Of a DNA stretch of 64,000 nt, positions 1 through 64,000 are shown one piece after another. Within the stretch, counting starts at the first letter, position 1. The number at the start of each line of letters is the position of its first letter. Position numbers and translations under genes: made by a program. Below the pieces are notes generated by a model, which saw only the letters and a program-made list of their open reading frames with translations, searched no databases and was not told the DNA's origin. Source of the DNA: an uncultured Desulfobacteraceae bacterium (GTDB lineage: Bacteria; Desulfobacterota; Desulfobacteria; Desulfobacterales; UBA5852); assembly GCA_913060875.1 (NCBI GenBank), contig CAJXSL010000002.1, forward strand, positions 186,001 to 250,000, given 5' to 3'.

Positions 1-441
1 ATATCGGTGCCAAGCAGCTGCTTGGACACATGTGTTTGAGTAGGAGGCATAACGGTACCTGTCGGCTAAGCACATTGCATGCCATGCACAATGACAAGCC
101 GGTCAAGGCAATGCCAATGAATCCCGGAAAGCCTGCCAGGCGGGCATCCACAGTTTATGGGCCGTCCATTGGACTCCGGCGCGTCCCGATAAGAAGCCGG
201 GCCGATGTGTGAATTTTTTTGCCCAATTGAGCACCGCGAGTGGGCAACAGGGGGCTTATATGATGAGAAACCGGTTAAAAATGGAACGCCGGGTTGCCAA
301 GTGGAAGAAAGGCCTTATGTTTCATTCTTTTTGTGCATTGAGCAAAACCACCGGCTGGGGTGGGTTTGATGTCTTCGTATGAGAGCTTTTTACTGTTTTC
401 CAAATTTCTATTTTTCTATTTTTGATTTAAGGAGAGCTGTT
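1..441. other. leading region without a convincing gene
   Basis: I see no supportable gene here. The only plus-strand ORF of the track (30-212) has no clear ribosome binding site and a low-information translation. Bases 230-428 look like an ordinary leader, and an AAGGAGAG ribosome binding site at about 429-436 serves the next gene. Confidence 0.5.
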
Positions 442-996
442 ATGACCGACAATTCCAAATTCACTCTTTACAGCGGCGGCCACCGGGGAACCGAAACCGA
501 GTTCGGTAAGCTGGCCGAACGTTGGGGAATCAACGAGGTTAACTTCGCGTTCGAGGGCCACCCCTCTGAACGCACACGTGGGATTCGGGTGCTCGATGAG
601 GCTGATCTGGCACGCGGTGATATCAGCATGGAGATCGTATCGTCCCGGATGGGACGCACCTATGCCCGGGCCGAAAAAATCCGCAAAGTCATCCAGTCCA
701 TCTTCCACATGGTGAACAACGGCTATCACGTCATTGCCGTCGGATGGATCCAGCCGGACGAAACCGTCAAGGGGGGTACCGGTTGGGGGGTCGAGCTGGC
801 CAAGCTGTTCAACCGCCCGATCAACGTATACGATCAGGACAAAAACCGTTGGTTCGCCTGGAAAAACAAACAATGGGTGGAAGAAACACCCGTCATCACG
901 GATAAAACGTTTGCCGGCACCGGCACCCGCAATCTTAGCGACCAGGGACGTGCCGCCCTGGAAGAGCTCTTCGAGCGCTCCTTCGGTCCGGCCTGA
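442..996 (+). CDS. SLOG/YpsA-like Rossmann-fold protein, function unknown
   Basis: The start chosen is ATG 442, preceded by AAGGAGAG at good spacing, rather than the upstream ATG of the track, which has no such site. The 184-residue product opens with a beta-strand and glycine turn (LYSGGHRGTE) followed by alternating strand and helix segments. A second glycine-rich loop (VKGGTGWGVELAKLF) precedes a strand with Asn and Asp (INVYDQD). This resembles nucleotide-binding SLOG/LOG-superfamily proteins and the YpsA or putative molybdenum-carrier type. That assignment is from fold-like pattern only. No signal peptide or membrane segment is visible. The gene stands alone: it is followed by repeat sequence and a convergent acyltransferase gene. 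No substrate can be named. Confidence 0.6.
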   Translation: MTDNSKFTLYSGGHRGTETEFGKLAERWGINEVNFAFEGHPSERTRGIRVLDEADLARGDISMEIVSSRMGRTYARAEKIRKVIQSIFHMVNNGYHVIAVGWIQPDETVKGGTGWGVELAKLFNRPINVYDQDKNRWFAWKNKQWVEETPVITDKTFAGTGTRNLSDQGRAALEELFERSFGPA

Positions 997-1066
997 AGCT
1001 GAACCGTCGGCAACGATTCAGCAAGAACGCCGATAGGGGCCGAAAGATGCCATTTATGGATGGGCA

Positions 1067-1329
1067 CTAACCCGGATGTTTCACGCGTTCGCGATGTTCA
1101 TTGACAAGGCATCAGGGGCGCCGCTGTACGCCTGTACCACAAGCGCCTGATAACGCAGTCAATGGGCATCTCGGGCGCGCCCGCAGGGTGAAACTTTTTC
1201 TGTGATTCTGGAAATCGGGGATGGGTACAACGTATCACCTGAAAATCATACCCCGAATACCGTTTATACCCTTGAATATTTGCAAAAAAGTTATTGTGTA
1301 GGAAAAATTTCATGAAATGTTCGGGTTAA
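1067..1329 (+). repeat. R2 TIR element, copy 1, interrupted by R4
   Basis: Bases 1067-1193 match 36569-36696 closely (shared core AAGGCATCAGGGGCGCCGCT). The left terminal repeat is CTAACCCGGATGTTTCA. The expected right terminal repeat, TGAAATGTTCGGGTTAA, is found only at 1313-1329, after the roughly 100-bp R4 sequence. The simplest reading is an R2 element of about 140 bp into which R4 was inserted or recombined. The last bases (TTAA) carry the stop codon of the convergent acyltransferase gene. Confidence 0.7.
1223..1324 (+). repeat. R4 direct repeat, copy 1
   Basis: This is a 102-bp sequence (GGGTACAACGTATCACCTGA to AATGTTCGG) repeated in the same orientation at 2037-2137 with scattered substitutions. 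The two copies flank the DUF374 acyltransferase gene. Confidence 0.75.
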
Positions 1330-1982
1330 TTCACGATGGCGGGCCGCATGATGGTTTCCAGATCGCGCCGCTGGGCCTCGAAAAGGTCCGCGTCAGTGGT
1401 TGGTTCGCATTGGATCATGGTGTCGAAGCGCAGCACGACCTTGGAAAAGGGCTTGGGGAGCATGAACCGGTCCCAGCTGTTGAAATACCAGGCCTTTTCA
1501 GCCAGAACATAAAAGGGGACGATCGCCGCGCCGGTGGCGTGGGCCATGCGGATCACCCCCGCTTTGACCTGACCGGCCGGGCCGCGGGGGCCATCCACGA
1601 TGTGCCCGGCCAGGCGGGCGCTTTGCAGGCCGCCGATGACGTCATGCATGGCTTCGCGCCCGCCGCGCGATGAGGAACCCCGCACCGGGTGCCAGCCGGT
1701 ACGCTGGGCGACACCGGCAATCATCTCCCCGTCTTTGCTGCGGCTGATCATGATATGGGGATTGAAGCGCCGGTATGTCCGGAAATGACGTATGGCCGCA
1801 AAAAACTGCTGGTGCCAGGCGCACAGCAGAACGGAGCCCCCCTTTTCCACGTGCGCAACCCAGTCCTGCTCGTTTTCCACCGTCAGCCGAAACGTTCCGG
1901 CATACAAGCGGATAAATCGATAAAGAAACCCGATGAACCATCGGGACGTCAACAGATCCTTTTTAATTCCCACGAATAGCAT
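1326..1982 (-). CDS. DUF374 family lysophospholipid acyltransferase-like protein
   Basis: This 218-residue protein of the LPLAT superfamily (DUF374 group) probably transfers acyl chains to a lipid at the inner face of the inner membrane. Visible motifs are the acyltransferase block CAWHQQFF near residue 55, SRSKDGEMIAG with GWHPVRGSSSRGG near 80-105, and the DUF374 signature VDGPRGPAGQVKAG near 130. The N-terminus has a short hydrophobic stretch (WFIGFLYRFIRLY) that could anchor it. The start is ATG 1982; a GGGAG lies directly against it, so a slightly downstream start is possible. The stop codon TAA lies inside the terminal repeat of the R2/R3 palindromic family. Direct repeats R4 flank the gene, which suggests the unit has been moved or that repeats recombined around it. 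The acceptor lipid is unknown. Confidence 0.8.
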   Translation of the reverse strand: MLFVGIKKDLLTSRWFIGFLYRFIRLYAGTFRLTVENEQDWVAHVEKGGSVLLCAWHQQFFAAIRHFRTYRRFNPHIMISRSKDGEMIAGVAQRTGWHPVRGSSSRGGREAMHDVIGGLQSARLAGHIVDGPRGPAGQVKAGVIRMAHATGAAIVPFYVLAEKAWYFNSWDRFMLPKPFSKVVLRFDTMIQCEPTTDADLFEAQRRDLETIMRPAIVN

Positions 1983-2036
1983 CTCCCGTAAAACAGAGGC
2001 CTCCCCGGTTCTGCGGGGTTCCTTCTTTTTGACAAA

Positions 2037-2137
2037 GGGTACAACGTGTCATCTGAAAATTATATCCCGAATAACTGTATACCCCTGAATATTGGCATAA
2101 AATTTATTGTGTAGAAAAAATTTCATGAAATGTTCGG
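2037..2137 (+). repeat. R4 direct repeat, copy 2
   Basis: This second copy of the 1223-1324 sequence, in the same orientation, ends in TTTCATGAAATGTTCGG but lacks the GGTTAA that completes the terminal repeat in copy 1. It lies upstream of the acyltransferase start. Confidence 0.75.
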
Positions 2138-2293
2138 CCTATAGCACATGCCGCCAGGTTAGGACAGTCTGTCGATTCAGCCCATGGGGCCACTCGTGCC
2201 CAGATCCAATTTAACCAACCGGAATATTGACGTATTTTAAAATCCATGCCCAACAAAAGGCTTGAAGAAAAAAGGGTTTTCGATATCATGGAA

Positions 2294-2570
2294 GTATATA
2301 TCCGGGCCCGGGGGACCCGGCTTTGGGTTCCCCCTGGAAGAGGGGGATGCTCCAATCACGAGAGACAATAGGCGTCAGAAGACAGGAGTCAGGAGTCAGG
2401 ATGATTTTGATGTCGCTTCGCTCCGTCTTTTAAAAAAGATCGAATGCGCCGAAGGCGAAAACCTTATTCTGACTTCTGGATTCTGGCTCCTGAATTCCTA
2501 TACGACGATTACGGCGGAGCCAATTATCTCTGACCTGGCCCAGAGGACCAGGTTTTCTGGACCAAATAAA
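2294..2570 (+). repeat. R1 dispersed 277-bp repeat, copy 1
   Basis: Near-identical copies occur at 40155-40430 and 63034-63309, all in the same orientation. The element runs from GTATATATCCGGGCCCGG to GACCAAATAAA. Its two ends carry related blocks (GGCCCGGAGGACCCGG and GGCCCAGAGGACCAGG). The interior has an imperfect inverted repeat built from CAGAAGACAG- and CTTCTGGATTCTG-like stretches around TCGCTTCGCTCC. No ORF in it looks genic. It is the only notable content of the 1983-2616 gap besides R4. Confidence 0.85.
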
Positions 2571-2616
2571 TGAGCAGGTTTTTTTTATGTGTCTGACACC
2601 GTAACGAGAGGGGCTT

Positions 2617-3561
2617 ATGACATCCCGGAAAAAAGTGGGGTTGGTTCTCGGCAGCGGATCGTCACGCGGCTGGGCGCACATCGGGGCCATCGAAGCATTG
2701 GAAGCCTCCGGCATCCCCATCGATGTCATTGTCGGCTGCAGCGTGGGGTCTTACGTGGGAGCGCTTTTTGCCAGCGGAAGCCTGGCAAGTCTCAAAGAGT
2801 TCGTCCTGCGCATGAATGGGAAAAAGGTCTTTTCCTATTTCGATGTGGTGTTTCCCCGCTCCGGACTACTGGACGGCACCCGCAAGGTCAAAGAGCTTTT
2901 CTCCATGCATACCCCGAAGGAGCTGTTCGAGGAATTGAGCCTTCCCGTGGCCATGGTGGCCACCGACCTCAAACGGGGCCGCAAGGTGGTTCTGCGATCC
3001 GGCAGCATCATGAAAGCGCTCCAGGCCACCATGTCCATTCCCGGGTTGTTTGCGCCGGTCCAGATCAACGGGCGCTGGCTCGTGGACGGCGGACTGCTCG
3101 ATCCGGTGCCGGTGGGGGTGGCCAAAGCCATGGCCGCCGACGTGGTGATTGCGGTGGACCTGAATTCCGGGTTGATATCGCGGCGGGAGGTGCGCAAGCA
3201 GGCGCACAAGGCGGAAGCCGACAACGGCCAGGAACCCGAATACAAGTATGAATTGCTGCAAAAGCTGTCGGACTATTACGAAAGCGCGGAAGCGAGCTTC
3301 AAGTCCAGAATCAACGACCTTTTCCGCAAAGAAGAGGAAACCCCGGACATCATCGACACGGTCATGACCTCGATCAACATCATGCAGGAGCGCATCACCC
3401 GGGTCAATCTGGCCGTGGAACCGCCGGATATTCTGGTGCAGCCCCGCCTGGGGGATCTTAGAATGATGGATTTCGACCGGGTGGACCACGCCATCGAAGA
3501 AGGTTACCTGGGGGTCATGGAGCGCATGGACGATATCAAGGCGCTGCTGGCCAAGCCTTGA
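2617..3561 (+). CDS. patatin-like phospholipase (RssA-like)
   Basis: This 314-residue serine acylhydrolase has a patatin domain in its N-terminal two thirds. The oxyanion-hole glycine block is GSGSSRG (12-18), the nucleophile elbow is GCSVG with Ser42, and the catalytic Asp is in VDGG (about Asp157), giving the expected Ser-Asp dyad. The C-terminal third (from about 190) is charged and helical and lacks a recognised domain. There is no signal peptide, so it is probably cytoplasmic and acts on membrane phospholipids. ATG 2617 follows GAGAGGGG. It is the first gene after repeat R1 and is convergent with the HExxH lipoprotein gene. The substrate is unknown. Confidence 0.88.
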   Translation: MTSRKKVGLVLGSGSSRGWAHIGAIEALEASGIPIDVIVGCSVGSYVGALFASGSLASLKEFVLRMNGKKVFSYFDVVFPRSGLLDGTRKVKELFSMHTPKELFEELSLPVAMVATDLKRGRKVVLRSGSIMKALQATMSIPGLFAPVQINGRWLVDGGLLDPVPVGVAKAMAADVVIAVDLNSGLISRREVRKQAHKAEADNGQEPEYKYELLQKLSDYYESAEASFKSRINDLFRKEEETPDIIDTVMTSINIMQERITRVNLAVEPPDILVQPRLGDLRMMDFDRVDHAIEEGYLGVMERMDDIKALLAKP

Positions 3562-3616
3562 ATCGCATGCCCTCAAAACGCGTACTTCAATCCGAGGCAC
3601 ACATAAAGCGATCGTT

Positions 3617-4333
3617 TCAGGGAGCGGTCTCGGCAAGGCGTGCTTCGATGTCTTCCAGCCATTCTCGCTGGGCACGCGGATCGAAAAAAAGCGAGGTGTC
3701 TTCGTCAAAATCCGTATGCTCCTCGAAACTGGTTTCCATGGCGGCTCGGGCCATGGAAGCCAGCTTGGCGGCCAGTTCCGCCTGCACTTCCCGGTAGCTG
3801 TCATTGATGGCCAGGTAATCTTTCAATTCCTCCCGGGCCTCCCGGGTCAGTTTGCGCGCGGACAACTCCGCCAGGGCAAAGTGAATCTGCTCGTGCTGGA
3901 GGACATAAGCTTTTCTCCGCTCGGGGACCTCCGGGCTCCACCAGGAGCAGCCCGGCACAAAGACCGCTTCAAATATGATCTTCGGAATGCTGCCCATATA
4001 AAAAGATTGTCCCTGATAAACTCCCTGGGTGATGCGCGCCTGGGTATCCGGTGCAGGTCGAATGCTGATGCAGGAATGGGCGTTGATATGGTGATCGAAA
4101 CGGTCGTACTCCGGCGGCAACGATACCGCCTTGAAATCCTCGATCGTCAGTGGTCGATAGGTGAAGCCCTCCCCGCCACCGGACATTGCGCTCCCAGGGG
4201 CACGAAATTGCGGCCGGGCATATTCCGGCAGTTGGGCACAACCGGCCAGCAGCCCCACCAGGAGCACCAAAGCCATTCGCTTCAATCGCCGGCGAAAGCA
4301 AAATTTGTAATTTTTTTGTAATCGCGGATCCAC
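3617..4333 (-). CDS. lipoprotein with HExxH metallopeptidase-like motif (DUF922-like)
   Basis: The N-terminus has a basic segment, a hydrophobic core and a lipobox (LLAGC, Cys about 32), so the product should be a lipoprotein. The middle contains YVLQHEQIHFALAEL, a HExxH zinc-binding signature in a context like the secreted Zn-dependent proteases of the DUF922 group. The C-terminal part is charged and helical. The start is GTG 4333 with AGGAGAA upstream; a start at the internal Met just before the hydrophobic core would leave too short a signal. Substrate and catalytic activity are not shown by the sequence. It could equally be a non-catalytic relative. Confidence 0.75.
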   Translation of the reverse strand: MDPRLQKNYKFCFRRRLKRMALVLLVGLLAGCAQLPEYARPQFRAPGSAMSGGGEGFTYRPLTIEDFKAVSLPPEYDRFDHHINAHSCISIRPAPDTQARITQGVYQGQSFYMGSIPKIIFEAVFVPGCSWWSPEVPERRKAYVLQHEQIHFALAELSARKLTREAREELKDYLAINDSYREVQAELAAKLASMARAAMETSFEEHTDFDEDTSLFFDPRAQREWLEDIEARLAETAP

Positions 4334-4472
4334 CGGTATTCTTCTCCTGCCGAGTGTAATTGTTTTGTCAAACCCAATTCTACTCTGTTAACGCAGGCCC
4401 TCAGGCATTAGATTGCATCTTAAAAATCCTGGCCAGTATCGTGTTCTTCTTCGCGAGGGTCAAACTTCGCGT

Positions 4473-4507
4473 GCTTCGTTTTCTTTTCAGGGAAAAGATA
4501 ATGAAGA
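4473..4507 (+). repeat. fragment of R5 terminal hairpin
   Basis: GCTTCGTTTTCTTTTCAGGG followed by AAAAGATAATGAAGAA resembles the hairpin that ends the R5 repeats at 45.9, 50.5, 52.7 and 56.6 kb. It lies just upstream of the radical SAM gene. Confidence 0.55.
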
Positions 4508-4532
4508 AACATTTTTCAAACAGGAGATAGAC

Positions 4533-6284
4533 ATGCCAACCATCCCGACGCCGCACCCCAAAGCCACCCGCGCCAGGGTATTACTTGCCAGCGTCTTCGG
4601 CCCCTATGCCTGTGACGACGGCTACGGCAGTCGTGCCGTCAATCCTATGGAACTCTACCAGAACCAGGTTACCCGAGTCCAGGGGGGCTTTTCCCTGCGT
4701 ATGTTCCACCGCTCGTTCGCTTTGCTCATGCTCCAGGCCAATATCGATGCCCCCTGCACCGTGCTGGATTTTGCCTCGCGTGACCGTTTTATAAAAGAAC
4801 TCCTCGACGAAACCTACGACATTATCGGCATCAGTGCCATTATTCCGAATATCGAAAAAGTTAAGGCGATGTGCCGCCTGATTCGCCGCCACCAACCCCG
4901 GGCCACCATCGTGGTGGGCGGCCACATTGCCAATTACCGCGAACTGGAACAGGCCATCGATGCCGACCATATCGTCCGGGGAGACGGCATTGCCTGGCTG
5001 CGCCGGTTTCTGGGTCAACCCGTCGATCAACCGGTCAAGCACCCGGCGTCCACTTCAGCCTTCGGGGCGCGCATCCTGGGCATCGATCTGCCCGACAAGC
5101 CCGGCGATACGGCAGCGATTCTCATCCCATCCGTGGGCTGCCCGGTGGGCTGTAACTTCTGCTCCACCTCCGCCCTTTTCGGGGGCAAAGGCCAATTTAT
5201 CAATTTCTACGAAACCGGTGATGAACTCTTTGCAGTGATGTGCCATCTTGAAAAAGCCCTGCATGTTCAGTCCTTTTTCGTTCTGGATGAGAATTTTCTT
5301 CTGCACCGCAAACGCGCCCTGCGGCTGCTTGAATTGATGCAGGCCCACGATAAACACTGGTCCCTTAACGTCTTCAGTTCGGCCAGGGTCCTGCAGTCCT
5401 ACACCATGGAACAAATCGTGGGGCTCGGCATCGGCTGGGTCTGGATGGGCATCGAAGGGGCCAACAGCAGCTACCGCAAGCTCGAGAAGGTCAATACCCA
5501 TCGCCTGGTGAAACGCCTCCAGTCCCACGGCATTCGGGTGCTGGGCTCGTCAATTCTCGGCCTGGAGGATCACACACCGGGAAATATCGACCAGGTGATC
5601 GACCATGCCATCAGCCACCGGACGGATTTCCACCAGTTCATGCTCTATACCCCGATACCGGGCACCCCGCTTTATGAACGTCATAAAAAGGCTGGGACTC
5701 TGCTGGACGAAAAGGCCTTTCCCCATGCCGATGCGCACGGTCAGTACCGTTTCAACTACCGACATGCCCACATCAAATCCGGCCAGGAAGAAGGGTTTCT
5801 CCTGCGGGCCTTCAAACGCGATTTTCATCAAAACGGGCCTAGCCTGGCCCGCTTGATCCGCACCCTTTTGACCGGCTGGCAGCGCTATAAAAATCATCCG
5901 GATGCGCGCTTGAGAGATCGCTATGCCCGTGAAGTCGCCCCCCTGCGATCAGGCTATGCCGGGGCCGTATGGGCCATGAAGCAGTACTATCGCGACACAC
6001 CCGCAACGTTCAGCCGAATGCAGCGTCTTCTGGCCGATATCTATAAAGAATTCGGATGGAAAACCCGCCTGGCAGCCCCGTTGATCGGTCTCTATGTCTA
6101 TCTGAAAATGTTGCAGGAAGAGCGCCGTCTGGTCCGGGGCTGGCGATATGAACCGGCCACGTTTTACGAAAAAAATGCCGCCGCACAGTTGCTGGCGTCA
6201 CGCGGCAGGCTTGAATCAGCGCCGCCGCCCTGCAATCCAGGTGCGCTCTTCACCCCGCCGGAACCGGTCTTGAAACAAAGATGA
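4533..6284 (+). CDS. B12-binding domain radical SAM protein
   Basis: The start is ATG 4533 with CAGGAGATAG upstream; the track start at 4413 lies in repeat sequence. The 583-residue product has an N-terminal cobalamin-binding-like Rossmann domain, recognisable by DIIGISAIIPN and VVGGHIANYRE, although the classical DxHxxG histidine motif is not evident. A radical SAM core follows with the cluster motif CPVGCNFC at about residues 203-210. The C-terminal region of about 150 residues is helical and basic, with a hydrophobic stretch (AAPLIGLYVYLKML). Family members methylate or rearrange unactivated carbons, often in lipid or natural-product metabolism. The substrate cannot be inferred from the neighbours. 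It is convergent with maeB, with only 9 bp between the stop codons. Confidence 0.85.
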   Translation: MPTIPTPHPKATRARVLLASVFGPYACDDGYGSRAVNPMELYQNQVTRVQGGFSLRMFHRSFALLMLQANIDAPCTVLDFASRDRFIKELLDETYDIIGISAIIPNIEKVKAMCRLIRRHQPRATIVVGGHIANYRELEQAIDADHIVRGDGIAWLRRFLGQPVDQPVKHPASTSAFGARILGIDLPDKPGDTAAILIPSVGCPVGCNFCSTSALFGGKGQFINFYETGDELFAVMCHLEKALHVQSFFVLDENFLLHRKRALRLLELMQAHDKHWSLNVFSSARVLQSYTMEQIVGLGIGWVWMGIEGANSSYRKLEKVNTHRLVKRLQSHGIRVLGSSILGLEDHTPGNIDQVIDHAISHRTDFHQFMLYTPIPGTPLYERHKKAGTLLDEKAFPHADAHGQYRFNYRHAHIKSGQEEGFLLRAFKRDFHQNGPSLARLIRTLLTGWQRYKNHPDARLRDRYAREVAPLRSGYAGAVWAMKQYYRDTPATFSRMQRLLADIYKEFGWKTRLAAPLIGLYVYLKMLQEERRLVRGWRYEPATFYEKNAAAQLLASRGRLESAPPPCNPGALFTPPEPVLKQR

Positions 6285-6293
6285 TCCCGGCCG

Positions 6294-8570
6294 CTAAACC
6301 GGCCGTCCGTTCTCACCATTGGCATGGACCTGGGCCTGGGCCACGGTGGTGGCGATCAGGTCCACGACGCTCTCCACATCCGCATTGCGCTGGAGCACGT
6401 TGAAGGGCCGGTCGATACCCATCAGCAGGGGCCCGACCACTTTGGCGCCCCCGATCCGGTCCATCAGCTTGTAGGCGATGTTGCCCGAGGTCAAATCCGG
6501 AAAGACAAGGACGTTGGCGGCCCGGCCCAACCGGTTGAATGCAAATTCCTCCGCCAGGATACGGCCATCCACGGCCGTATCGGCCTGGACTTCGCCCTCC
6601 ACGATCAGCGCGGGAGCTCTTTCCCGGGTCAGCTCCACCGCCCGGGCCATTCTGCGGGTATCCGCATTGCGGACGCTGCCGAAATTGGAATAGGACAGCA
6701 TGGCCACCCGGGGTTCCATGTCGAAGAACGCCGCCATATCGGCCGCCAGCACGGCGATCTCCGCAAGGTCTTCCGGCGTCGGATGGATGTTGACCGTGGC
6801 ATCGGCAAACAGCAGGGTGCGGTTTTTGAGGATGACGAGATAGAGTCCGGCAACAAGGCCTACGCCTGCACGGCGGGGAATCACCTGCAGTACCGGACGG
6901 ATGGCGTTGGGGTAGGACTGGGCGATGCCGTGGACCTGGCCGTCTACCAAGCCTTCCCGCACCAGCATGGCCCCGAATATGTATGGGTTGTTCAATTGAA
7001 ACCGCGTTTCGGTCAGGGACCACCCCTTGCGCTGCCGCAGGCGGAAGAGTTTGTCGGTGAAGGCTTCCAGGTGCGAATTGCGGCGATGATCCATGATGTC
7101 GATGTTGTCCAGGGGGATATGCAATGCTTCGGCCTGGGACCGGACGACCCCCGGGTCTCCCAGGAGCAGCGGCCGGGCCAGACCTTCCTTGGCGGCCTGG
7201 TGGGCGGCGCGGATGATAACCGGATGATCCCCTTCGGGCAGGACAATGCGCTTGGGCGCTTGCTGGGCACGAAACATGATCTTGCGCATGATCTCGCGCT
7301 CGGGTCCCAGGGTGGCTTCCAGACGCTGGATATAGGCGGCCCGCTCGGGCATGGGGCCGCGGGCGGCGCCGCTGGCCACCGCCGCTTCGGCCACGGCCGG
7401 CACCACCTTGAGCAAGGCACGGGTGTCCAACGGCTTGGGAATGATGTATTCGGTGCCAAACCGGATCGGCTGCCCCCCATAGGCGCGTATGACGGCATCC
7501 GGAACGTCTTCCCGGGCCATTTCGGCCAAAGCCTTGACCGCGGCCACCTTCATCGCTTCGTTGATTTCCCTGGCCCGCACGTCCAGCGCGCCCCGAAAGA
7601 TAAACGGAAATCCCAGGACATTGTTGACCTGGTTGGGATAATCGGAACGCCCCGTGGCAATGATGGCATCCGGTCGCGCGGCTTTGGCGACATGGTAATC
7701 GATTTCCGGATCAGGATTGGCCAGGGCGAAGATGATCGGAGCGGCATTCATCTTCTTCAGGAGTTCCGGCGTAAAGGCGCCTTTGACCGAAAGCCCCAGC
7801 AGCAGGTCGGCGCCCGTCACGGCGTCTTCCAGTGTTCGGGCCGGTGTCTCGCAGGCCATTTCTTCTTTGTAAGGATTCATGCCCTGCGTGCGTCCCTTGT
7901 AAATCACGCCGCGGGAATCCACCATGATCAGGTTGCGGGGCGACACCCCCAGTTGGATATACAGTTTGCCGCTGGCGATGCCGGCCGCGCCGGCCCCGTT
8001 GATGACCACGCGCAGGTCCTCCAGGCGTCGCTTCGTAAGGGCCGCCGCATTGAGCATGGCCGCTGCGGATATAATGGCCGTGCCGTGCTGATCGTCGTGG
8101 AATACGGGTATCCCCATCCGGGCTTTCAGTTGTTCTTCGATATAGAAGCAGTCCGGGGCTTTGATATCTTCCAGGTTGATGCCCCCGAATGTGGGCTCCA
8201 TCAGTTCGACCGTGCGGATGAATTCGTCCGGATCGGTGGTGTCCACTTCGATGTCGAAAACATCGATATTGGCAAACCGCTTGAAGAGCACGGCCTTGCC
8301 TTCCATCACCGGTTTGCCGGCCAGGGAACCGATGTGGCCCAGACCCAGTACGGCCGTACCGTTGGTGATCACGGCAATCAGGTTGCCGCGATTGGTGTAG
8401 TCATAGGATGTGTCCGGCGCTTCCTCGATGACGCGACAGGGTGCGGCCACCCCGGGCGTGTAGGCTAGGCTGAGGTCGGACTGGCTGTAAAAGGGTTTGG
8501 TGGGAACGACTTCGATTTTGCCGGGTTGGGGATCACGATGGTATCGCAGGGCCTCTTCGTCGTGGGACAT
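6294..8570 (-). CDS. maeB: NADP-dependent malic enzyme, MaeB type
   Basis: This 758-residue fusion has the MaeB architecture. The N-terminal malic domain (roughly 1-430) contains YTPGVAAPC, the acid and NAD(P) motifs near [11 protein letters not shown] (here [11 protein letters not shown]) and the GAGAAG dinucleotide loop. The C-terminal phosphotransacetylase-like domain runs from about 430 to the end ([19 protein letters not shown]). It oxidatively decarboxylates malate to pyruvate in the cytosol, supplying NADPH. In characterised MaeB proteins the C-terminal domain is regulatory, responding to acetyl-CoA. The start ATG 8570 is supported by AAGGAGATAATAC. Length and motif order are complete, so the enzyme looks functional. 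Confidence 0.95.
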
Positions 8571-8726
8571 GTATTATCTCCTTCACCAATAATACGGATT
8601 GGGATTAATAGGGTGTCAGATTGTCACAGGGGGAAAATCGGATCGAAAACGCGAGCTATTCGTGAGCCCTATATCATGCAGTCCAAAACATGATTCGGAA
8701 GGCATCGTTTGTCAACGCATGCAGCC

Positions 8727-9620
8727 CTATGATTGGGATTGCAGAGGTGCACGATCGGTTGCGCCGCCTGTCGGCTTATCTGGCAAGATGCCGCTGGTAT
8801 ATAGGCTGCCCCGGCACATGTCAATGACCATATCCATCACCCGCCGGAAGTCCTGTTCCCGGAGAAAAAGCGACCGGTGCCGGGAGCCGGGCACGGTGTG
8901 AAGACGTCTGGCTTTGGCCGTCGTTGCGGATTGATAGATTTTTTCCGTCACTTCGACCGGTATGACCGCGTCGGATTCCGCCGCGACGATCAAGAGGTTG
9001 CCCCGGAAGGCGGACAGGATGTTGAAAGCGTCCGAGTTCCGCCAACTGCCGGGCGAACGGATGGCGGCCGAAAACGCGGGCCCGAAAGCCAGATCGTAGG
9101 CCTCCGGGGTGTAGACCGCCGGGACCAGCAATATCAGATTGTCCACCGCGAATGTTTCCGTGAGCCGTATCGCCGTGTAGCCGCTCATGCTGGCACCAAT
9201 CAGGGTCAGTGGTTCCGCACAGGCATAGTCGATGACGGCCGAAGCCTGATCCGTCCTGTCATGCAGGGAGGATTCCCCCAGGCGTCCGCCGGTGGCGCCA
9301 TGCCCGATGAAATCGAAGCTGACCGTGGGAAGCCCGTTGGCGTTTAAAAACGTCCTCAGCCTTGAAAAACGATGGCGCGACGATTTGCCGGCCCCATGCA
9401 GCACGATGGCCCGGCATCGTTTTCCATAGGCATCGCCTTGCAATACATGGTGGCCAAAAGGCAGTTTGAACTCGGTTAAGGCGTTGGACACGGCAATCCC
9501 CCTATCCCATTCTGATCGAATCGGCCCTAAATCGGGGAGATCATCCCTATCTCTCCAGATTCCGGCAGCCTTTTTCAGTGCCATCTCTGCCCATTTTTTT
9601 CCTTTTGTTTTCAATCGCAC
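8727..9620 (-). CDS. alpha/beta hydrolase
   Basis: This 297-residue single-domain hydrolase has VLHGAGKSS as oxyanion-hole region, the nucleophile elbow GASMSGY (Ser), an acidic residue in AESDAVIP and a histidine in PGSRHRSLF, giving a full Ser-Asp-His triad. No signal peptide is seen, so it is likely cytoplasmic. The track start is a GTG (9620); the Met at 9584 is an alternative, and neither has a strong ribosome binding site. The last 20 residues after the triad are low complexity. It is a general esterase or thioesterase-like hydrolase whose substrate cannot be assigned. It lies just downstream of the LUD gene on the same strand. Confidence 0.8.
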   Translation of the reverse strand: MRLKTKGKKWAEMALKKAAGIWRDRDDLPDLGPIRSEWDRGIAVSNALTEFKLPFGHHVLQGDAYGKRCRAIVLHGAGKSSRHRFSRLRTFLNANGLPTVSFDFIGHGATGGRLGESSLHDRTDQASAVIDYACAEPLTLIGASMSGYTAIRLTETFAVDNLILLVPAVYTPEAYDLAFGPAFSAAIRSPGSWRNSDAFNILSAFRGNLLIVAAESDAVIPVEVTEKIYQSATTAKARRLHTVPGSRHRSLFLREQDFRRVMDMVIDMCRGSLYTSGILPDKPTGGATDRAPLQSQS

Positions 9621-9683
9621 CCTATACGCCTGGCCCCTCGGCCCCTTAAAATTGCACCAACTGTTTGGGAAATCCCCCTGACA

Positions 9684-10340
9684 CTATAGCCCCATATCTT
9701 CGTTGACGATGATCACCTTTATGCGGCCCTTGGGATAGGATTTTTCGGTGATGCTCCAGGTGTTGCAGATCCTGTCGGGACTTTTGCAATCCATACAGCA
9801 GGATGTCTTCACACAGGGCGTCTTCCAGCCGGGATGCCGTATGGCATTCAAAGGGGCCGCGTAATGTTTAATTCTTTCCATGGCCTCTTTCACCCCGGCC
9901 ACGATCTTATTCCGGCCGACCACAATGATGACCGTTTTCGGACCGAACATGATACCGGCGATGCGGTTGCCGACCATGTCGAGGTTCACCAGCTGGCCGG
10001 ACTCCGTGATGGCATTGCTCCCGGTCAAGAACACATCCACCAGGAGGGCCTGCCGCCGGCGTTCGATGATTTCCGCGCGGGGCACTCCGTCTTCGAAGGT
10101 TTTGATAAGTCTGATGTCGGGCCGGTTTTCAATGTCTTGCAGGATTCCGGTCGCGAGCATGGACAGGGAATCACCCCAGGAAACGCTGCGGACGTTCAAT
10201 TTTGAAAGGATATCGTCCCGTATCAGCCTTTTCACATCATCTTGGCGGTCCGCCGTATAGACGTCAAAATGATTCTGTACAAGTGCTTCCCGGCACTTCT
10301 CGATCTTCTTTTGCCAATAGGTTTCCATAGGGTTTGGCAT
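9684..10340 (-). CDS. LUD domain protein (LutC/YkgG-like)
   Basis: The start chosen is ATG 10340, preceded by AGGTCACACG; an ATG at 10379 would add 13 residues. The product (about 218 residues) has the LUD fold: an N-terminal helical YWQKKIEKCREAL segment, VSWGDSLSM near residue 50, then LTGSNAITESGQLV and GPKTVIIVVGRNKIV, which are hallmark LUD motifs. The C-terminus carries clustered cysteines (CVKTSCCMDCKSPDRIC), a feature of this subgroup that could bind metal or be redox active. LUD proteins take part in lactate utilisation complexes in other bacteria, but here no lutA or lutB lies nearby, so the role is open. The gene is 51 bp from the potassium channel gene on the same strand. Confidence 0.8.
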   Translation of the reverse strand: MPNPMETYWQKKIEKCREALVQNHFDVYTADRQDDVKRLIRDDILSKLNVRSVSWGDSLSMLATGILQDIENRPDIRLIKTFEDGVPRAEIIERRRQALLVDVFLTGSNAITESGQLVNLDMVGNRIAGIMFGPKTVIIVVGRNKIVAGVKEAMERIKHYAAPLNAIRHPGWKTPCVKTSCCMDCKSPDRICNTWSITEKSYPKGRIKVIIVNEDMGL

Positions 10341-10391
10341 CGTGTGACCTGCTTGTTTCGCGTTAGAAACGATAGCCATCGCTACCAGCCT

Positions 10392-11219
10392 TTATTGGTT
10401 CTGCACAACAGCGCTGGCGTCCGGATCAAACGGATTGGTACGAACCGCCAAGGAAAATAAATAGCCATAACTCTTTTGCAAATAACGGATGTAGCGAAGC
10501 CATTCAAAGAGCAATAATTTATAGACGCGCGCCATATCCCCCTCAAGATGATTACGGTCGGGATCCGTCAGTGAATCCAAATCACGCCGGTTCAAGAGTT
10601 CATCGCGCAAATGGAATAACGCCCGGAGAAGCTCTGTAAATTGCTCATGTTCCTGGATGTTCGGATTCTCAATCAATCGCAAGAGCAAGTCAGCCTTGCT
10701 TTGCAGATAGTCCATGAATGCCGGCATATCCCCTGGGTGCGAATGGATGGCAAACCGATGACGGGCAAAAAATTGGCCGGCCTTGTCATAATCCCCTTTT
10801 TGCCATTCCTCTGAAATCTTCAGCCTAGCGTTCAGCTGTTCTACGCCCGAATCCAGACGGACAAATCGTCTCAGCAGACCGGTCCCCATTTCACTGAAAA
10901 ACAACCCGGTTATCATATCCACTTTTTGTTGTCGGATGGCTTCCTCGCGACGATTGACAAACAGGTCCGTAATACTGGCAACAACGCCGAGAAACGTCCC
11001 CACGCCCCCGATGATAATGATCAGCGCAAGAAGTTTACCGATCATTGTGTGGGGGCTGATGTCGCCATAGCCCACGGTTGCCATGGTCACAATTGAAAAA
11101 TAGATCGCATTCGTCAATGACATCTTTTCAAAAAACATGAAGCCGACAATGCCAACCAACATCAAAATCGTGAAAACAGTGATGTATATTCGGAGACGCA
11201 ATTTGGCAGTAGATTTCAT
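10392..11219 (-). CDS. two-TM potassium channel family protein
   Basis: The 275-residue product has two transmembrane helices (about 11-30 and 65-90) around a pore loop with the K+ selectivity filter TVGYGD, the Ion_trans_2 pattern. The C-terminal 180 residues are soluble, charged and helical. They lack a recognisable RCK/TrkA-N nucleotide loop, so the regulatory domain is of unknown type. The start ATG 11219 has AAAGGTCACC upstream. It is probably a homotetrameric inner-membrane K+ channel. It is followed by the LUD gene on the same strand, but no functional link is evident. Confidence 0.85.
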   Translation of the reverse strand: MKSTAKLRLRIYITVFTILMLVGIVGFMFFEKMSLTNAIYFSIVTMATVGYGDISPHTMIGKLLALIIIIGGVGTFLGVVASITDLFVNRREEAIRQQKVDMITGLFFSEMGTGLLRRFVRLDSGVEQLNARLKISEEWQKGDYDKAGQFFARHRFAIHSHPGDMPAFMDYLQSKADLLLRLIENPNIQEHEQFTELLRALFHLRDELLNRRDLDSLTDPDRNHLEGDMARVYKLLLFEWLRYIRYLQKSYGYLFSLAVRTNPFDPDASAVVQNQ

Positions 11220-11387
11220 CCGGTGACCTTTTTACCGTCGGCTGAATATTCCTGTTCAGCCAGTGGATCGCTATATTCCATTTAAATACCCCGACATCTA
11301 TATCCCGGGGATCATTGATTTGGATAGTTCAATTACAATTTCCATGCGTTATCATGGTCGAAGGCGATTCCGGCCGACCTGTCACGG

Positions 11388-12230
11388 CTATGCGGGTATG
11401 GCCACAGCCGTGCCTGCGACGATGATGCCCCCGGTTTCAGGAATCGTGACCGCGAGGCTGCTCGGCCTGCCCATGGCTTCGCCTTGTTGGATACGAATTG
11501 TCACCGGGACCGGCACGAGTTTCTTTTCGCGCAGATAACCGCCCAATGCGGCTGCCGCAGCTCCCGTGGCCGGATCCTCGATGACGCCACCGACCGGAAA
11601 AGGGTTGCGCGAATGGAATACATGCTCGGATTCACGCCACACCAGTTGCAGCGTCGTGAATTCTTCGCGTTCCATAATGGATTTGAGCGCATCAAAATCG
11701 TACGTCAATTGGTTCAGCCGTTCAAGTCGATTCACCGCCAGCACCAGGTGCCATGCACCGGCATAGGCGCGCATGGGGGGAATTGCGGCACTGAGATCGC
11801 CCTGTCGCCAGTCCAGGGTTCTCAACACCTCATCAACCAGGTGGGCCCCAGCCGCTGCTGTTTTGGGCTCCACGGATGTGAGCGCCGCGCGGTATTGCCC
11901 CTTTTTCGCATCGACCGATACGCGGATATCACCAACCAGAGTAGAAAATGTATACGTACCGGCCCCTTCGGTGCGCCCAAGCGCCACGCCGGCAGCGATG
12001 GTGGCATGTCCACAAAATGACACTTCAATCTCCGGACTGTAATAACGGACCGTTCGGTCGAATCCCGTGGTGGGTGCAATGAAGGCGGTTTCGGAATACC
12101 CCACCTGCCGTGCAATGGCCTGCATTTTTTCCTTGGGCGGAAGCTTGTTTCCAATCCAGATACCGGCGGGATTGCCACCGTTTGGATTTGTAGCGAAAGC
12201 AGAATACCGCAACAATTTGCTGTGTGCCAT
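11388..12230 (-). CDS. PhzF family isomerase-like protein
   Basis: ATG 12230 is chosen (GTGAGGCC upstream) over the longer track start. The 280-residue protein has the PhzF pattern: an N-terminal NPNGGNPAGIW motif, SETAFIAP with the conserved glutamate near residue 45, FCGHATIAAG, and in the second half DPATGAAAAALGGYL followed by the QGEAMGRPS motif. PhzF folds as two diaminopimelate-epimerase-like domains. Most members are uncharacterised isomerases unrelated to phenazine synthesis, and no phenazine genes are present here. It is cytoplasmic. It lies downstream of the aldo/keto reductase gene on the same strand, with a 132-bp gap. Confidence 0.9.
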   Translation of the reverse strand: MAHSKLLRYSAFATNPNGGNPAGIWIGNKLPPKEKMQAIARQVGYSETAFIAPTTGFDRTVRYYSPEIEVSFCGHATIAAGVALGRTEGAGTYTFSTLVGDIRVSVDAKKGQYRAALTSVEPKTAAAGAHLVDEVLRTLDWRQGDLSAAIPPMRAYAGAWHLVLAVNRLERLNQLTYDFDALKSIMEREEFTTLQLVWRESEHVFHSRNPFPVGGVIEDPATGAAAAALGGYLREKKLVPVPVTIRIQQGEAMGRPSSLAVTIPETGGIIVAGTAVAIPA

Positions 12231-12362
12231 CGTGGCCTCACTTAACCGTAACGTGATTACATGAAATTTTCGGGCTGCTAGGGTTGCTGCGCATGGCGTC
12301 CGCTTCAGCGATGTCAGGTGGCAAGCTGTTGCCCCCGGTAGAGGCGCCATGTCGCGCAACAA

Positions 12363-13358
12363 CTACTGGTTGACGGACGCCATGCCATCGGGGTCGTACC
12401 GATCCCCGCGCACCTGTCCGGCCAATGGGTCGAGCACGCCGATGTCTTCTGCGTCAAGCCGGCAGTCCAGCGCACCCAGGTTGGACGCCAAATTGGCAAG
12501 TTTGGTGGTGCCTGGAATGGCGACAACATGATCCCCCCGGGCCAACACCCAGGCCAAGGCCACCTGGGCGGCCTCGCATCCCTTTTGGGTCGCAATCGCC
12601 TTGATCGCCTCCACCAGTTCGAGGTTTGACGCGATATTTTCCGGTTGAAACCGCGGCTGCATCATAGCCCGGAAATCATCTTCGCGGGTGGGACGATCGC
12701 CGCTGGAGGTGTAGCGTCCGGTCAGCATGCCCCGGCCCAATGGCGCGTAAGCGACCAGGCTGATGCCAAGTTTTACACATGTGGGCATGATGTCCTTCTC
12801 GATATCACGGCTAAATATCGAGTACTCGGTCTGGAGGGCGGCAACGGGATGAACCGCATGGGCCCGCGCAAGCGTGCTGGCCGATGCCTCTGACAACCCA
12901 ACCGCCCCGATCTTGCCTTCTTGAACCAACTTGGCCATCTCGCCCACCGTCTCCTCGATGGGGGTGGCCGGGTCCACACGGTGGAGATAGTACAGGTCAA
13001 TCTTTTCGGTACCGAGACGTTGAAGGCTCTTTTCGCAGGAACGCCGGACATTGGCCGGCGAGCCGTCAATCCCCACGAAGGCGCCTGTGGCGGGATCCCG
13101 CTGTGGGCCGAACTTGGTGGCCAGGACAACCTGGTCCCAACGCCCGGCAAACGCCCTGCCTAATAACTGCTCATTGCGTCCCTGGCCGTAGATTTCCGCG
13201 GTATCAAAATGAGTGACACCCAGATCCACGGCCTTGTGGAGCAGATCGATGGCTTCCGCTTCTTGTGCGGGCGGGCCATAGAACTCGGAAAGCCCCATGC
13301 ATCCAAGTCCAATGGCCGATACGGATACCCCTGACAGACCAAGATTTCTTGATATCAT
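12363..13358 (-). CDS. aldo/keto reductase
   Basis: This 331-residue NADPH-dependent oxidoreductase of the AKR superfamily has the TIM-barrel signature: IGLGCMGLSEFYG at the N-terminus, the catalytic Asp/Tyr pair in HFDTAEIYG, the Lys in VLATKFG, and His in YYLHRVD. The cofactor-binding GTTKLANL is near the C-terminus. The GLGCMGLSEFYG type is common in the AKR13-like group acting on small aldehydes or ketones. The start ATG 13358 has AAAGGAGGCGAC. It is the last clearly chromosomal gene before the AT-rich cassette region. Confidence 0.9.
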   Translation of the reverse strand: MISRNLGLSGVSVSAIGLGCMGLSEFYGPPAQEAEAIDLLHKAVDLGVTHFDTAEIYGQGRNEQLLGRAFAGRWDQVVLATKFGPQRDPATGAFVGIDGSPANVRRSCEKSLQRLGTEKIDLYYLHRVDPATPIEETVGEMAKLVQEGKIGAVGLSEASASTLARAHAVHPVAALQTEYSIFSRDIEKDIMPTCVKLGISLVAYAPLGRGMLTGRYTSSGDRPTREDDFRAMMQPRFQPENIASNLELVEAIKAIATQKGCEAAQVALAWVLARGDHVVAIPGTTKLANLASNLGALDCRLDAEDIGVLDPLAGQVRGDRYDPDGMASVNQ

Positions 13359-13482
13359 GTCGCCTCCTTTCCCTATTCCCTTACCTCGTCTATTTTAAGC
13401 ATTTGAGGCCCTCTTATGCTGCGTCCCCAACAAGGTACAAAGAGAAAATCGACAAGCGTGCCTGGCACCCAGCAGCGCGAAA

Positions 13483-13833
13483 TCAGGAAGGCACCTCTGT
13501 AGCACGAAACACAAAGAAGGCTCCTGCCGTAATCAACCCAAAACCCAATAAATGCTGCATAGAAAATTTTTGTTTAAAAACAAAAGCCACGACTACAGCA
13601 AACAAAAACAATGTTAAGGCAATTCGAATCGTTTCCAACTCAGGTAAAGAAAAAACCTTCGAGCCCATGCGAATTGCGGGAATTGCAATGGCGTATTCCA
13701 ATAGTGCGATTCCCCAGGACATCAATATAGCCGAAAAAATTGACAAGTTTTCGACCTTTAAGTGGAAATACCAAGCGAAAGTGATAATTATGCTAGCAAC
13801 TGCAAGCAAGCAAATCGGTAAGATATAGGCCAT
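13483..13833 (-). CDS. DUF486 family small membrane protein (DMT-like)
   Basis: The start chosen is ATG 13833 (GGAGCGGCG upstream), not the far upstream track start, which crosses the attC site and the TA promoter. The 116-residue product has four hydrophobic helices and the DUF486 pattern: TFAWYFHLK near the N-terminus, SWGIALLEYAIAIPA in the middle, and GFGLITAGAFFVF at the end. The function is unknown, and a transporter-like role is inferred only from similarity to DMT proteins. The gene is AT-richer than the aldo/keto reductase beside it and lies just beyond the last attC. No attC is found downstream of it. It may be a terminal cassette that lost its attC, or the edge of the chromosome. 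Confidence 0.75.
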   Translation of the reverse strand: MAYILPICLLAVASIIITFAWYFHLKVENLSIFSAILMSWGIALLEYAIAIPAIRMGSKVFSLPELETIRIALTLFLFAVVVAFVFKQKFSMQHLLGFGLITAGAFFVFRATEVPS

Positions 13834-13953
13834 TGGACGCCGCTCCTTCGCATAAGAATAACGCATTATATTTACTAATCGCTGGCGCAGAGTTTGTTTC
13901 GCCATGTAGACGAAAGGTAGCGCGCGCTCGGGTCTTGTAGCAGAGATGACACC

Positions 13954-14016
13954 GCCTAACGGCAGAACTGTGAGGCGGCGATGTAAGAGCCGTCCTGCAC
14001 CAGTGACATGTTGCGT
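13954..14016 (-). repeat. attC site 1 (of yefM-yoeB cassette)
   Basis: Boxes GCCTAAC and GTTGCGT (the second degenerate) surround arms ACTGTGAGG and its pairing CTGCACCAGT, with the extra base on the high-coordinate side. It is the last site of the array. Confidence 0.7.
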
Positions 14017-14029
14017 GAAAAAAGTTGGG

Positions 14030-14074
14030 TTGACATAGACGCAACTTTGTTGTACATTTTGTTGTACATGTACA
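14030..14074 (+). promoter_or_regulatory. yefM-yoeB promoter and TGTACA operators
   Basis: TTGACA (14030-14035), a 17-bp spacer and TACATT (14053-14058) form a good sigma70-type promoter. Three TGTACA motifs lie at 14051, 14063 and 14069, the last two making the perfect palindrome TGTACATGTACA. TGTACA is the known core of YefM-YoeB operators in E. coli, so autoregulation is expected. Confidence 0.8.
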
Positions 14075-14086
14075 GGGAGGAGCACC

Positions 14087-14338
14087 ATGGAAGCCATTAC
14101 ATATACAAATGCCAGGCAGAATCTTGCGAAAACGATGGAAAAGGTCTGCCAGGACCACTCGCCGGTCATTATAACCAGAAAAAAGAACGACTCCGTAGTC
14201 ATTATGTCTCTTGAGGATTATAAATCCCTTGAAGAGACTGCTTATCTTTTACGTTCACCTAAAAATATGAGACGCTTGATTGAATCCATATCCCAACTCG
14301 AAAATGGAAACGGGACTGAAAGGTCTCTCATAGATTGA
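14087..14338 (+). CDS. yefM: type II antitoxin, YefM/Phd family
   Basis: The 83-residue antitoxin begins with MEAITYTNARQNLAKTM, the Phd/YefM DNA-binding fold. The segment VIMSLEDYKSLEETAYLLRSP links to the toxin-binding tail, which ends in acidic and Asn-rich residues. It neutralises YoeB and, with it, should repress the promoter just upstream. GGGAGG six bases before ATG 14087 is a strong ribosome binding site. The cassette gene is on the plus strand, opposite to its own attC (site 1), so transcription does not depend on the array. Family assignment is firm. Confidence 0.95.
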   Translation: MEAITYTNARQNLAKTMEKVCQDHSPVIITRKKNDSVVIMSLEDYKSLEETAYLLRSPKNMRRLIESISQLENGNGTERSLID

Positions 14339-14589
14339 AACCCATTTTCTCCGATCATGCATGGGATGATTATCTGTTTTGGCAAAAAACCGATAAAAAA
14401 ATTCTACGTCGGATTAATTCCCTCATCAAGGAAACAAAACGAAATCCATTTGAGGGTATTGGGAAGCCTGAACCTCTTAAACATGCACTTTCGGGTTATT
14501 GGTCCCGCCGGATCAATGACGAACATCGTTTCGTATATAAAGTTACCGAAGATTCTATTCATATAGCCCAACTTCGATATCACTACTAA
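14335..14589 (+). CDS. yoeB: mRNA interferase toxin, YoeB family
   Basis: This 84-residue RelE-fold ribosome-dependent endoribonuclease has the key residues at exactly the E. coli YoeB positions: Glu46 in GKPEPLKH, Arg65 in DEHRFVY, and C-terminal His83-Tyr84 (RYHY). It is therefore probably active. It starts at TTG 14335, overlapping the yefM stop in TTGA, which indicates translational coupling and antitoxin-first expression. With yefM it forms an addiction cassette at the end of the array. Confidence 0.95.
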   Translation: MKPIFSDHAWDDYLFWQKTDKKILRRINSLIKETKRNPFEGIGKPEPLKHALSGYWSRRINDEHRFVYKVTEDSIHIAQLRYHY

Positions 14590-14605
14590 TTCACCCACCT
14601 TTTCT

Positions 14606-14650
14606 TAAACCCAGCATTTTCGTGTCGATTTCTTCAGCGATATGTTATAA
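14606..14650 (-). repeat. attC site 2 (degenerate)
   Basis: Only the right half (GTGTCGATTTCTTCAGCGATAT, then GTTATAA) clearly matches the A-type attC family; the left box is AAACCCA-like and the left arm is eroded. It lies between yoeB and the next gene, whose stop codon is inside GTTATAA. Confidence 0.55.
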
Positions 14651-15130
14651 TTGCCTCTCTTCAATAATTTTTAAAGCTTTACCTTTAAACAAATAGACGA
14701 TTGCCATAGAAACGCCAATCAGTAAAAAAAGATATTGCAATTGTTCAAATAAGCTTCCTAAAAATCGACTGGATAGAATAATCATTAACACGATACAGGC
14801 CGCACTTAATCCATACGTTCCCTTTTTCCAGATTCGAAAATAGGAGAGTGATAGTAGGATACTCACGAAAAGCGTAAATATAATATTCATAATATCTGGT
14901 GGCTTTATAACGCTCATAGATAAAAATGCAGTGATACCTACAAATGCAATCCAAGGTGATCGCTGTATTGCTTTTAGCCCGTTGGTTTTTATGTATTTGA
15001 TTTCATCTTCTCTTACAGTTCGTCGTCCTATTTCATTAGATAGTTCAAGGGCTTCATGAGGTGATTTGGTTTTATCCAAAGCACCAAGTTTCTGTCTTAA
15101 TTCCTCAAGTGTTAGGCTTTTTAGATCCAT
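14645..15130 (-). CDS. cassette protein, four-TM membrane protein, unknown
   Basis: I do not recognise this family. ATG 15130 is chosen over the TTG of the track. The 161-residue product has a charged helical N-terminus (about 1-55) with heptad-like leucines, then four hydrophobic helices around 58-75, 80-98, 105-122 and 128-148, and a short basic tail. It should sit in the inner membrane with a cytoplasmic N-terminal helix. The stop codon TAA is supplied by the attC box (minus-strand TTATAAC). No clear ribosome binding site is visible, as the start is only a few bases from attC 3. Confidence 0.65.
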   Translation of the reverse strand: MDLKSLTLEELRQKLGALDKTKSPHEALELSNEIGRRTVREDEIKYIKTNGLKAIQRSPWIAFVGITAFLSMSVIKPPDIMNIIFTLFVSILLSLSYFRIWKKGTYGLSAACIVLMIILSSRFLGSLFEQLQYLFLLIGVSMAIVYLFKGKALKIIEERQL

Positions 15131-15136
15131 TTTCAA

Positions 15137-15205
15137 TTATAACGCTAAACTCACCTGATCCGTGGGCTGATAGGCCCTTGGATCAGATGGAGTGACAGGT
15201 TCTGC
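15137..15205 (-). repeat. attC site 3
   Basis: Boxes TTATAAC and GTTCTGC flank the arms CTGATCC and GGATCAG around GGGCTGATAGGCCC. Confidence 0.75.
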
Positions 15206-15216
15206 TCCCCTTACCA

Positions 15217-15678
15217 TTACAATATAGGTTCAGGTATTGGCACTGGTTTATAAGGCTTAAATGGTCCAGCTCTCATACCAGCAAAAAGTATTTCATTACC
15301 ATCATAGAGAAATATGTCTAAGCTGGGGTCAAACTCCGAGTATTTATATTTGAAGATAAAATTGCCATTTTTGATTCGTTGTATCTTCTCTTTAATTCCA
15401 GGCCATTCCTCTGGTTCAGCGCATCTTTGAAAAATTGAAATATGAAATTCTTTTTTACCATTTATTGCTTTCTTCTTTACCCTGACATCGCAAAATGTGT
15501 AATAGCTCCCAGAGGCGTAGAATTCTATTACAACCGTTTCATCCTTTGGCAAATAGTAATACTGAAGTGTATCAAAATGGCGAACCTTTTGAGGTGTTTT
15601 TAGTATCCAACTACAATTCTGTATTACAATTAGCACCAGTCCAATGATAATTATCCGTAAGCAATATCTGTCAGACAT
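15217..15678 (-). CDS. cassette protein, membrane-anchored or secreted, unknown
   Basis: The start is placed at ATG 15678 (MSDRYCLR), because upstream codons of the track ORF run through attC 4. The 153-residue product has one N-terminal hydrophobic segment (IIIIGLVLIVIQNC) ending at a cysteine, compatible with an anchor or a weak lipoprotein signal. The remainder is soluble and rich in aromatic and charged residues, and ends in a proline-rich tail (KPYKPVPIPEP). I do not recognise a domain. The likely location is the envelope. Confidence 0.6.
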   Translation of the reverse strand: MSDRYCLRIIIIGLVLIVIQNCSWILKTPQKVRHFDTLQYYYLPKDETVVIEFYASGSYYTFCDVRVKKKAINGKKEFHISIFQRCAEPEEWPGIKEKIQRIKNGNFIFKYKYSEFDPSLDIFLYDGNEILFAGMRAGPFKPYKPVPIPEPIL

Positions 15679-15712
15679 TTTTTTAGGTCTCACAAAAAAT
15701 GTGTATTCAATT

Positions 15713-15799
15713 GTAGAACGCCCGGCGCGAGCAGCGCCACATAGGTATTTATGGGTAGAGCACATTTTTCTCGCCGTCTGCTCAGGGCCGATGTTAGAT
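15713..15799 (-). repeat. attC site 4
   Basis: This 87-bp site has boxes GTAGAAC and GTTAGAT. The inner arm carries GGCGCGAGCAGCGCC and a longer central stretch than its neighbours. Confidence 0.7.
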
Positions 15800-15821
15800 A
15801 GTTGAAATTTTTTTTGGTATT

Positions 15822-16106
15822 TTATGAATGTGTAATATCGGATTTCGTTTCAAGCGCTACAGCGATTCTTTCTCCAATTCGAATAATCTGCTTTAGGCAT
15901 TGATAGTATAAAACATAAAATATGATGCTTATCATAAAAGGAAACCACGATAATAACAGACTGACATAAAATGGGGTTTCCTCTTCCTGCGACAGCGAAC
16001 TTGCAGCAACATCGTGATTATTTGTATTTGAGAAAATTTTGTACATCATAATGAAAAGAAGAATCGAAACCAGTATCAACAAAAAGGTTTTAGTATTTTT
16101 ATTCAT
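15822..16106 (-). CDS. cassette protein, two-TM, resembles FtsH N-terminal segment
   Basis: This 94-residue protein has a first hydrophobic helix at about 8-24, a short polar periplasmic stretch, and a second helix beginning FYVSLLLSWFPFMISII. The phrase SLLLSWFPF recalls the second transmembrane segment of the FtsH protease, but no AAA or protease domain follows. It could be a stand-alone membrane module that interacts with or mimics FtsH; this is inference from one motif. ATG 16106 has GAAGGAAAC upstream. It forms a single-gene cassette with attC 4. Confidence 0.6.
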   Translation of the reverse strand: MNKNTKTFLLILVSILLFIMMYKIFSNTNNHDVAASSLSQEEETPFYVSLLLSWFPFMISIIFYVLYYQCLKQIIRIGERIAVALETKSDITHS

Positions 16107-16140
16107 AAATTGTTTCCTTCAGGCCTTTTATGTTCATTAA

Positions 16141-16208
16141 ATCTAACGCTCTGGCTTACTGGCGAAGGCCGCGAAGTGGCCCGAATCCTATACAGACGGA
16201 TGTTATAC
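16141..16208 (-). repeat. attC site 5
   Basis: B-type site: ATCTAAC and GTTATAC around CTGGCTTACTGG, GGCCGCGAAGTGGCC and the right arm CCTATACAGACGG with one extra base. Confidence 0.85.
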
Positions 16209-16640
16209 CGTATTTGTTTTATCAATTAGTGCTTTTATGATTTCGGCCCTATCGTTCTTTGTAAAGAACTGCAAAACCAACCTTAATTTCTCATCACCAA
16301 TACATAGTTTCGTATTGTTCGGACCAAAACCTTTGTGTTCGATCGATTTTATTTCACTATAAGAAATCTTCTTTTGCTTATGGCCGCGAATCAATTTTAG
16401 GACGAAATGGTCATCCGCGAACTCAATGAAGGTGATTGTTGGACCTGCATAGGTAAACGCTAAATAGGTTAACAGCATCATTAGAGCGAAAAATGTTATT
16501 GATATGATAATTCCACGAGGATTCTGAAATAATTCTGGCGCGAAAAAAAAGTTAATTAAAATTTGAAGTGCAGCGGCACCTACCAACATAGAAAATATGT
16601 CGCATAGAATCTTTGCTTTGCATATTTGGTAAATTTTCAT
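16203..16640 (-). CDS. cassette protein, two-TM with PH-like C-terminal domain
   Basis: The 145-residue product has two hydrophobic helices (about 15-35 and 45-68) and a C-terminal soluble part of about 75 residues. This part has alternating beta-strands and a final amphipathic helix (FTKNDRAEIIKALIDK), the layout of small bacterial PH-like or DUF304-type membrane proteins. That comparison is structural guesswork. ATG 16640 is close to attC 6. The stop codon TAA lies within the attC box (minus-strand GTATAAC). The function is unknown. Confidence 0.6.
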   Translation of the reverse strand: MKIYQICKAKILCDIFSMLVGAAALQILINFFFAPELFQNPRGIIISITFFALMMLLTYLAFTYAGPTITFIEFADDHFVLKLIRGHKQKKISYSEIKSIEHKGFGPNNTKLCIGDEKLRLVLQFFTKNDRAEIIKALIDKTNTV

Positions 16641-16665
16641 TTTAGATTATTGAGGATATAACGCC

Positions 16666-16751
16666 AAGCTTAGTAGCAGACAGGGCAATACGGAATTCAA
16701 GCCTGTTGCGAGTGCGCCGCCCTGACTGTCTACTACAGTGACAGGTTAAGG
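16666..16751 (-). repeat. attC site 6
   Basis: An 86-bp site with boxes ATATAAC and GTTAAGG; the arms TAGTAGCAGACAGGGC and GCCCTGACTGTCTACTACAG pair almost fully. Confidence 0.8.
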
Positions 16752-17369
16752 AGAAGTCACCTTCGGTGATGACTCCACATGCACGCTTTCAATCATTTGT
16801 TTTGCATCCGCTGGCAATATACCTTCAAATAATTCAATGGGGCCTCGTTCAGAGAACCCTATATCAACTACTCGACCTTGAAATGTTGGATGTACGCACA
16901 TAAAGCCGATGTAGGAGATTTGGTAAGGTTGTCCATTATTATTAAGCAATGTCTTGTCCTGCCCACGGATATCATAATCGATACAAATACCGGCGAACTT
17001 ATCCCTTGGTTTTATATCCTTCTTCTTAATCTCAATCCGTTCTGTTGTCCTGTACTGACTTGAAAGCATCTGGATAAGATCGTCAACATTCTCTATATCG
17101 GCGGTTGCGGTGGATAAGCTCACATCGACAAAAATTGAATGCTCAGAAGAAGATGTATCACGACGGATAATGCAATTTTCAGCATACTGCTCAGAGACAA
17201 TGGCGTACCAATCGTTGTTCTGAGGTTTGGCAATAGAAAATCCCCTATACTGTAACCTTTCCTCCATATGATATGGACGAACTTTATTCGGTCCAAAATA
17301 TCCTGGTGCACTTACACATCCCCCAATAAATACGAAAAAAATAAGAGCAATAATGACCTTAATTTTCAA
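16746..17369 (-). CDS. cassette lipoprotein, unknown
   Basis: This 207-residue predicted lipoprotein has a signal with a basic start (MKIK), a hydrophobic core and lipobox FIGGC (Cys18). The mature part has a beta-rich pattern with several aromatic positions and no recognised motif. It includes a short cysteine-bearing stretch (GICIDYDIRGQ and later IGFMCVHP). Its general shape resembles small periplasmic proteins that accompany stress or envelope functions. The stop codon is within the attC 6 box GTTAAGG. It is a single-gene cassette. Confidence 0.65.
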   Translation of the reverse strand: MKIKVIIALIFFVFIGGCVSAPGYFGPNKVRPYHMEERLQYRGFSIAKPQNNDWYAIVSEQYAENCIIRRDTSSSEHSIFVDVSLSTATADIENVDDLIQMLSSQYRTTERIEIKKKDIKPRDKFAGICIDYDIRGQDKTLLNNNGQPYQISYIGFMCVHPTFQGRVVDIGFSERGPIELFEGILPADAKQMIESVHVESSPKVTSP

Positions 17370-17377
17370 TATTGGCT

Positions 17378-17450
17378 CCTTAACGGTTAGCTTGAGAAAA
17401 ACATATGAAGCATGGCGAAGTATGTATCCTCCTCAAAGCTTAGGTTAGAT
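17378..17450 (-). repeat. attC site 7
   Basis: Boxes CCTTAAC and GTTAGAT; arms AGCTTGAG and CTCAAAGCT around a loop containing CATATGAAGCATGGCGAAGTATG. Confidence 0.75.
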
Positions 17451-17463
17451 GTTGTGTTTTCAT

Positions 17464-17973
17464 TTATGGAGCGAACCATCCTTGAGGCGTATAAAATACA
17501 GAGGTTTCCAATTGGCATTCATCAAACGATTTATTTAGTTCGGATAACAATGATCCGGTTAATGATTTTGTGAATTCAGTTTCTCTTTTTGATCCGGCTA
17601 TATCTTTCACGTTAAATCTAACAATTTTATAATCTGTACTGACGGAAAGCTTTACAAAAACAGGTGTTTCAAATAGTTTTGTAGATCTTGAGTAAGTGGC
17701 GATATTTTTATACTCTATACCGTCAATTTCATAATAAAAAAAACCCCTTTCATCCTTTCTCATCCCATATTTTTCTGCAATTTTATCTATGGCTTTTAAT
17801 GCGTCGTAAAAAGCTGAATATTTTGTTTCATCGATTTCAGAGATATCGGTCTTTTCACAAAATAGAGAAGTATCTATTGTTATCAAATTATGATGATACC
17901 AAGTTAGCGCACAACTGTAAGTCGCAGATAGAATAAAAAAAAATAAAACAAATCTAATGAAATAATAATTCAT
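17464..17973 (-). CDS. cassette protein, exported, unknown
   Basis: ATG 17973 (MNYYFIRF) is preferred to the track start, giving a 169-residue product with a typical export signal ending near YSCA, which could be either a signal peptidase site or a poor lipobox. The mature region has an amphipathic helix (DALKAIDKIAEKYGM) and beta-strands. No known domain is recognised. The gene is followed by attC 7 and has attC 8 upstream. Confidence 0.6.
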   Translation of the reverse strand: MNYYFIRFVLFFFILSATYSCALTWYHHNLITIDTSLFCEKTDISEIDETKYSAFYDALKAIDKIAEKYGMRKDERGFFYYEIDGIEYKNIATYSRSTKLFETPVFVKLSVSTDYKIVRFNVKDIAGSKRETEFTKSLTGSLLSELNKSFDECQLETSVFYTPQGWFAP

Positions 17974-18090
17974 TATAAGCCGACCATTTAGGCGATCTAT
18001 CATATGAAGTACTCTATGGTATGGCAGTAGGGAGTGTTCGAATCAGCATAATTCCAGTTGCATCAACTTTGAACTTCTTAGTGCTATGGA

Positions 18091-18162
18091 ATCTAGCGTC
18101 TAAGTTGAGGCGTGGGAAACGCGTGAGCGTTTCCCCGTCGGATTTCCAGCTCCAGGTTATAC
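18091..18162 (-). repeat. attC site 8
   Basis: A-type site with box ATCTAGC (one change from RYYYAAC) and GTTATAC; the long stem has GGGAAACGCG and CGTTTCCCC. Confidence 0.75.
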
Positions 18163-18169
18163 CACGTCT

Positions 18170-18559
18170 TTATTGTTTCGTTGGCTTCTTAAATATTTGG
18201 ATCCCGAAATATCTCGCTAAGACCTCATATGATAAAAGCAGGATAAGAAATACAAAGGTTCCCTCTAATAGCCAATCAGCCAACTCTATCCAATTAAATG
18301 CTCCTATTTTTCTGTATGGCACATCAGTTTCATTCAAGTATGTTTACAGATTAATTTTAGAACTGAAAAAATGTCCAAAGATAAAAAGTCCACCCATGAA
18401 ACTACCGGCCCCAACAAAATAATTTGGGAGATTATATTCGATAGGGTTAGAGCAGTATTTACATTTACTTGGGCGCATTCCTGGACCAAAACCCATAAAA
18501 AAGGTTCTCAGAAAGGAAGCCGCCTTTTTATTGCAGTATGGGCATCTTACAGCCTGCAT
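18170..18559 (-). pseudogene. cassette gene, zinc ribbon plus membrane helices, in-frame stop
   Basis: From ATG 18559 the frame encodes a zinc ribbon (CPYCNKKA and CKYCSNPIEY) and a membrane helix (GAGSFMGGLFIFGHFF), then hits TAA at 18344-18346. The same frame stays open for a further 57 codons (TYLNETDVPYRK to IFKKPTKQ), including a second hydrophobic helix (LLEGTFVFLILLLSYEV), up to TAA at 18170, eight bases before attC 8. The simplest reading is a roughly 129-residue protein broken by one nonsense change. Alternatives are a true 71-residue protein with a separate downstream ORF, or a sequencing error. It resembles other zinc-ribbon membrane cassettes in this array. Confidence 0.65.
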
Positions 18560-18573
18560 TTTTACACCATGAG

Positions 18574-18636
18574 GTATAACGACCGAGCTGAGACGCGCGG
18601 GTTTTGCGCGTCGGATTCTCAAGCGAAATGTTATGT
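18574..18636 (-). repeat. attC site 9
   Basis: A-type site, 63 bp: GTATAAC, AGCTGAGACGCGC, GCGCGTCGGATTCTCAAGC, GTTATGT. Confidence 0.85.
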
Positions 18637-18648
18637 AAAAAGTCCTAT

Positions 18649-19248
18649 TTATTTTGATATAACTATTTTATTCCATGGGACCAAGATACTATATGGAAGT
18701 TTCTCATTGCTATATTTTTGGATTTTATTTTCCAATTTCTCGCACAAGCATTTCATTAATTCAACACCACTTGGTTGTAGCAGCAAGCATAGGATCAATA
18801 TGCGCTCTTCGTTCAGAAAAAGAACTATCGCGTTTTCCCGTGCAATCAAATTCAATCTTCCAAGGTCGTGAATGTTAAAAATATTAAATATCTTTTTTGA
18901 TTTATAAGAGGTTGGAAGTCCAACAACTATTTTCCGTATAGAATCGAATGGAATCTCAATATTTCTATTTTTACCTCCCAGTAATTTGTCATGGGTAAGA
19001 TACCAGTAGTATTTATTAAATACGTGGGAACAAAATGTCACACTAAGGATTGCTGTAACAATAAAGCATGCAAGAAATACCTGTATATTTAACTCTTGCT
19101 GAATATTCTCAATACCTGAAGTTCCAAGCAGGCCGAGTATCACATTACAGGTTATTCCACCGAAAACTAATCCACCAAATAAAATAGCAATTCCGTAGGT
19201 GAGATACATTTCTTTATTTGATGGTTTGACTTGAATAGGTATCATCAT
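18649..19248 (-). CDS. cassette protein, two-TM with PH-like domain
   Basis: This 199-residue protein has a short polar N-terminus and two hydrophobic helices (about 17-42 and 55-75). The soluble C-terminal half opens with YYWYLTHDKLLGGKNRNIEIPFDSIRKIVVG. A strand pattern followed by a C-terminal helix is typical of bacterial PH-like domains of the YdbS/bPH2 sort. It parallels the 16203-16640 cassette in layout but not in obvious sequence. It is probably an inner-membrane protein; the role is unknown. Confidence 0.6.
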   Translation of the reverse strand: MMIPIQVKPSNKEMYLTYGIAILFGGLVFGGITCNVILGLLGTSGIENIQQELNIQVFLACFIVTAILSVTFCSHVFNKYYWYLTHDKLLGGKNRNIEIPFDSIRKIVVGLPTSYKSKKIFNIFNIHDLGRLNLIARENAIVLFLNEERILILCLLLQPSGVELMKCLCEKLENKIQKYSNEKLPYSILVPWNKIVISK

Positions 19249-19264
19249 ATAATAGTATTAAGAT

Positions 19265-19334
19265 ACATAACGTTTCTGATTACCTATCGATATGAAGCAC
19301 AGCGAAATATCGATTATGGTGAAGCAGGTTGTTC
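19265..19334 (-). repeat. attC site 10
   Basis: Boxes ACATAAC and GTTGTTC; arms TATCGATAT and ATATCGATTATGG. The upstream gene's reading frame runs 15 bases into it. Confidence 0.7.
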
Positions 19335-19943
19335 TGCAAGACCTAACCTTTCAATCTCTAATATCTTTATTAGCCATGCTTTAGTTTCATTGCCACCAGA
19401 ATGATTTCGACGTAGTACAAATTTTACAATAGCAGAATTCGTTCTATAGAATGCGGTGTAGCCTTCTCTTCCGAATTCCATTTGTAACCTATCTCCGTAC
19501 GCATCGATAATATCTTGTAAATTTGAATCGGCGTTAATTCCGTTGCTAAAAGACCAATCAATTTCACTAAACACAATATTGGATGGCAAATTGTTTGTTA
19601 CATATAAATCGATTATTACTGGGTGTCCTATTCTGACACCAGAAAGTCTATGCTTGTAAAAGAAAAAAAGGTGCGTTTGGCCATACAGCATTGCAGTAGA
19701 TGTACTGCTAAATCTAAAGTATCCATTTGGCTCCCCGAACATCTGCTTGAATTTCGATTCATTGGTTCCAATCGGAATATCATAAATATGCAAATCGGGA
19801 TCAATTAAATTGGTATCTAACTCTGTCTTTTTTAAATTAGAATTGAATTCTGTATTGCGGGTTACAGAACTCCCAAAGGTTGGAAATATCAGTAAGCTGG
19901 AAATTATAAATAAATTTATTACAAATGATTTATATACTCTCAT
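19314..19943 (-). CDS. cassette protein, secreted, unknown
   Basis: The 209-residue product has a clear signal peptide (FVINLFIISSLLIFPTFGSS). The mature part has IPIGTNESKFKQMFGEP, a pattern reminiscent of the SmpA/BamE-type 'G-x-[ST]-x-x-x-[LV]' start of small envelope proteins, then beta-strands; this comparison is tentative. The C-terminal residues are encoded by attC 10, since the ORF continues past the core box before its stop. The likely location is the periplasm. Confidence 0.6.
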   Translation of the reverse strand: MRVYKSFVINLFIISSLLIFPTFGSSVTRNTEFNSNLKKTELDTNLIDPDLHIYDIPIGTNESKFKQMFGEPNGYFRFSSTSTAMLYGQTHLFFFYKHRLSGVRIGHPVIIDLYVTNNLPSNIVFSEIDWSFSNGINADSNLQDIIDAYGDRLQMEFGREGYTAFYRTNSAIVKFVLRRNHSGGNETKAWLIKILEIERLGLAEQPASP

Positions 19944-19962
19944 ATTCGCTAATTATTCATTT

Positions 19963-20028
19963 GCAGAACGATTGAATTAAGGGGTTGGGCGTGCTTTTGC
20001 CCAATCCCTCTTAAATAATTTGTTATCC
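19963..20028 (-). repeat. attC site 11 (of hicAB cassette)
   Basis: Boxes GCAGAAC and GTTATCC; stem ATTAAGGGGTTGGGC and GCCCAATCCCTCTTAAAT, with the extra base on the right arm. This shows the site points to the minus strand although hicAB is on the plus strand. Confidence 0.85.
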
Positions 20029-20043
20029 GAACTCTCTAAAATA

Positions 20044-20077
20044 TTGACATTTTCCGCATAGTGTGTATTGTTACACA
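20044..20077 (+). promoter_or_regulatory. hicAB promoter with operator-like inverted repeat
   Basis: TTGACA (20044-20049), a 16-bp spacer and TATTGT (20066-20071) form a promoter. The inverted repeat TGTGTA-TTGT-TACACA (20062-20077) covers the -10 element. The expected start of transcription is only one or two bases before the hicA ATG, so the mRNA may be leaderless. Confidence 0.65.
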
Positions 20078-20079
20078 TC

Positions 20080-20268
20080 ATGGATAGCCGGTCAATTATC
20101 AAAATTCTCAAACAGAATGGGTGGCAAAAAATCGCAACCTCTGGATCTCACACACAATTTCGGCATCCAAAAATAAAGGGCCGGGTGACAGTACCTCACC
20201 CTAAAAAGGACATACCGATTGGTACTCTAAAAAGTATCGAACGCCAATCGGGCATTAAGTTTAATTGA
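20080..20268 (+). CDS. hicA: HicA family mRNA interferase toxin
   Basis: ATG 20080 is chosen over the upstream TTG of the track. The 62-residue toxin has the double-stranded-RNA-binding-like HicA fold. The catalytic histidine is His24 in TSGSHTQFRHP, and the typical PHPKKDIPIGTLKSI follows. It cleaves mRNA independently of ribosomes in characterised homologues. No Shine-Dalgarno sequence precedes it, in keeping with a leaderless transcript. It is the first gene of a two-gene cassette whose orientation is opposite to the array. Confidence 0.93.
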   Translation: MDSRSIIKILKQNGWQKIATSGSHTQFRHPKIKGRVTVPHPKKDIPIGTLKSIERQSGIKFN

Positions 20269-20276
20269 GGTGCGAT

Positions 20277-20693
20277 ATGGCAAACTATTTAGCAATCGTT
20301 CACAAAGATTCCGATAGCGATTTTGGTGTTTCTTTTCCAGACTTTCCAGGTTGTGTAACAGCCGGCCAGAACATCGATCAAGCTAAAGACATGGCACAAG
20401 AGGCTATCATCCTCCATATCCAGGGTATGCTCGAAGATGGAGAGCGATTACCAGTTGCCTCTAAACTTGAAGAAATTATGGCCGATAGTGATTTCTCTGA
20501 TGCAGTGGCATATTTAGTCGTTAGCGTTCCTGACGCTAAGCCTCGCACAGTTCGGGTTAATATCACTCTTCCCGAAATGACCCTTAAACAAATTGACGCT
20601 GTCGCGAAACGGCGTGGTATGTCCCGGTCTTCATTTTTAGTTCACGCTGCTCAAAACGCGATCCAGTCAAACCATTCAGAAGCATCAGTATAA
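20277..20693 (+). CDS. hicB: HicB family antitoxin
   Basis: The 138-residue antitoxin starts at ATG 20277, eight bases after the hicA stop, with GAGGTG upstream. The N-terminal half is the degenerate RNase H-like HicB fold (VSFPDFPGCVTAGQNIDQAKDMAQEA). The C-terminal part (RTVRVNITLPEMTLKQIDAVAKRRGMSRSSFLV) is a ribbon-helix-helix DNA-binding domain. It should neutralise HicA and repress the promoter by binding the operator-like repeat. The order toxin then antitoxin is normal for hicAB. Confidence 0.93.
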   Translation: MANYLAIVHKDSDSDFGVSFPDFPGCVTAGQNIDQAKDMAQEAIILHIQGMLEDGERLPVASKLEEIMADSDFSDAVAYLVVSVPDAKPRTVRVNITLPEMTLKQIDAVAKRRGMSRSSFLVHAAQNAIQSNHSEASV

Positions 20694-20701
20694 TTTCTTT
20701 C

Positions 20702-20771
20702 GGATAACGACCAAGCTGAGACGCGCAAAACGCGCTAGCGTTTTCGCGTCGATTCCAGTGCAAGGTTAGCG
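20702..20771 (-). repeat. attC site 12
   Basis: A-type site, 70 bp: GGATAAC, AGCTGAGACGCGCAAAACGCG, CGTTTTCGCGTCGATTCCAG, GTTAGCG. Confidence 0.9.
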
Positions 20772-20773
20772 GG

Positions 20774-21198
20774 TCATATTTTATAATTTATGCCGAACTC
20801 ATACCCACCCATAGTTTGACCGTTAAAATATTCTTCAGAAACTCGTAACAGTTTAAGTGCTGGAATCAATTCTCCTGCAACCGCTTTATCTCTATAGAGG
20901 TATAATACCACTACAAATAGGCCTGCTACGGCATTCAAAGCATTTTTCAAATTTCCATTGTGATAGTGGGTATGTCGTTGGTGCTTGATCTTGATTTTGG
21001 GTCTAATTTTTTGCAAATTTGTTTACATACAACATCAACTTCTGCCGATGCTGCCATTAGTAATCGCGAAATCTCAATAGAAAAACACTGAAAGTTATCT
21101 TTGTGCAACTCGACAAATCGAGAAACGGTTTCTAAATCATTCTCAATTGATAAAAGGTAGTTCCAGTGCGTTTCGATTTTTTCAGAATGAATTCCCAT
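20774..21198 (-). pseudogene. cassette gene with deletion and frameshift
   Basis: Two overlapping frames look like parts of one protein. Frame one (start 21198) encodes HWNYLLSIENDLETVSRFVEL through AASAEVDVVCKQIC and ends after PTITMEI. The second frame (to 20774) encodes IKHQRHTHYHNGNLKNALNAVAGLFVVVLYLYRD and a C-terminal tail. From memory, a family of roughly 200-residue hypothetical proteins has an HWNYF...EVDVVAK block and, much later, a KVKHxR...NLKNALNAVAGLF block. Here the two are fused out of frame with the middle missing. A deletion that also shifts the frame explains this best. Two independent small genes are less likely. Confidence 0.6.
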
Positions 21199-21208
21199 TA
21201 TTTTTACT

Positions 21209-21276
21209 CGCTAACGCCTTGGCTTACTGGGGAGGGCCGCGAAGTGGCCCGAATCCAATACAGCCAAAGGTTATGT
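21209..21276 (-). repeat. attC site 13
   Basis: B-type site, 68 bp: CGCTAAC, TTGGCTTACTGGGGAGGGCCGC, GCGAAGTGGCCCGAATCCAATACAGCCAA, GTTATGT. Confidence 0.9.
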
Positions 21277-21603
21277 TTTCCTGATGGATTTTAATTCTGG
21301 GTTTCTTTCATAAAAACCATGTAGTTCTTCTAATTTGTTGCTGCATTTTGGACAAACATCACTTTTTAATGTTGTCCTTAAGTAAGTTTCTAAGCACTTA
21401 CCACAGATTAAATAATCATTAGCAGATTTTTTATTTCTATTTTTCAATGTAATTGTAAGGTGAAATACGCCGATTAGAACGAGTAATATTCCAGCAATTT
21501 TTGGGACAGAAAATCCATATAGGTAAGTCCATCCAATTTTGTAAAAGTGGTAACCACCCCAAATGACCCCAAGGCCCATAATGATATTAAGAAATATTTT
21601 CAT
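21271..21603 (-). CDS. cassette protein, two-TM plus C-terminal zinc ribbon
   Basis: The 110-residue product has two hydrophobic helices (about 4-22 and 34-52) and a cytoplasmic C-terminus with paired cysteines (ICGKCLETY and VCPKCSNKL) that should bind one zinc ion. It is one of several cassettes here that join short membrane helices to a zinc ribbon. The stop TAA is inside the attC 13 box GTTATGT. The function is unknown. Confidence 0.65.
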   Translation of the reverse strand: MKIFLNIIMGLGVIWGGYHFYKIGWTYLYGFSVPKIAGILLVLIGVFHLTITLKNRNKKSANDYLICGKCLETYLRTTLKSDVCPKCSNKLEELHGFYERNPELKSIRKT

Positions 21604-21607
21604 TGGA

Positions 21608-21691
21608 ACATAACGTTCGGCTTATGCGACGCCGAGGCAATGAGCCGAATAGGCCATTGCCGAAGGTGTTCGTATCAAGCCGTTGTTATTG
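21608..21691 (-). repeat. attC site 14 (of ORF-less cassette)
   Basis: An 84-bp site with boxes ACATAAC and GTTATTG (or GTTGTTA three bases earlier); arms CGGCTTATGCGACG and CGTATCAAGCCG. Confidence 0.7.
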
Positions 21692-22076
21692 GGGCACCGC
21701 CAAAATTAAACTCTCACTTTGAGTGTGCGCCATGTTCGCCTTTTGTTTGGTTCATCCAAATTCAAATCTACTTTGAACATGTAAAAGCGCCAAGCTAATT
21801 AATTACTCATGTAATGTATTACCCAAAATCACATCTTTCACATTCACACAGAAAATGAGCAATGAACAAAAAACACTTGGCGGTTACTGTACTCGACATT
21901 CCCGAACCAAACCTTAGCGAACATTGTAACAACAACAGCAAATCGAATCTCAACATTACAGAGGCTCTGACATTCTCACATACTAATCACTGATGCATCC
22001 GAATACCAAATTTCAAAAGAGATTTGTTTGCGCCATGTTCTGTCTTTAGCCGTGGCCTCTCTTGGCGGTGAACGCC
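21692..22076. other. ORF-less cassette
   Basis: These 385 bp between attC 14 and attC 15 contain no minus-strand ORF of 60 codons or more and no convincing plus-strand gene; the plus ORF 21547-21798 runs across attC 14. Two similar phrases occur inside (GCGCCATGTTCGCCTTTTG and GCGCCATGTTCTGTCTTTAG). It may carry a promoter, a small RNA or a decayed gene. Nothing more can be assigned. Confidence 0.65.
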
Positions 22077-22149
22077 CAATAACGCCCAGGCTTATTGGTG
22101 AGGGCCGCGAAGTGGCCCGAGTCCTATACAGCCTGATTTTCTGTTTTCA
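22077..22149 (-). repeat. attC site 15
   Basis: B-type site with CAATAAC, CAGGCTTATTGGTGAGGGCCGC, GCGAAGTGGCCCGAGTCCTATACAGCCTG; the final box is degenerate (GTTTTCA). Confidence 0.75.
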
Positions 22150-22545
22150 TATTAAACTAACCCCAAAAGCCAAAACGACGAAAAAATACGCAAAAATGTA
22201 AAATCTGTCAGTCTTTAAGACTTCAGTTATGAAGTTCCTTGGTAACCCACTTGAAGCAAGTAGGTTTTTTGAACGGAAATGATAAATTACGCTTGAAATC
22301 AAGCCATACGAAAAAAATATAAGGAAAAATAATCTATCCAGTTCATTGTAAAAAAATAGGCCAATGATTAATAGAACTAATAGAAAATAGCCGATGGCAG
22401 AATGCCCTTTTTTTGCGGTTTGGTTAATCATCAAGGCATTTTCTTTTTGGGATAGATTAAGACCACCCATCGCATTTTTATATTTGGTTTTTCCAAATAC
22501 AAATATTCCAAACAATATAATGAATGATAAAAATACCAGTTTCAT
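22147..22545 (-). CDS. cassette protein, four-TM membrane protein, unknown
   Basis: ATG 22545 (MKLVFLSF) is chosen; the longer track ORF begins inside attC 16 and translates attC sequence. The 132-residue product has hydrophobic helices at about 2-18, 48-64, 70-90 and 112-130, with a charged loop between the third and fourth. No domain is recognised. The layout resembles small uncharacterised integral membrane proteins of integron cassettes. Confidence 0.6.
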   Translation of the reverse strand: MKLVFLSFIILFGIFVFGKTKYKNAMGGLNLSQKENALMINQTAKKGHSAIGYFLLVLLIIGLFFYNELDRLFFLIFFSYGLISSVIYHFRSKNLLASSGLPRNFITEVLKTDRFYIFAYFFVVLAFGVSLI

Positions 22546-22555
22546 ATTTTTAGAA

Positions 22556-22654
22556 ACAGAACGTCCAAGCTCAGTTGGCGGGTCTGGATGGCGCGGTGCT
22601 TGCCCCGCAAGTGCCGTGACAGCCAGGTCCGTCGACTGCAGCGCCTTGTTCGGT
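22556..22654 (-). repeat. attC site 16
   Basis: The longest site, 99 bp, with boxes ACAGAAC and GTTCGGT; it contains GTCCAAGCTCAGTTGGCGGG and a long GC-rich stem. Part of it is translated in the ORF below. Confidence 0.75.
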
Positions 22655-22981
22655 GTTCCCATATTCCTTGTTTAGGTCCAATATCCGATGACCTTTTACA
22701 ATTCCTTTTTTTAAATCCACTACAATGACGAGGAAAACGTTCTTCGTCGTTGTCATGAACAGCACATGATCGTGTTTGCCGTCAGAGCTTCGATAAACAC
22801 ACTCAACGAATCGCTCGTGAAGCGTGAATGAAGCCATATCCTTTGTGGGTATCGCATCCACATATGGGAGAACATCAATAACGCCTCCCGGTGAGACGAT
22901 ATCCTCTCTGTTAGTAATATCCAGCATCTTGTCGCTGAATGATTTCTTGTAGTCATGCTCTGAAAGTAAATTTGTTTTCAA
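22571..22981 (-). CDS. cassette protein, soluble, reading through its attC
   Basis: The 136-residue product is soluble. Residues to about 108 form a beta-rich unit (VLFMTTTKNVFLVIVVDLKKG with RILDLNKEYG). The last 28 or so residues (GAAVDGPGCHGTCG onward) are encoded by attC 16, because the reading frame has no stop before the site. I do not recognise the domain; the pattern of short strands suggests a small beta-barrel. The natural stop may have been lost, or attC-encoded tails may be tolerated. Confidence 0.6.
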   Translation of the reverse strand: MKTNLLSEHDYKKSFSDKMLDITNREDIVSPGGVIDVLPYVDAIPTKDMASFTLHERFVECVYRSSDGKHDHVLFMTTTKNVFLVIVVDLKKGIVKGHRILDLNKEYGNTEQGAAVDGPGCHGTCGASTAPSRPAN

Positions 22982-22990
22982 TTCTTTTTC

Positions 22991-23054
22991 ACCGAACGCC
23001 TAAGCTGAGGCGCGCCGCAGTATGCGCGTCGATTTCTCAAGCGACAAGTTATGC
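22991..23054 (-). repeat. attC site 17
   Basis: A-type site, 64 bp: ACCGAAC, AAGCTGAGGCGCGC, ATGCGCGTCGATTTCTCAAGC, GTTATGC. Confidence 0.85.
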
Positions 23055-23413
23055 TAATCAGTTTTTATTTCCCTTAAATAATCTTGGTAGCGATCTTCCC
23101 AAAAGAACCACTCTATTTCAGCGAGCACTAGTCCCAATACAATTCCGAAAAATAGATTTGATAAAACAATATCTTCAAATGCGGTAAAAGGTATAGAATT
23201 GCTATGATAATATTTAAAAAACAATTCGCCAATGCTTACGGGACCCAAACATACAAGTGCAAATGCTATTAGCTTGCTTAATCTATGCTTTCCTTTTCCT
23301 TTTTCTCTAATTTTTTCATATTCTTCAGCGTAAAACCTATGCCTTTCCATCTTTCTTTTTATGGATCTATTCTCAAGATACTTTTTTATAATGGATAGCA
23401 TAAATAGTACCAA
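23054..23413 (-). CDS. cassette protein, two-TM membrane protein, unknown
   Basis: This 119-residue protein has a strongly basic N-terminal helix (NRSIKRKMERHRFYAEEYEKIREKGKGKH), two hydrophobic helices (about 47-62 and 82-100), and an acidic-aromatic tail (EIEWFFWEDRYQDY). The first codons (MVLFM) could be replaced by the Met at codon 5. The stop TAG overlaps the last base of attC 17. It is probably an inner-membrane protein with a cytoplasmic basic domain; the function is unknown. Confidence 0.6.
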   Translation of the reverse strand: MVLFMLSIIKKYLENRSIKRKMERHRFYAEEYEKIREKGKGKHRLSKLIAFALVCLGPVSIGELFFKYYHSNSIPFTAFEDIVLSNLFFGIVLGLVLAEIEWFFWEDRYQDYLREIKTD

Positions 23414-23423
23414 TCTATGGTTG

Positions 23424-23494
23424 GCATAACGGTTGAGCTGTGGGGCGGTAAATGCGACAGCATTTATCCGTCACACACAAGTGATTTGTTATGC
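23424..23494 (-). repeat. attC site 18
   Basis: Boxes GCATAAC and GTTATGC with arms GGTTGAGCTG and CACACAAGTG; centre GGGCGGTAAATGCGACAGCATTTATCCG. Confidence 0.8.
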
Positions 23495-23499
23495 CCTGC

Positions 23500-23919
23500 T
23501 CAATTTAATGTTTCTTTGACAGACTCTCTCATTAATAAATGAATCCAGAAATAGAACCACAAACAAATAAGTGGAAATCCCAAATAGGCGATTGGTGGTG
23601 GAGAAAATATTAAGAAGGCCCAAACAGAGAGCACAAGGCTGAAAATAAAGTCAATGCACAATATGATGATCCCGATTTGCTGAGCCCATATTTTTCGGAG
23701 AATCAGTGTTACTGCGGGTATGAGATAAAAAACAAGATAGATTTTTTTCAGATAAAAAATCGAATAAAATAATCCGGAATTACCGCCGATCTCGGAAATG
23801 TTAGGGATTGGATCAAATAGTAGTGAATAAAAACCAATCAAGCCTTCAATACTAAAATAAATGATTAATGGTATTATGCAAAACGGGATTCTTGATTGGT
23901 TAGCGAGGCTATTTTCCAT
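23500..23919 (-). CDS. cassette protein, four-TM membrane protein, unknown
   Basis: ATG 23919 (MENSLANQ) is preferred, as GGAAAGGGAAA stands directly upstream; the longer track ORF runs through attC 19. The 139-residue product has hydrophobic helices at about 12-30, 52-72, 80-102 and 106-128, with a YFSIEGLIGFYSL start. No conserved motif is recognised. The likely location is the inner membrane. Confidence 0.6.
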   Translation of the reverse strand: MENSLANQSRIPFCIIPLIIYFSIEGLIGFYSLLFDPIPNISEIGGNSGLFYSIFYLKKIYLVFYLIPAVTLILRKIWAQQIGIIILCIDFIFSLVLSVWAFLIFSPPPIAYLGFPLICLWFYFWIHLLMRESVKETLN

Positions 23920-23939
23920 TTTCCCTTTCCGATTTGGAG

Positions 23940-24007
23940 GCATAACGCCCCGGCTTACTGGTGAGGGCCGCTTGGCGGCCCGAATCCAATACAGCCGGAT
24001 GTTATAT
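23940..24007 (-). repeat. attC site 19
   Basis: B-type site, 68 bp: GCATAAC, CCGGCTTACTGGTGAGGGCCGC, GGCGGCCCGAATCCAATACAGCCGG, GTTATAT. The extra base in the right arm (ATACAG against TTACT) fixes the orientation. Confidence 0.92.
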
Positions 24008-24316
24008 GCCAGAATTCGTTTTTTTATATTCAACTACATCGTTTCTAAACAATAACCCACCACAATGCTGGCACCTTTGGGTACTACCATCCACAATAAA
24101 CTCTTGTACTCCACACTCTGGGTGGCACACAGCATGTGCAATGTGAATTTTGTTAGGAAATTCTATTCCGGTACTTTCGGGATAATCATTTGGCTCATTA
24201 TTCCATCGTGCCAATGATTTTAGATTAAGTATGAAGGATTCCCGATCGCGCGAGTTTTTTAACTCTGAAAATCGATTCTCAATATCTCTAAAGTATTTTT
24301 GCAGTTCTATTTTCAT
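24002..24316 (-). CDS. cassette protein, small zinc-binding protein, unknown
   Basis: The 104-residue soluble product has an N-terminal helical part (YFRDIENRFSELKNSRDRESF) and then cysteine/histidine motifs (HAVCHPECGVQEF and TQRCQHCGGLLF) consistent with one zinc site. The C-terminus is basic. The stop TAA lies in the attC 19 box GTTATAT. No family is recognised. It may be a nucleic-acid or protein-binding zinc ribbon. Confidence 0.6.
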   Translation of the reverse strand: MKIELQKYFRDIENRFSELKNSRDRESFILNLKSLARWNNEPNDYPESTGIEFPNKIHIAHAVCHPECGVQEFIVDGSTQRCQHCGGLLFRNDVVEYKKTNSGI

Positions 24317-24329
24317 TTTTTATAAGAGC

Positions 24330-24399
24330 ATATAACGTCCAAGCTGAGACGCGGAAAACGCGCCAGCGTTTTCGCGTCGATTCCAGCGCCAGGTTATGC
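24330..24399 (-). repeat. attC site 20
   Basis: A-type site, 70 bp: ATATAAC, CCAAGCTGAGACGCGGAAAACGCG, CGTTTTCGCGTCGATTCCAGCG, GTTATGC; spacer 6 on the left against 5 on the right. Confidence 0.92.
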
Positions 24400-24792
24400 T
24401 TAATTATCTATATTCTTTACCCTCCTATAGATTTCTATAGGCAAAATACTTACAATAACTAAAATAATGGCTATATATCCGGGCATACCATGGCCATAAA
24501 AATGAGGCCAACCCATAATTGCCGAACCTCCTGTGAACAATATGCCGTAGGTTGTAAACCACCAACCCCAATAGTAACCAGACGCTTTGAACATATAAAA
24601 TGTCATAATCCAGGTAGCAATTGACCAAGTAGCGAATGAGCACATCAGAAACAAATTTATAGATATTCTCCAACGTTCAATTAACAATTTGTCAAATAGT
24701 AAAACGATGGCAATACAGATAGCCATATATATTAAGCCAGCCCATACATAGGTCGAGACTATTTTTCTTTCTGTATCTTTATCCATAGGCAT
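24400..24792 (-). CDS. cassette protein, four-TM membrane protein, unknown
   Basis: The 130-residue product has a short charged N-terminus (MPMDKDTERK) and hydrophobic helices at about 12-32, 42-64, 72-92 and 100-118. Aromatic-rich loops (KASGYYWGWWFTTYG and GWPHFYGHG) hold histidines. No motif identifies the family. It is presumably an inner-membrane protein. The stop is directly at the attC 20 edge. Confidence 0.6.
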   Translation of the reverse strand: MPMDKDTERKIVSTYVWAGLIYMAICIAIVLLFDKLLIERWRISINLFLMCSFATWSIATWIMTFYMFKASGYYWGWWFTTYGILFTGGSAIMGWPHFYGHGMPGYIAIILVIVSILPIEIYRRVKNIDN

Positions 24793-24862
24793 AACGTTGC
24801 AAATAACCGGTGCAAATGGAGCGCAGCGGAATTTGCATCCGAGTTAATTTGCTTTGTTAGGT
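24789..24862 (-). repeat. attC site 21
   Basis: Boxes GCATAAC and GTTAGGT; arms GTTGCAAATAACCGGTGCAAAT and ATTTGCATCCGAGTTAATTTGC form a long imperfect stem. Confidence 0.85.
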
Positions 24863-25194
24863 GCTATATATCTATTGTTGGGACCAATACCTCTTTCACA
24901 AACCCAACCTTCTTGAAGAAATGATCGGTAGTAATCATCAAATTCCGATGCATCTTCGTCTTCAAAGGAATACATCCTATTATCTATATTTTCTAATAGA
25001 TCTGTCATGATTTCTATTTCGCCAGATTCCCTATAAGTGACATCTATAACTTTGAATCCGAAATAATCTCCCATCTCAGTGTTCTTGAATTTCACATACT
25101 CACCAATTCTTGGCACTACGGGCATGTCGATTATTTTGGTCAAATGTGCCCATTTCGATTTAGTCGAAAGATAGATATTGAAACGAATTTTCAT
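24844..25194 (-). CDS. cassette protein, soluble acidic, unknown
   Basis: ATG 25194 (MKIRFNIY) is preferred to the track start. The 116-residue soluble protein has a beta-rich N-terminal half (IPRIGEYVKF-like spacing with FGFKVIDVTYRESGEIEI). An acidic stretch (FEDEDASEFDDYY) and a short aromatic tail follow; the tail reaches 19 bases into attC 21. The N-terminal part recalls small proteins annotated only as hypothetical in cassettes. The function is unknown. Confidence 0.58.
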   Translation of the reverse strand: MKIRFNIYLSTKSKWAHLTKIIDMPVVPRIGEYVKFKNTEMGDYFGFKVIDVTYRESGEIEIMTDLLENIDNRMYSFEDEDASEFDDYYRSFLQEGWVCERGIGPNNRYIAPNKAN

Positions 25195-25207
25195 TATAAT
25201 TCCTGAC

Positions 25208-25265
25208 ACCTAACGGTTAAACTTATCATTCGCTGAAAGCGATCTGGTACAGTGATTTGTTATGC
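25208..25265 (-). repeat. attC site 22
   Basis: A short site, 58 bp: ACCTAAC and GTTATGC with loop TTCGCTGAAAGCGA; the arms are weak. Confidence 0.65.
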
Positions 25266-25289
25266 CGTTTTTGCCGTTATTCTTTGAAT

Positions 25290-25769
25290 TTAAAAAGTCT
25301 CGGTATGAATTCTTTTTCCACAATTTTTACATACCGGCGATGTAAAATAGAGTAGTACCAATACGAACAAAATCATCCACATAAAGTCGATCAAAAGAAG
25401 ACCTATGATTATGACGAGGCCCACGATGAAAGCGAGAAACCCAACTGCTGTCGATAATAGCGAAAGCGGCCTCTTATTAGGTTGATACGACCCACAAAAA
25501 GGACAGATAGCAATTTCACATTTTCTGCAATGATTTTTGTGCTTCAACTTCTCGCCACAACCTGGGCACAGGCTTGGCAAACAATCGTTACAAAGGAATT
25601 TCGATGGACCATGAACTAAAAAAACATATACGCCGAGTCCAGCTATTGAAATCATGGAAATTCCGAATAAATAGACCAAAGGAATAGTCAATCCAAAAAG
25701 AATATAGGCCGCGGTATTGCCGTTCAATCCGTCGGTTATTTTTTTACATTTGCTACACGTGACCTTCAC
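25290..25769 (-). CDS. cassette protein, multi-zinc-ribbon membrane protein
   Basis: The 159-residue product alternates zinc-binding pairs and hydrophobic helices. An N-terminal CSKCKK is followed by two helices (about 20-52) and a block of pairs (CNDCLPSLCPGCGEKL, CRKCEIAICPFCG). Two more helices (about 105-145) and a final CKNCGKR close the protein. Four or more CxxC pairs suggest at least two zinc ions. It is the most elaborate of the zinc-ribbon plus membrane cassettes in this array. The function is unknown. Confidence 0.65.
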   Translation of the reverse strand: MKVTCSKCKKITDGLNGNTAAYILFGLTIPLVYLFGISMISIAGLGVYVFLVHGPSKFLCNDCLPSLCPGCGEKLKHKNHCRKCEIAICPFCGSYQPNKRPLSLLSTAVGFLAFIVGLVIIIGLLLIDFMWMILFVLVLLYFTSPVCKNCGKRIHTETF

Positions 25770-25811
25770 GGATCTATCCGGTTTCCATTTCAGTTGTTAA
25801 TTATTTAGCGG

Positions 25812-25884
25812 CATAACGACCAAGCTGAGACGCGGAAAACGCGCCAGCGTTTTCCCGTCGATTTCTCAAGCGCCTTGTTCTGCT
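25812..25884 (-). repeat. attC site 23
   Basis: A-type site, 73 bp: GCATAAC, CCAAGCTGAGACGCGGAAAACGCG, CGTTTTCCCGTCGATTTCTCAAGCG, GTTCTGC. Confidence 0.9.
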
Positions 25885-26321
25885 CTTTCTTGAATTATTT
25901 TTCCAAGCCTGCAACACAACCAACTTCCATCGGGCAAAAATAGTGTCCAATCAGGTTGCCCCTTATATGAGTTAAATGAAGCAACTCTTAAATTTGGTGT
26001 GAGAGAAATCACCAATTCAGGTAGTTTCCCTATAAATTCTATATTTTTAACACTTTCACCAATCAAATGTTTTATTTGGTTCTCAATACGTTGGTAGCTA
26101 CAAAAGCTTCCGAACCAGATTGATCTTGGCTTTTCAACCCTCCAATCACAATCCAACATTAAAGAAAACTCTCCTTGTGGGTGATTTTTTCCACGTAGTT
26201 TTTTCAATTTACCAAATTCTAAAAACAATGCGCTGCCATGCCCACGCCAAACATAACTAATAGGAAGGCCAATCATTGGCTCATACAAATATTTCAAGTG
26301 TGTATGATCTGATTTTTTCAT
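25866..26321 (-). CDS. cassette protein, soluble, unknown
   Basis: This 151-residue soluble protein opens with a basic segment and a conserved-looking IGLPISYVWRGHGSALFLEFG. It continues with beta-strands, including FGSFCSYQRIENQI, and ends PDWTLFLPDGSWLCC plus an attC-encoded tail (ERAEQGA). The closing DWTLFLPDGSW phrase is typical of a family of hypothetical proteins I have seen among cassettes and immunity-like genes, but I cannot name a function. The C-terminal 6 residues are attC-encoded. Confidence 0.6.
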   Translation of the reverse strand: MKKSDHTHLKYLYEPMIGLPISYVWRGHGSALFLEFGKLKKLRGKNHPQGEFSLMLDCDWRVEKPRSIWFGSFCSYQRIENQIKHLIGESVKNIEFIGKLPELVISLTPNLRVASFNSYKGQPDWTLFLPDGSWLCCRLGKIIQERAEQGA

Positions 26322-26324
26322 GAA

Positions 26325-26392
26325 GCAGAACGCTCTGACTTACAGGTGAGGGCCACGTAGTGGCCCGAATCCTTTACAGGCAGTTGTTATGT
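26325..26392 (-). repeat. attC site 24
   Basis: B-type site, 68 bp: GCAGAAC, CTGACTTACAGGTGAGGGCC, GTAGTGGCCCGAATCCTTTACAGGCAG, GTTATGT. Confidence 0.88.
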
Positions 26393-26394
26393 TT

Positions 26395-26706
26395 TTAAGA
26401 CTTTAATTTTGCATGACAGTAAGGACATTTTTTGGGCACAGCCATTAAAAGATTTAGAATGGGTTTTTCACAATTTGGGCATTTAACTTTTCGCAAACTC
26501 ATGCTCCAGTACATACCATTCCCAACCGCAATGACTAAAAGAAGCCAAAAAATATATATCGGCATTCCAATTTTCGCATAAATCCCAGGTAAGATCATAA
26601 ATGCGGCACCTGATATGCAAAAATATTTTATCCTTTTCAGGATATCTGGAATCACTTGCCTTTCCACAGTTTCAGTACAATCAGGTGGATAAGGAGAATA
26701 ATTCAT
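26395..26706 (-). CDS. cassette protein, two-TM plus C-terminal zinc ribbon
   Basis: The 103-residue product has a soluble N-terminus with CTETVERQVIPDILKRI, two hydrophobic helices (about 28-44 and 49-68), and a zinc ribbon (VKCPNCEKPI and KCPYCHAKL). It resembles the 21271-21603 cassette in layout, and the two may play related roles, although their sequences differ. It should be an inner-membrane protein with a cytoplasmic ribbon. Confidence 0.65.
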   Translation of the reverse strand: MNYSPYPPDCTETVERQVIPDILKRIKYFCISGAAFMILPGIYAKIGMPIYIFWLLLVIAVGNGMYWSMSLRKVKCPNCEKPILNLLMAVPKKCPYCHAKLKS

Positions 26707-26764
26707 CCTTTAAATTTCTCGTTTCATTTGTGGGTGCTATATTTCTGCAGAAAAATAATTTAAA

Positions 26765-26834
26765 ACATAACGCCTAAGCTGAGACGCGGAAAGCGCGCCA
26801 GTGTTTTTGCGTCGATTCCAGCGCAAGGTTAGAC
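26765..26834 (-). repeat. attC site 25
   Basis: A-type site, 70 bp: ACATAAC, CTAAGCTGAGACGCGG, TTTTGCGTCGATTCCAGCG, GTTAGAC. Confidence 0.9.
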
Positions 26835-26849
26835 AAATTCCAAAATATT

Positions 26850-27497
26850 TTAATTAATGCTAATGGAATTGATGATGCTCTCGAGCTTGTTTAAGTCAGA
26901 ATCATTTGAATATTTCAAACCAAATATAAGCGCATATCCATTCAAAATAGAAACATACTGCTTTGATCTGTAAATATCACTTCCAAATATGATTTCCGTT
27001 TCTAGTACATCAAATTTTATACTATCAATTTGTACCTCGTAAATTTCGTTTGGAAATGAAAATTCATATTTACTTAATTCCATCATTTTTTTTGTATGAT
27101 AATGGTAATCTTCCCCTTTCACTATGCCGGGGAAGTGGCTAACATTTTCAGCTACAATTAAAAAATGAGGATTCGATGAGACTGGAGATCCTGGAGGATG
27201 CTCAGATAATGAAAACAACTTCAAATTCTTAACATCCACATCATCCACAGCAGCTTGTAGATTTTCATTGTTTTTAAAGGCCATTTTCAACCATTTTTTA
27301 CTTTCTTCTGCACGACTTCTCTCATCAATAACATACCAAGAGCCAGGAAATGGGACCTTTAAATTAAAATAGGTATTGGTATAGACATTTTGGTTTATAT
27401 TCCCAAAATCGATCGCTTTTTTTTGTTTGTTAGCGCAACCCAAAAAATTTAAAATTATTACTGAACAAACTAATATTGACGCCGTTCTCCTTACCAT
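26850..27497 (-). CDS. cassette lipoprotein, unknown
   Basis: This 215-residue predicted lipoprotein has a basic start (MVRR), a hydrophobic core and lipobox NFLGC (Cys21). The mature region begins with a polar linker. It then has FNLKVPFPGSWYVIDERS, a phrase typical of small PsbP/DUF-like beta-sandwich proteins, and further strands. No catalytic motif is visible. It is probably periplasm-facing. It forms a single-gene cassette with attC 25. Confidence 0.62.
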   Translation of the reverse strand: MVRRTASILVCSVIILNFLGCANKQKKAIDFGNINQNVYTNTYFNLKVPFPGSWYVIDERSRAEESKKWLKMAFKNNENLQAAVDDVDVKNLKLFSLSEHPPGSPVSSNPHFLIVAENVSHFPGIVKGEDYHYHTKKMMELSKYEFSFPNEIYEVQIDSIKFDVLETEIIFGSDIYRSKQYVSILNGYALIFGLKYSNDSDLNKLESIINSISIN

Positions 27498-27528
27498 CTC
27501 ACCCCCTTCATTCCTAATATGTTCACAT

Positions 27529-27586
27529 GTCTAACGACTTGGCTTTGTGGAGAGGGAACCGAATCCACAACAGCCAAAGGTTAGAT
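27529..27586 (-). repeat. attC site 26
   Basis: A short C-type site, 58 bp: GTCTAAC, CTTGGCTTTGTGG, CCGAATCCACAACAGCCAA, GTTAGAT; the right arm carries the extra bases. Confidence 0.85.
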
Positions 27587-28075
27587 TGTGGATTTTAAAT
27601 GCTCTCGTATAATTTGTTCAATATGATCCCACTCTTTTGAGTATTTCTCAGCTGGATACGATTCAAGAAATATTGGTTTAATTAGTTTTGCTGCCCAGGA
27701 GTCTGCATCTTTTTGTTCCTTTTTAAATTTTGGGCGTCTAACTATTTTTTGCCCCCTGATTCGGTGGTGGTATACTTCATGGGCCAAGGCTCTTAAAATT
27801 CGCCATGCAATATACATGAGGCTCTTTTTAGCCTCATCTGGCAAATCAGATAATGAATCAAGATAAAATTCTATATTGGCATGTTTAGTTCCATTAATAG
27901 GAATATACCTTGCAAAAGCCTTCGTCTCATTATCTTTATGATAGTCATTGTCGAGAAGAACAATTTTCTTTATCCCTATAAAATGTTTTTGATTAATCTT
28001 GGGAATAAACTCTTCTAAAATAGGTATAGCAGGCACCCATTTAGAATTCTCTCGATTATCTTCAAATTTTACCAT
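27581..28075 (-). CDS. cassette protein with HExxH metallopeptidase-like motif
   Basis: The 164-residue soluble product contains LAHEVYHHRIRGQK, an HExxH zinc-binding signature, followed about 25 residues later by QKDADSWAAKLI. That spacing and Asp/Ala-rich helix recall the third-ligand helix of minimal gluzincin-like proteases (DxxA-type), so a zinc hydrolase fold is plausible. No signal peptide is seen, and it appears cytoplasmic. Possible roles are a toxin, an anti-toxin protease or a regulator-cleaving peptidase; none is demonstrated. The stop TAG/TAA lies in the attC 26 box. Confidence 0.6.
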   Translation of the reverse strand: MVKFEDNRENSKWVPAIPILEEFIPKINQKHFIGIKKIVLLDNDYHKDNETKAFARYIPINGTKHANIEFYLDSLSDLPDEAKKSLMYIAWRILRALAHEVYHHRIRGQKIVRRPKFKKEQKDADSWAAKLIKPIFLESYPAEKYSKEWDHIEQIIREHLKSTI

Positions 28076-28079
28076 TGGA

Positions 28080-28137
28080 ATCTAACGCCAAGGCTTTGCG
28101 GCAAGGGAACCGCGTCCGCAACAGCCGCAGGTTATCG
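28080..28137 (-). repeat. attC site 27
   Basis: A short C-type site, 58 bp: ATCTAAC, AAGGCTTTGCGG, CCGCGTCCGCAACAGCCG, GTTATCG. Confidence 0.85.
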
Positions 28138-28138
28138 G

Positions 28139-28633
28139 CTATTTTATTGATCTGATTTCGGTGGCTTCAAGTTTAGCAAGCAATTCTCTGGCTTTTCGCG
28201 TGTCGCCATTTTTTTCATTCAAATATTTTTCCAATGCTTTCAATAATTCCATTTTTAAATTGAAAAGTTCTTGGCTACGCTTGCCAGTATAATCCGTTAA
28301 GAGTGCATAAGGCAGACCTTCAATCCACGCATCGAATTGGACTGGCTCTCTCTGAAACCAGGCAAAGGTTAAATGGGGACGATGAATAAAGGCTAAGGCA
28401 ATGCTAGGAGCAACTTCAGAGCCAATTGCACCATCACGATATTTCCAGATTTCACAAAGAGTATTTACAACAGGTACAGCTTCGAATTCTGAGCCGTTTT
28501 TTAGAACAGATTCAATTTGCTCAGTATTTTTCAAGTACCATTCGAAATTAGTACTAATGATATTTTCGTCAGCGGCAAAACAAGTGCTCGAAAATATCAT
28601 GATTGCCGATATGATAATTAAGATTCTTTTCAT
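28139..28633 (-). CDS. cassette protein, secreted helical protein, unknown
   Basis: The 164-residue product has a standard signal peptide (MKRILIIISAIMIFSSTCFAA, cleavage near Ala-Ala21). The mature part is helical, with several tryptophans and FAWFQREPVQFDAWIEGLP in the middle and a charged helical tail. No domain is recognised. It is probably periplasmic. It is a single-gene cassette whose stop is two bases from attC 27. Confidence 0.62.
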   Translation of the reverse strand: MKRILIIISAIMIFSSTCFAADENIISTNFEWYLKNTEQIESVLKNGSEFEAVPVVNTLCEIWKYRDGAIGSEVAPSIALAFIHRPHLTFAWFQREPVQFDAWIEGLPYALLTDYTGKRSQELFNLKMELLKALEKYLNEKNGDTRKARELLAKLEATEIRSIK

Positions 28634-28643
28634 TATTTATTAC

Positions 28644-28700
28644 CGATAACGTTGAACTGTGTGGCGTGATTTTAACGTCCGCACCAGTGACAGGTTATAA
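28644..28700 (-). repeat. attC site 28
   Basis: 57 bp: CGATAAC and GTTATAA around GAACTGTGTGGCG and CGTCCGCACCAGTGAC. Confidence 0.8.
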
Positions 28701-28723
28701 GTATTTATGATAGAGACATTAAA

Positions 28724-29434
28724 CTATTTGCCTCTATAGAAATCAAATTGAGCCAAATCGATTTCTTGATTAATAGCGATTTCACAAAAGTTCGTTTCAA
28801 ATTCCATGTCAGGCCAATTAGTTGTAACTTTATGAACCAAATAAGACTGAACATCTATCCAAAGATGATACTCTGTACCAGTTCGAGGATTAACGTCTTT
28901 AATATGGTAACAGTTGTGTCCCCGGATCTCTTCGTTACCTATGATTACAGGCTGATTAGGATTACCAACTAACCATCCATCCGGCTCATCCATCAACAAA
29001 CTTCCTACAATATAGGCAGCCATCAAAGAACTGCCGGTTGCTTTAGAAACTGCCGTGCCTAAACTTTTCTCAATTTCAATTTCACTGCCTGCCTTATCGT
29101 AAGTGCTTTTAGTATAGACGCCATCACTGTTCGACCAAATTACAGCATAATCGGAAAAATCAATCTCCTCTTTTTTTTGGTTTTGGGCAGGTCCCCATTT
29201 AAAAAGGAACCTGTCTGGATTAACAAAGAGCGTATAGAATATAACTTTTTTATTATCAGTTTCTACTACTCCCCAATCTTGGTAAGATTTAATCGTAGAA
29301 TAGATTGTATCAACTTGTTCAAGGATTTTTTCAGCAGATAGTTCTCTGGCATTCTCAGAATGGGCACTTGTACTAATTAAACATAGTATGAATAGAAATG
29401 CGAAAGTATGTTTGAGATGGCGTAAATGTTTCAT
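28724..29434 (-). CDS. cassette protein, LolA-like/DUF2092-like secreted protein
   Basis: The 236-residue product has a signal peptide (FAFLFILCLISTSAHS). The mature sequence has a helix (SAEKILEQVDTIYSTIKSYQDWG) leading to repeated beta-strands and YHLWIDVQSYLVHKV near the end. This is the helix-plus-sheet half-barrel order of LolA and outer-membrane-lipoprotein-carrier relatives. Family assignment is from pattern only. A periplasmic role in binding a hydrophobic ligand or lipoprotein is plausible. Confidence 0.65.
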   Translation of the reverse strand: MKHLRHLKHTFAFLFILCLISTSAHSENARELSAEKILEQVDTIYSTIKSYQDWGVVETDNKKVIFYTLFVNPDRFLFKWGPAQNQKKEEIDFSDYAVIWSNSDGVYTKSTYDKAGSEIEIEKSLGTAVSKATGSSLMAAYIVGSLLMDEPDGWLVGNPNQPVIIGNEEIRGHNCYHIKDVNPRTGTEYHLWIDVQSYLVHKVTTNWPDMEFETNFCEIAINQEIDLAQFDFYRGK

Positions 29435-29440
29435 AGTTTC

Positions 29441-29503
29441 ATATAACGTTGCTTTTCAGCGGGCGCGCGCTTTTTGCGCTCCGCTGCAAAAGCCTTGTTA
29501 GGA
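29441..29503 (-). repeat. attC site 29
   Basis: 63 bp: ATATAAC and GTTAGGA with stem GCTTTTCAGCGGGCGCGCG and TGCGCTCCGCTGCAAAAGC. Confidence 0.85.
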
Positions 29504-29962
29504 ATTTTTCATTTTTTTCCAAGTAGTTGTTCCAGATACAATAAGGCCCTGTTGGTCCACTTGATTCCAAAGGCCTTCGAAGATATCTCTTTCTACATTC
29601 AGCTTTGTGATTCCGCTTCCAGTAAGTTGATTTCTTCCAATTCCTTGAAATGTGAAGGTTAAAAAATTGGATCTTTGGATATAACCGTTCAACAACCAAT
29701 CTCCTATTCCAGGTGTATTTGCACGACCAGTTATTCGTGATCCATTGGTTTTATATATTTCGATCACATCTCTTAGAGCATCGGGGTGATTACCATCGGA
29801 TTTTTCAACATCCCAAATACAATCCCATTTACCAATCAAATCTTTGTTGTTGATTTTTTCCGATGAAAATAATCTTTTTAAATCATCAGTATATGCTTGA
29901 ATAAGCGCCCCAATAATAGCACCAGCAAACCCTATGAGCGCAGCATAGATAGCTGTATCCAT
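29498..29962 (-). CDS. first cassette protein, membrane-anchored beta-rich, unknown
   Basis: The 154-residue product has an N-terminal transmembrane helix (IYAALIGFAGAIIGALIQAY) and a basic spacer (DDLKRLFSS). A beta-rich domain follows, with LIGKWDCIWDVEKSDG near the start, reminiscent of lipocalin-like or small binding barrels in which a Trp follows a GKW motif. It is probably anchored in the membrane. The stop is in the attC 29 box GTTAGGA. It is the first cassette of the array in the direction of transcription and follows a GTTAGGA core 13 bases before the ATG. Confidence 0.62.
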   Translation of the reverse strand: MDTAIYAALIGFAGAIIGALIQAYTDDLKRLFSSEKINNKDLIGKWDCIWDVEKSDGNHPDALRDVIEIYKTNGSRITGRANTPGIGDWLLNGYIQRSNFLTFTFQGIGRNQLTGSGITKLNVERDIFEGLWNQVDQQGLIVSGTTTWKKMKNS

Positions 29963-30304
29963 CTTCTATTCCTATTCCTAACTTTAATATTATGTGGAAA
30001 GCATCATTTTAACGAAAAATACTAACTTGAGACGATTTTTTACATATTTTTTTACTGCCTCGATGGATATGCGTATACAATAACATATCAACACTTTATT
30101 TTAACAATTACATATTTTGTAGATTCTGAAAAGGCATCTTTTCCACCGAATTATCGTTCTTATGGTGCAGCACCATAAGAACGGGAAATAATTATTCTCG
30201 AGACATTATCAGTCTAACGGACTTACAACACCATGCCTATTTTTGCTTACTACATGCGTATAGATCATTACTTTTGTAACAAAAGGGGCCAAGGATTAAT
30301 GGGT
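29963..30304. other. array leading edge, AT-rich non-coding region
   Basis: There is no gene. The region contains the proposed recombination core (minus-strand GTTAGGA at 29976-29982), a long AT-rich tract and the palindrome described separately. It would hold attI and the cassette promoter if this were a complete integron, but I see no integrase gene next to it. Confidence 0.55.
30155..30183. repeat. perfect 29-bp palindrome
   Basis: CGTTCTTATGGTGC, a single A, then GCACCATAAGAACG form a 14-bp perfect inverted repeat with a one-base centre. It is too tight for a typical terminator loop and looks more like a dyad binding site or cruciform. It stands about 175 bp outside the array edge. Confidence 0.8.
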
Positions 30305-30322
30305 TCAAGGGGCCGAGGATTT
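30288..30322. repeat. R7 short CTTGAATCC-type repeat
   Basis: The stretch around GGGTTCAAGGGGCCGAGGAT belongs to a loose family of GGATTCAAGGGGTC-like runs, also seen at about 30676-30706 (other side of the next gene), 36712-36745 and 48296-48348. The two copies here bracket the four-helix-bundle gene. Confidence 0.5.
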
Positions 30323-30676
30323 AGTTTCTAAAGCTTTGATGAGTGCTTTTAACATCCTCTCGACATCTCCAATATCTTTTTTAAAAATATCTAAATCATC
30401 CTTAGCTATGAAACCTAAATCCCCTGCTAATAAAATCTGGGTTTCCAACTCGCAAACCGAACCGTATGAGATGTATAGCATCCTTGTGTAATCAGCTGTT
30501 GTCTTCCTTCCATAGCCTTCCGCAATGTTTGAAGGGATAGAAACAGCCGATCGTTTGATTTGCGAAGTAAGACCATATTTTTTTTGGTTTGGAAATTTTG
30601 CAGCTATTCCAAAAATAACCAAACAAAGTTTGTACGATTTTTGCCACACACGTAAATCTTTGTAGGATTTAAGCAT
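30305..30676 (-). CDS. four-helix bundle protein (23S rRNA IVS-type)
   Basis: ATG 30676 (MLKSYKDLRVW) gives 123 residues, the usual size; the track start would add an unrelated repeat-encoded tail. Signature phrases are KDLRVWQKSYKL near the start, QIKRSAVSIPSNIAEGYGRKTTADYTRMLYISYGSVCELETQI in the core and a final helix with VERMLKALIKALE. The family forms pentameric four-helix bundles and is found both inside rRNA intervening sequences and scattered in genomes; the molecular role is unknown. Short repeats R7 flank it, which supports spread as a small unit. Confidence 0.85.
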   Translation of the reverse strand: MLKSYKDLRVWQKSYKLCLVIFGIAAKFPNQKKYGLTSQIKRSAVSIPSNIAEGYGRKTTADYTRMLYISYGSVCELETQILLAGDLGFIAKDDLDIFKKDIGDVERMLKALIKALETKSSAP

Positions 30677-30726
30677 TTCCCTTGAATCCTTGAACCCACG
30701 ACCCCGTAAAAAATTACATTTTTTAC

Positions 30727-30939
30727 TCAACACGCCTGTATAGTAGATACAATTTGAAATCTTGCATGACCTTGGCCAATGGCAAGAACCATACCATCCT
30801 CAGCATGTCGTGAATTCAGCGGGTTACGAACCAACAAATCGCACGTTTGCACATTTTTCTGTGCACCGCGCCCTGTATCCTTGGCAGTCACACCGATGAT
30901 ATAGTTTCCGTATTTTCCGTATAACGGTTCTCTGCAAAG
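30727..30939 (-). pseudogene. remnant C-terminal coding fragment, unknown
   Basis: A minus-strand frame not in the track is open for 70 codons to a TGA at 30727-30729. It reads EPLYGKYGNYIIGVTAKDTGRG followed by CDLLVRNPLNSRHAEDGMVL and GQGHARFQI. The composition is protein-like, unlike the surrounding non-coding DNA, but no start codon with a ribosome site is present and an in-frame TAG lies just upstream. It looks like the C-terminal end of a decayed gene. The family is not recognised. Confidence 0.4.
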
Positions 30940-30957
30940 CTATAGTCAACAAGAATT

Positions 30958-31031
30958 GACCACGAAGAGCACGAAGCACACGAAGAAAAACCAGCCAGAG
31001 CATATGAATCCCTTTGTGCCCTTCGTGGTTC
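30958..31031. repeat. inverted repeat GACCACGAAG...CTTCGTGGTTC
   Basis: Left arm GACCACGAAGAGCACGAAG and right arm CTTTGTGCCCTTCGTGGTTC pair with few mismatches around a roughly 35-base loop. CCACGAAG-type inverted repeats are frequent intergenic elements in deltaproteobacterial genomes (established observation, from memory). Confidence 0.65.
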
Positions 31032-31193
31032 GAGCTGTTGCACTTATCCAAACAAGGCTTTTTCAGTAACCGCATTGCACGGTAGGGGGGCGGGACCGGC
31101 TTTCAAGAAATAACTCATTTTACGTTATCAGAAATGGGATTAAAGCACAAAGCAAAAAGGGTAAGGCCGTATCGTCATCACGCCGGCAATGCT

Positions 31194-33041
31194 TCAGGCC
31201 GAACGCGATTCCCAATCGGTAATCGCCGTGATGAACTGGTCCCCGTAGCGGTCGGCCTTGGTCTCGCCGACACCGGATACTTGCAGCAAGTCCTCGCGGG
31301 TGGCGGGGCGCTGCACCGCCATTTCTTTGAGGGTTTTATCGTGAAAGATCACGTAGGCCGGCACCTCCAGGCCCTGGGCGATCTCGTGCCGCAGCTTGCG
31401 CAGGTGCTCCCACAGGTCGGATGCCGTTGGATCCAGGTCCATCTCCGGACGCTTTTCACGTTTAGATTTTTTCGGTGCGGCATCTTTGCGGAACTGCACG
31501 TCCTGCTCGCCGCGCAGCACGGGCCAGCTCTTGTCCGTCAGCACAAAACCGGCCCGCCGGTCCATCTCCACCGTCAAAAATCCCAGGGCAATCAACTGGC
31601 GGAAGACGGAACGCCACTCTTTGGCGGTCAATTCGCCCCCCACGCCGAAGGTCTTGATCCGGTCATGGCCGAACCGCTGCATGCGCTCGTCTTCCTGGCC
31701 GAGCAGGACCTTGATAAGATACTGGGCCCCGAAACGCTGGCCGGTGCGGTAGACTGCCGAGAGGGCTTTCTGGGCGGCCACGGTGCCGTCCCAGGCGTCG
31801 GCGCCGCCGCTGCGGCAGGTGCCGCAGTTGCCGCAGGCCTCATCCCGCACTTCCCCGAAATAGCGCAGGAGCACCTGGCGGCGGCAGGCCATGGTTTCGC
31901 AGTAGCCCAGCAGGGCGTCCAATTTGCGCTGCTGGATCAGCTTGAAGGTTTCGTCGCCTTCGGAGCGCATCAGCATTTGCCGGGCGGCCACCACATCTCC
32001 CAGGGAGTAGATCATCCAGGCGTCGGCCGGCTCGCCGTCGCGTCCGGCCCGACCGGTTTCCTGGTAATAGGCCTCCATGCTCATGGGGATATCGAAATGG
32101 GCCACAAAGCGCACGTCGGGGCGATCGATGCCCAGCCCGAAGGCGATGGTAGCCACCACCACGATGCCCTCCTCACGGGCGAAACGCTTCTGCGCGGTCA
32201 AACGCTTCTCCGGCGCCAAACCGGCGTGGTAAGCCACCGCGTTGATCCCCTGCTCTTCAAGCCAAAGCGCGACCTCTTCCACCCGGCGCCGGGTGCGGCA
32301 GTAGACGATGCCGGTTTCGCCCGCATGCTCGTCCCGGATAAAGCCCCGCAACTGGCGTTTGCCGTTGTCTTTGAGCCGGACGCGATAGCAGATATTGGGC
32401 CGGTCGAAACTGGAGATGAACTGCCGGGCCTCGGTCAGCTCCAGCTTCCGGAGGATTTCCCGGCGGGTGACATCGTCGGCCGTGGCCGTCATGGCGACAC
32501 GGGGCACCTTGGGAAACTGGCGGGTCACATCCGCGATCCGGAGGTACTCCGGCCGGAAGTCATGCCCCCACTGGGAGACGCAGTGGGCCTCGTCGATGGC
32601 GAAAAGGGCAATGTTCATATCGTCGAGCAGCCGGCGGCACCGGGGGGTGAACAACCGCTCCGGGGCGACATACAGGATATCGGTCTGCGCGGATCGTACC
32701 TTCTCTTCCACCCGGGCCGCATCGTCCGCGGACAGACTCGAATTGAGATACTCCGCCCGGATGCCGTTTTCCCGCAACCCGGCCACCTGATCGTGCATCA
32801 GGGCGATCAGCGGCGATATGACCACCCCCACCCCTTTGCGGATCACTGCCGGGATCTGGTAGCACAGGGATTTCCCGCTGCCTGTGGGCATCAAAACAAA
32901 AGCGTCGGAACCGGCCACCAGCCGTTCGATCACGTCCTGCTGGTGTTCACGAAAGGCATCGTAGCCGAAATAAGTCTGCAAAACTTCCTGAGGCGTCAAA
33001 ACGATTCTGTTCTCCGTTTGGTTTACCAGTAAAGGCTTCAC
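31194..33041 (-). CDS. recQ: ATP-dependent DNA helicase RecQ
   Basis: This 615-residue helicase has the full RecQ order. Superfamily 2 motifs include Walker A PTGSGKS at about 53-59, motif II DEAHC and motif VI around [12 protein letters not shown]. The RecQ-C zinc domain has cysteines in [14 protein letters not shown] and ACGNCGTC, with a winged helix. The C-terminal HRDC-like stretch ends in [16 protein letters not shown]. It unwinds DNA 3' to 5' in recombination repair and at stalled forks. The start is near 33041 with an internal GTG as alternative. The large plus-strand ORF over this gene is its antisense shadow. Confidence 0.95.
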
Positions 33042-33086
33042 CCAGAGGTCTTGAAATCTGGTTTGGACCTTATGGTTTTGTTCTTT

Positions 33087-33345
33087 CCCATTGTCCCGCG
33101 ATGACGCGCAAGGTTAAGCGGGGCACGCGTGTTTTAAGCCTGTAACGCTGTTTTAAGGAGAAGCGCGGTTGCTTCGTTTTCTGGATGGAACCTTAGAAAG
33201 CCGCGATTTCCTTTAGCACGTCATTCCGGCGGAAGCCGGAATCTCTTGATATCTTAAAGTTATAGATTCCGGATCAAGTCCGGAATGACAGATAAAATAC
33301 TTTTTACGAAACCATCTTCTCTGTCACGCGAAAGAAAATGAAGAA
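33087..33345 (+). repeat. R5 element, shortened copy split by a small insertion
   Basis: It starts CCCATTGTCCCGCG like the other R5 copies and reaches GCTTCGTTTTCT (the left arm of the terminal hairpin) at 33182. The right arm GAAAGAAAATGAAG follows only at about 33330. The intervening 140 bp (33183-33322) begins GGATGGAACC and ends AACCATCTT and holds the dyad GTCATTCCGG...CCGGAATGAC (33220-33289). A small TIR element has apparently inserted into the hairpin. Confidence 0.6.
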
Positions 33346-33481
33346 ATCAATTAAGAACCTCAAATCGTGTCAGAAGAAGCCACGCTTAATAAGGAAACAG
33401 AACACATACAATCATATATGTAGCTTTCTGAAAAGACTTCAGCGCACTTATGGGGTGATAGATGAGTTTTGGAAACCATTC

Positions 33482-34183
33482 TTACTCAAACCGCAGATAC
33501 CCGAAACATCGGGGCAAATGAAAATTGAGGGCATCCACCGGGCGCCAGGCCGCCCAGTGGGGGTGGGAGGTCGCATCGCCGCATTTATAGAAGTTCGCCC
33601 GCCAGACATCCCCCTCGTCCGCCCGCAAGGCGCCGGTGTATGGCCGCAAAATATCAAACGGGATCCGGAAAACGAGCTGCCAGGTCCCGGGTTCCGCCAT
33701 CTCCGGATCGACCACCGCGGGCATGGAAGGCCATACGCCGACGCGGCGCCCCTCTTCAGGGGCCAACGGCTGCCAGGCCTTGAATCCCGTCTCCGTGCGG
33801 GTGGGGTCGGTAATGTAGGAGGCCAGCAGGGCCCCGCCGCAGTTGAACTCGAAATTGAAATACCCCCGGTCCGGACGGGGCTGCACGAAGAATTCGACAC
33901 AGCTGTCTTCATAGACCGGCGATTGAAAATGGGTATGCACGCAGCGGATATAGCGGTCTTCCACCGTGAAGGCGCCCCAGAGGGCCGCGTCGTCCCACAG
34001 CAGTTTGGCAATGGTGCGCGGCCGGTGGTCGCTGCTTTCCGGCCGGAAACGATCCACGTTAAGGTGCGGTGCCCGCCGCCAGTCATCGCTTGTCCAAGGG
34101 GTATGCCCATCGATATCGCCATCCACACGTCGCACCGTATAGCAATCCCCGGACGGTGGTGCTGCTGGCGTCTTGTCTGTCAT
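33482..34183 (-). CDS. carbohydrate-binding CBM9-like protein
   Basis: This 233-residue cytoplasmic-looking protein has no signal peptide and matches CBM9-like domain proteins. DGDIDGHTPWTSDDWRRAP opens the beta-sandwich, LLWDDAALWGAFTVEDRY is the typical second strand pair, and VYEDSCVEFFVQP and YFNFEFNCGGALLASY follow. WRANFYKCGDATSHPHWAAWRPV ends it. In enzymes this fold binds reducing-end sugars, but stand-alone members like this are unassigned. ATG 34183 follows GGGAGGGGGC. It is transcribed in the opposite direction to the AI-2E permease gene. Confidence 0.8.
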   Translation of the reverse strand: MTDKTPAAPPSGDCYTVRRVDGDIDGHTPWTSDDWRRAPHLNVDRFRPESSDHRPRTIAKLLWDDAALWGAFTVEDRYIRCVHTHFQSPVYEDSCVEFFVQPRPDRGYFNFEFNCGGALLASYITDPTRTETGFKAWQPLAPEEGRRVGVWPSMPAVVDPEMAEPGTWQLVFRIPFDILRPYTGALRADEGDVWRANFYKCGDATSHPHWAAWRPVDALNFHLPRCFGYLRFE

Positions 34184-34577
34184 GGCATGAGCCCCCTCCC
34201 CGTCGTTATCCTGTCTACCCGCCTCACCCCTTCATCCCCCGTTGGCAGCGGTTTTGGATAAATCTTTTCCGCCGAATTTCCACCACCCCGGTGTCAGAAA
34301 ATTTTCCTTCAAAGGCGCCGGGCATTTTCATTTTTGGATTTTGCTGCTACGATAGACGTCAATTCCTACGCCTGCGACATCTAATCACAAGCAATTGCGG
34401 ACTGCAATGCGACGCATCGATTCGGCCGTATCCGAGGGAGGCTTCGGCATCCAGATGATGGTGGCGCAGGCCTTTCAGCTCGAGCCCGAACATTTCATGC
34501 TGATATTTATACGAATTTTCTTTGATGGTCATATTCAGTATCTTAAATGAGGATTCCGGCAAAAAGGATTTCGTCTG
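34184..34577. other. intergenic region with half of an R3 palindrome
   Basis: This divergent region lies between the CBM9-like gene and the permease gene. GAGCCCGAACATTTCATG (34480-34497) is one half of the R3 palindrome. I see no gene in it. Confidence 0.5.
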
Positions 34578-35711
34578 ATGGAACGCAGCACCGTGAACAA
34601 ATCTGTCCTGCTTATCGTGGTATTGTTTATCTCCGCGGTCTTCCTGTCCATGATCCGCGCTTTCCTGATGGCCATCTTCCTGGCCGGCCTCTTCAGCGCC
34701 CTGGTCCATCCGCTTTACCGGCGCTTCGTGGGCTGGACCGGCGGACGGCGGGCCATCGCCTCCCTGACCACCATCCTGCTCATCACCCTCTTCATCCTGC
34801 TGCCCCTGGCCGGGCTGATGGGCATCGTCACGGCCCAGGCCATCAAGGTGGGGGAGTCGGTCAAACCCTGGGTACAGCAGCAGATCGCTTCGCCGAGCAC
34901 CCTGTTTGCCAAGCTCGAAGCCCTGCCTTTTTACGACAAGGTGCTGCCCTACCGCGATTTCATCTTCCAGAAGGCCGGCGAAATGGTGGGCAAAATCAGC
35001 GCCTTTCTCATCGACAGCCTGAGTTCGGCGGCCATGGGCGGCGTCAATTTCCTGTTCATGACGCTGGTCCTGCTCTACACCATGTTCTTCTTCCTGATGG
35101 ACGGCGACCAGCTCATCCGCAAGATTCTCTATTACCTGCCCCTGGAGGACGACGACGAACAGCGCATGCTCAACCGCTTCACTTCCGTGGCCCGGGCCAC
35201 GTTGAAGGGCACGGCCGTCATCGGCGTGCTGCAGGGGGGGCTGGCCGGCCTGGCCTTTGCGGTGGTGGGCATCCCCAGCGCCGTGTTCTGGAGCGTGCTC
35301 ATGGTCCTGCTCTCCATCCTGCCCGGCATCGGCACGGCCCTTATCTGGATCCCGGCCGCCGGCATCCTGGCGGCCAAGGGCCTCTGGCCCCAGGCCATTG
35401 GGCTGGTGATCTTCTGCGGTGCCGTGGTTGGCAGTCTGGACAATGTCCTGCGGCCCCGGCTGGTGGGCAAAGACACCCAGATGCACGAACTCTTGATTTT
35501 TTTCGGCACCTTGGGAGGCATCATGATGTTCGGCTTCGTCGGCTTTATCATCGGCCCCATCGTTGCGGCTCTTTTTACGACCATCTGGGATATCTATGGT
35601 ATGGCGTTCCAGGATGTCCTGCCGGAAACCGGTGATGCCCCGGCCGTTGTAATGCCGGAACCCGCGCCGCCGGATAATGAAAACCCTCCGGTGGAAAAAC
35701 CACCGGAATGA
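34578..35711 (+). CDS. AI-2E family transporter (PerM/UPF0118)
   Basis: The 377-residue integral membrane protein has about eight hydrophobic helices. An N-terminal pair (LLIVVLFISAVFLSMIRAFLMAIFLAGLFSAL) precedes a large helical periplasmic/cytoplasmic loop (about 80-150). Then come helices around 160-180, 220-300 and 310-350, including GVLQGGLAGLAFAVVGIP and GFVGFIIGPIVAALF, characteristic of the family. Members have been linked to autoinducer-2 export and to Na+/H+ transport; the substrate here is unknown. The C-terminus is proline-rich. ATG 34578 has AAAAAGGATTT upstream. Confidence 0.9.
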   Translation: MERSTVNKSVLLIVVLFISAVFLSMIRAFLMAIFLAGLFSALVHPLYRRFVGWTGGRRAIASLTTILLITLFILLPLAGLMGIVTAQAIKVGESVKPWVQQQIASPSTLFAKLEALPFYDKVLPYRDFIFQKAGEMVGKISAFLIDSLSSAAMGGVNFLFMTLVLLYTMFFFLMDGDQLIRKILYYLPLEDDDEQRMLNRFTSVARATLKGTAVIGVLQGGLAGLAFAVVGIPSAVFWSVLMVLLSILPGIGTALIWIPAAGILAAKGLWPQAIGLVIFCGAVVGSLDNVLRPRLVGKDTQMHELLIFFGTLGGIMMFGFVGFIIGPIVAALFTTIWDIYGMAFQDVLPETGDAPAVVMPEPAPPDNENPPVEKPPE

Positions 35712-35847
35712 TCATGCCATCGTCATGGCCAGCCGGTGCGTTTTCTCATTCGCAAACCATGACACCCGGCCTTGCGTGTGTTAGGGTATGGACATTGTCA
35801 CAGGTGGCGACAGCCTGTAGCTTCAACCATTATCAGGGAGGGAAAAA

Positions 35848-36183
35848 ATGACGGAATATGAAATCATTGCCGACCCCAAAGAATATGGTATCGAGGCCCT
35901 GGTGGACGGACTGAACAGCAACCCCATCGATTTTCCGCCGGAAGAGCGGGAGCAGTGGGCCCGGGAAGTGGGTGACTTCGCCCACCGCATAAACGAGCTC
36001 GGCGACAAGGCCAAAAGCCTCCAAAGCTGGCTGGCCGGCGATGCGGCCATCAAATCGACACCGGCCAGCCTCAAGACCCTGAAAATCCAGCTTTTCAAAA
36101 TAAACGATGCCCTGGCCAACTCCATCGACCTGGTCAATCGGCTGGAGTGTGATATTGTGCCGGCGATCACAGAAAAAAACTAG
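35848..36183 (+). CDS. small soluble protein, unknown
   Basis: The 111-residue acidic soluble product is well supported by GGGAGG before ATG 35848. It is mostly alpha-helical: EREQWAREVGDFAHRINELGDKAKSL, then a hinge TPASLKTLKIQLFKINDALANSIDLVNRLE, with heptad-like spacing suggesting a helical hairpin. The stop codon TAG coincides with the first bases of the R6 terminal inverted repeat. No family is recognised. Confidence 0.7.
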   Translation: MTEYEIIADPKEYGIEALVDGLNSNPIDFPPEEREQWAREVGDFAHRINELGDKAKSLQSWLAGDAAIKSTPASLKTLKIQLFKINDALANSIDLVNRLECDIVPAITEKN

Positions 36184-36324
36184 AAGCATCTCAAAAAAGT
36201 CTTTTCGCCCGATATCGGCGTTGGGCCCTCGGCTCCAATCCTCGACATACATGAGTATGCCTGCGGTTTGATCCTCGGCCCCGCCTTGATCTCGAACCAA
36301 AATCCTGATTTTGAGATGCTTCTA
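36181..36324 (+). repeat. R6 element with perfect 16-bp TIRs
   Basis: TAGAAGCATCTCAAAA (36181-36196) and TTTTGAGATGCTTCTA (36309-36324) are perfect inverted repeats bounding 144 bp. The interior resembles the next 130 bp (36336-36466), a diverged second copy (shared AAAAAAGTCTTTT and ATATCGGCGTTGGG) without matching termini. The first three bases are the stop codon of the preceding gene. Confidence 0.85.
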
Positions 36325-36335
36325 CGCTCCTCCTT

Positions 36336-36466
36336 AAAAAAGTCTTTTGGCTCCATATCGGCGTTGGGTGCTCGTTCATCGTCCTCGAAATACCGATGTA
36401 TTCCTCCGGCTATGAACTCACACCCGCCTTGAGCTGAAGCCAAAATCCAAATTTTGTGAAGGTTTC
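36336..36466 (+). repeat. R6-like diverged second copy
   Basis: It starts AAAAAAGTCTTTTGGC and continues with ATATCGGCGTTGGGTGCTCG and CCGCCTTGAGC, paralleling R6. It lacks the perfect terminal repeats, as if degenerated. Confidence 0.7.
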
Positions 36467-36568
36467 TTAGAATATCCGGGGGTCTTGTCGCCCGATCTGT
36501 ACTGCCGGTCGCACCTGCTTTCCGCTGCGGCGTACCGGCGCACACCTTACCGAACATGTCCTTGGAGA

Positions 36569-36708
36569 TTAACCCGGATATTTCAAGCGTTCGAGATGTT
36601 CATTTACAAGGCATCAGGGGCGCCGCTGTACTTCTGCTACCGCAAGCCCCTAATAACGCGGTCAATAGATATCTCGGGCGCGCCTGCAGGGTGAAATGTT
36701 CGGGTTAA
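36569..36708 (+). repeat. R2 TIR element, copy 2 (140 bp)
   Basis: TTAACCCGGATATTTCA and TGAAATGTTCGGGTTAA are imperfect 17-bp terminal inverted repeats (15 of 17 pair). The interior matches 1068-1193. No ORF is present, so this is a MITE-like non-autonomous element. Confidence 0.8.
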
Positions 36709-36783
36709 ACACTTGACTCCTTGACCCCTTGAATCCTTGGATCCTTTTGAGGCTAATCGTCAGGTAAATCTCCACCAAGACAC

Positions 36784-37968
36784 TCATTCCCCGCCTAACA
36801 GCACCTGCTCGAATGTCTCCAGGAAGCCGTCGATGTCGGCGGTTTCAATGGTGAGGCTGGGATCGAGCCGCAGGACGTTGAGGCCCGGCCGCTTGCCCAG
36901 GATATAACCCCGCCGCACCAGGTCGCGATGGCAGCGGGTTGTCCGGGAGGCCTGGTCGTCGTCCTGCAATTCAACTGCGACCATCAATCCCCGCCCGCGC
37001 AAGGCGGCAATGCCATCCGTGCGCGACTGGATGCCTTCCAGACCGGCCATCAGCCGAGCGGCAATGTCTCGGCCCCGCTCGATGAGACCTTCCTGCGCGA
37101 TGACGGTCAGCACCGTGTGCGCCAGGGCGGCGCCCAGGGGGTCGTTCATGTGAGATTGCGCGTAGGGGACGGGCTGGTCCGCCAGCCGATCGGCCACCCG
37201 GGGCGCGATGGCTGTAACACTGACGGGATAGCCGTTGCCGATGCCCTTGCCCATGGCCGCGATATCCGGCGACACCCCGTAATGCTGGTAGCCGAACCAT
37301 TCGCCGGTGCGGCCCACGCCGGTGGTCACCTCGTTGACCAGAAACAGGCCGCCGGCATCCTTGATTTTGGCGGCAATGCCCCGGATGAGCTTGTCGGGCG
37401 GAAACCGCACGAGCCCGGACGAGCTGCCGGGCTCGAAAAGGAAGCCGCCGATTTTCTCGAAGGGAATGGCCGCCCAGCGGGGGCAGGCCGGGCGGCACTC
37501 CCCGGTCAGGGGACAGTCGGCGCATTCCATCCAGTCGAAAAGGAACCACTGGTCCTTTTCCTTGCGGTAGGCCGATCCATAGACCCCGAAATACGAGTCG
37601 GTCATGGTCATCAGGAGAGGCTTGGGGCTGACCGTCTGGGCCACGCGCACCCCGTATTCGACGGCCTCGCTGCCCGAACACAGAAAAACGCATTGACCGC
37701 CCGTCATGGCATGCAGGTCCAGAACCTTGGCAGCGGCCTGTTCCACCACCCCGCTGCCGTAGCAGAAACCGGTGTGGCCAATCCGGGCCGCCTGGTCCGC
37801 CATAACCCGGCGGGTTTCCGGGTGACCGTGGCCGATGGGGGTGCACCAGACCCCCGACTCCAAGTCCACATAGCGTTTACCGTCCGCGTCGTACAGGCTG
37901 CAGTTGTCCGCCCGGACCATGTCGTCCACCAGCCGTTCGTGGCCGGACATCCAGATAATGTTCGTCAT
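36784..37968 (-). CDS. class III aminotransferase with four-cysteine insertion
   Basis: This 394-residue PLP enzyme of fold type I has GSEAVEYGVRVAQ (cofactor phosphate region), VNEVTTGVGRTGEWFGYQHYGVSPDI around the Asp/Gln pocket, and the Schiff-base Lys in AAMGKGIGNGYPV. Between the small strands it carries an unusual block at about residues 148-161, CADCPLTGECRPACPRW, with four closely spaced cysteines. Usual members lack this; it could bind zinc or an Fe-S cluster. It is likely to transaminate an amine or amino acid, with an unknown partner. It is cytoplasmic. The ATG at 37968 has no obvious Shine-Dalgarno sequence. Confidence 0.87.
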   Translation of the reverse strand: MTNIIWMSGHERLVDDMVRADNCSLYDADGKRYVDLESGVWCTPIGHGHPETRRVMADQAARIGHTGFCYGSGVVEQAAAKVLDLHAMTGGQCVFLCSGSEAVEYGVRVAQTVSPKPLLMTMTDSYFGVYGSAYRKEKDQWFLFDWMECADCPLTGECRPACPRWAAIPFEKIGGFLFEPGSSSGLVRFPPDKLIRGIAAKIKDAGGLFLVNEVTTGVGRTGEWFGYQHYGVSPDIAAMGKGIGNGYPVSVTAIAPRVADRLADQPVPYAQSHMNDPLGAALAHTVLTVIAQEGLIERGRDIAARLMAGLEGIQSRTDGIAALRGRGLMVAVELQDDDQASRTTRCHRDLVRRGYILGKRPGLNVLRLDPSLTIETADIDGFLETFEQVLLGGE

Positions 37969-38043
37969 GGGGTTTTCCGTTCTGCGTCAAAGGTATGTGG
38001 CATGCGAAATTCGATCTTTAAATTTTCAACTTTGGAGAAAACC

Positions 38044-38571
38044 TCATTCGAGTAACCGTCGTTTCAGACGTGGCAAAAAACGCCCGGTTTGGGCGGCATA
38101 ACTGCGATAGGTCTCCCCGAAAATACGCGCCATGGCACCTTCTTCCCGGCGCACGAGCACGTGCCAGACAGGGTGCAGGGCCACCATCCCGAAAACGAAA
38201 GCCCAGCGGTTGAGGATCAGGACCACGCCGGGGACGATCAGGCTTATCCAGGCCGCGTACATGGGATGGCGCACATAGCGAAATGGCCCCCGCGTGCAAA
38301 GACGGTCGTTGCGCCACCAGTCCCGCAAGGTCAGGAAAGACCAACTGTGCAGTCCCAGCCCCAGCAGAACAAGCAGACCGCCGGCCAGGCGCAGGGCCAG
38401 GACATGGCCGCTGATGGCGCCGAAGCCAGCGAACCTATCGATCCAGGCCGCCACCGCCAGAAGCACCAGGCTGATCAGGGCACCCAGGGGGCCGATACCG
38501 AATATTTTCTGCAAACTCGGAAGTGGCATAAGCGTTCGTTCGACAGTGCCTATGGTTAACTTTGGAGCCAT
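38044..38571 (-). CDS. isoprenylcysteine carboxyl methyltransferase-like membrane protein
   Basis: ATG 38571 (MAPKLTIG) is preferred to the upstream GTG of the track. The roughly 175-residue product has hydrophobic helices at about 30-50, 60-80, 100-125 and 128-140. The PEMT/ICMT signature GPFRYVRHPMYAAW is followed by VRREEGAMARIFGETYRSYAAQTGRFLP. Bacterial members methylate unknown small or lipid acceptors with SAM. Length and signature are complete. It lies just downstream of the VWA gene on the same strand. Confidence 0.82.
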   Translation of the reverse strand: MAPKLTIGTVERTLMPLPSLQKIFGIGPLGALISLVLLAVAAWIDRFAGFGAISGHVLALRLAGGLLVLLGLGLHSWSFLTLRDWWRNDRLCTRGPFRYVRHPMYAAWISLIVPGVVLILNRWAFVFGMVALHPVWHVLVRREEGAMARIFGETYRSYAAQTGRFLPRLKRRLLE

Positions 38572-38619
38572 ATCTTTATAGGACCGCAATCGCAGCGTCA
38601 ATAAATGTATCGACACGGT

Positions 38620-39816
38620 TCAGTAGGCCGGACCTTTCGTATAGTGAATCGCCTTGGCCGCCGCCTGGGTCTTGATGCAGCGGTAGATTTGGGCATCCAA
38701 ACTCTTCCCCCCGCTGCCTTCCGCCTTTACTTTGGCTTCGATAAATTCCTGCCGCTGTTTGCCCAGTGCCGCGATCTTGTTTTGCAAAACCTGGCGGTCA
38801 GCGGCCCTTTCAGCAACATAGGCTTTGCGCTCTGCCGGACTCATGGCCTGCAATTCTTCCGGCAATTTCTCGGTCGCGACCGTTGCCATATCGACACGGC
38901 CGGATTCAACATCCGCCACCAGTTCCTGGGAACCGAGAAAATTTTTGACACCGGCCTTGCTGGCGTTGAAGACGGTCCGTTTGGCCACCGTCGACGGGGC
39001 CGCAGCGTCATAGATAGACTCGGCTTCGCGCTTGCGCGCCTCCATGGCTGCGCGCTGCCTGGTATCGCCGTAGTAAATCCGGGTGGCGTCCAGTTTGGCG
39101 GAAAGGGCCGCGATGCGGTCGTCATAGGGGGTTTCGTACAGAACAGCGCTGCCGGACTGGGCCACCTGGAAATACCGGCCCTCGGCCAGCCGGGCAATTT
39201 GCCGCCAAAACGGTGTCGTTTCCTCCAGGTTGCCGCACTGGATCGTATTGACGACGATATCCCCCTCGGTGGCCAGACGGCAGCTCTCCTTGTATTGAAC
39301 GTCATCCTGGTAGTCCATGTGCGGCGGGGCGTCACCCACCAGGAAAACGACCCGATAGGTCCGGGTGTCGCGGCTCCATTCCGGCCGGGTGACCGCTTCG
39401 TAGAGCGCCTGGTTGACGCTTTCAGGTCCGTCGCCGCCGCCCTCGGCCCGGTACTGCATGAGATGGGTGTAGACCGCATCCAGATCGTCGGACAAGGGCG
39501 TGAACACCGTGATATAGCGATCGCCCCGGTCGCGGTAGCCCACGAGGCCCATCCGGATGCGCGGGGCCGGTTCGGCGGTGGCCAGGGTATTGGCGATGGA
39601 CCATATTTTTTCTTTGGCCGCGGCGATCAATCCCCCCATACTGCCCGTGGTATCCAGCACGAACATCACTTCCACGGCCGGTCTTTTGGATGCCAGGGCA
39701 GCCCGGGATTCCCCGATCGTCTCCTCGGCAGCAAAAGACCGGCTTGCAGCGGTTAGCAAAACGGCCGCCATCAGGCCGTACGAAACAGCTTTTAGTTTGG
39801 GAAAATAAGTCGTCAT
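38620..39816 (-). CDS. secreted VWA domain protein
   Basis: ATG 39816 is chosen (GAAAGGAGCCTGGC); the track ORF reaches further up without support. The 398-residue product has a signal peptide (AVSYGLMAAVLLTAASRSFAAE). A von Willebrand factor A domain follows, with the MIDAS DTTGSMGG near residue 55, then MGLVGYRDRGD, GGGDGPESVNQALYEAV and VVFLVGDAPPHMDY. The C-terminal third is helical and charged. The MIDAS residues are intact, so metal-dependent protein binding in the periplasm is likely; the partner is unknown. Confidence 0.85.
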   Translation of the reverse strand: MTTYFPKLKAVSYGLMAAVLLTAASRSFAAEETIGESRAALASKRPAVEVMFVLDTTGSMGGLIAAAKEKIWSIANTLATAEPAPRIRMGLVGYRDRGDRYITVFTPLSDDLDAVYTHLMQYRAEGGGDGPESVNQALYEAVTRPEWSRDTRTYRVVFLVGDAPPHMDYQDDVQYKESCRLATEGDIVVNTIQCGNLEETTPFWRQIARLAEGRYFQVAQSGSAVLYETPYDDRIAALSAKLDATRIYYGDTRQRAAMEARKREAESIYDAAAPSTVAKRTVFNASKAGVKNFLGSQELVADVESGRVDMATVATEKLPEELQAMSPAERKAYVAERAADRQVLQNKIAALGKQRQEFIEAKVKAEGSGGKSLDAQIYRCIKTQAAAKAIHYTKGPAY

Positions 39817-40154
39817 GCCAGGCTCCTTTCTCTGTGGTAGTAGAACACCCTCGTCTGCTCGGAAGTGTAGCGAAGCCCGGTCATAAGGCAATGCAAACAA
39901 ATGCAAAATAAACCGCTATGAGATTTACGCTATTTTTGCATGGGGAATCATACCCGGTGTCAATTCACCCCCGGGAAACGACAGGTGAGCGTCATGCGCA
40001 ATGCTGCTCAAACAACGATGAGGACCGCGCCTGGTCCAAGGGTCCCACCGCCAGCGGCCTTCTCAGGACTTATCTTCGGTGGGTTGTCGCATGGTTGATA
40101 TTTCCGTATGCATCCAGGCACCTAAAATTGACTTTCTGCGGGACATCCTTATCA

Positions 40155-40430
40155 GTATATAGCCGGGCCCGGAGGACCCGGCTTTGGGTTCCCCCTGGAA
40201 GGGGGGATGCTCCAATCACGAAAAACAATAGGCATCAGAAGACAGAATTCAGGAGCCAGAAGGATTTTGATGTCGCTTCGCTCCGTCTTTTGAAAAAGAT
40301 CGAATGCGCCGAAGGCGAAAACCTTATTCTGACTTCTGGATTCTGACGCCTGAATTCCTATACGACGATTACAGCGGAGCCAATTATCTCTGACCCTGGC
40401 CCAAAGGACCAGGTTTTCTGGACCAAATAG
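40155..40430 (+). repeat. R1 dispersed repeat, copy 2
   Basis: It is almost identical to 63034-63309 and close to 2294-2570. It fills most of the 39817-40500 gap, in which I see no gene; the track ORF 39918-40346 is partly repeat sequence. Confidence 0.85.
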
Positions 40431-40500
40431 AATGAATCGTTAAGCGTAAACTTAATGGCAGATTGTTCTGTCTGAAATTATACCAACCAAGGAGTGAGCG

Positions 40501-40839
40501 ATGAACCGAAAACCACTGGACGACATCATTGAAAATATCAGCAGCACTTACAGCGACAATATTATGGACGGATCTCGTTTCTACGTCGAAGTGAACATTG
40601 GGAAACAGGCCGAAGCGCTTGGCCATCACGACATCAGCCGAAAATACAAGGACGCCTATGCCGTGGTGCCGCTCAAAGGGGCCGTTCCGGGCATGAAGGT
40701 CCGCATCGACGGCCGCACATTTGTCAACTATGCTCAGTTCGATTCCGGTATCGCTGTCCCCGGCTACGTGACACGCGACACCGGGCTGCCGTACCGTACC
40801 TTCATCCCCAACGACAGCATGATTCTAAACTGTGCCTGA
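40501..40839 (+). CDS. small soluble protein, unknown
   Basis: The 112-residue product is supported by AAGGAGTGAGCG before ATG 40501. The N-terminus is helical and the C-terminal half is strand-rich, with KGAVPGMKVRIDGRTFVNYAQFDSGIAVPGYV, like a small beta-barrel or SH3-type fold, then a CxA end. I recognise no family. No signal peptide or membrane segment is visible. It is probably monocistronic, with the PAS gene 103 bp downstream. Confidence 0.65.
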   Translation: MNRKPLDDIIENISSTYSDNIMDGSRFYVEVNIGKQAEALGHHDISRKYKDAYAVVPLKGAVPGMKVRIDGRTFVNYAQFDSGIAVPGYVTRDTGLPYRTFIPNDSMILNCA

Positions 40840-40942
40840 CGGCCGCTCCGTCAGAGGGATACGGCCGGTTGCCGCCCTGTAATCGCCCAGGGAGGCGGTT
40901 CCGGCCTTGTACTCTGCCGAACGGTTATCGAAAGGATCCATC

Positions 40943-41365
40943 ATGACCGGTTCATCCGATTTTTTCAAAATCTTCGACCATGACAAAAATTTCCTCGAAA
41001 TTATGAAAATACTCCTGGAATCTTCCCTGGAATTGTCGTTCAACGGCATCATGATCACCGAGGCGTCCCCCGGCTACCCCATTCTATATATCAACCCGGC
41101 TTTCTGCGAGATGACCGGGTATGGGCCCCAGGAACTTCTGATGAAATCCCCATCTGTCCTCCAGGGCCCCAAAACCGATCCCGAAGTGCTGGATCGCTTA
41201 AGCCGCACGATTAAAGCCGGGCAATTGTTCCATGGCCGAACTGTCAACTACCGCAAAGACGGCTCCGAATTCATGATGGAGTGGAAAATCGCGCCGATTC
41301 GCAATGCCCTGGGCACCATCAGTCACTATCTCGCCATTCAGAAAGATGTTTCCCACGCGTATTGA
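40943..41365 (+). CDS. stand-alone PAS (LOV-like) domain protein
   Basis: ATG 40943 (GAAAGGATCC upstream) gives 140 residues. After a helical N-terminus the whole protein is a PAS domain: NGIMITEASPGYPILYINPAFCEMTGYGPQELL, then LQGPKTDPEVLDRL and HGRTVNYRKDGSEFMMEWKIAPIRNALG, ending LAIQKDVS. The segment before LQGPKTDP aligns with LOV domains (GxNCRFLQG), but the photoactive cysteine is absent (SPSVLQG), so light sensing through a flavin-Cys adduct is unlikely. With no output domain it presumably acts through another protein. Confidence 0.85.
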   Translation: MTGSSDFFKIFDHDKNFLEIMKILLESSLELSFNGIMITEASPGYPILYINPAFCEMTGYGPQELLMKSPSVLQGPKTDPEVLDRLSRTIKAGQLFHGRTVNYRKDGSEFMMEWKIAPIRNALGTISHYLAIQKDVSHAY

Positions 41366-41587
41366 CCCAGCCCCGAGGCCTGCCCCGCGGAGTAATTCTG
41401 AAGGTTCTTCGTTTCCGGCCCATTGATTGGCAGGCCCCCCCCTCGCCCCATGATATCCACCGACCTGTTCTTGTAAAGAAAGCGCCCAGCCCAATGCGCC
41501 AACCATAAATCCCTATTCTTTTCGGTCGGTTAAACATGGCAACCGTTCGCTTGGGGCTGCAAAAGCGTCTGATAGCCGAGCTAACGG

Positions 41588-41618
41588 TTGACATCAGGCT
41601 ATACATATTATTATATGT
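41588..41618 (+). promoter_or_regulatory. arsR-family promoter and operator
   Basis: TTGACA (41588-41593), 17 bp and TTATAT (41611-41616) form a consensus-like promoter. The inverted repeat ACATAT-TATT-ATATGT (41603-41618) overlaps the -10 element, where an ArsR/SmtB repressor would block RNA polymerase. Confidence 0.75.
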
Positions 41619-41650
41619 TCATATGTTTAATTCTTTATATAAGGAGCACC

Positions 41651-42037
41651 ATGCCCACCATCACCGATCCGACCAAGTCGTCGAACACGCTGGAAACCTG
41701 CATGACCAAGGGGATCCATCGCGACATCATACGCGCCGTCAGGAAGGCCATGCCGGACCCCATCCATCTCTATGACCTGGCGGATCTGTTCAAGCTCTTC
41801 GGCGACAGCACGCGCCTGGGGATTCTCTGGGCCCTGAGCGAATCGGAGATGTGCGTCTGCGACCTTTGCGCCCTGCTCCAGATGAAGCAGCCGGCCGTGT
41901 CCCATCAGCTCAAGAATCTCAAGCAGTCGCGGGTGGTCAAGGCCCGCCGGGACGGCAAAGTCGTCTACTATTCGCTGGACGATGAACACATTCGCAAGCT
42001 GTTGAACCTGGGGATGGAACACTTGCTGGAAGTTTAA
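41651..42037 (+). CDS. ArsR/SmtB family metal-responsive repressor
   Basis: ATG 41651 follows AAGGAGCACC; the track start is in the promoter. The 128-residue winged-helix repressor has LADLFKLFGDSTRLGILWALSE, the metal-site motif CVCDLCALL in helix 3 (CxC, as in the CadC/ArsR group) and the recognition helix KQPAVSHQLKNLKQ, ending LGMEHLLEV. It should repress itself and the downstream P-type ATPase gene and release DNA when metal binds. Its TAA stop is inside the R3 palindrome. The partner gene points to Zn/Cd/Pb as inducers. Confidence 0.9.
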   Translation: MPTITDPTKSSNTLETCMTKGIHRDIIRAVRKAMPDPIHLYDLADLFKLFGDSTRLGILWALSESEMCVCDLCALLQMKQPAVSHQLKNLKQSRVVKARRDGKVVYYSLDDEHIRKLLNLGMEHLLEV

Positions 42038-42068
42038 CCCGAACATTTCATGAAATATTCAGGTTAAA
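42033..42068 (+). repeat. R3 solo palindrome between arsR and ATPase gene
   Basis: TTTAACCCGAACATTTCA directly followed by TGAAATATTCAGGTTAAA is a 36-bp near-perfect palindrome equal to the two R2 terminal repeats placed back to back. It contains the arsR stop codon and ends 12 bases before the next start codon. Confidence 0.85.
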
Positions 42069-42079
42069 CAGGAAAAACC

Positions 42080-44203
42080 ATGACGGCCGACGTATTGCCC
42101 ATGCAAAAACTGCATATCAAAAACCTGGACTGCGCCGCCTGTGCCGCCAAACTCGAACGCGCTCTCAAAAAGAGCGAGGGGGTGGAAGACGCGGTGGTGG
42201 ATTTTGTCAATCAGCTTCTTTTTGTCGAGGCCCGGGACATGGACCGCGTGCGCGACGCTGTGCGGGCCATCGACCCGCAGGTTGAACTTGTGCCGGCAAC
42301 ACGGACCGCGACCCATGATGCCCGGGAGGGCGCGCCCGGCGTCAACTTCAAAAAAGAAATTGCCCTCCTGTCCGCTGCCGCCACGCTATTTCTCTGGCTG
42401 CTGGTTTCAGGCAGCGGATGGGTCTCCCCCCTTTCTTTCCGGTGGCAACTGCTGATCGTGATGGCTGCCTACCTCATGGCGGGGGGGAACGTTCTCGCTG
42501 GAGCCTACCGAACCATCCGGCAAGGCCTTTTCTTCGACGAGAACGTCCTCATGGTCATCGCCACGGCCGGCGCCCTCGCCATCCAGGCCCACGCCGAAGC
42601 CGTGGGGGTCATGATCTTTTTCAAGGTCGGCGAGCTGCTTCAGGAAAAGGCGGTATACCATTCGCGCCGCTCCATTCGTTCCCTGCTGGCCGCCCAGCCG
42701 GATCAGGCCTTCCTGAAAACCCTGGAAGGCCTGCGCCCGGTGCCGCCCAAATCCGTTCAAGTCGGCGACACCATCGTTGTCAAGCCGGGGCAGAAGATCC
42801 CCCTGGACGGCCAGGTCCTGGAGGGTGAATCGCAGCTTGACACGTCCATGCTGACCGGGGAGCCCGTACCGTTGGCGACCCAACCCGGCGACACGGTCAT
42901 GGCCGGCCAGATCAGCACCACCGGGGCGCTGACCATCGAGGTAACCCGGCCCTTCCAGGAATCCTCCATCGCCCGGGTGATGGACCTGGTGGAACATGCC
43001 GCCGTCCGGAAAGCCCGGACCGAAAAATTTATCACCGTCTTTGCCCGCTACTATACCCCGCTGGTGGTGGCGGCGGCCGCCGGCATCGCCTTCCTGCCGC
43101 CTCTTTTGACCGGTGCTTCCTATCAGGATTGGATCTACCGCGCCCTCGTGCTTCTGGTCATCTCCTGCCCCTGCGCTTTGGTGATCAGCATTCCCCTGGG
43201 CTATTTCGCCGGCATCGGCCTGGCTTCCCGCCACGGCATCCTGGTCAAGGGCTCCAACTTCATCGATGCCCTGGCGGCCGTCCGGACCGTCGTCTTCGAC
43301 AAGACCGGCACGCTTACCCGCGGCGTCTTTGCGGTGAAAAAGATCGACAGCCGGAATGGTTTTTCCCGGGAACAACTCCTGGAACTGGCCGGCGCCGCCG
43401 AATACCAGTCCAACCACCCCATCGCCCGTTCCATCCAGATCGCCTTCGAAAAGCAGGGAGGCCGGATCGATGCGGCCCGCTTATCGGCGCACACCGTCCA
43501 CGCCGGCCTGGGGGTCAGCGCCCGCTATGACGGGCAATCCATCCTGGTGGGAAATGAGAACTTCATGCAGCGCCACGCCATCCCCCACAGCCGCAGCGAT
43601 GTTGACGGCACAGTGCTCCACATCGCCGTGGACGGCCGCTATGCCGGCGCCATAGTCATCGGGGACGCGATAAGGCCTGAATCCCTCGAGGCGGTTCACG
43701 CCCTGCGCGATCAGGGTGTCGACCATATCGCCATGCTGACGGGTGACAATGCCCGCACGGCCGCCATGATCGCAGCGGATCTGGGCCTGGACAACTACCA
43801 TGCCGGCCTTCTCCCGGAAGAGAAAGTCAGGGCCCTGGAAAAAATCGAACAGAAACGACCGAACGGAAAAATCGCCTATGTGGGGGATGGGATCAATGAC
43901 GCACCGGTTATTGCGCGATCTGATGTGGGGCTTGCCATGGGTGCCATGGGCAGCGATGCGGCCGTGGAAACAGCCGATGTCGTCATCATGACGGATTCAC
44001 CGATGAAAATGGCGGAAGCCCTGTCCATTGCACGGGCCACCCGGCGCATCGTCTGGCAAAATATTTTCCTGGCCTTCACGGTCAAGGGAATCTTTATCGC
44101 GTTTGGGGCGTTCGGATTGGCGACCATGTGGGAAGCCGTATTTGCGGATGTGGGCACGGCCCTGCTGGCGGTGGCCAATGCCGCACGAATCCTCAGGGGC
44201 TGA
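42080..44203 (+). CDS. zntA: heavy-metal P1B-type ATPase (Zn/Cd/Pb)
   Basis: This 707-residue metal pump has an N-terminal HMA domain with LDCAACAAKLE (metal-binding CxxC) and an A domain with LTGEPVPL. The membrane metal site is SCPCALVI, the phosphorylation motif is DKTGTLT, and the hinge is GDGINDAPVIARSDVG. The C-terminal membrane helix contains DVGTALLAVANAARIL, typical of ZntA/CadA where an Asp ligands the metal. It should export Zn2+, Cd2+ and Pb2+ across the inner membrane. It forms a unit with the ArsR gene, separated by a 42-bp gap that contains the R3 palindrome. Confidence 0.93.
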   Translation: MTADVLPMQKLHIKNLDCAACAAKLERALKKSEGVEDAVVDFVNQLLFVEARDMDRVRDAVRAIDPQVELVPATRTATHDAREGAPGVNFKKEIALLSAAATLFLWLLVSGSGWVSPLSFRWQLLIVMAAYLMAGGNVLAGAYRTIRQGLFFDENVLMVIATAGALAIQAHAEAVGVMIFFKVGELLQEKAVYHSRRSIRSLLAAQPDQAFLKTLEGLRPVPPKSVQVGDTIVVKPGQKIPLDGQVLEGESQLDTSMLTGEPVPLATQPGDTVMAGQISTTGALTIEVTRPFQESSIARVMDLVEHAAVRKARTEKFITVFARYYTPLVVAAAAGIAFLPPLLTGASYQDWIYRALVLLVISCPCALVISIPLGYFAGIGLASRHGILVKGSNFIDALAAVRTVVFDKTGTLTRGVFAVKKIDSRNGFSREQLLELAGAAEYQSNHPIARSIQIAFEKQGGRIDAARLSAHTVHAGLGVSARYDGQSILVGNENFMQRHAIPHSRSDVDGTVLHIAVDGRYAGAIVIGDAIRPESLEAVHALRDQGVDHIAMLTGDNARTAAMIAADLGLDNYHAGLLPEEKVRALEKIEQKRPNGKIAYVGDGINDAPVIARSDVGLAMGAMGSDAAVETADVVIMTDSPMKMAEALSIARATRRIVWQNIFLAFTVKGIFIAFGAFGLATMWEAVFADVGTALLAVANAARILRG

Positions 44204-44227
44204 AAAAGACGCCCTTCATGCGTTTGG

Positions 44228-44536
44228 CTATACCGGCTGGGTAAATTTGACGGCAATGCCCCGGCCATCAGAGCGGACCACGGCGCCTTTGAGTTTGCTT
44301 TCCTGTCCGCCGCCTTCAAAAGGCCCCGCAACCGTGACTTCCTGTCCGGGAAAGAAATAGCCGTCGGTTTCGATATAGGTGCCGCCCCGACTGAAGTTCT
44401 TGATGACGCCTTCGTAAAGCCGTCGGCGGGCCAGAAAATGCGTCCCTTCCGAGCAGGGTGTGCGATTGAAATGCCGATTTTCTTTGCGGATGTCTTCCCC
44501 TTCAGGCGATCCGCCGGCAATGTTTTGGTCCCGCAT
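44228..44536 (-). CDS. PilZ domain protein
   Basis: The 102-residue product has a charged N-terminus (GSPEGEDIRKENRH) and a PilZ-type beta-barrel: RRRLYEGVIKNFSRGGTYIETDG (the D/NxSxxG motif, with the preceding RxxxR partly represented), then PGQEVTVAGPFEGGG and GRGIAVKFTQPV. PilZ domains bind cyclic di-GMP, but the arginine motif here is imperfect, so binding is uncertain. The gene is convergent with the P-type ATPase gene. Confidence 0.75.
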   Translation of the reverse strand: MRDQNIAGGSPEGEDIRKENRHFNRTPCSEGTHFLARRRLYEGVIKNFSRGGTYIETDGYFFPGQEVTVAGPFEGGGQESKLKGAVVRSDGRGIAVKFTQPV

Positions 44537-44944
44537 GCCTCACCTCTTCATGATGGTTATCCATTTTTAAAACAGGGCTGCGCCACCATCTATCGATGGC
44601 CGCCATTGGGAAGCCGGCCGGCAAGTTCCGACATCGTTTCAACAGGAGAATAAAGCCGAATGGTCATCCCGAGCCGGGATCATTCTGCTGCTTCCGTCCT
44701 TCTAAAATCGAACGAAGATATCCCACTGTGGCATGGATTATTTAATTTGTCAATGAATCAGGAATGTTAGAATAATGAGAGTCAACGCTCGAGGTTCTTC
44801 CGCCGGAACGGAGAGCCCCAGACCGCCCTTTTCAGATGCGTTCCAAAAGGTTTCCATACCCGGCAATTTTTCATCGTTTTACGGTCTTCTCTGCCGGTGC
44901 CTCAAAAAGACACGGCACCGGCAGAATCGATTATCCGTCAGGCT
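44537..44944. other. intergenic region with a hairpin after the membrane gene
   Basis: There is no gene. The notable content is the hairpin CTGCCGGTGCC / GGCACCGGCAG (44891-44924, 11-bp perfect stem). It lies about 20 bp beyond the stop of the minus-strand membrane gene and lacks a clear T-run; it may serve as a factor-assisted terminator. Confidence 0.5.
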
Positions 44945-45598
44945 TTAGTACCGCCAACCCAGAAACCCCATGGCCACCACATTGGCGACAATCGCGATAC
45001 CGTAAAGCGAAGATACGGTGATCACCTTGGCCCGCATGGTTTGCATGCCGATTACCAGGAGGGCCGCCACATAAAAGTGAAAATAGCCGAAGAAGAAGAT
45101 CAACCACACGCCGGCAAAGGAGCGGTTCCACCAGGGATATTCCCAGACCAGGTGCCCGCCGATGTTCAACAGGCACTCCACGAAGACACAGAAAATCGAA
45201 TAGCCGATGGCCCAGAACCACCGGTCGGGGATGCCCAGGATCCTGTCCTTGGGATTATCGGAAAGGGTGTAGTAGTAGATAATGCCGGAAATGAGAAACA
45301 TGAAAATAATTTCGATATTCCATCCCACCATGGTCCGCAGGGCGGTATCGCCGGGAGCGGTCCAGAAGGCGGAGCGCTGGGTGAGGTGGAAAACCCACCC
45401 GTTCCATGTCTCGTTGATGAAATCCATACCGAAAATGGTCAACCCGGCCAGGACGGCGTTCCAGTTGCCCGAACGGCGGGCTTTGTGGATTTCCACGGCA
45501 TAGATGTAGAAGACAATGGCCAGCAGGGGAATGACATACCATTTCAACATGGTCAGATCGCGAAGTCCTTCGAGGGCCTGTAGGGATGCCGGGGTCAT
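44945..45598 (-). CDS. six-TM membrane protein, unknown
   Basis: ATG 45598 has AAGGAGAATAAGTG upstream. The roughly 217-residue product has about six hydrophobic helices. Notable aromatic-rich stretches are KWYVIPLLAIVFYIYAVEI, WNIEIIFMFLISGIIYYY and WEYPWWNRSFAGVWLIFFFGYFHFYVA. Between helices, GMDFINETWNGWVFHL carries Asp, Asn and Trp that could form a site. No signature of a known family is recognised. The gene lies upstream of the peptide ABC operon but is separated from it by repeat sequence. Confidence 0.65.
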   Translation of the reverse strand: MTPASLQALEGLRDLTMLKWYVIPLLAIVFYIYAVEIHKARRSGNWNAVLAGLTIFGMDFINETWNGWVFHLTQRSAFWTAPGDTALRTMVGWNIEIIFMFLISGIIYYYTLSDNPKDRILGIPDRWFWAIGYSIFCVFVECLLNIGGHLVWEYPWWNRSFAGVWLIFFFGYFHFYVAALLVIGMQTMRAKVITVSSLYGIAIVANVVAMGFLGWRY

Positions 45599-45691
45599 CA
45601 CTTATTCTCCTTTCGTAGTTCTGCTGCGTGTTTCCATTAAGCGCTGCAGAAGTAGGCTTGAATATGATTTTGCAGTTCTGGTTTTGCAGTT

Positions 45692-45880
45692 CCCATTGTC
45701 CCGCGCCGAGCATCGGCGGGGCGGACGGAAAAAAGCGCGCGGACTGTCTGAGCCCGCCGTAGCCCAAGCGAAGGCGGGTGAGTTTCCGCGTGCGCCGTCC
45801 GCACCGACGACGCGCAGGATGAAGCGGGGCACGGGCGGTTTCTTTTGCTTCGTTTTCTTTCACGGGAAAGAAAATGAAGA
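45692..45880 (+). repeat. R5 element, copy a
   Basis: It runs from CCCATTGTCCCGCGCCGAGC to a terminal hairpin CTTCGTTTTCTTTC / GGAAAGAAAATGAAG. It fills the gap between the membrane gene and the ABC operon. Confidence 0.85.
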
Positions 45881-45962
45881 AAGCATTTCAGAAAATCTTC
45901 ATCGATCTTTAAGATCTATCATGTCCATCTATCCGAAAGTGGAGCGTACAAGTCTAATGTAT

Positions 45963-46988
45963 CTATCTCCCAAAACGATCCCGCACCAACCGCTCCATTT
46001 CATCCCTGCGATGGCAGGCGACCCGGTGGCCATCGGAGAAGGTTTTCAGAACGGGTTCTTCCGCCCGGCAGCGGTCGATCACGAAGGGGCAGCGGGTGTG
46101 AAAGCGACACCCGGTTGGCGGATTCAGGGGGCTGGGCACATCACCCTGAAGCAGGATACGGCGGCTGCGGCGGCCCGTGTCCGGAATGGGGATGCCGGAT
46201 AAAAGCGCATGGGTGTACGGGTGACGCGCCCGGTTGAAGAGCACCGCGGTGGACGCGATTTCCACCACCTTGCCCAGATACATCACGGCCAGCCGGTTGC
46301 TGATGTATTTCACCACCAGCAAATGATGGGTGACGAATAAATAGGTCAGTTCGAGCTTTTCCCGCAAGGTGTGGAGCAGGTTCAGGATCTGGGCCTGGAC
46401 CGAAACGTCCAGGGCGGACGTGGGCTCGTCCAGAACCAGAAATTCCGGGTGGGTGGCGATGGCCCGGGCCACGGCGATGCGCTGGCGCTGCCCGCCGGAG
46501 AATTCGTGCGGATAGCGCAGGTAGTGGTCTTTGGTCAGCCCCACCATGCTGAGCAATTCCAGGATCCGGGTCTCCAATTCGCGGCTGCCCATGGAGGACT
46601 GCTCACGCAGGGGTTCGGCAATGATGTTCTTCACCAGCATGCGGGGATTGAGGGACGTGGTGGGATCCTGGAACACCATCTGGAGACGCCCCCGGATCCT
46701 TTCGCGTTTGAGAGCGCTGGCGGGCAGGCCGGCAATATCCACCGGCGCCCCGCCGTTGCCCCGGTGGTAGATGATCTTGCCGCCGGTGGGACGATGCAGC
46801 CGGATGATGGCCTTGCCCGTGGTGGTTTTGCCGCAGCCGGATTCCCCCACCAGGCCGAGGCATTCGCCTCTGTGGATATCCAGATCGATGCCGTCCAGGG
46901 CTTTTACGGAAGCCACCTGATGACGGAAAACACCCCCGCGCACCGGGTAGTGTTTTTGCAGGCCGCGCAACTGGAGCAGCGTGCTCAT
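45963..46988 (-). CDS. dppF: dipeptide/oligopeptide ABC transporter ATPase (DppF/OppF-like)
   Basis: ATG 46988 (MSTLLQLRG) is chosen; the longer track ORF overlaps the previous gene. The 341-residue ATPase has Walker A GESGCGKTT (about 54-62), the signature LSGGQRQRIAVARA-like motif (FSGGQRQRIAVARAIA), Walker B LVLDEPTSALD and the H-loop THH. The C-terminal oligopeptide-transporter extension holds GCRFHTRCPF and the cysteines for a cluster. It pairs with the upstream-encoded DppD-like ATPase and powers peptide uptake. The gene is last in the five-gene operon and overlaps the dppD stop by 4 bp. Confidence 0.9.
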   Translation of the reverse strand: MSTLLQLRGLQKHYPVRGGVFRHQVASVKALDGIDLDIHRGECLGLVGESGCGKTTTGKAIIRLHRPTGGKIIYHRGNGGAPVDIAGLPASALKRERIRGRLQMVFQDPTTSLNPRMLVKNIIAEPLREQSSMGSRELETRILELLSMVGLTKDHYLRYPHEFSGGQRQRIAVARAIATHPEFLVLDEPTSALDVSVQAQILNLLHTLREKLELTYLFVTHHLLVVKYISNRLAVMYLGKVVEIASTAVLFNRARHPYTHALLSGIPIPDTGRRSRRILLQGDVPSPLNPPTGCRFHTRCPFVIDRCRAEEPVLKTFSDGHRVACHRRDEMERLVRDRFGR

Positions 46989-48163
46989 GCAGCCCCCTCC
47001 CCTCGCGGCCGGTCGGTATACAGATAACAGGCCACCGAATGATCCCCGCCGAGATGCACGGTTTCCGGAAAATGCTTCCGGCAAATCGCCCGGGCTTCCG
47101 GACAGCGGGGATGGAAACGGCAGCCGGCCGGCGGGTTCACCAGATTGGGAACCGCCCCCTCGATGCTGCGCAGGGGGCCGTCCTGATGAAGCCGGGGGAC
47201 GGCCTCGAGCAGGGCCCGGGTGTAGGGATGCCGGGGGGCATTGAAAAGATCGGTCACATTGGCCACTTCGCAAAGATTGCCGGCATACATGACCCCCACC
47301 CGGTCGCAGGTTTCGGCCACCACACCCAGGTCGTGGGTAATCAAAAGAATGGAGGCGATTTCCGTCTCTTTAAGATGGCGCAGAAGGTCCAGGATCTGGG
47401 CCTGGATGGTGACGTCCAGGTTGGAGGTGGCCTCGTCGGCAATGAGCAGCAGCGGGCTACAGGCCAAAGCGATGGCAATGACGATGCGCTGTTTCATGCC
47501 GCCGGACAGATTGTGCGGATAGAGCCGGGCCACGGCTTCCGGATTGGGAATCCCCAGTTTGCCGATAATTTCCACCGAACGCCGCAGGGCTTCCCGTCGC
47601 AGCCGCATCTGCCAGCGCCGCACCAGGGGCAAGCGCCCCGTCAGGGCAACCAGGGGATCACGGGGGCTGACCGCGGTCCGTGCATACAGGGCGCGCTGGA
47701 AAGCCCCCAGGGGCCAGGGCGGCCTGCCGTTCTCCCGGTCCATGGCCGCCAGCACGGCGGCAGCCATTTCTTTCTTCTTGTGGAAAAGGAAGCTTTCGGC
47801 CACCTGGTCGCCAATGCTCATGATGGGATTCAGGGCGGCGTTGGGCTCCTGGAAAATCATGGAGATCTGATCCCCCCGCAGGTGCTCCATATAGGCCTCG
47901 GACTGTTGCAGCAGATCGATGCCCCGGCGCTTGTCCCGGGGGTCGAAAAAGGCCACCACCCTGCCCCCTTCCACGCGCCCCGGTTCCTGGATGATGCGCA
48001 TCATGGAGCGCACGGCCACACTCTTGCCGCATCCGGACTCCCCCACCAGCCCGAAAGTGGTGCCGTGATCCACCACCAGGCTGACCCCGTTGAGGGCCCG
48101 CACCACCCCCTCGTAGGTGTAAAAATTGGTCACCAGGTTTTCCGTCCGGATCAGGGGCGTCAT
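46985..48163 (-). CDS. dppD: dipeptide/oligopeptide ABC transporter ATPase (DppD/OppD-like)
   Basis: This 392-residue ATPase has Walker A GESGCGKSV, an EPN-type Q-loop region FQEPNAALNP, signature LSGGMKQRIVIAIAL, Walker B LIADEATSNLD and H-loop ITHD. The C-terminal peptide-transporter domain contains AGCRFHPRCPEARAIC. An extra stretch after the Q-loop (about 130-185, MDRENGRPPWPLGAFQRALYARTAV) is longer than in usual DppD. Its stop overlaps the start of the downstream ATPase gene, indicating coupling. It couples ATP use to import with the two permeases. Confidence 0.9.
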   Translation of the reverse strand: MTPLIRTENLVTNFYTYEGVVRALNGVSLVVDHGTTFGLVGESGCGKSVAVRSMMRIIQEPGRVEGGRVVAFFDPRDKRRGIDLLQQSEAYMEHLRGDQISMIFQEPNAALNPIMSIGDQVAESFLFHKKKEMAAAVLAAMDRENGRPPWPLGAFQRALYARTAVSPRDPLVALTGRLPLVRRWQMRLRREALRRSVEIIGKLGIPNPEAVARLYPHNLSGGMKQRIVIAIALACSPLLLIADEATSNLDVTIQAQILDLLRHLKETEIASILLITHDLGVVAETCDRVGVMYAGNLCEVANVTDLFNAPRHPYTRALLEAVPRLHQDGPLRSIEGAVPNLVNPPAGCRFHPRCPEARAICRKHFPETVHLGGDHSVACYLYTDRPRGEGAA

Positions 48164-48365
48164 CTTCGGGAATTTATCTCCGTATGCGTCTTTTTCAAAT
48201 CGTGGCGTTAGTGGGTTCTGTTTCGGCCGTTCTCCAAATTATGCTGCTAAAAGGGGTCCAGCATTCCCGGTTTCAAGGGTTCAAGTTTGGTGCTGTTGCC
48301 GCATTTCACTCGACGCCTTGGACCCTCGGCCCCTCGAATCCTTGAATCTTCCGCCCCCTCCCTAA

Positions 48366-49271
48366 TCACCGCCGTCGCAGCTTGGGATCGAACGCATCCC
48401 GCAGGGCATCGCCGATCAGATTCCAGGCCAGGACAAACAGGATGATGCAGGCCCCCGGAATCGCGATGGTATACCAGAACCGCAGGGGGTCGTCCGGGGG
48501 CCCCACGATATAGTTGCGGGCCAGGGCCACCATCTGGCCCCAGTCGGCATATCCCTTGGGCGACCCCAGCCCGACAAAGCTCATGAACGAGGCCGTGATG
48601 ACCATGGACCCCATGTCCATGGAGGCCATAATCAGGACCGGATAGATGGCATTGGGCAGGATATGGCGCCGGATGATCTTGAAATCGGACACGCCCATGA
48701 CCCGGGCCGCCTGGACGAAATCCTGATCCCGCAAGGTTAAAATTTCCGAACGGATGACCCGCACGTACCAGCGCCACTGAATCAGCGCCAGGGCGATCAT
48801 GACCTTGTCGAGACCCCGGCCGAAGGCCACCACGATGGCCATGGCCAGCACCAGGGTGGGGATGGCCCACATGATATCGGTCACCCGCATGAGGGCTTCG
48901 TCCAGCCACCCGCCGTAATACCCGGAAACCGCCCCCAGCCCCACCCCGAAAAGGCCGGAAATGACCACCACGAACAGGCCGATCTTGAAGGCCGTACGGG
49001 TGCCCCACACAACGCCGTAGTAGATGTCGTACTGGCCCGACGTGGTGCCGAAAATGGCCTTTTCACTCGGCGGTTTGGGCGTCGGTGAGAATCCCTTGTG
49101 GGGCATCTGGTAGGGGTTGTGGGCATATTTGGGCGGCGCCAGCACGGGGGCCAGCACGGCCACCCCGATGAAGAACACCAGCAGGGTGAACCCGATGATG
49201 GCCGACGGGTTCCGGAATATCCGGTAGAGGGTGTATTTCAGTTCGCGCAGGCGCGGATGGGTGTTATCCAT
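48366..49271 (-). CDS. dppC: peptide ABC transporter permease (DppC/OppC-like)
   Basis: This 301-residue inner-membrane permease has an N-terminal helix (PSAIIGFTLLVFFIGVAVLAPV), a periplasmic segment, and five further helices. The EAA-type loop EALMRVTDIMWAIPTLVLAMAIV leads to the AARVMGVSDFKIIRRHILPNAIYPV cytoplasmic motif that docks to the ATPases. It pairs with the DppB-like permease upstream in the operon. The gap to the DppD gene (202 bp) contains R7-like sequence. Confidence 0.92.
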   Translation of the reverse strand: MDNTHPRLRELKYTLYRIFRNPSAIIGFTLLVFFIGVAVLAPVLAPPKYAHNPYQMPHKGFSPTPKPPSEKAIFGTTSGQYDIYYGVVWGTRTAFKIGLFVVVISGLFGVGLGAVSGYYGGWLDEALMRVTDIMWAIPTLVLAMAIVVAFGRGLDKVMIALALIQWRWYVRVIRSEILTLRDQDFVQAARVMGVSDFKIIRRHILPNAIYPVLIMASMDMGSMVITASFMSFVGLGSPKGYADWGQMVALARNYIVGPPDDPLRFWYTIAIPGACIILFVLAWNLIGDALRDAFDPKLRRR

Positions 49272-49283
49272 GGTATCCCGTGC

Positions 49284-50315
49284 TCAATTCAACCGAATGC
49301 GTGGATCGATATAGGCGTAGAGAATGTCGATGGTCAGGTTGGTGACCACGAAGACCACGCCCATGAAGAGGCAGATGCACATCAGCACCGGCATGTCCAG
49401 CTGCGTGGCGGATTCGGCCAGCCACCAGCCGATGCCCTGCCGGTTATAGACGACTTCCACGGCAATACTGCCCTCCATGGACATGGCCACCAGTTGTCCG
49501 GCCACGGTCACCACCGGCAGGAGGGCATTGCGCCGGGCGTGCCTGTAGTGAATCGTCCGGCGGTCGGCCCCTTTGGCCCGGGCGGTCAGCACGTAGTCCT
49601 TGGACAATTCCTCTATGATGCCGGAGCGCATGACCCGCATGTTGAGGGCCACCACCACGATCACATAGGTCAGTATCGGCAAAACGAGGTGATGCAGGGC
49701 ATCCAGGGCGATATCCAGCCGGCCGTTCAGCAGGCCGTCGATGGTCAGCATGCCGGTGTAGGCCGTGTACTGGTCCGGGTGATCGATGATGGACATGGCC
49801 AGTGCGTCACTCAGCACTCCGGGGGAGAACATCTGGAAATACCCGTAGAAGACCATCAACAGCACCAGGGCGAAGAGAAAGGTGGGCAGGGACCAGCCGA
49901 TGATGGCGAATATGCGTGTACTGTGATCGATCCAGCTGTCCCGGTGAATGCCCGAGACGGAACCCAGCCATATCCCCAGGAAAATGACGATGGGGGCGGC
50001 GTAGAGGTTCATCTCCAGGGTGATGGGAAAATAGCGCCAGAAGGCCTCCCCCACCGGGCGGGCCGCCACCAGGGACCAGCCCATGTTGCCCCGGCTGACT
50101 TCCTTGATCCAGCGCACGTACTGGACGTAAAACGGATCGTCCAGGCCGAACTGCTGGATGATCCGGGGGATATCTTTGGCCTGCTGGGGCGTGGTGACAT
50201 AGGCGGCCGCCCGGCGCTCGGGGCTGAAAGTCATCAAAATGCCGAACAGCAGCACCGACACGCCGAAAAGCACGAAGGTCAGAAAGAAAAACCGCCTGAG
50301 AATGTAGGTGAGCAT
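49284..50315 (-). CDS. dppB: peptide ABC transporter permease (DppB/OppB-like)
   Basis: ATG 50315 (MLTYILRRF) with ACGGGAGCC upstream is chosen over the longer track ORF. The roughly 343-residue permease starts with a helix (FFFLTFVLFGVSVLLFGILM) followed by a periplasmic domain (60-130). The remaining helices include YVLTARAKGADRRTIHYRHARRNALLPVV, the EAA motif region. It forms the translocation channel with the DppC-like permease. The gap to the binding-protein gene is occupied by an R5 repeat, so co-transcription is plausible but uncertain. Confidence 0.9.
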   Translation of the reverse strand: MLTYILRRFFFLTFVLFGVSVLLFGILMTFSPERRAAAYVTTPQQAKDIPRIIQQFGLDDPFYVQYVRWIKEVSRGNMGWSLVAARPVGEAFWRYFPITLEMNLYAAPIVIFLGIWLGSVSGIHRDSWIDHSTRIFAIIGWSLPTFLFALVLLMVFYGYFQMFSPGVLSDALAMSIIDHPDQYTAYTGMLTIDGLLNGRLDIALDALHHLVLPILTYVIVVVALNMRVMRSGIIEELSKDYVLTARAKGADRRTIHYRHARRNALLPVVTVAGQLVAMSMEGSIAVEVVYNRQGIGWWLAESATQLDMPVLMCICLFMGVVFVVTNLTIDILYAYIDPRIRLN

Positions 50316-50359
50316 AGGCTCCCGTAATAAACGGTTTTGAGGCTTTTGGTCTTGATTCT

Positions 50360-50547
50360 CCCATTGTCCCGCGCCGAGCATCGGCGGGACGGACGGATTA
50401 AAGCGCGCGGACTGTCTGAGCCCGCCGTAGCCTAAGCGAAGGCGAGCGAGTTTCCGCGCGCTCCGGCCGTCTCGACGACGCGCAGGATCAAGCGGGGCAC
50501 GGGCGGTTTCTTTTGGTTACTTTTCTTTCCCGTGAAAGAAAAGTAAC
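50360..50547 (+). repeat. R5 element, copy b
   Basis: It runs CCCATTGTCCCGCGCC to the hairpin GTTACTTTTCTTTC / GAAAGAAAAGTAAC, a 14-bp perfect stem. It lies between dppB and the substrate-binding protein gene. Confidence 0.9.
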
Positions 50548-50637
50548 AAACCCATTTATCAGTGGGTCGACAGAGAACTTACCCAACCGAAAAAATCCGT
50601 CGTCGGTCGAATGCATCTCCCGGTCCAACGGACCTCC

Positions 50638-52506
50638 TTACTCTTTCCAAACCTCCATCAACATCTCGTTGGCATCCATCAGCATGGGGTTGGGGGTGTA
50701 GCCCTTGACCCAGTCCCGATAGGCCCGCACCACGATCTGCTGGTAGAGGGGCACCGCAATGGCTTCCTCGTAGAAGAGATCCTGCAGCCGGGCGTAAACG
50801 TTGCCCCGCTGGGCCGGATCGATGGTGGCGATGCCCTCGTCGCACAGGCGATCCACCTCGTCGTTCTGGTAGGCCATGTAGCGGCCGTAGACGCCTTTGG
50901 AATGCATAAAGGTATAGACGAAGTTGTGCGGATCGGCATAATCCGCGCCCCACCCGATCAGGAAGAGCGGATACATGTAGTTGCGGTATTTGACCAGGTA
51001 GTCTTTCCACTCCACGTTGCGGACCTCGATCCGGAACTTGGGATTGAGGGACATGATGTTTTCCGCAAGCATGATGGCCGCCGCTTCGCGCATCTCGTTG
51101 CCCGTGTTGTGGGTGATGATCATCTTGAAGCCCTTCTCCCACAACTGGCCGCCAAAGGCTTTCTGCATGTATGCCGCGGATTGGGTCAGGTCGAAGGCGT
51201 AGACCGGCACGTCCTTGTGAAACGCCAGGCCCTCGATATTCGGACTCGTGGGCATGACCACCAGGCCGTTGAACACATCCTCGGCATAGGTGGCCCGGTC
51301 GAAGGCGTGCAGAAACGCCTTGCGCACGTTGATATCGCTGAAGAAGTCCGGCGGGATGCCGTCGCCGTCCAGTTTGCCGCTGCCGATATTGGGATTGCCG
51401 GTGGGATTGATCTTCTGGCAGAAAAAGGCCATGGTCACGGAAAGCTGCGGTATTTCAAAAAAGGTCAGCCCCTTCATGGCCTTGACCTCGGGCACGTAGG
51501 GATTGTCCACGGTCACCCGGTCGGCGTCGCCGTTCTGCAGCATGAGCTTGCGCGTGCTCCACTCCTTGACGTACTTGACGATGGCGGTCTTGATCTTGGC
51601 CGGTTCCCCCCAGTAGCCGTCGAAACGCTCGAAAACGAACTGCTTGTTGGGCTCCCAGGACTTCATTTTGTAGGCATTGGTGCCGTTGGTGATTTTCAGC
51701 AGGGGCTCGTGCCCCGGCGCCGGATTGTTGAACTTGGCCGCCGTGGCCAGGGTGCCGTCCCAGCAGCCGTTGGCAACGCACCATGCCTTGCTCATCACTA
51801 CCGAGGAGGAATAGGCCAGAATCCCCATGAAGGGCGGGTAGGGGTTGGGCAGTTGAAAGATCACCTGGTCGCCCTTGGCCGCCACGCACTGGTCGATCTT
51901 CTCCATGATGCCGGGGATCAGTTTGCCGTCCTTGTCGCGGGTGGAGCCTTCCCCGGTCAGCGCTTCCAGCAGCATCCACATGGGCCCCCCGTCCGGATCG
52001 GCCATCATGTTGCGCTTGAAGCTGTAGACCACGTCCTCGGGGGTCAGGGTCTGCCCCTCATGGAATTTGACCCCTTTGCGGATGGTGAACGTATACGTCT
52101 TGCCGTCGGCCGAGATGCCGCCGTTCTCGAGGGAAGGCACCGCCGTGGCCAGGAGAGGTTTGAACTTGTCCGTATGGCCGCCATCGAAAAAAATCAGCGG
52201 CTCGTAGATGTTCCAGAGCCGCTGGGAGGAGGTGGTGTCATAGGCCACGCAAGGATCCAGGGTGCGCAGGGTACCATAGGTGGCGAAAACAAAGGTGTCC
52301 GGATTTTTAGGGGCAGCCGCCGTAAGTTGCTCAATTTTTTTCTGAAGATCAAGAACCTGTCGTTTCAGATCTTCGTTTTCTTGCTTCAATTGGGCTATCG
52401 TTTCTTCAAGCTCGGCAACCTTTGTATCCGATGGTTTTTCTGCACAAGATGATAGAACGGTTAGGAGCACAAACAAGATAAAAAGTGGGAAGACTTTCTT
52501 CTTCAT
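50638..52506 (-). CDS. dppA: dipeptide/oligopeptide ABC transporter substrate-binding lipoprotein
   Basis: ATG 52506 (AAAGGAGGCGC) gives a 622-residue SBP_bac_5 protein, longer than usual. The N-terminus is a lipoprotein signal with lipobox LSSC. An uncommon coiled-coil segment of about 40 residues follows (KVAELEETIAQLKQENEDLKRQ..), placing the binding domain away from the membrane. The mature domain has the family motifs WNIYEPLIFFDG, YTFTIRKGVKFHEG and KPWE-type segments. It should deliver peptides to the DppB/DppC channel. It is transcribed upstream of the other four genes of the importer. Confidence 0.9.
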   Translation of the reverse strand: MKKKVFPLFILFVLLTVLSSCAEKPSDTKVAELEETIAQLKQENEDLKRQVLDLQKKIEQLTAAAPKNPDTFVFATYGTLRTLDPCVAYDTTSSQRLWNIYEPLIFFDGGHTDKFKPLLATAVPSLENGGISADGKTYTFTIRKGVKFHEGQTLTPEDVVYSFKRNMMADPDGGPMWMLLEALTGEGSTRDKDGKLIPGIMEKIDQCVAAKGDQVIFQLPNPYPPFMGILAYSSSVVMSKAWCVANGCWDGTLATAAKFNNPAPGHEPLLKITNGTNAYKMKSWEPNKQFVFERFDGYWGEPAKIKTAIVKYVKEWSTRKLMLQNGDADRVTVDNPYVPEVKAMKGLTFFEIPQLSVTMAFFCQKINPTGNPNIGSGKLDGDGIPPDFFSDINVRKAFLHAFDRATYAEDVFNGLVVMPTSPNIEGLAFHKDVPVYAFDLTQSAAYMQKAFGGQLWEKGFKMIITHNTGNEMREAAAIMLAENIMSLNPKFRIEVRNVEWKDYLVKYRNYMYPLFLIGWGADYADPHNFVYTFMHSKGVYGRYMAYQNDEVDRLCDEGIATIDPAQRGNVYARLQDLFYEEAIAVPLYQQIVVRAYRDWVKGYTPNPMLMDANEMLMEVWKE

Positions 52507-52560
52507 AGCGCCTCCTTTTGGGTTATGGGCTTCCTTCGCGGCCTCTGCCGTCAATCCCTT

Positions 52561-52742
52561 TGTCCCGCGCCGAGCATCGGCGGGGCGGACGGAAAAAGCG
52601 CGCGGACTGTCTGAGCCCGCCGAAGCCCAAGCGAAGGCAGGCGAGTTTCCGCGCGCTCCGGCCGCTCCGACGACGCGCAGGGTCAAGCGGGGCACGGGCG
52701 GTTTCTTTTGGTTACTTTTCTTTCCCGTGAAAGAAAAGTAAC
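52561..52742 (+). repeat. R5 element, copy c
   Basis: It starts TGTCCCGCGCCGAGC and ends in the hairpin GTTACTTTTCTTTC / GAAAGAAAAGTAAC. It lies upstream of the binding protein gene and is the main content of 52507-52859. Confidence 0.9.
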
Positions 52743-52859
52743 GCCTTTGAAGACAATCGGTTGGAACGGAGGAACCTTCTCCGGCCCCTCGATTCTGAGG
52801 GTTTCGGTTCGGCTCTTGAACTATGTGTATGACATGACCGGGTTAAACTGAATTTCAAC

Positions 52860-54212
52860 TTAAAAGCTGACAATCCCGGTATAATTCCAGGGGGTAATGG
52901 CTTTGAGCTCGTCTTTGAGATCCGCCCCGATGTCCAGCCCGTCGATGAAAGCGGTCAGGGCGGCCTGATCGATGTGGACATTGGTGCGGGTCAGATCCCG
53001 CAAGGCTTCGTAGGGTTGGGGATAGCCCTCCCGGCGGAGCACGGTCTGGATGGCCTCGGCCACCACGGCCCAGTTGGCTTCCAGGTCGGCCCGGATGGCC
53101 GCGTCGTCCAGGAGCAGTTTGTCCAGTCCCCGCAGCAGCGACTTGGCGGCAATGACGATATGGGCCAGTGGGACACCGATATTGCGGGTCACGGTGGAAT
53201 CGGTGAGATCCCGCTGCAGGCGTGAAATGGGCAGTTTGGCGGCCAGGTGCTCCAAGAGGGCATTGGCCACGCCCAGATTGCCCTCGGAATTCTCGAAATC
53301 GATGGGGTTGACCTTGTGGGGCATGGTGGAGGAACCCACCTCGCCGGCCTTGATCTTCTGACGGAAATAATTCATCGAGATGTAGGTCCAGACATCCCGA
53401 TCGAAATCCAGCAGGATGGTGTTGAGGCGCTTCAGGCCGTCACAGAAGGCCGCCAGATTGTCGTAGTGTTCGATCTGGGTGGTGACCCGGCAGCGATTCA
53501 GCCCCAGGACGTCATTGACCAGGCGATCGGCGAAGGCCGCCCAGTCCACATCCGGATAGGCGATATGATGGGCATTGAAATTGCCGGTGGCGCCGCCGAA
53601 TTTGGCCCCGAAGGGTACGGCCGCAAGCAGGCCCATCTGGCGCTCCAGACGCTCGACGAAGACATAGATCTCCTTGCCCAGCCGTGTGGGCGATGCCGGC
53701 TGGCCGTGGGTGCGGGCCAGCATGGACACGCCCCGCCATTCCTCGGCCCGTGCTTTCAAACCGTCGATCACCTGCTGATAGAGGGGCTGCACCACGGCCT
53801 CCCAGGCCTCTTTCAAGGCCAGGGGGGCGGCCGTGTTGTTGATGTCCTGGGAGGTCAGGCCGAAGTGGATGAATTCTTTGCTGGCATCCAGGCCCCGGGC
53901 TTCGAATTGATCCTTTAGAAAATATTCCACCGCCTTGACGTCGTGATTGGTCTTCCGCTCGATCCCCTTGATGGCTTCGGCATCCTCCAGGCGGAAATCA
54001 CGGTAGATTCCCCGCAAGCCCTCAAACTGCCCCGCATCGACCCCGGCCAAAGGCGGCAGGGGCAGCTGGCACAGGGCGATGAAATACTCGATTTCCACGC
54101 GCACCCGATACCGGATGAGAGCGCTTTCCGAAAAGAAAGCGGACAAGTCCTGAACTGCCCGGCGATAGCGGCCGTCCACGGGTGAAATGGCTTCCAGGGG
54201 AGAAAATTCCAT
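52860..54212 (-). CDS. purB: adenylosuccinate lyase
   Basis: ATG 54212 is preferred; a GTG at 54224 has AGGA close by and is possible. The 450-residue enzyme of the fumarase/aspartase superfamily catalyses two steps of purine synthesis (SAICAR to AICAR and adenylosuccinate to AMP). Visible are the SPVDGRYRR start, KTNHDVKAVEYFL, HFGLTSQDINNTA, ARTHGQPASPTRLGKE and the signature GEVGSSTMPHKVNPIDFENSEGN. Length and motifs match E. coli PurB type. It is cytoplasmic and a homotetramer in relatives. No operon partners are near. Confidence 0.96.
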   Translation of the reverse strand: MEFSPLEAISPVDGRYRRAVQDLSAFFSESALIRYRVRVEIEYFIALCQLPLPPLAGVDAGQFEGLRGIYRDFRLEDAEAIKGIERKTNHDVKAVEYFLKDQFEARGLDASKEFIHFGLTSQDINNTAAPLALKEAWEAVVQPLYQQVIDGLKARAEEWRGVSMLARTHGQPASPTRLGKEIYVFVERLERQMGLLAAVPFGAKFGGATGNFNAHHIAYPDVDWAAFADRLVNDVLGLNRCRVTTQIEHYDNLAAFCDGLKRLNTILLDFDRDVWTYISMNYFRQKIKAGEVGSSTMPHKVNPIDFENSEGNLGVANALLEHLAAKLPISRLQRDLTDSTVTRNIGVPLAHIVIAAKSLLRGLDKLLLDDAAIRADLEANWAVVAEAIQTVLRREGYPQPYEALRDLTRTNVHIDQAALTAFIDGLDIGADLKDELKAITPWNYTGIVSF

Positions 54213-54374
54213 GCTATGGTTCACTATTCCTGTTCAAGAGGGTGGCGAAGCGGCGGCCTGCCGCTTCCTGAAACGAGACGCCGCCCATCGACGGATGGCG
54301 TCATCTGACGTCCCCGCTATAGACGACTCATCACCAAAGTGTCAAGTCGGCCGTTGAGGCCGCAAGGAGAAACC

Positions 54375-56186
54375 ATGACCGCACGCACCATCCCCGACCG
54401 CAGCGCCATACCGCAGGAGCACAAATGGGACCTGACCCCCCTTTTCGGCGACGACACCGCCTGGCAGGCCCTTTATGATCGCCTGGAGTCGGAATTGTCC
54501 GGCTACGACACCTTCCGGGGACGCCTGGGGGAATCCCTGGAGACCCTCAAGGCCGCCGTCACCTTCGATCTGGATCTCTCCCGCCGGCTCGAACGCCTCT
54601 ACACCTACGCCCACCTGAAAAATGACGAAGACAAGTCCAACCAGGTCTATCTGGCCATGTACCAGCGGGCCGTGAGCATCTACACCCGGGCCTCGGAACT
54701 CTCCAGCTTCATGCGGCCGGAAATCATGGCCATTCCCGAAGAAACCATGCAGGCCTATAGGGACAGCGCCGACCTCGCCGACTATCGCTTCCATCTGGAA
54801 AAAATCCTGCGTCACCGGCCCCATACCCTGACCGGCCCCATGGAGGAAATGCTGGCCATGAGCCGCGAAATGGCCCAGACCGCCTCCCAGGTGTTCGGCC
54901 AGCTCGACAACGTGGACCTCTCCTTCGGCACCATCACCGATGAGGCCAAAGGTGACATCGAGCTGAGCCACGGCAACTTTACCACCTTTCTGCAGCATCC
55001 CGAGCGCGATATGCGGCGCAAGGCCTTTTTCCAGTATTACGCGGCCTACGAAAACCACCGGAATACCATCGCGGCCGCTTTGGCCGGTTCGGTCAAAGCC
55101 GACCTGTTCTACGCCCGCAGCCGCAACCACCCGACCTGCCGCGATGCCGCCCTGTTCGGGGACGACATCCCCCTGGCGGTCTATGACAACCTGCTGGATA
55201 CCGTCAAAACCAACCAGGCCCCCCTCTTTGCCTATCTCGATTTTCGCCGGGAAGCCCTGGGCCTCGAGGACCTGCATTTTTACGACACCTACGTTCCCAT
55301 CGTCGGAGACGTGTCCTTTGACATGCCCTATGAAGAAGCAGTGGCGACCTGCATCGAGGCGCTGGCACCCCTGGGAACGGCCTACACCAGCGTCCTGGAG
55401 AAAGGTCTGTCGGGCGGATGGGTGGACCGCTACGAAAACCGGGGCAAGCGCAGCGAGGCCTATTCATCCGGGTGCTATGATTCGCCCCCCTATATCCTCC
55501 TGAACTACGACCGCGAAAATATCAACAGCCTGTATACCCTGATTCACGAAGCCGGCCACTCCATGCACTCCCACCTGTCCTGCCGCAACCAGCCCTATGT
55601 GTATCACGGCTACACCATTTTCGTGGCGGAAGTGGCGTCGACCTTCAACGAAACCCTGCTGAGCGCCCACCTGCTGAAACGCTACCGGGACGATGCACGC
55701 ATGCGGGCCTATATCCTCAACCGGGAAATCGACAATATCCGGGGCACCCTCTTCCGCCAGACCATGTTCGCCGAGTTCGAACGGCGGGTCCATGCCATGG
55801 CCGAAGCCCATGAGCCCCTGACGCTGCAGGCGCTCACCGGCACCTACCGGGAGCTTCTGGAAATCCATTTCGGAGACCATCTGGTCATCGACGAGGCCCT
55901 GACGCTGGAATGCCTGCGCATCCCCCATTTTTATTCGGCCTTCTATGTCTATAAATACGCCACGGGGATTTCGGCGGCCATTGCCCTGGCCAACCGGGTG
56001 ATGGGGGGTGAAGAAGGGGCCTGCGAGGACTACCTGCGTTTCCTGACCCTGGGGGGCAGCCGCTTTCCCCTGGACGAACTGGCGGAGGCCGGCGTGGACA
56101 TGCGCTCCCCGGAACCGGTGGCCCAGGCCATCACCCATTTCGGACGGCTGGTGGAAGATCTGAAAGAAACCTACCGCGCCCTTTAG
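54375..56186 (+). CDS. pepF: oligoendopeptidase F
   Basis: ATG 54375 (CAAGGAGAAACC) gives 603 residues, the usual length of PepF (M3 zinc metallopeptidase). The zinc site is LIHEAGHSMHSH near residue 390, followed by the third ligand region VAEVASTFNE. The N-terminal region has the prolonged helical PepF domain. It cleaves short peptides in the cytoplasm and complements the dipeptide uptake system. It lies divergent from purB, and no signal peptide is seen. Confidence 0.95.
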   Translation: MTARTIPDRSAIPQEHKWDLTPLFGDDTAWQALYDRLESELSGYDTFRGRLGESLETLKAAVTFDLDLSRRLERLYTYAHLKNDEDKSNQVYLAMYQRAVSIYTRASELSSFMRPEIMAIPEETMQAYRDSADLADYRFHLEKILRHRPHTLTGPMEEMLAMSREMAQTASQVFGQLDNVDLSFGTITDEAKGDIELSHGNFTTFLQHPERDMRRKAFFQYYAAYENHRNTIAAALAGSVKADLFYARSRNHPTCRDAALFGDDIPLAVYDNLLDTVKTNQAPLFAYLDFRREALGLEDLHFYDTYVPIVGDVSFDMPYEEAVATCIEALAPLGTAYTSVLEKGLSGGWVDRYENRGKRSEAYSSGCYDSPPYILLNYDRENINSLYTLIHEAGHSMHSHLSCRNQPYVYHGYTIFVAEVASTFNETLLSAHLLKRYRDDARMRAYILNREIDNIRGTLFRQTMFAEFERRVHAMAEAHEPLTLQALTGTYRELLEIHFGDHLVIDEALTLECLRIPHFYSAFYVYKYATGISAAIALANRVMGGEEGACEDYLRFLTLGGSRFPLDELAEAGVDMRSPEPVAQAITHFGRLVEDLKETYRAL

Positions 56187-56302
56187 CCGGGCTAAGCTAG
56201 GGCGCGGCATCATCCCGGATAGGATACGCCTACAGAAATGGTATCCTCAGGTAGCCCCCACGAAAGGTTTGCAATCCGTTGGTAGCTTTTGATTTTGGTT
56301 TT

Positions 56303-56632
56303 CCCATTGTCCCGCGCCGAGCATCGGCGGGGCGGATCCGCCTGCGGTCAACCTTCAGCGGACAAGCGAGTCCGGCTGCTTCAACCGACCGATGCAGCAA
56401 GCATCATGCTGCCAGGCAAGGCATCACGTGAAGCGAGGCGCGCAGTCCCGCTGACGGCGGGATGAGCACCCGAGCAAACGTTATAACGCCGCATGGCGGC
56501 ATGAGGCGTCGCTTCATTGGCCGGTTGGACGACGCGCAGGATACGCGGGGCACGGGCGTTTGAAGCCTGTCACGCCGATTTACGGATAGGCGTGATTGCT
56601 TCGTTTTCTTTTCACGAGAAAGAAAATGAAGA
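56303..56632 (+). repeat. R5 element, copy d (variant)
   Basis: It starts CCCATTGTCCCGCGCCGAGC like the others, then has about 140 bp of different sequence with GGATCCGCCTGCGGTCAACC. It resumes the family pattern with GACGACGCGCAGGATACGCG and a terminal hairpin CTTCGTTTTC / GAAAGAAAATGAAG. It makes up most of 56187-56687, which holds no gene. Confidence 0.7.
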
Positions 56633-56687
56633 AGCCCTTTGAGAAAAATATCTCTGAGCACCCGAGTGATTAAAACCTTAGCAGGTT

Positions 56688-58130
56688 CTAGTAAGACGCC
56701 AGCAGCCGGGCCAAAAACACGTAAACCTTCCCAACGGAAGTCACATTGAGTTTTTCGTCCGGCGAATGGGGGTGGCGCAGGTCGGGACCGATGGAAATCA
56801 TCTCCATCCCCGGCACCTTGTCGCCGATCAGGCCGCATTCCAGACCGGCGTGGATGACTTCTACCACGGCCTCCCTGTTGAACAGGTCACGGTACACCTC
56901 GCGGCAGCGCGCCAGCAGGGTGGACGCCATATCCGGCGCCCAGGCCGGATGATGGTTCATCCGGGTGGCCGATGCACCCGCCAGTTCCGCCACCGCGGTA
57001 ACCCGCGCCGTCAATTCGTCAAGCCGCGACATGGCGCTGCTGCGCTGGCTGCTGATCACCTCGAACGCATCTTTTTTGATCCGGATGATGGCCAGGTTGC
57101 AGGACGTTTCCACCAACCCGGCCACCCGGGTGGACATGCCGTGAACCCCATGGGGCAGGGCATTCAACAGCCGCACCATCTTGGCGGCGCTGTCGGCGAC
57201 CAGCATGCGCCCGGCGGGCACTTCCTGGGAATCTTCATAGCGAACCAGGAGATTGGGTTCGACAGCGTCATGCTCTTCCTTAAAAATCCGTTCACAATCC
57301 GTGACCACGCCACGGACTTCCGATTCCCTCGCCGGGTGATAGGCCAGAAAAGCGGCGGCATCCCGCGGAATCGCATTGTGAGCCGACCCGCCCGAACAGG
57401 AAATCAAAGCAACATCTTTTAACGCCAAAAGAGGCCTCAGCAGGCGCCCCAGAAGGCGATTGGCATTGGCCCGCGGCTTGTGGATATCCACACCGGAGTG
57501 CCCCCCGCGCAGCCCCCCGATGGTGATCCGGGCGTATTTGAACTCCGGCGGCAACGCGTCGTAGGCCACGGGCAGGCGCATGAGGGTCTCTTCGCCGCCG
57601 GCGCAGCCAATGGTGAAAACCCCCTCGTCTTCGGAGTCGATATTGATCAGAATGCGCCCTTCGATCAGCGCGGCATCGAGCTTGTTGGCGCCGATCAGGC
57701 CGCTTTCCTCATCCACGGTAAAAAGAAGTTCCAGGGGGGGATGATCGATGGTGTCATCCTCGGCCAGCACCATTGCCATGGCCAGCGCAATTCCGTTGTC
57801 GGCCCCCAGCGTCGTGCCGTCGGCGTGAACCCAATCCCCGTCACGAATGACCCGAATCGGATCCCGCTCGAAATCATGCGTCGATTCCGGTGTTTTCTCG
57901 CAAACCATGTCCATGTGACCCTGCAGGATCACCACGGGGCGATCTTCCCGACCCGGGGAAGCCGGCACCTGGACCACCAGATTGCCGGCCGGGTCACTGC
58001 GATGGGCATAGCCCTTGTCCCGGGCCCAGTCCATCAACCAGGCGGCCACTTGGGCTTCGTTTTTGGAACAGCGTGGAATGGTGTTAAGGGCCTCGAATCG
58101 GTCGAGAACGGCACTGACTTGTTCATCCAT
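56688..58130 (-). CDS. pepD: beta-Ala-His dipeptidase/aminoacyl-histidine dipeptidase
   Basis: ATG 58130 (MDEQVSAV) matches the family start; the track's longer ORF is upstream sequence. The 480-residue M20 enzyme has the metal-site blocks VILQGHMDMVCEK, GADNGIALAMAM, DEESGLIGANKLD, and GGLRGGHSGVDI in the lid domain. The C-terminal part contains IHAGLECGLIGDKVPGMEMISIGPDLRHPHSPDE, with the last His metal ligand. It hydrolyses Xaa-His and other dipeptides in the cytoplasm, using two zinc ions. It is probably the consumer of imported dipeptides. Confidence 0.95.
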   Translation of the reverse strand: MDEQVSAVLDRFEALNTIPRCSKNEAQVAAWLMDWARDKGYAHRSDPAGNLVVQVPASPGREDRPVVILQGHMDMVCEKTPESTHDFERDPIRVIRDGDWVHADGTTLGADNGIALAMAMVLAEDDTIDHPPLELLFTVDEESGLIGANKLDAALIEGRILINIDSEDEGVFTIGCAGGEETLMRLPVAYDALPPEFKYARITIGGLRGGHSGVDIHKPRANANRLLGRLLRPLLALKDVALISCSGGSAHNAIPRDAAAFLAYHPARESEVRGVVTDCERIFKEEHDAVEPNLLVRYEDSQEVPAGRMLVADSAAKMVRLLNALPHGVHGMSTRVAGLVETSCNLAIIRIKKDAFEVISSQRSSAMSRLDELTARVTAVAELAGASATRMNHHPAWAPDMASTLLARCREVYRDLFNREAVVEVIHAGLECGLIGDKVPGMEMISIGPDLRHPHSPDEKLNVTSVGKVYVFLARLLASY

Positions 58131-58319
58131 GAATCGGTTGAATCCTTTCTGTTTCCCAGGCTGACGCTCAACAGGCCAGGCAGGATGACGTTTGGGCGCT
58201 GAAGGCGCACGGTTGCCCATGGCGCGCCCGTCTTTTGAATCCGGGCGATAATATGGTAAAAGGCAGGGTAAGTCAAAACACGCCATGATGGGCATTTTTT
58301 ACCACGGACGGATTTTGAC

Positions 58320-59222
58320 ATGCTGACGACATGGACGTCTCACCTCAAAGCATGCGCCATTACGACGGTGATCGCCGCCAACACCCTCTTCTGGGGCACG
58401 CCCATCCACCTGCTGGCCCTGGTCAAGCTGTGCGCAAGGCCGGCGGCCTGGAAAACCGCTTGCACCAGAGGGCTGATCCGCCTGGTGAAAGGCTGGATCC
58501 GGGGCGTACTATTGATTCAGGACCGCTTCCTGAACATTGCCTGGGACATCCGGCAGACCGGCGAACTGAGTCGCGAGCAGTGGTACCTCGTCACCATCAA
58601 CCACCGGTCCTGGGCCGATATCCCGGTCCTGCTGAAGGCGCTGACCGATCGGGTTTCTTTTCCGGTGGTGTTTGCCAAACAGCAAATGTTCTGGGTGCCC
58701 ATTATCGGCACGGCCCTCTGGGCCCTGGACTACCCCATCATGAAACGGTTTTCCCGACGGCATCTCGCCCGTCACCCCGAAAAGCGCGGCATCGATCTTG
58801 AGACCACGCGCCAGTCCTGCCGAAAATACCGGTTTCGGCCGGTGGCCATCTGGAACTTCATCGAAGGCACCCGTTTTACCCCGGAAAAGCACCATCGGCA
58901 GAGCGCCCCTTTTCGTCACCTCCTGCGGCCGAAAAGCGGCGGCCTGGCGCTGGCCATCGATGCCATGGAAGGTCGCATCGACCGGGTCCTGGACGTGACC
59001 ATTGTCTATCCCGAAGGTATCACCAACTTCTGGGCCTATCTGGGCGGCAAGGTCAAGCGGGTTACCGTGCACATCCGGGAGGATACGGTCCCGGGGCACC
59101 TGATCCATGGCCGCTATGCCGACGATCCGCAATACCGCCGGGACTTCCAGGAATGGGTCCACGCTTTCTGGCATGAGAAAGACGCCCTGATTGACCGGAT
59201 GCTTACCCGCCAAACACGCTAG
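58320..59222 (+). CDS. LPLAT family acyltransferase (YihG-like)
   Basis: This 300-residue PlsC-type acyltransferase has an N-terminal hydrophobic helix (SHLKACAITTVIAANTLFWGTPIHLLALV). Motif I is NHRSWADI (HX4D), followed by motif III-like FIEGTRFTP and other blocks in the order of the E. coli YihG group. It should transfer an acyl chain to a lysophospholipid at the inner membrane. ATG 58320 is close to a TTTTGAC run without a strong Shine-Dalgarno sequence. The stop TAG is inside the R3 palindrome that follows. Confidence 0.85.
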   Translation: MLTTWTSHLKACAITTVIAANTLFWGTPIHLLALVKLCARPAAWKTACTRGLIRLVKGWIRGVLLIQDRFLNIAWDIRQTGELSREQWYLVTINHRSWADIPVLLKALTDRVSFPVVFAKQQMFWVPIIGTALWALDYPIMKRFSRRHLARHPEKRGIDLETTRQSCRKYRFRPVAIWNFIEGTRFTPEKHHRQSAPFRHLLRPKSGGLALAIDAMEGRIDRVLDVTIVYPEGITNFWAYLGGKVKRVTVHIREDTVPGHLIHGRYADDPQYRRDFQEWVHAFWHEKDALIDRMLTRQTR

Positions 59223-59252
59223 CCCGAACATCTCATGAAATATCCGGGTTAG
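59219..59252 (+). repeat. R3 solo palindrome after acyltransferase
   Basis: CTAGCCCGAACATCTCA followed by TGAAATATCCGGGTTAG is a 34-bp palindrome. It includes the acyltransferase TAG stop codon and could act as a terminator-like hairpin. Confidence 0.82.
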
Positions 59253-59556
59253 GGGGCGCGGACATGACGCTAATCCACACAAAATGATTGACCTTGTCCG
59301 CCGGGACCCTTATCCTAATAGGGCCTGAAAACGGTGCGCCTCCTCTGGGCGCACCCAGGTTTACTTCCCCTGATAACGCCATAGGAAATCGGTCATACTG
59401 TCTGTCGCTGGTATGGGTGTACCCCCCCCGGGCCGACATCGTACCCGTGTCATCCCATGAAAAGATTTAACGCCCCATGCCGCAACGATCCGTATTGAAC
59501 GCAAACAGCGCTTCGGCATTTATTTAAATGTAGGTTATGACCAAAGGAGGCAAAGC
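59253..59556. other. intergenic region with a GC-rich hairpin
   Basis: There is no gene. The notable feature is GGTGCGCC / GGGCGCACC (about 59333-59355) with a 6-base loop. The strong AAAGGAGGC ribosome site of the next gene lies at the end. Confidence 0.5.
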
Positions 59557-60048
59557 ATGCGTGTTTCATTCCTGACCATCATTTCCACGTGTCTCGTCAT
59601 CCTGGCAATCGGTCCCCTCGCGGCCCAGGAGTTGATCGTATTTCCGGCCCAGGGTCAGAGCAATGACCAGATGGAGCAGGACAAGTTTTCCTGCTACAAC
59701 TGGGCCAAAAATGAAACGGGGTTCGACCCCATGGCACCGCCCACGGCCACGGCACCGCCGCCTAAGAAGGAAGCGCCCCAGGGCGGCGTGGTGCAGGGAG
59801 CGGCCCGCGGGGCCCTGGTGGGGGTTGCCGCCGGCGCCATCGCGGGTGATGCCGGCAAAGGGGCGGCCATTGGGGCCGCATCCGGCGGTCTTTTAGGCGG
59901 CATGCGGCGTGGTGACCAACGCCGGCGGGAGGAACACAACCAGAAACAGTGGGAGCAGGACCAGGCCCGCCAGTATTCCCAGAGCCGCAGCGCCTATAAC
60001 CGTGCCTATTCGGCCTGTCTCGAAGGCAAAGGCTACACCGTCAAATAG
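59557..60048 (+). CDS. exported glycine-zipper protein (YMGG-like)
   Basis: This 163-residue product is preceded by AAAGGAGGC before ATG 59557. It has a signal peptide (LTIISTCLVILAIGPLAAQ) and then a proline/alanine-rich linker. A glycine zipper follows (AARGALVGVAAGAIAGDAGKGAAIGAASGGLLGG), with the GxxxG pattern typical of small membrane-associated proteins. The C-terminus is charged with two Cys (one near FSCYNWAK). It probably inserts in or peripherally covers an envelope membrane. The function is unknown. Confidence 0.8.
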   Translation: MRVSFLTIISTCLVILAIGPLAAQELIVFPAQGQSNDQMEQDKFSCYNWAKNETGFDPMAPPTATAPPPKKEAPQGGVVQGAARGALVGVAAGAIAGDAGKGAAIGAASGGLLGGMRRGDQRRREEHNQKQWEQDQARQYSQSRSAYNRAYSACLEGKGYTVK

Positions 60049-60126
60049 TTTCCAACGCGCGTCCTGTTCCCGGACGGACGCCCAATGGAATCCAAAACAA
60101 ATGATTCAGGCTGAAAGGAGTACACG

Positions 60127-60546
60127 ATGACGTCTCGAAATATTCTTGCGTTTGGTCTTATCGCCCTTGCCGCCCTGATGGTGCCCACCGCCGGCATGGC
60201 CGCGGATTTTGACGGCAGCCGCCCCCTGCTGATCGCGATTATCGATGTGATCGAGTGCCACCCCGGTGGCGACTGCGAGAAAGTGTCGCCGCGGGATGCA
60301 CGCATCCCCCGATTTTTTGAAGTCGATTTCAAGGCAAAAGAGATCAGTGAAATCGGTGATGCCGAAGAAGAGCGGCGCTCCGAGATCCAGCGTATGACCC
60401 GGCAGGAAGGTCTTCTGATTCTGCAGGGCGCCCAGAACGGGCGCGGCTGGTCGGTCAGCATCACCGAGGCCAATGGCGACGCCGTGATTGCGGTTTCCGA
60501 CCCGTTGAGCGGTTTTGTCCTGTTCGGCGCCTGTACACCGCGGTAG
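60127..60546 (+). CDS. exported protein, unknown
   Basis: ATG 60127 has GAAAGGAGTACACG. The 139-residue product has a signal peptide (LAFGLIALAALMVPTAGMAAD, cleavage around Ala-Asp). The mature part is strand-rich: LLIAIIDVIECHPGGDCEKV (two cysteines likely to form a disulfide), FFEVDFKAKEISEIGDAEEERRSEIQ, and VSITEANGDAVIAVS near the end. No family is recognised. It follows the glycine-zipper gene by 78 bp and may be co-transcribed. Confidence 0.7.
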   Translation: MTSRNILAFGLIALAALMVPTAGMAADFDGSRPLLIAIIDVIECHPGGDCEKVSPRDARIPRFFEVDFKAKEISEIGDAEEERRSEIQRMTRQEGLLILQGAQNGRGWSVSITEANGDAVIAVSDPLSGFVLFGACTPR

Positions 60547-60749
60547 GTCACTGTTCGACCCGGCATAAGGCTTTTTTTTGTATTGATCCCGGGTGTTGCA
60601 CCCTGTAGAAGGGACGGCTGCGGTTTTACCGCAAGGAATTCGGTACTGCCGCCCGGCCACCGGCCGGCGGCCGACACACTAACGGTCTTTTGCCAATCAG
60701 CATCTGGCAGAACATTCAATCGCGGGTTTCGCCCCACGACAAAGGCGGT

Positions 60750-61625
60750 ATGGCAAACGGGATGGTTATCCAAAAACGACTGCAAACCTACACGATACCC
60801 TGGAACCTTTTTCTGATAACGGCCGGATCTTTCATTTTTGCGGTTGGCGTCAAGGCCGTGGCCCTGCCCCACGAGTTTATCTCCGGCGGCATGACCGGCC
60901 TCTGCCTCCTGCTGTACTACTGGACCAATTGGCTCACGCCCGGCATCTGGTATTTCATCATCAATGTTCCCATCTTTATTGTCGGCTGGTTGTTTATCAG
61001 CCGGCGTTTTTTTCTCTACAGCATTTACGGCATGGCAACGCTCTCCGTGGCCATCGACTTGATACCCTTTACCTTCCCCGTCCACGATCACATGCTGGCG
61101 GCCATCGCCGGAGGGGCCATTATCGGCACAGGCGCCGGTGTAACCCTGCATTCACTGGGGTCCTCCGGTGGCAACGATGTCATTGCCGTATTCCTGAACC
61201 AAAAATTCAATCTCCGCATGGGAACTTTTTTTTTCGGATTCAATCTGGTGCTGTTCGGTTTCAGCCTGGGCATTATCGAGGTCGACCGGGTGCTCTATTC
61301 CCTGGTGATGAGTTTCGTAACCGCCCAGGTCCTGGACCATGTCCTGACGATTTTCAACCAGCGCAAAATCGTCTTCATCATCTCCGAAGCCTCCCAGGCG
61401 ATTGCCGCGGCCGTCAACACGCGGCTCCGACGCGGCGGGACGTTTCTATACGGACGCGGAACCTATACCCGCAAACGCCGCAAAATTGTCATGACGGTGC
61501 TGAACAATTTTGAGCTGAAACGCCTGGAAGAAATCGTTTTCGATATTGACCCGGACGCCTTCGTTATCATTGAAAGAACATTCAACGTATTGGGGCGGGG
61601 ATTTTCACACCGTAAAGTCTACTAA
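60750..61625 (+). CDS. YitT family membrane protein
   Basis: ATG 60750 (AAAGGCGGT) is preferred to the upstream codons of the track. The roughly 291-residue product has about five hydrophobic helices in an N-terminal DUF161 domain, with the motif ALPHEFISGGMTG near the start. A C-terminal DUF2179 domain follows, from about 220 (IVFIISEASQAIAAAV, LRRGGTFLYGRGTYTRKRRKIVMTVLNNFE). The architecture and motifs fit the YitT family; the transported molecule is unknown. NhaA lies directly downstream with a 20-bp gap, so the two genes may be co-transcribed. Confidence 0.9.
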   Translation: MANGMVIQKRLQTYTIPWNLFLITAGSFIFAVGVKAVALPHEFISGGMTGLCLLLYYWTNWLTPGIWYFIINVPIFIVGWLFISRRFFLYSIYGMATLSVAIDLIPFTFPVHDHMLAAIAGGAIIGTGAGVTLHSLGSSGGNDVIAVFLNQKFNLRMGTFFFGFNLVLFGFSLGIIEVDRVLYSLVMSFVTAQVLDHVLTIFNQRKIVFIISEASQAIAAAVNTRLRRGGTFLYGRGTYTRKRRKIVMTVLNNFELKRLEEIVFDIDPDAFVIIERTFNVLGRGFSHRKVY

Positions 61626-61645
61626 AACAGAAGGAAGGCGAATTT

Positions 61646-62968
61646 ATGGCCCAAGCGCATCATTCAACCGAAGACCTTCTGCCCAAGGAACCCATCGACA
61701 GCATCGTCGATCCCCTGAAGCGCTTTTTGCACATCGAAGCCGCCAGCGGCGTTGTTCTGCTGACGGCAACGGTGGTGGCCCTGACCCTGGCTAATCTGCC
61801 TACGGCCGAGAGCTTCCTGGGAATCTGGAAGACCCGCCTGTCCTTCGGCCTGGGTGGCTTCCAGATGGACCATTCCCTGCAGCACTGGATCAACGATGGG
61901 TTGATGGCAATCTTCTTTTTCGTCATCGGCCTGGAAGTCAAACGTGAGCTGGTGATGGGCGAACTCCAAGACCTGCGACAGGCGGTGCTGCCCATCAGCG
62001 CCGCCATCGGCGGCATGGTGGTTCCGGCCGGTGTCTACCTGGCCCTGCAGTGGGGGGAGCCGGGCGCACGGGGATGGGGTATCCCCATGGCCACGGACAT
62101 TGCTTTCGTGGTGGGATGCCTGGCGGTATTGGGCCAAAGGATTCCCGGCAGCCTGCGCGTTCTGCTGCTGTCCCTGGCCATTGCCGACGATATTGGCGCC
62201 ATTCTGGTCATCGCCATCGGATATACCGAAAGCCTCAACATGATCGCCCTCGGACTGGGGGCCCTTGGCATCGCCGCCCTTCCGCTGATGATGAAAGTCG
62301 GTATCCGCACCCAACCCCTCTATTACGCCGTGATGGTATTGACCTGGTTGGCCTTTCACGAATCCGGCATCCATGCCACGATTGCCGGTGTGATCTTCGG
62401 TCTACTGATGCCCACCCAGTCCTGGATCAGCGAAAGCCGCCTGGAAACCATCGTCAGCAAGACGCGTCACTTTCTGATGGGCGATGGATGGAGTTCGGGC
62501 CAGCGCTACGCCATGCTGCGCCAGATGGAGCAGGCCACCCGCAAAAGCCTATCCCCCCTGGAACGCCACGAGACGGACCTGCATCCCTGGGTGGGGTTTC
62601 TGATCATGCCGGTGTTCGCCCTGGCCAACGCCGGTGTGCCGGTCCAACTCGCCGATATCCTCAACCCTGTGGCGGTGGCCACGGCGCTGGGCTTGTTTGT
62701 GGGCAAACCGGTAGGCATTCTACTCTTCAGCTGGCTCGCGGTTAAAGCCGGTATCGCCCGTCTCCCCGAGGGCGTCAACTGGGGCGCCATCCTGGGCGGC
62801 GGCTTCCTGGCCGGCATCGGCTTTACCATGGCGTTGTTCATTTCCAGCCTGGCATTGAGCGGCGATATCCTGGATGCCGCCAAGGTCGGGGTCATGGCCG
62901 GATCGGCTCTCAGCGCGGTATGCGGCGTGACCCTGCTGATCGTTTTTCTGCCCAAGCCGTCTTCATAA
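61646..62968 (+). CDS. nhaA: Na+/H+ antiporter NhaA
   Basis: This 440-residue antiporter has the twelve-helix NhaA pattern: AASGVVLLTATVVALTLANLP, then WINDGLMAIFFFVIGLEVKREL and RQAVLPISAAIGGM. The paired aspartates are in GIPMATDIAFVVG and LLLSLAIADDIGAILVIA, and a C-terminal block contains GLFVGKPVGILLFSW. The two aspartates needed for Na+ binding in the E. coli protein (Asp163-Asp164 region) appear as ADD. It exports Na+ in exchange for H+ at alkaline pH. Its ATG follows GAAGGAAGGCG and it is 20 bp from the YitT gene. Confidence 0.95.
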   Translation: MAQAHHSTEDLLPKEPIDSIVDPLKRFLHIEAASGVVLLTATVVALTLANLPTAESFLGIWKTRLSFGLGGFQMDHSLQHWINDGLMAIFFFVIGLEVKRELVMGELQDLRQAVLPISAAIGGMVVPAGVYLALQWGEPGARGWGIPMATDIAFVVGCLAVLGQRIPGSLRVLLLSLAIADDIGAILVIAIGYTESLNMIALGLGALGIAALPLMMKVGIRTQPLYYAVMVLTWLAFHESGIHATIAGVIFGLLMPTQSWISESRLETIVSKTRHFLMGDGWSSGQRYAMLRQMEQATRKSLSPLERHETDLHPWVGFLIMPVFALANAGVPVQLADILNPVAVATALGLFVGKPVGILLFSWLAVKAGIARLPEGVNWGAILGGGFLAGIGFTMALFISSLALSGDILDAAKVGVMAGSALSAVCGVTLLIVFLPKPSS

Positions 62969-63033
62969 TGGGCCTGGTCCGCAACCTCTAACTTACCGAT
63001 TTCATTAGCGTCCAGCTTACGTCGGAATTGCGA

Positions 63034-63309
63034 GTATATATCCGGGCCCGGAGGACCCGGCTTTGGGTTGCCCCTGGAAGGGGGGATGCTGCAATCACGA
63101 GAAACAATAGGCGTCAGAAGACAGAATTCAGGAGCCAGAAGGATTTTGATGTCGCTTCGCTCCGTCTTTTGAAAAAGATCGAATGCGCCGAAGGCGAAAA
63201 CCTTATTCTGACTTCTGGATTCTGACGCCTGAATTCCTATACGACGATTACGGCGGAGCCAATTATCTCTGACCTGCCCCAGAGGACCAGGTTTTCTGGA
63301 CCAAATAAA
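63034..63309 (+). repeat. R1 dispersed repeat, copy 3
   Basis: It is near-identical to 40155-40430 and ends directly before the terminator at 63314. It fills most of the 62969-63375 gap. Confidence 0.88.
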
Positions 63310-63313
63310 ACAT

Positions 63314-63350
63314 AGCACCCGCTCCGTATCACCGAAGCGGGTGCTCTTTT
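63314..63350. terminator. intrinsic terminator, possibly bidirectional
   Basis: AGCACCCGCT (63314-63323) pairs with AGCGGGTGCT (63336-63345) and is followed by CTTTT on the plus strand. The minus-strand OmpA-family gene ends 26 bases away, so it may also serve that gene. Confidence 0.7.
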
Positions 63351-63375
63351 CAATCACGCGGTTAGCGGTCCACCG

Positions 63376-64000
63376 CTATTCCTTCTGTTCGTACTCCAGC
63401 GTCACCGTCACCGTCCGGTTCAGGGCCCGGTTTTCCGGCAGCCCGTTTCCGTAGAGCGGGTCAAAAGGCCCCATTCCCATGTGGGTAACAGTCTCCGAGG
63501 GATCATCCCCCAAAGCCGCCATGATCTGGTCGTAAACTGCTTGGGCACGGCGTTCGGACAGCTTGAGATTGTACGCTTCCTTGCCGATGTTATCCGTATG
63601 GCCGACAATGCCCACTTTGGCCTCGGGGAATTGGCGAATGCGGTCGACAATGGTTGCCACCACCGAGGCGTTGCGCTCCTTGATGGTGTCGCTGTCGAAG
63701 TCAAACAGGATCAGGGCATATTTTTCCTGTACACGATACCCCAGGTTGCGGGCCTGCTGGGTTTCCCTCTGGATGAACTCGATGGTCAGGGGCCCGGATG
63801 TCAGCGTCAGGGCCTGGTTTTCCACATCCACCACTTCCAGTTCGGCGGTCAGCTGGCCATACTGTGACAGGGCCGTCGGTGTCAGGGCCTCGTCCGCGAG
63901 AATCATTTCTGCGTCGAGGGCACCATTCCCCTTCTGGGTGAAAATCGGCTGGCCGTCGGCCAGAACGGCCAGGCGCCAGCTTTCAATGCCATGCTCGGAT
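63376..64000 (-). CDS. OmpA-family peptidoglycan-binding protein (partial)
   Basis: The reading frame is still open at the window edge, beyond the track's internal Met start: residues read back from 63906 without a stop (for example WRLAVLADGQPIFTQKG). The gene is therefore truncated at its 5' end by the window. The C-terminal domain is OmpA/MotB type, with LILFDFDSDTIKERN near its start and VGIVGHTDNIGKEAYNLKLSERRAQAVY carrying the Asp and Arg that bind diaminopimelate. The visible upstream part resembles a beta-rich domain. It would tie the envelope to peptidoglycan. Confidence 0.85.
   Translation of the reverse strand, partial: SEHGIESWRLAVLADGQPIFTQKGNGALDAEMILADEALTPTALSQYGQLTAELEVVDVENQALTLTSGPLTIEFIQRETQQARNLGYRVQEKYALILFDFDSDTIKERNASVVATIVDRIRQFPEAKVGIVGHTDNIGKEAYNLKLSERRAQAVYDQIMAALGDDPSETVTHMGMGPFDPLYGNGLPENRALNRTVTVTLEYEQKE

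Follow-up and report, generated by a model that had tools for sequence, protein, structure and literature searches.

Sedentary chromosomal integrons hold small genes bounded by attC sites, mostly of unknown kind, among which signal peptides and transmembrane (TM) helices are enriched (PMC10963911, PMC9668308). Toxin-less immunity genes are known from another setting, the orphan immunity arrays at Rhs and T6SS loci; such arrays were compared to integrons in Vibrio cholerae, yet evidence for an integrase was absent (PMC5361080). Here we analyze a window of 64,000 nucleotides from the genome of an uncultured Desulfobacteraceae bacterium, in which an integron cassette array encodes several small membrane proteins bearing CxxC zinc ribbons. 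In our view these genes are likely to be orphan immunity genes, taken up as integron cassettes, whose targets would be membrane-acting toxin domains at the C-terminus of Rhs proteins.

A cassette array with a destroyed integrase

The minus strand of the window carries about 27 attC sites, detected with an attC covariance model between about 14.6 and 30.0 kb (14600-29990). The model (R2) matches at nearly every cassette boundary, as well as on the array of C4 in the same genome, and gave 0 matches in 320 kb of background from this genome. The R/L-box pairs of the attC sites covary, above all shuffles; here we used the known R/L-box pairing instead of the automatic RNAalifold structure, which gave no pairs. 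A home-made attC finder was dropped (154 false matches in 320 kb), and an Rfam scan of the region returned nothing credible. The region is therefore confirmed as an integron cassette array. Its first cassette (29498-29962) has no relatives among 277 genomes. The array also includes toxin-antitoxin cassettes, HicAB and YefM/YoeB.

Beside the array we found no functional intI, only remnants of its two ends, both on the minus strand: the 3' end with an adjoining attI-like stretch (30139-30268, 75% identical to the end of the C4 intI) and a part of the 5' region (30753-30875, 69% identical to the corresponding C4 intI region). Between them, in the expected place of the middle of intI, lies an ORF of the 23S rRNA-intervening-sequence type (30305-30733, minus strand; PF05635, E=6e-36). 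The other intI of the genome, on C4, has an in-frame TGA. The window integron is dead, its own integrase gene having been destroyed.

Membrane proteins with zinc ribbons

The original prediction stated that most cassette products are membrane, lipoprotein or secreted proteins. This holds against the genome's own genes, since a hydrophobic segment is present in 18 of 28 cassettes and in 28 of 86 size-matched genes (p=0.003), but not as a special trait of the array: the cassettes of other integrons (26 of 53) are not different. Membrane enrichment alone is an ordinary cassette trait. The combination of zinc ribbon and TM helices, found in 3 of 28 cassettes, 1 of 86 small genes of the same genome (p=0.045) and 0 of 53 cassettes of other integrons (p=0.038), shows a small excess with post hoc, uncorrected p-values. 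Four proteins with at least two CxxC motifs exceed what composition would give (0 of 2,000 shuffles), and the ribbon-plus-membrane layout recurs in other integrons.

Four cassettes had been proposed to combine helices with zinc ribbons. Three do so (21271-21603, 25290-25769 and 26395-26706). Each is a single ORF with an attC of its own on either side, and they contain hydrophobic segments together with two, six and two CxxC motifs, respectively. The interval 18170-18559 is not one ORF, as an in-frame TAA follows codon 71. That the ribbon cassettes are unrelated in sequence was borne out: their profiles align over the ribbon only, and we rejected a common origin of the four on this ground.

The cassette ORF at 21271-21603 (minus strand, 110 aa) encodes two TM helices, a zinc ribbon and a GFYERxPELK tail. 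It is closed by an attC at 21210-21275 (63.7 bits) and preceded by another at 21609-21690 (20.9 bits, E 0.03). Structure prediction had been put forward as a check on the zinc sites. In this protein it supports the ribbon: the AF2 model (pLDDT 85) shows two helices and ribbon strands, the latter at about 90 or more, and Foldseek retrieves mostly zinc-ribbon proteins, none of them significant. Across 17 family members, 21-38% identical to the window protein, the four cysteines of the two CxxC knuckles are invariant. Members occur as cassettes with adjoining attC sites in the window, on C4 and at L059, L061, L063, L066 and L067, so that a candidate immunity family is found as attC-bounded cassettes across different phyla, the Nitrospirota being among the other bacteria concerned. 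Viral contigs contained no relative of the family.

At 26395-26706 (minus strand, 103 aa), hydrophobic helices precede the zinc ribbon, and the cassette is closed by an attC at 26326-26391 (58.7 bits). Relatives are present in the C4 array and, with a following attC, in the integron of genome G135, while that in G232 is a stand-alone gene; plasmids gave no match. The cassette at 25290-25769 (minus strand, 159 aa; closing attC at 25209-25264, 26.9 bits) combines TM segments with its six CxxC motifs. Its single-sequence fold is of low confidence (pLDDT 64) and does not resolve the ribbons, and we found no relatives in 297 genomes or in plasmids. We include it in the immunity reading only by its layout. 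A fifth cassette (24002-24316, minus strand, 104 aa), predicted to be a soluble zinc ribbon, is indeed soluble, but its zinc site is putative at most, with one CxxC, one CxxxC and no Pfam match above cut-off.

The ORF within the interrupted interval (18344-18559, minus strand, 71 aa) encodes an N-terminal zinc ribbon, and after the stop the frame reopens to 18170; the closing attC is at 18092-18161 (48.1 bits). Its intact relatives (L113:10903-11211 and L179:5874-6185) possess a ribbon and two TM helices, hence the window copy has probably been interrupted by the stop. In G135, a member of this family is the first cassette beside intI.

Relatives adjoining Rhs toxins

A family profile search placed members of the 21271 family directly downstream of Rhs-type C-termini at 11 loci (L049, L050, L057, L060, L062, L064, L065, L071, L073, L074 and L179), either overlapping the toxin stop or separated from it by a gap within about 20 nucleotides. 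The Rhs core is recognized by TIGR03696 in four of them (L057, L062, L065 and L074), and that of L065 also matches Rhs shells in the PDB, including Tse5. At L064, a single toxin ORF is followed by five tandem copies of the family with an ATGA overlap, and at L060 an orphan toxin module is flanked by two copies. Five other members (L058, L068-L070 and L072) have no visible toxin partner. The tree hints at three changes between integron and Rhs locations, of which the supported branches force only one.

L179, from a related genome, is a 12-kb Rhs toxin/immunity array that carries both the 21271 and the 18344 families. It comprises six Rhs-CT modules, with cores identified by motif reading only. 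A small membrane protein is encoded after every module, and three of these six proteins have a zinc ribbon. The intact 18344-family gene (5874-6185) abuts an Rhs-CT stop at 6186, the one locus where this family is so placed. The third ribbon protein resembles 26395-26706: at L179:10474-10749 we observed a similar layout and position beside Rhs, with similarity confined to the ribbon. Direct linkage to Rhs C-termini, as read from gene order, thus appears in two of the four families, at many loci for 21271 and at one for 18344, with a look-alike of 26395 in addition.

The converse search, with a profile of the toxin tail, returned seven toxins in 5 of 395 genomes, three of the seven being members of the training set. 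All four new toxins are followed by a hydrophobic ORF of 67-74 aa, and two of these four partners match the 21271 hairpin (E 2e-13 and 4e-12). None of the four partners has a zinc ribbon, which suggests that the membrane hairpin is the core of the protein; given that two toxin-linked relatives retain the TM hairpin alone, the active part common to these proteins is probably not the ribbon. The tail-profile search found no tail of the 21271 type in the window genome (G000), whose single Rhs core match carries a different tail.

Among known toxins we found no match to the toxin tails, and the tail profile has no PDB match; neither a linked immunity protein nor a toxin tail found a match in plasmids. 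Pfam and NCBIfam gave no match to an immunity family. With no match above cut-off in these collections, one undescribed toxin tail and two undescribed candidate immunity families are newly defined here.

What advantage could the ribbon cassettes confer?

The original prediction took the repeated layout to suggest a common selective advantage, such as signalling at the membrane or defence, and named phage resistance among the checks. Defence is the part that we retain, on the strength of the Rhs linkage. Phage defence would cast the small membrane proteins as abortive effectors and the zinc ribbon as their sensor. Small TM effectors are known from anti-phage systems, and ThsB-TIR and AbiU2 cassettes occur in other integrons of the phylum. 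However, PADLOC gives no match for the ribbon cassettes, these are single genes without a partner sensor gene, and the relatives whose context is informative adjoin Rhs toxins; a role against phage is very improbable. We give equally little credence to membrane signalling, or metal or redox sensing, where the ribbon would sense zinc or thiols and the helices would anchor it, with an advantage under stress. A ribbon adjoining TM helices is a plausible layout for a sensor, and the ribbon cysteines of the 21271 family are invariant, but two toxin-adjacent homologues of the hairpin are entirely devoid of ribbon, and the toxin linkage would be left unexplained.

Small proteins with two TM helices can be toxic, and the presence of HicAB and YefM/YoeB in the same array would suit toxins or addiction modules that stabilise it. 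Yet the ribbon cassettes are single genes without an antitoxin partner, and their relatives in Rhs loci come after the toxin gene and are repeated in tandem, an arrangement typical of immunity genes, which makes a toxin or addiction function highly unlikely. Is there a common function at all? Small membrane proteins and CxxC ribbons are both common, and four cassettes with both could be a post hoc coincidence: the membrane fraction is like that of other integrons, enrichment in signal peptides and TM helices was already published for cassettes (PMC10963911, PMC9668308), and the p-value for ribbon plus TM is only about 0.04, post hoc. Nevertheless, other integrons have cassettes belonging to three of the four families, and for two families there is an independent link to Rhs toxins, with both present in a single array; we regard coincidence as unlikely. 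The linkage points to the Rhs-type toxins of other bacteria as the target of the defence, rather than to phage or signalling.

Under the orphan immunity explanation, a neighbouring cell would deliver an Rhs protein with a C-terminus that is rich in Ala/Gly and partly hydrophobic. This end would insert into the inner membrane and may form a pore, as has a precedent in the Rhs effector Tse5, a pore former (PMC10684867). The small immunity protein, if expressed from its cassette, would form a hairpin of two helices within that membrane, bind the toxin and block it. An accessory role, in stabilising the protein or setting its specificity, may fall to the zinc ribbon, which probably faces the cytoplasm. 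A bearer whose own genome lacks the toxin would be a protected bystander, and surviving the toxins of neighbours would be the selective reason for storage. As several of the ribbon cassettes are related to proteins beside Rhs toxins, the array probably stockpiles protection against such toxins. Immunity is often specific for the cognate toxin (PMC11630599), and a relative at 30-50% identity may therefore be of no use against any toxin encountered now.

For most integron cassettes no function is known, and a toxin partner gives the families named here a direct, testable one. Could integrons be wide immunity banks against contact-delivered toxins, with many unexplained small membrane and lipoprotein cassettes of sedentary integrons across phyla being orphan immunity genes that pass between integrons and Rhs loci? 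We put this forward tentatively, as a possible but doubtful generalization. Pfam analysis of 65 cassettes from other integrons showed no immunity family among the 25 of 56 families listed; the immunity idea can therefore not yet be extended to cassettes at large, and the view that all cassettes are immunity genes is unsupported.

Comparison with known systems

As proposed for the ribbon cassettes, the orphan genes of Vibrio cholerae (PMC5361080) and Serratia Rhs loci (PMC10539506) are toxin-less immunity genes related to members of real toxin-immunity pairs elsewhere. They sit at toxin loci, whereas the window genes are attC-bounded integron cassettes. The acquired interbacterial defence systems of Bacteroidales are, like the store proposed here, mobile collections of orphan immunity genes (PMC10470768). 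They belong to another phylum and to another mobile element than the window array. To our knowledge, they have no attC cassettes.

The linked toxins would share with Tse5/tsi5 the arrangement of an Rhs shell whose C-terminal toxin acts on the membrane, together with an immunity gene of its own (PMC10684867, PMC9637101), but their tails have no detectable sequence similarity to PDB chains, and the resemblance to Tse5 would be functional only. CDI ionophore toxins also have membrane-acting domains, with cognate and highly polymorphic CdiI proteins; they differ by their CdiA delivery and five-helix ionophore domains, and zinc is not mentioned in the parts of the report considered here (PMC11630599). 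Compared to the sedentary chromosomal integrons with which we began, the window array is distinguished by named cassette families tied to a toxin partner.

A cassette family shared by integrons and Rhs toxin loci

The family of the cassette ORF 21271-21603 (minus strand) is found both in integrons and next to Rhs toxins. A first profile, combining the window protein with its 49% identical paralogue on contig C4 of the same genome, picked up members in a small number of further genomes; in G055 (twice) and G058 the gene comes directly after an Rhs core protein's C-terminus. A second profile of six sequences yielded 18 loci in GTDB. At L057, L060, L062, L065, L071, L073 and L074 the family gene either overlaps the C-terminus of an Rhs-type toxin or comes immediately after it. 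L064 carries five tandem copies, the first overlapped by a toxin ORF, and L060 also holds an orphan toxin module followed by a second copy. Rhs cores were confirmed with NCBIfam at four of these toxin loci, and for L065 also with Rhs shells in the PDB.

At L059, L061, L063, L066 and L067, four of them from Nitrospirota, the gene lies in a cassette with an adjoining attC site; several of these attC matches are individually weak (E values of 0.05 to 4), their regular spacing and strand being the basis for the assignment. The tree of integron and Rhs members is weakly supported. The Nitrospirota array at L066 contains, besides its family member, another two-TM zinc-ribbon cassette of different sequence (L066:923-1471, plus strand). 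ThsB-TIR, AbiU2-HEPN, HepT and PemK/MazF families among the cassettes at L059-L067 and L109-L168 show that phage-defence and toxin-antitoxin cassettes occur in these integrons.

An alignment of 17 relatives, which are 21-38% identical to the window protein, shows all four cysteines of the 21271-21603 product to be invariant. Its AlphaFold2 model (mean pLDDT 85) places helices at residues 2-26 and 34-61, with the ribbon strands starting at residue 64; the top Foldseek matches are mostly zinc-ribbon proteins, none of them significant.

Toxin tails and a possible mode of action

We also searched in the converse direction, with a profile built from the Rhs C-terminal toxin tails alone. Among 395 genomes of the phylum it detected seven toxins in five genomes, three of the seven belonging to the training set; no toxin in the window genome matched it. 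Each of the four new toxins has a hydrophobic ORF of 67-74 amino acids next downstream, without a ribbon, and two of these ORFs match the 21271 hairpin (E 2e-13 and 4e-12 for a three-sequence search). The membrane hairpin is therefore what the family conserves as its core, the ribbon being optional.

The toxin tails are Ala/Gly-rich, with stretches of moderate hydrophobicity. In the Rhs protein Tse5 the C-terminus forms pores in membranes (PMC10684867), and this precedent suggests a membrane-acting toxin with a small membrane hairpin as its blocker. Linkage and homology are what the data show; in the proposed mechanism the tail would form pores, the hairpin protein would neutralise it within the membrane, and the cassettes would be expressed from an array lacking intI.

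Other families and a tandem Rhs array

Relatives of the 26395-26706 product (minus strand) occur in the C4 array and in the integron of genome G135, where an attC site follows the gene. An intact relative of 18344-18559 (minus strand) is the first cassette adjoining intI in G135. An order-wide search found a further intact 18344 relative on a 12-kb contig of G408 (L179), where its start codon directly adjoins the stop codon of a C-terminal Rhs module; the linkage of this family to Rhs comes from that single locus. The contig carries six Rhs C-terminal modules, with a small membrane protein after each (L179:5874-12125). Among these proteins, a 21271-family member follows a matching toxin tail, a second is the 18344 relative, and a third has the 26395 layout, its similarity to 26395 being confined to the ribbon. 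The modules preceding the 18344 relative and the 26395-layout protein are related to each other, partly via a shared Rhs end. This contig would be a compact source of toxin/immunity pairs without prior description.

The integron array and its lost integrase

The window (C2:186001-250000, part of a 5.88-Mb genome assigned by its relatives to Desulfobacterota/Thermodesulfobacteriota) holds the array at about 14.6-30.0 kb, on the minus strand. Classical attC ends are visible in the alignment of 26 sites, the R/L-box pairs covary, and a covariance model recovered the sites with no match in 320 kb of same-genome background. The integrase gene is lost: at 30139-30875, two remnants 75% and 69% identical to intI ends surround a 23S-IVP/bAvd-like ORF (30305-30733), which occupies the position expected for the middle of intI. 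The genome's other intI, carrying one in-frame TGA, lies in a second integron (G000:C4:250857-253205; L019:15855-18300) on the strand of its short array, whose cassettes code for a lipoprotein and for one member each of the 21271 and 26395 families. The window array, though fixed, remains able to protect provided that its cassettes are expressed; shuffling by its own integrase is no longer possible.

HicAB (20068-20693) and YefM/YoeB (14087-14589) toxin-antitoxin pairs, both on the plus strand, lie inside the array or at its end, in opposite orientation to the other cassettes. The cassette at 20774-21198 (minus strand) contains two overlapping short ORFs resembling a frameshifted gene, and that at 21690-22078 has no evident ORF; gene-less cassettes carrying promoters are known from Vibrionaceae superintegrons (PMC11014356). 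The product of 27581-28075 (minus strand), which had no match in a Pfam search, has an HExxH-like motif (HEVYHH) and is possibly a small metalloprotease.

Cassette layout and membrane content

The original prediction assigned hydrophobic helices with CxxC ribbons to four cassettes. Hydrophobic segments, paired CxxC motifs and an attC site on each side were found for 21271-21603, 25290-25769 and 26395-26706, but 18170-18559 does not hold as a single gene, since it runs through a TAA after codon 71. Its intact relatives elsewhere have a ribbon then two TM segments, so the layout is correct and the window copy probably broken. The fold predicted for 25290-25769 (minus strand) is of low confidence, and a search for relatives found none. 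The putative soluble ribbon at 24002-24316 has a single CxxC and no family match.

Most cassettes were also said to encode membrane, lipoprotein or secreted products. With a hydropathy threshold in place of a trained predictor of topology, 18 of 28 carry a hydrophobic segment, against 28 of 86 genes of the same size elsewhere in the genome (p=0.003), the background genes having been called with a simple script based on codon usage; this is, however, not above the cassettes of other integrons (26/53). Ribbon-plus-TM products, counted with the same threshold, number 3/28 in the array, 1/86 among genome genes and 0/53 in other integrons (p ~0.04 each, for a category picked post hoc). About a third of cassettes are reported to encode a signal peptide or TM segment (PMC10963911), and archaeal cassettes are enriched in signal peptides (PMC9668308).

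Comparison with known orphan immunity genes

No Pfam or NCBIfam model matches the cassette families or the toxin tail above cut-off. Pfam gives no support for extending the immunity reading to most cassettes, an extension that is a speculative case only. We found no report in the open-access literature of orphan immunity genes or polymorphic-toxin immunity proteins as integron cassettes. Known examples of orphan immunity genes come from toxin loci (PMC5361080, PMC10539506) and from acquired interbacterial defence systems (PMC10470768). The authors who described orphan immunity arrays (PMC5361080) liken the process to integrons and state that evidence of an integrase is absent there.

Follow-up and report, generated by a model that had tools for sequence, protein, structure and literature searches.

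Among solved structures, the top sequence and fold matches of the protein described here belong to the dialkylglycine decarboxylase and acetylornithine aminotransferase subgroup of class III PLP enzymes, with which it shares the fold, the PLP lysine and the arginine that binds the α-carboxylate; an H-x2-DP stretch is also common to it and dialkylglycine decarboxylase. The aspartate that pairs with N1 of PLP is regarded as a fixed feature of fold type I enzymes: in an alignment of this fold type the Asp, the Lys and an Arg were invariant, with one exception noted for the Arg, and laboratory replacement of the Asp cripples a threonine aldolase, the D168N change lowering kcat/Km from 1.7e4 to 20 per s per M (PMC5986058). 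A second point of comparison is mammalian GABA aminotransferase, likewise a class III PLP enzyme, which carries a [2Fe-2S] cluster (PMC12731848). Compared with the dialkylglycine decarboxylase and acetylornithine subgroup, the clade that we describe has Asn in place of the PLP-N1 Asp, a compact loop of four cysteines (Cys4) and several motifs absent from that subgroup (DLESGVWC, WxxFDW, EPGSSSGxVRFPP and YAQSHxND). The Cys4 loop is a candidate metal site.

Family assignment, distribution and gene neighbourhood

The window that we analysed is a 64,000-nucleotide stretch of a contig from an uncultured Desulfobacteraceae bacterium. On its minus strand, positions 36784..37968 (start ATG at 37968) encode a 394-aa protein that matches Pfam Aminotran_3 (PF00202) with E=3.2e-63 and 214 bits, compared to a cut-off of 30.5. 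None of the best 25 NCBIfam matches listed exceeded its own cut-off, and the top ones among them were acetylornithine transaminase types scoring at most 178 bits against cut-offs of at least 372. The nearest solved structures by sequence were dialkylglycine decarboxylase, PuuE and acetylornithine aminotransferases. An AlphaFold2 model of the enzyme (mean pLDDT 86.3, pTM 0.88) resembles acetylornithine and GABA aminotransferases and dialkylglycine decarboxylase in fold, and a Foldseek search with this model retrieved class III enzymes at 8e-31. The ORF product belongs to the class III aminotransferase (fold type I) sequence and fold family. We regard a plus-strand ORF overlying the gene (36928-38055) as its antisense shadow.

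A scan of bacterial genomes recovered a sequence with 75% identity from the same genus (L001, identical to L089) and further sequences with 58-64% identity from Latescibacterota, Eisenbacteria, Desulfarculaceae and Acidobacteria (L002-L006), below which identity dropped to about 30%. The resulting family alignment comprised 47 members of one clade, with identities to the window enzyme from 75% down to about 41%, and in a tree of 82 rows this clade formed one side of a branch with an SH-aLRT of 100. Judged by sequence, it is a separate and as yet uncharacterised clade of class III PLP enzymes, hosted by the same order, other Desulfobacterota, Latescibacterota, Eisenbacteria and Acidobacteria. 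Whole-genome searches located it in 28 of 390 genomes from the same order, in 5 of 395 from the phylum and in 12 of 80 from a sample of the Latescibacterota phylum; even in the window's own genus only two of five genomes carry it. Its distribution is therefore patchy. The plasmid collection held no close member, with a best identity of about 32%. One apparent 720-aa fusion with an upstream domain (L005, 4963-7125) proved to be an artefact of reading through a masked stretch; the same record has a further gene fragment elsewhere (G770:C1:1182660-1183028).

Directly upstream of the aminotransferase-fold gene lies a gene for a PEMT/ICMT-like membrane methyltransferase (38044..38616, minus strand; Pfam PF04191/PF04140), and the same order of genes recurs at L112 and L120, any functional link between the two being putative. 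MocR-type regulators (GntR plus aminotransferase domain) adjoin the gene at L113, L114 and L142, which represent three distant branches, and this fits control by an amino compound. We rejected operon context as a guide to function because no neighbour is common to most loci, the MocR-type and PEMT/ICMT-like genes each occurring at three. Elsewhere in the window, a gene for a VWA-domain protein (38620-39906, minus strand) adjoins the methyltransferase gene. Positions 41588-44203 (plus strand) hold an apparent ArsR-like regulator ORF followed by one resembling heavy-metal P-type ATPases (N-terminal DCAACAAKLE), a putative pair also seen at L120.

The four-cysteine loop

The initial annotation had singled out a block of four clustered cysteines, which does exist: CADCPLTGECRPAC corresponds to residues 149-162 of the window enzyme in 1-based numbering (148-161 in the 0-based count first given) and has the form C149-x2-C152-x5-C158-x3-C162. 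The block occupies 37483..37524 on the minus strand; the interval originally assigned was 37483-37530, and the trailing PRW lies just beyond that interval. The block is conserved in homologues, with Cys in 45 of 46, 42 of 44, 43 of 45 and 43 of 44 sequences at the four columns (95-98%) of the 47-member alignment. Its surroundings are hypervariable: at the non-Cys positions of residues 147-165 the commonest residue averages 31%, compared with 60% across the whole protein. Loop length also differs among members that keep all four cysteines, for example C-x2-C-x4-C-x3-C in L092 and C-x2-C-x3-C-x2-C in L093. Because the cysteines are strictly kept while the intervening residues and the length vary, the loop is likely to be a set of metal or Fe-S ligands, and the zinc or Fe-S site proposed at the outset stands as a putative one on this pattern; poor conservation, named at the outset as grounds for refuting it, is not what the alignment shows. 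In eight of the 47 members at least one of the four cysteines is gone or respaced (L006, L131, L139, L140, L148, L152, L155 and L156), several of these retaining three cysteines and L131 having a nearby His; the site is therefore dispensable in some members.

Comparable spacings are familiar from proteins of unrelated fold. The SPASM domains of radical SAM enzymes have CX2CX5CX3C, identical to the spacing in the window loop, the retroviral zinc knuckle (CX2CX4HX4C) is nearly equal to it, and the [4Fe-4S] loop of endonuclease III is similarly compact. Since the spacing matches both zinc and Fe-S precedents, it alone picks neither. The cluster of GABA aminotransferase is built differently, from a CxxC contributed by each of two subunits and lying beside a GS-x-x motif, whereas the window loop has its four cysteines in one chain. 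At what we take to be the position of that CxxC, the family has C93-x3-C97 instead, with Cys in 37 of 46 and 34 of 46 sequences. A search of solved structures turned up none that carries the complete set of cysteines, the only partial match being a CYRC in 6zhk, and the open-access literature yielded no report of a four-Cys class III aminotransferase. AlphaFold2 confidence is poor in the loop (about 58 for residues 151-160), where the prediction rested on seven family sequences.

Two features of the original description did not hold up. The block had been regarded as an insertion, but the Cys4 loop stands where the other class III members sampled have a longer segment, which rules out an insertion into a standard enzyme. 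It had also been called unusual for the family, yet 17 of the 102 other class III sequences that we sampled have a four-Cys pattern, so a loop of this kind is not unique to the window's clade. In those printed, this second loop type reads C(Y/L)RC-x7-8-C-x3-C and lies between the same two conserved blocks. It is carried by paralogues in the window's own genome (L087 and L088), by a clade comprising L161-L179 and by marine gammaproteobacteria (L010 and L013). The paralogue genes, at 1495-2886 of L087 and 1387-2724 of L088, encode C-Y-R-C-x8-C-x3-C together with the canonical Asp, and their relatives in the order retain the loop. The four cysteines of this second type sit at the same topological place as those of the window clade but differ in spacing and sequence. 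All 17 sequences retain the canonical Asp, and in the tree they stand apart from the window's clade; to our knowledge, neither a metal nor a structure has been described for them. The two loops could have been gained independently, or they could go back to one old trait with many losses. The host, a sulfate reducer, does have an anaerobe-type genome, which encodes a DsrA above the curated cut-off, but the occurrence of four-Cys loops in marine gammaproteobacteria means that a redox role confined to anaerobes is not implied, and the suggested anaerobe link is weakened.

Asn212 and the active site

Apart from its cysteines, the protein had been described as a typical PLP enzyme, which is not quite right. 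The Asp for PLP N1 in the motif DE-x3-G-x-GR was found in 102 of 102 other class III sequences, yet is replaced by Asn in 45 of the 47 family members, including the window enzyme (Asn212, 37333..37335, minus strand). The only members with Asp, L092 and L156, both diverge close to the clade's base, and the sole Asn-bearing entry among the other class III sequences, L108, is a copy of the family member L004. This clade-wide substitution, which the initial annotation missed, is arguably odder than the cysteine block.

Other predicted catalytic residues are retained. The predicted Schiff-base lysine (Lys241, 37246..37248, minus strand) corresponds in the alignment to the class III AK/GK lysine and is present in 47 of 47 members, as are S272 and H273, a predicted phosphate-side Ser-His pair. 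Arg367 (36868..36870, minus strand), predicted to bind the α-carboxylate, is present in 45 of 45 and aligns with the 'vfRiaPplt' Arg of dialkylglycine decarboxylase. A predicted substrate-side loop contains Trp41-Cys42 of the DLESGVWC motif (37843..37848, minus strand; W in 45 of 45 and C in 42 of 45). Compared with other class III enzymes, the predicted active-site residues E37, C42, Y130, T215, Q271, H273 and D276 are specific to the clade. Because Lys, carboxylate Arg and Ser-His are fully conserved, we infer that the clade is probably active with altered chemistry rather than dead.

With the Schiff-base lysine and the α-carboxylate arginine kept, PLP action on an α-amino acid would still be expected. 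An Asn in place of the Asp at N1 probably does not keep the pyridine nitrogen protonated, so the reaction may depart from ordinary transamination, and the window enzyme may not be an ordinary aminotransferase. The compact Cys4 loop connects the PLP-stacking loop (SYFG) to the FxFEPGSSSG strand, where other members have a longer segment, and its four cysteines together would coordinate a single metal centre, which would be Zn(II) or an Fe-S cluster. Such a centre would most likely stiffen the loop near the active-site entrance or the dimer interface, and could link activity to redox or metal status.

Combined interpretation and alternatives

Taken together, these results favour a distinct clade of class III PLP enzymes in which the strictly conserved four-cysteine loop probably holds a metal, binding one zinc or Fe-S centre, and altered PLP-N1 chemistry acts on an α-amino acid; we assign this reading a probability of about 0.62. 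A more specific version, in which an Fe-S or zinc PLP enzyme with Asn at N1 carries out a non-transamination reaction (for example, racemisation, decarboxylation or metal-assisted redox) and the metal centre participates in or gates it, is tentative and we consider it doubtful.

We think it unlikely that the protein is instead an ordinary aminotransferase, with the Cys4 block being an ancient zinc-binding structural element of class III enzymes that has no particular function, and N212 simply tolerated. The kept catalytic Lys and Arg would suit such an enzyme, as would the other four-Cys loop in canonical-Asp enzymes, including the paralogues and those of marine gammaproteobacteria, but all members except two have Asn at position 212, where every other sequence sampled has Asp, and many further predicted active-site positions are clade-specific. 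Also improbable is that the cysteines act not as metal ligands but as thiol-redox switches, forming reversible disulfides that thioredoxin reduces and that gate access to the active site. There are precedents in a Plasmodium ornithine aminotransferase that is bound via a disulfide and activated by thioredoxin (PMC2660430) and in the CXXC switch of human mitochondrial BCAT (PMC9081730), and the loop does contain two pairs, CxxC and CxxxC. Nonetheless, two-Cys switches have no need of four cysteines kept in tight spacing with little else conserved, and disulfide control is less expected in an anaerobe-type host genome. Finally, a functionless chance cluster can be dismissed: shuffling the window protein's own residues (10 Cys) placed four Cys inside 14 residues in 1.9% of cases and gave C-x2-C-x3-6-C-x2-3-C in 0.075%, but conservation of 95-98% over about 41-75% identity and several phyla refutes it.

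A natural clade with a fixed Asn and a conserved Cys4 site allows the role of the pyridine nitrogen in setting PLP reaction specificity to be tested directly, and could give a metalloenzyme branch to a family that is mined for biocatalysts.
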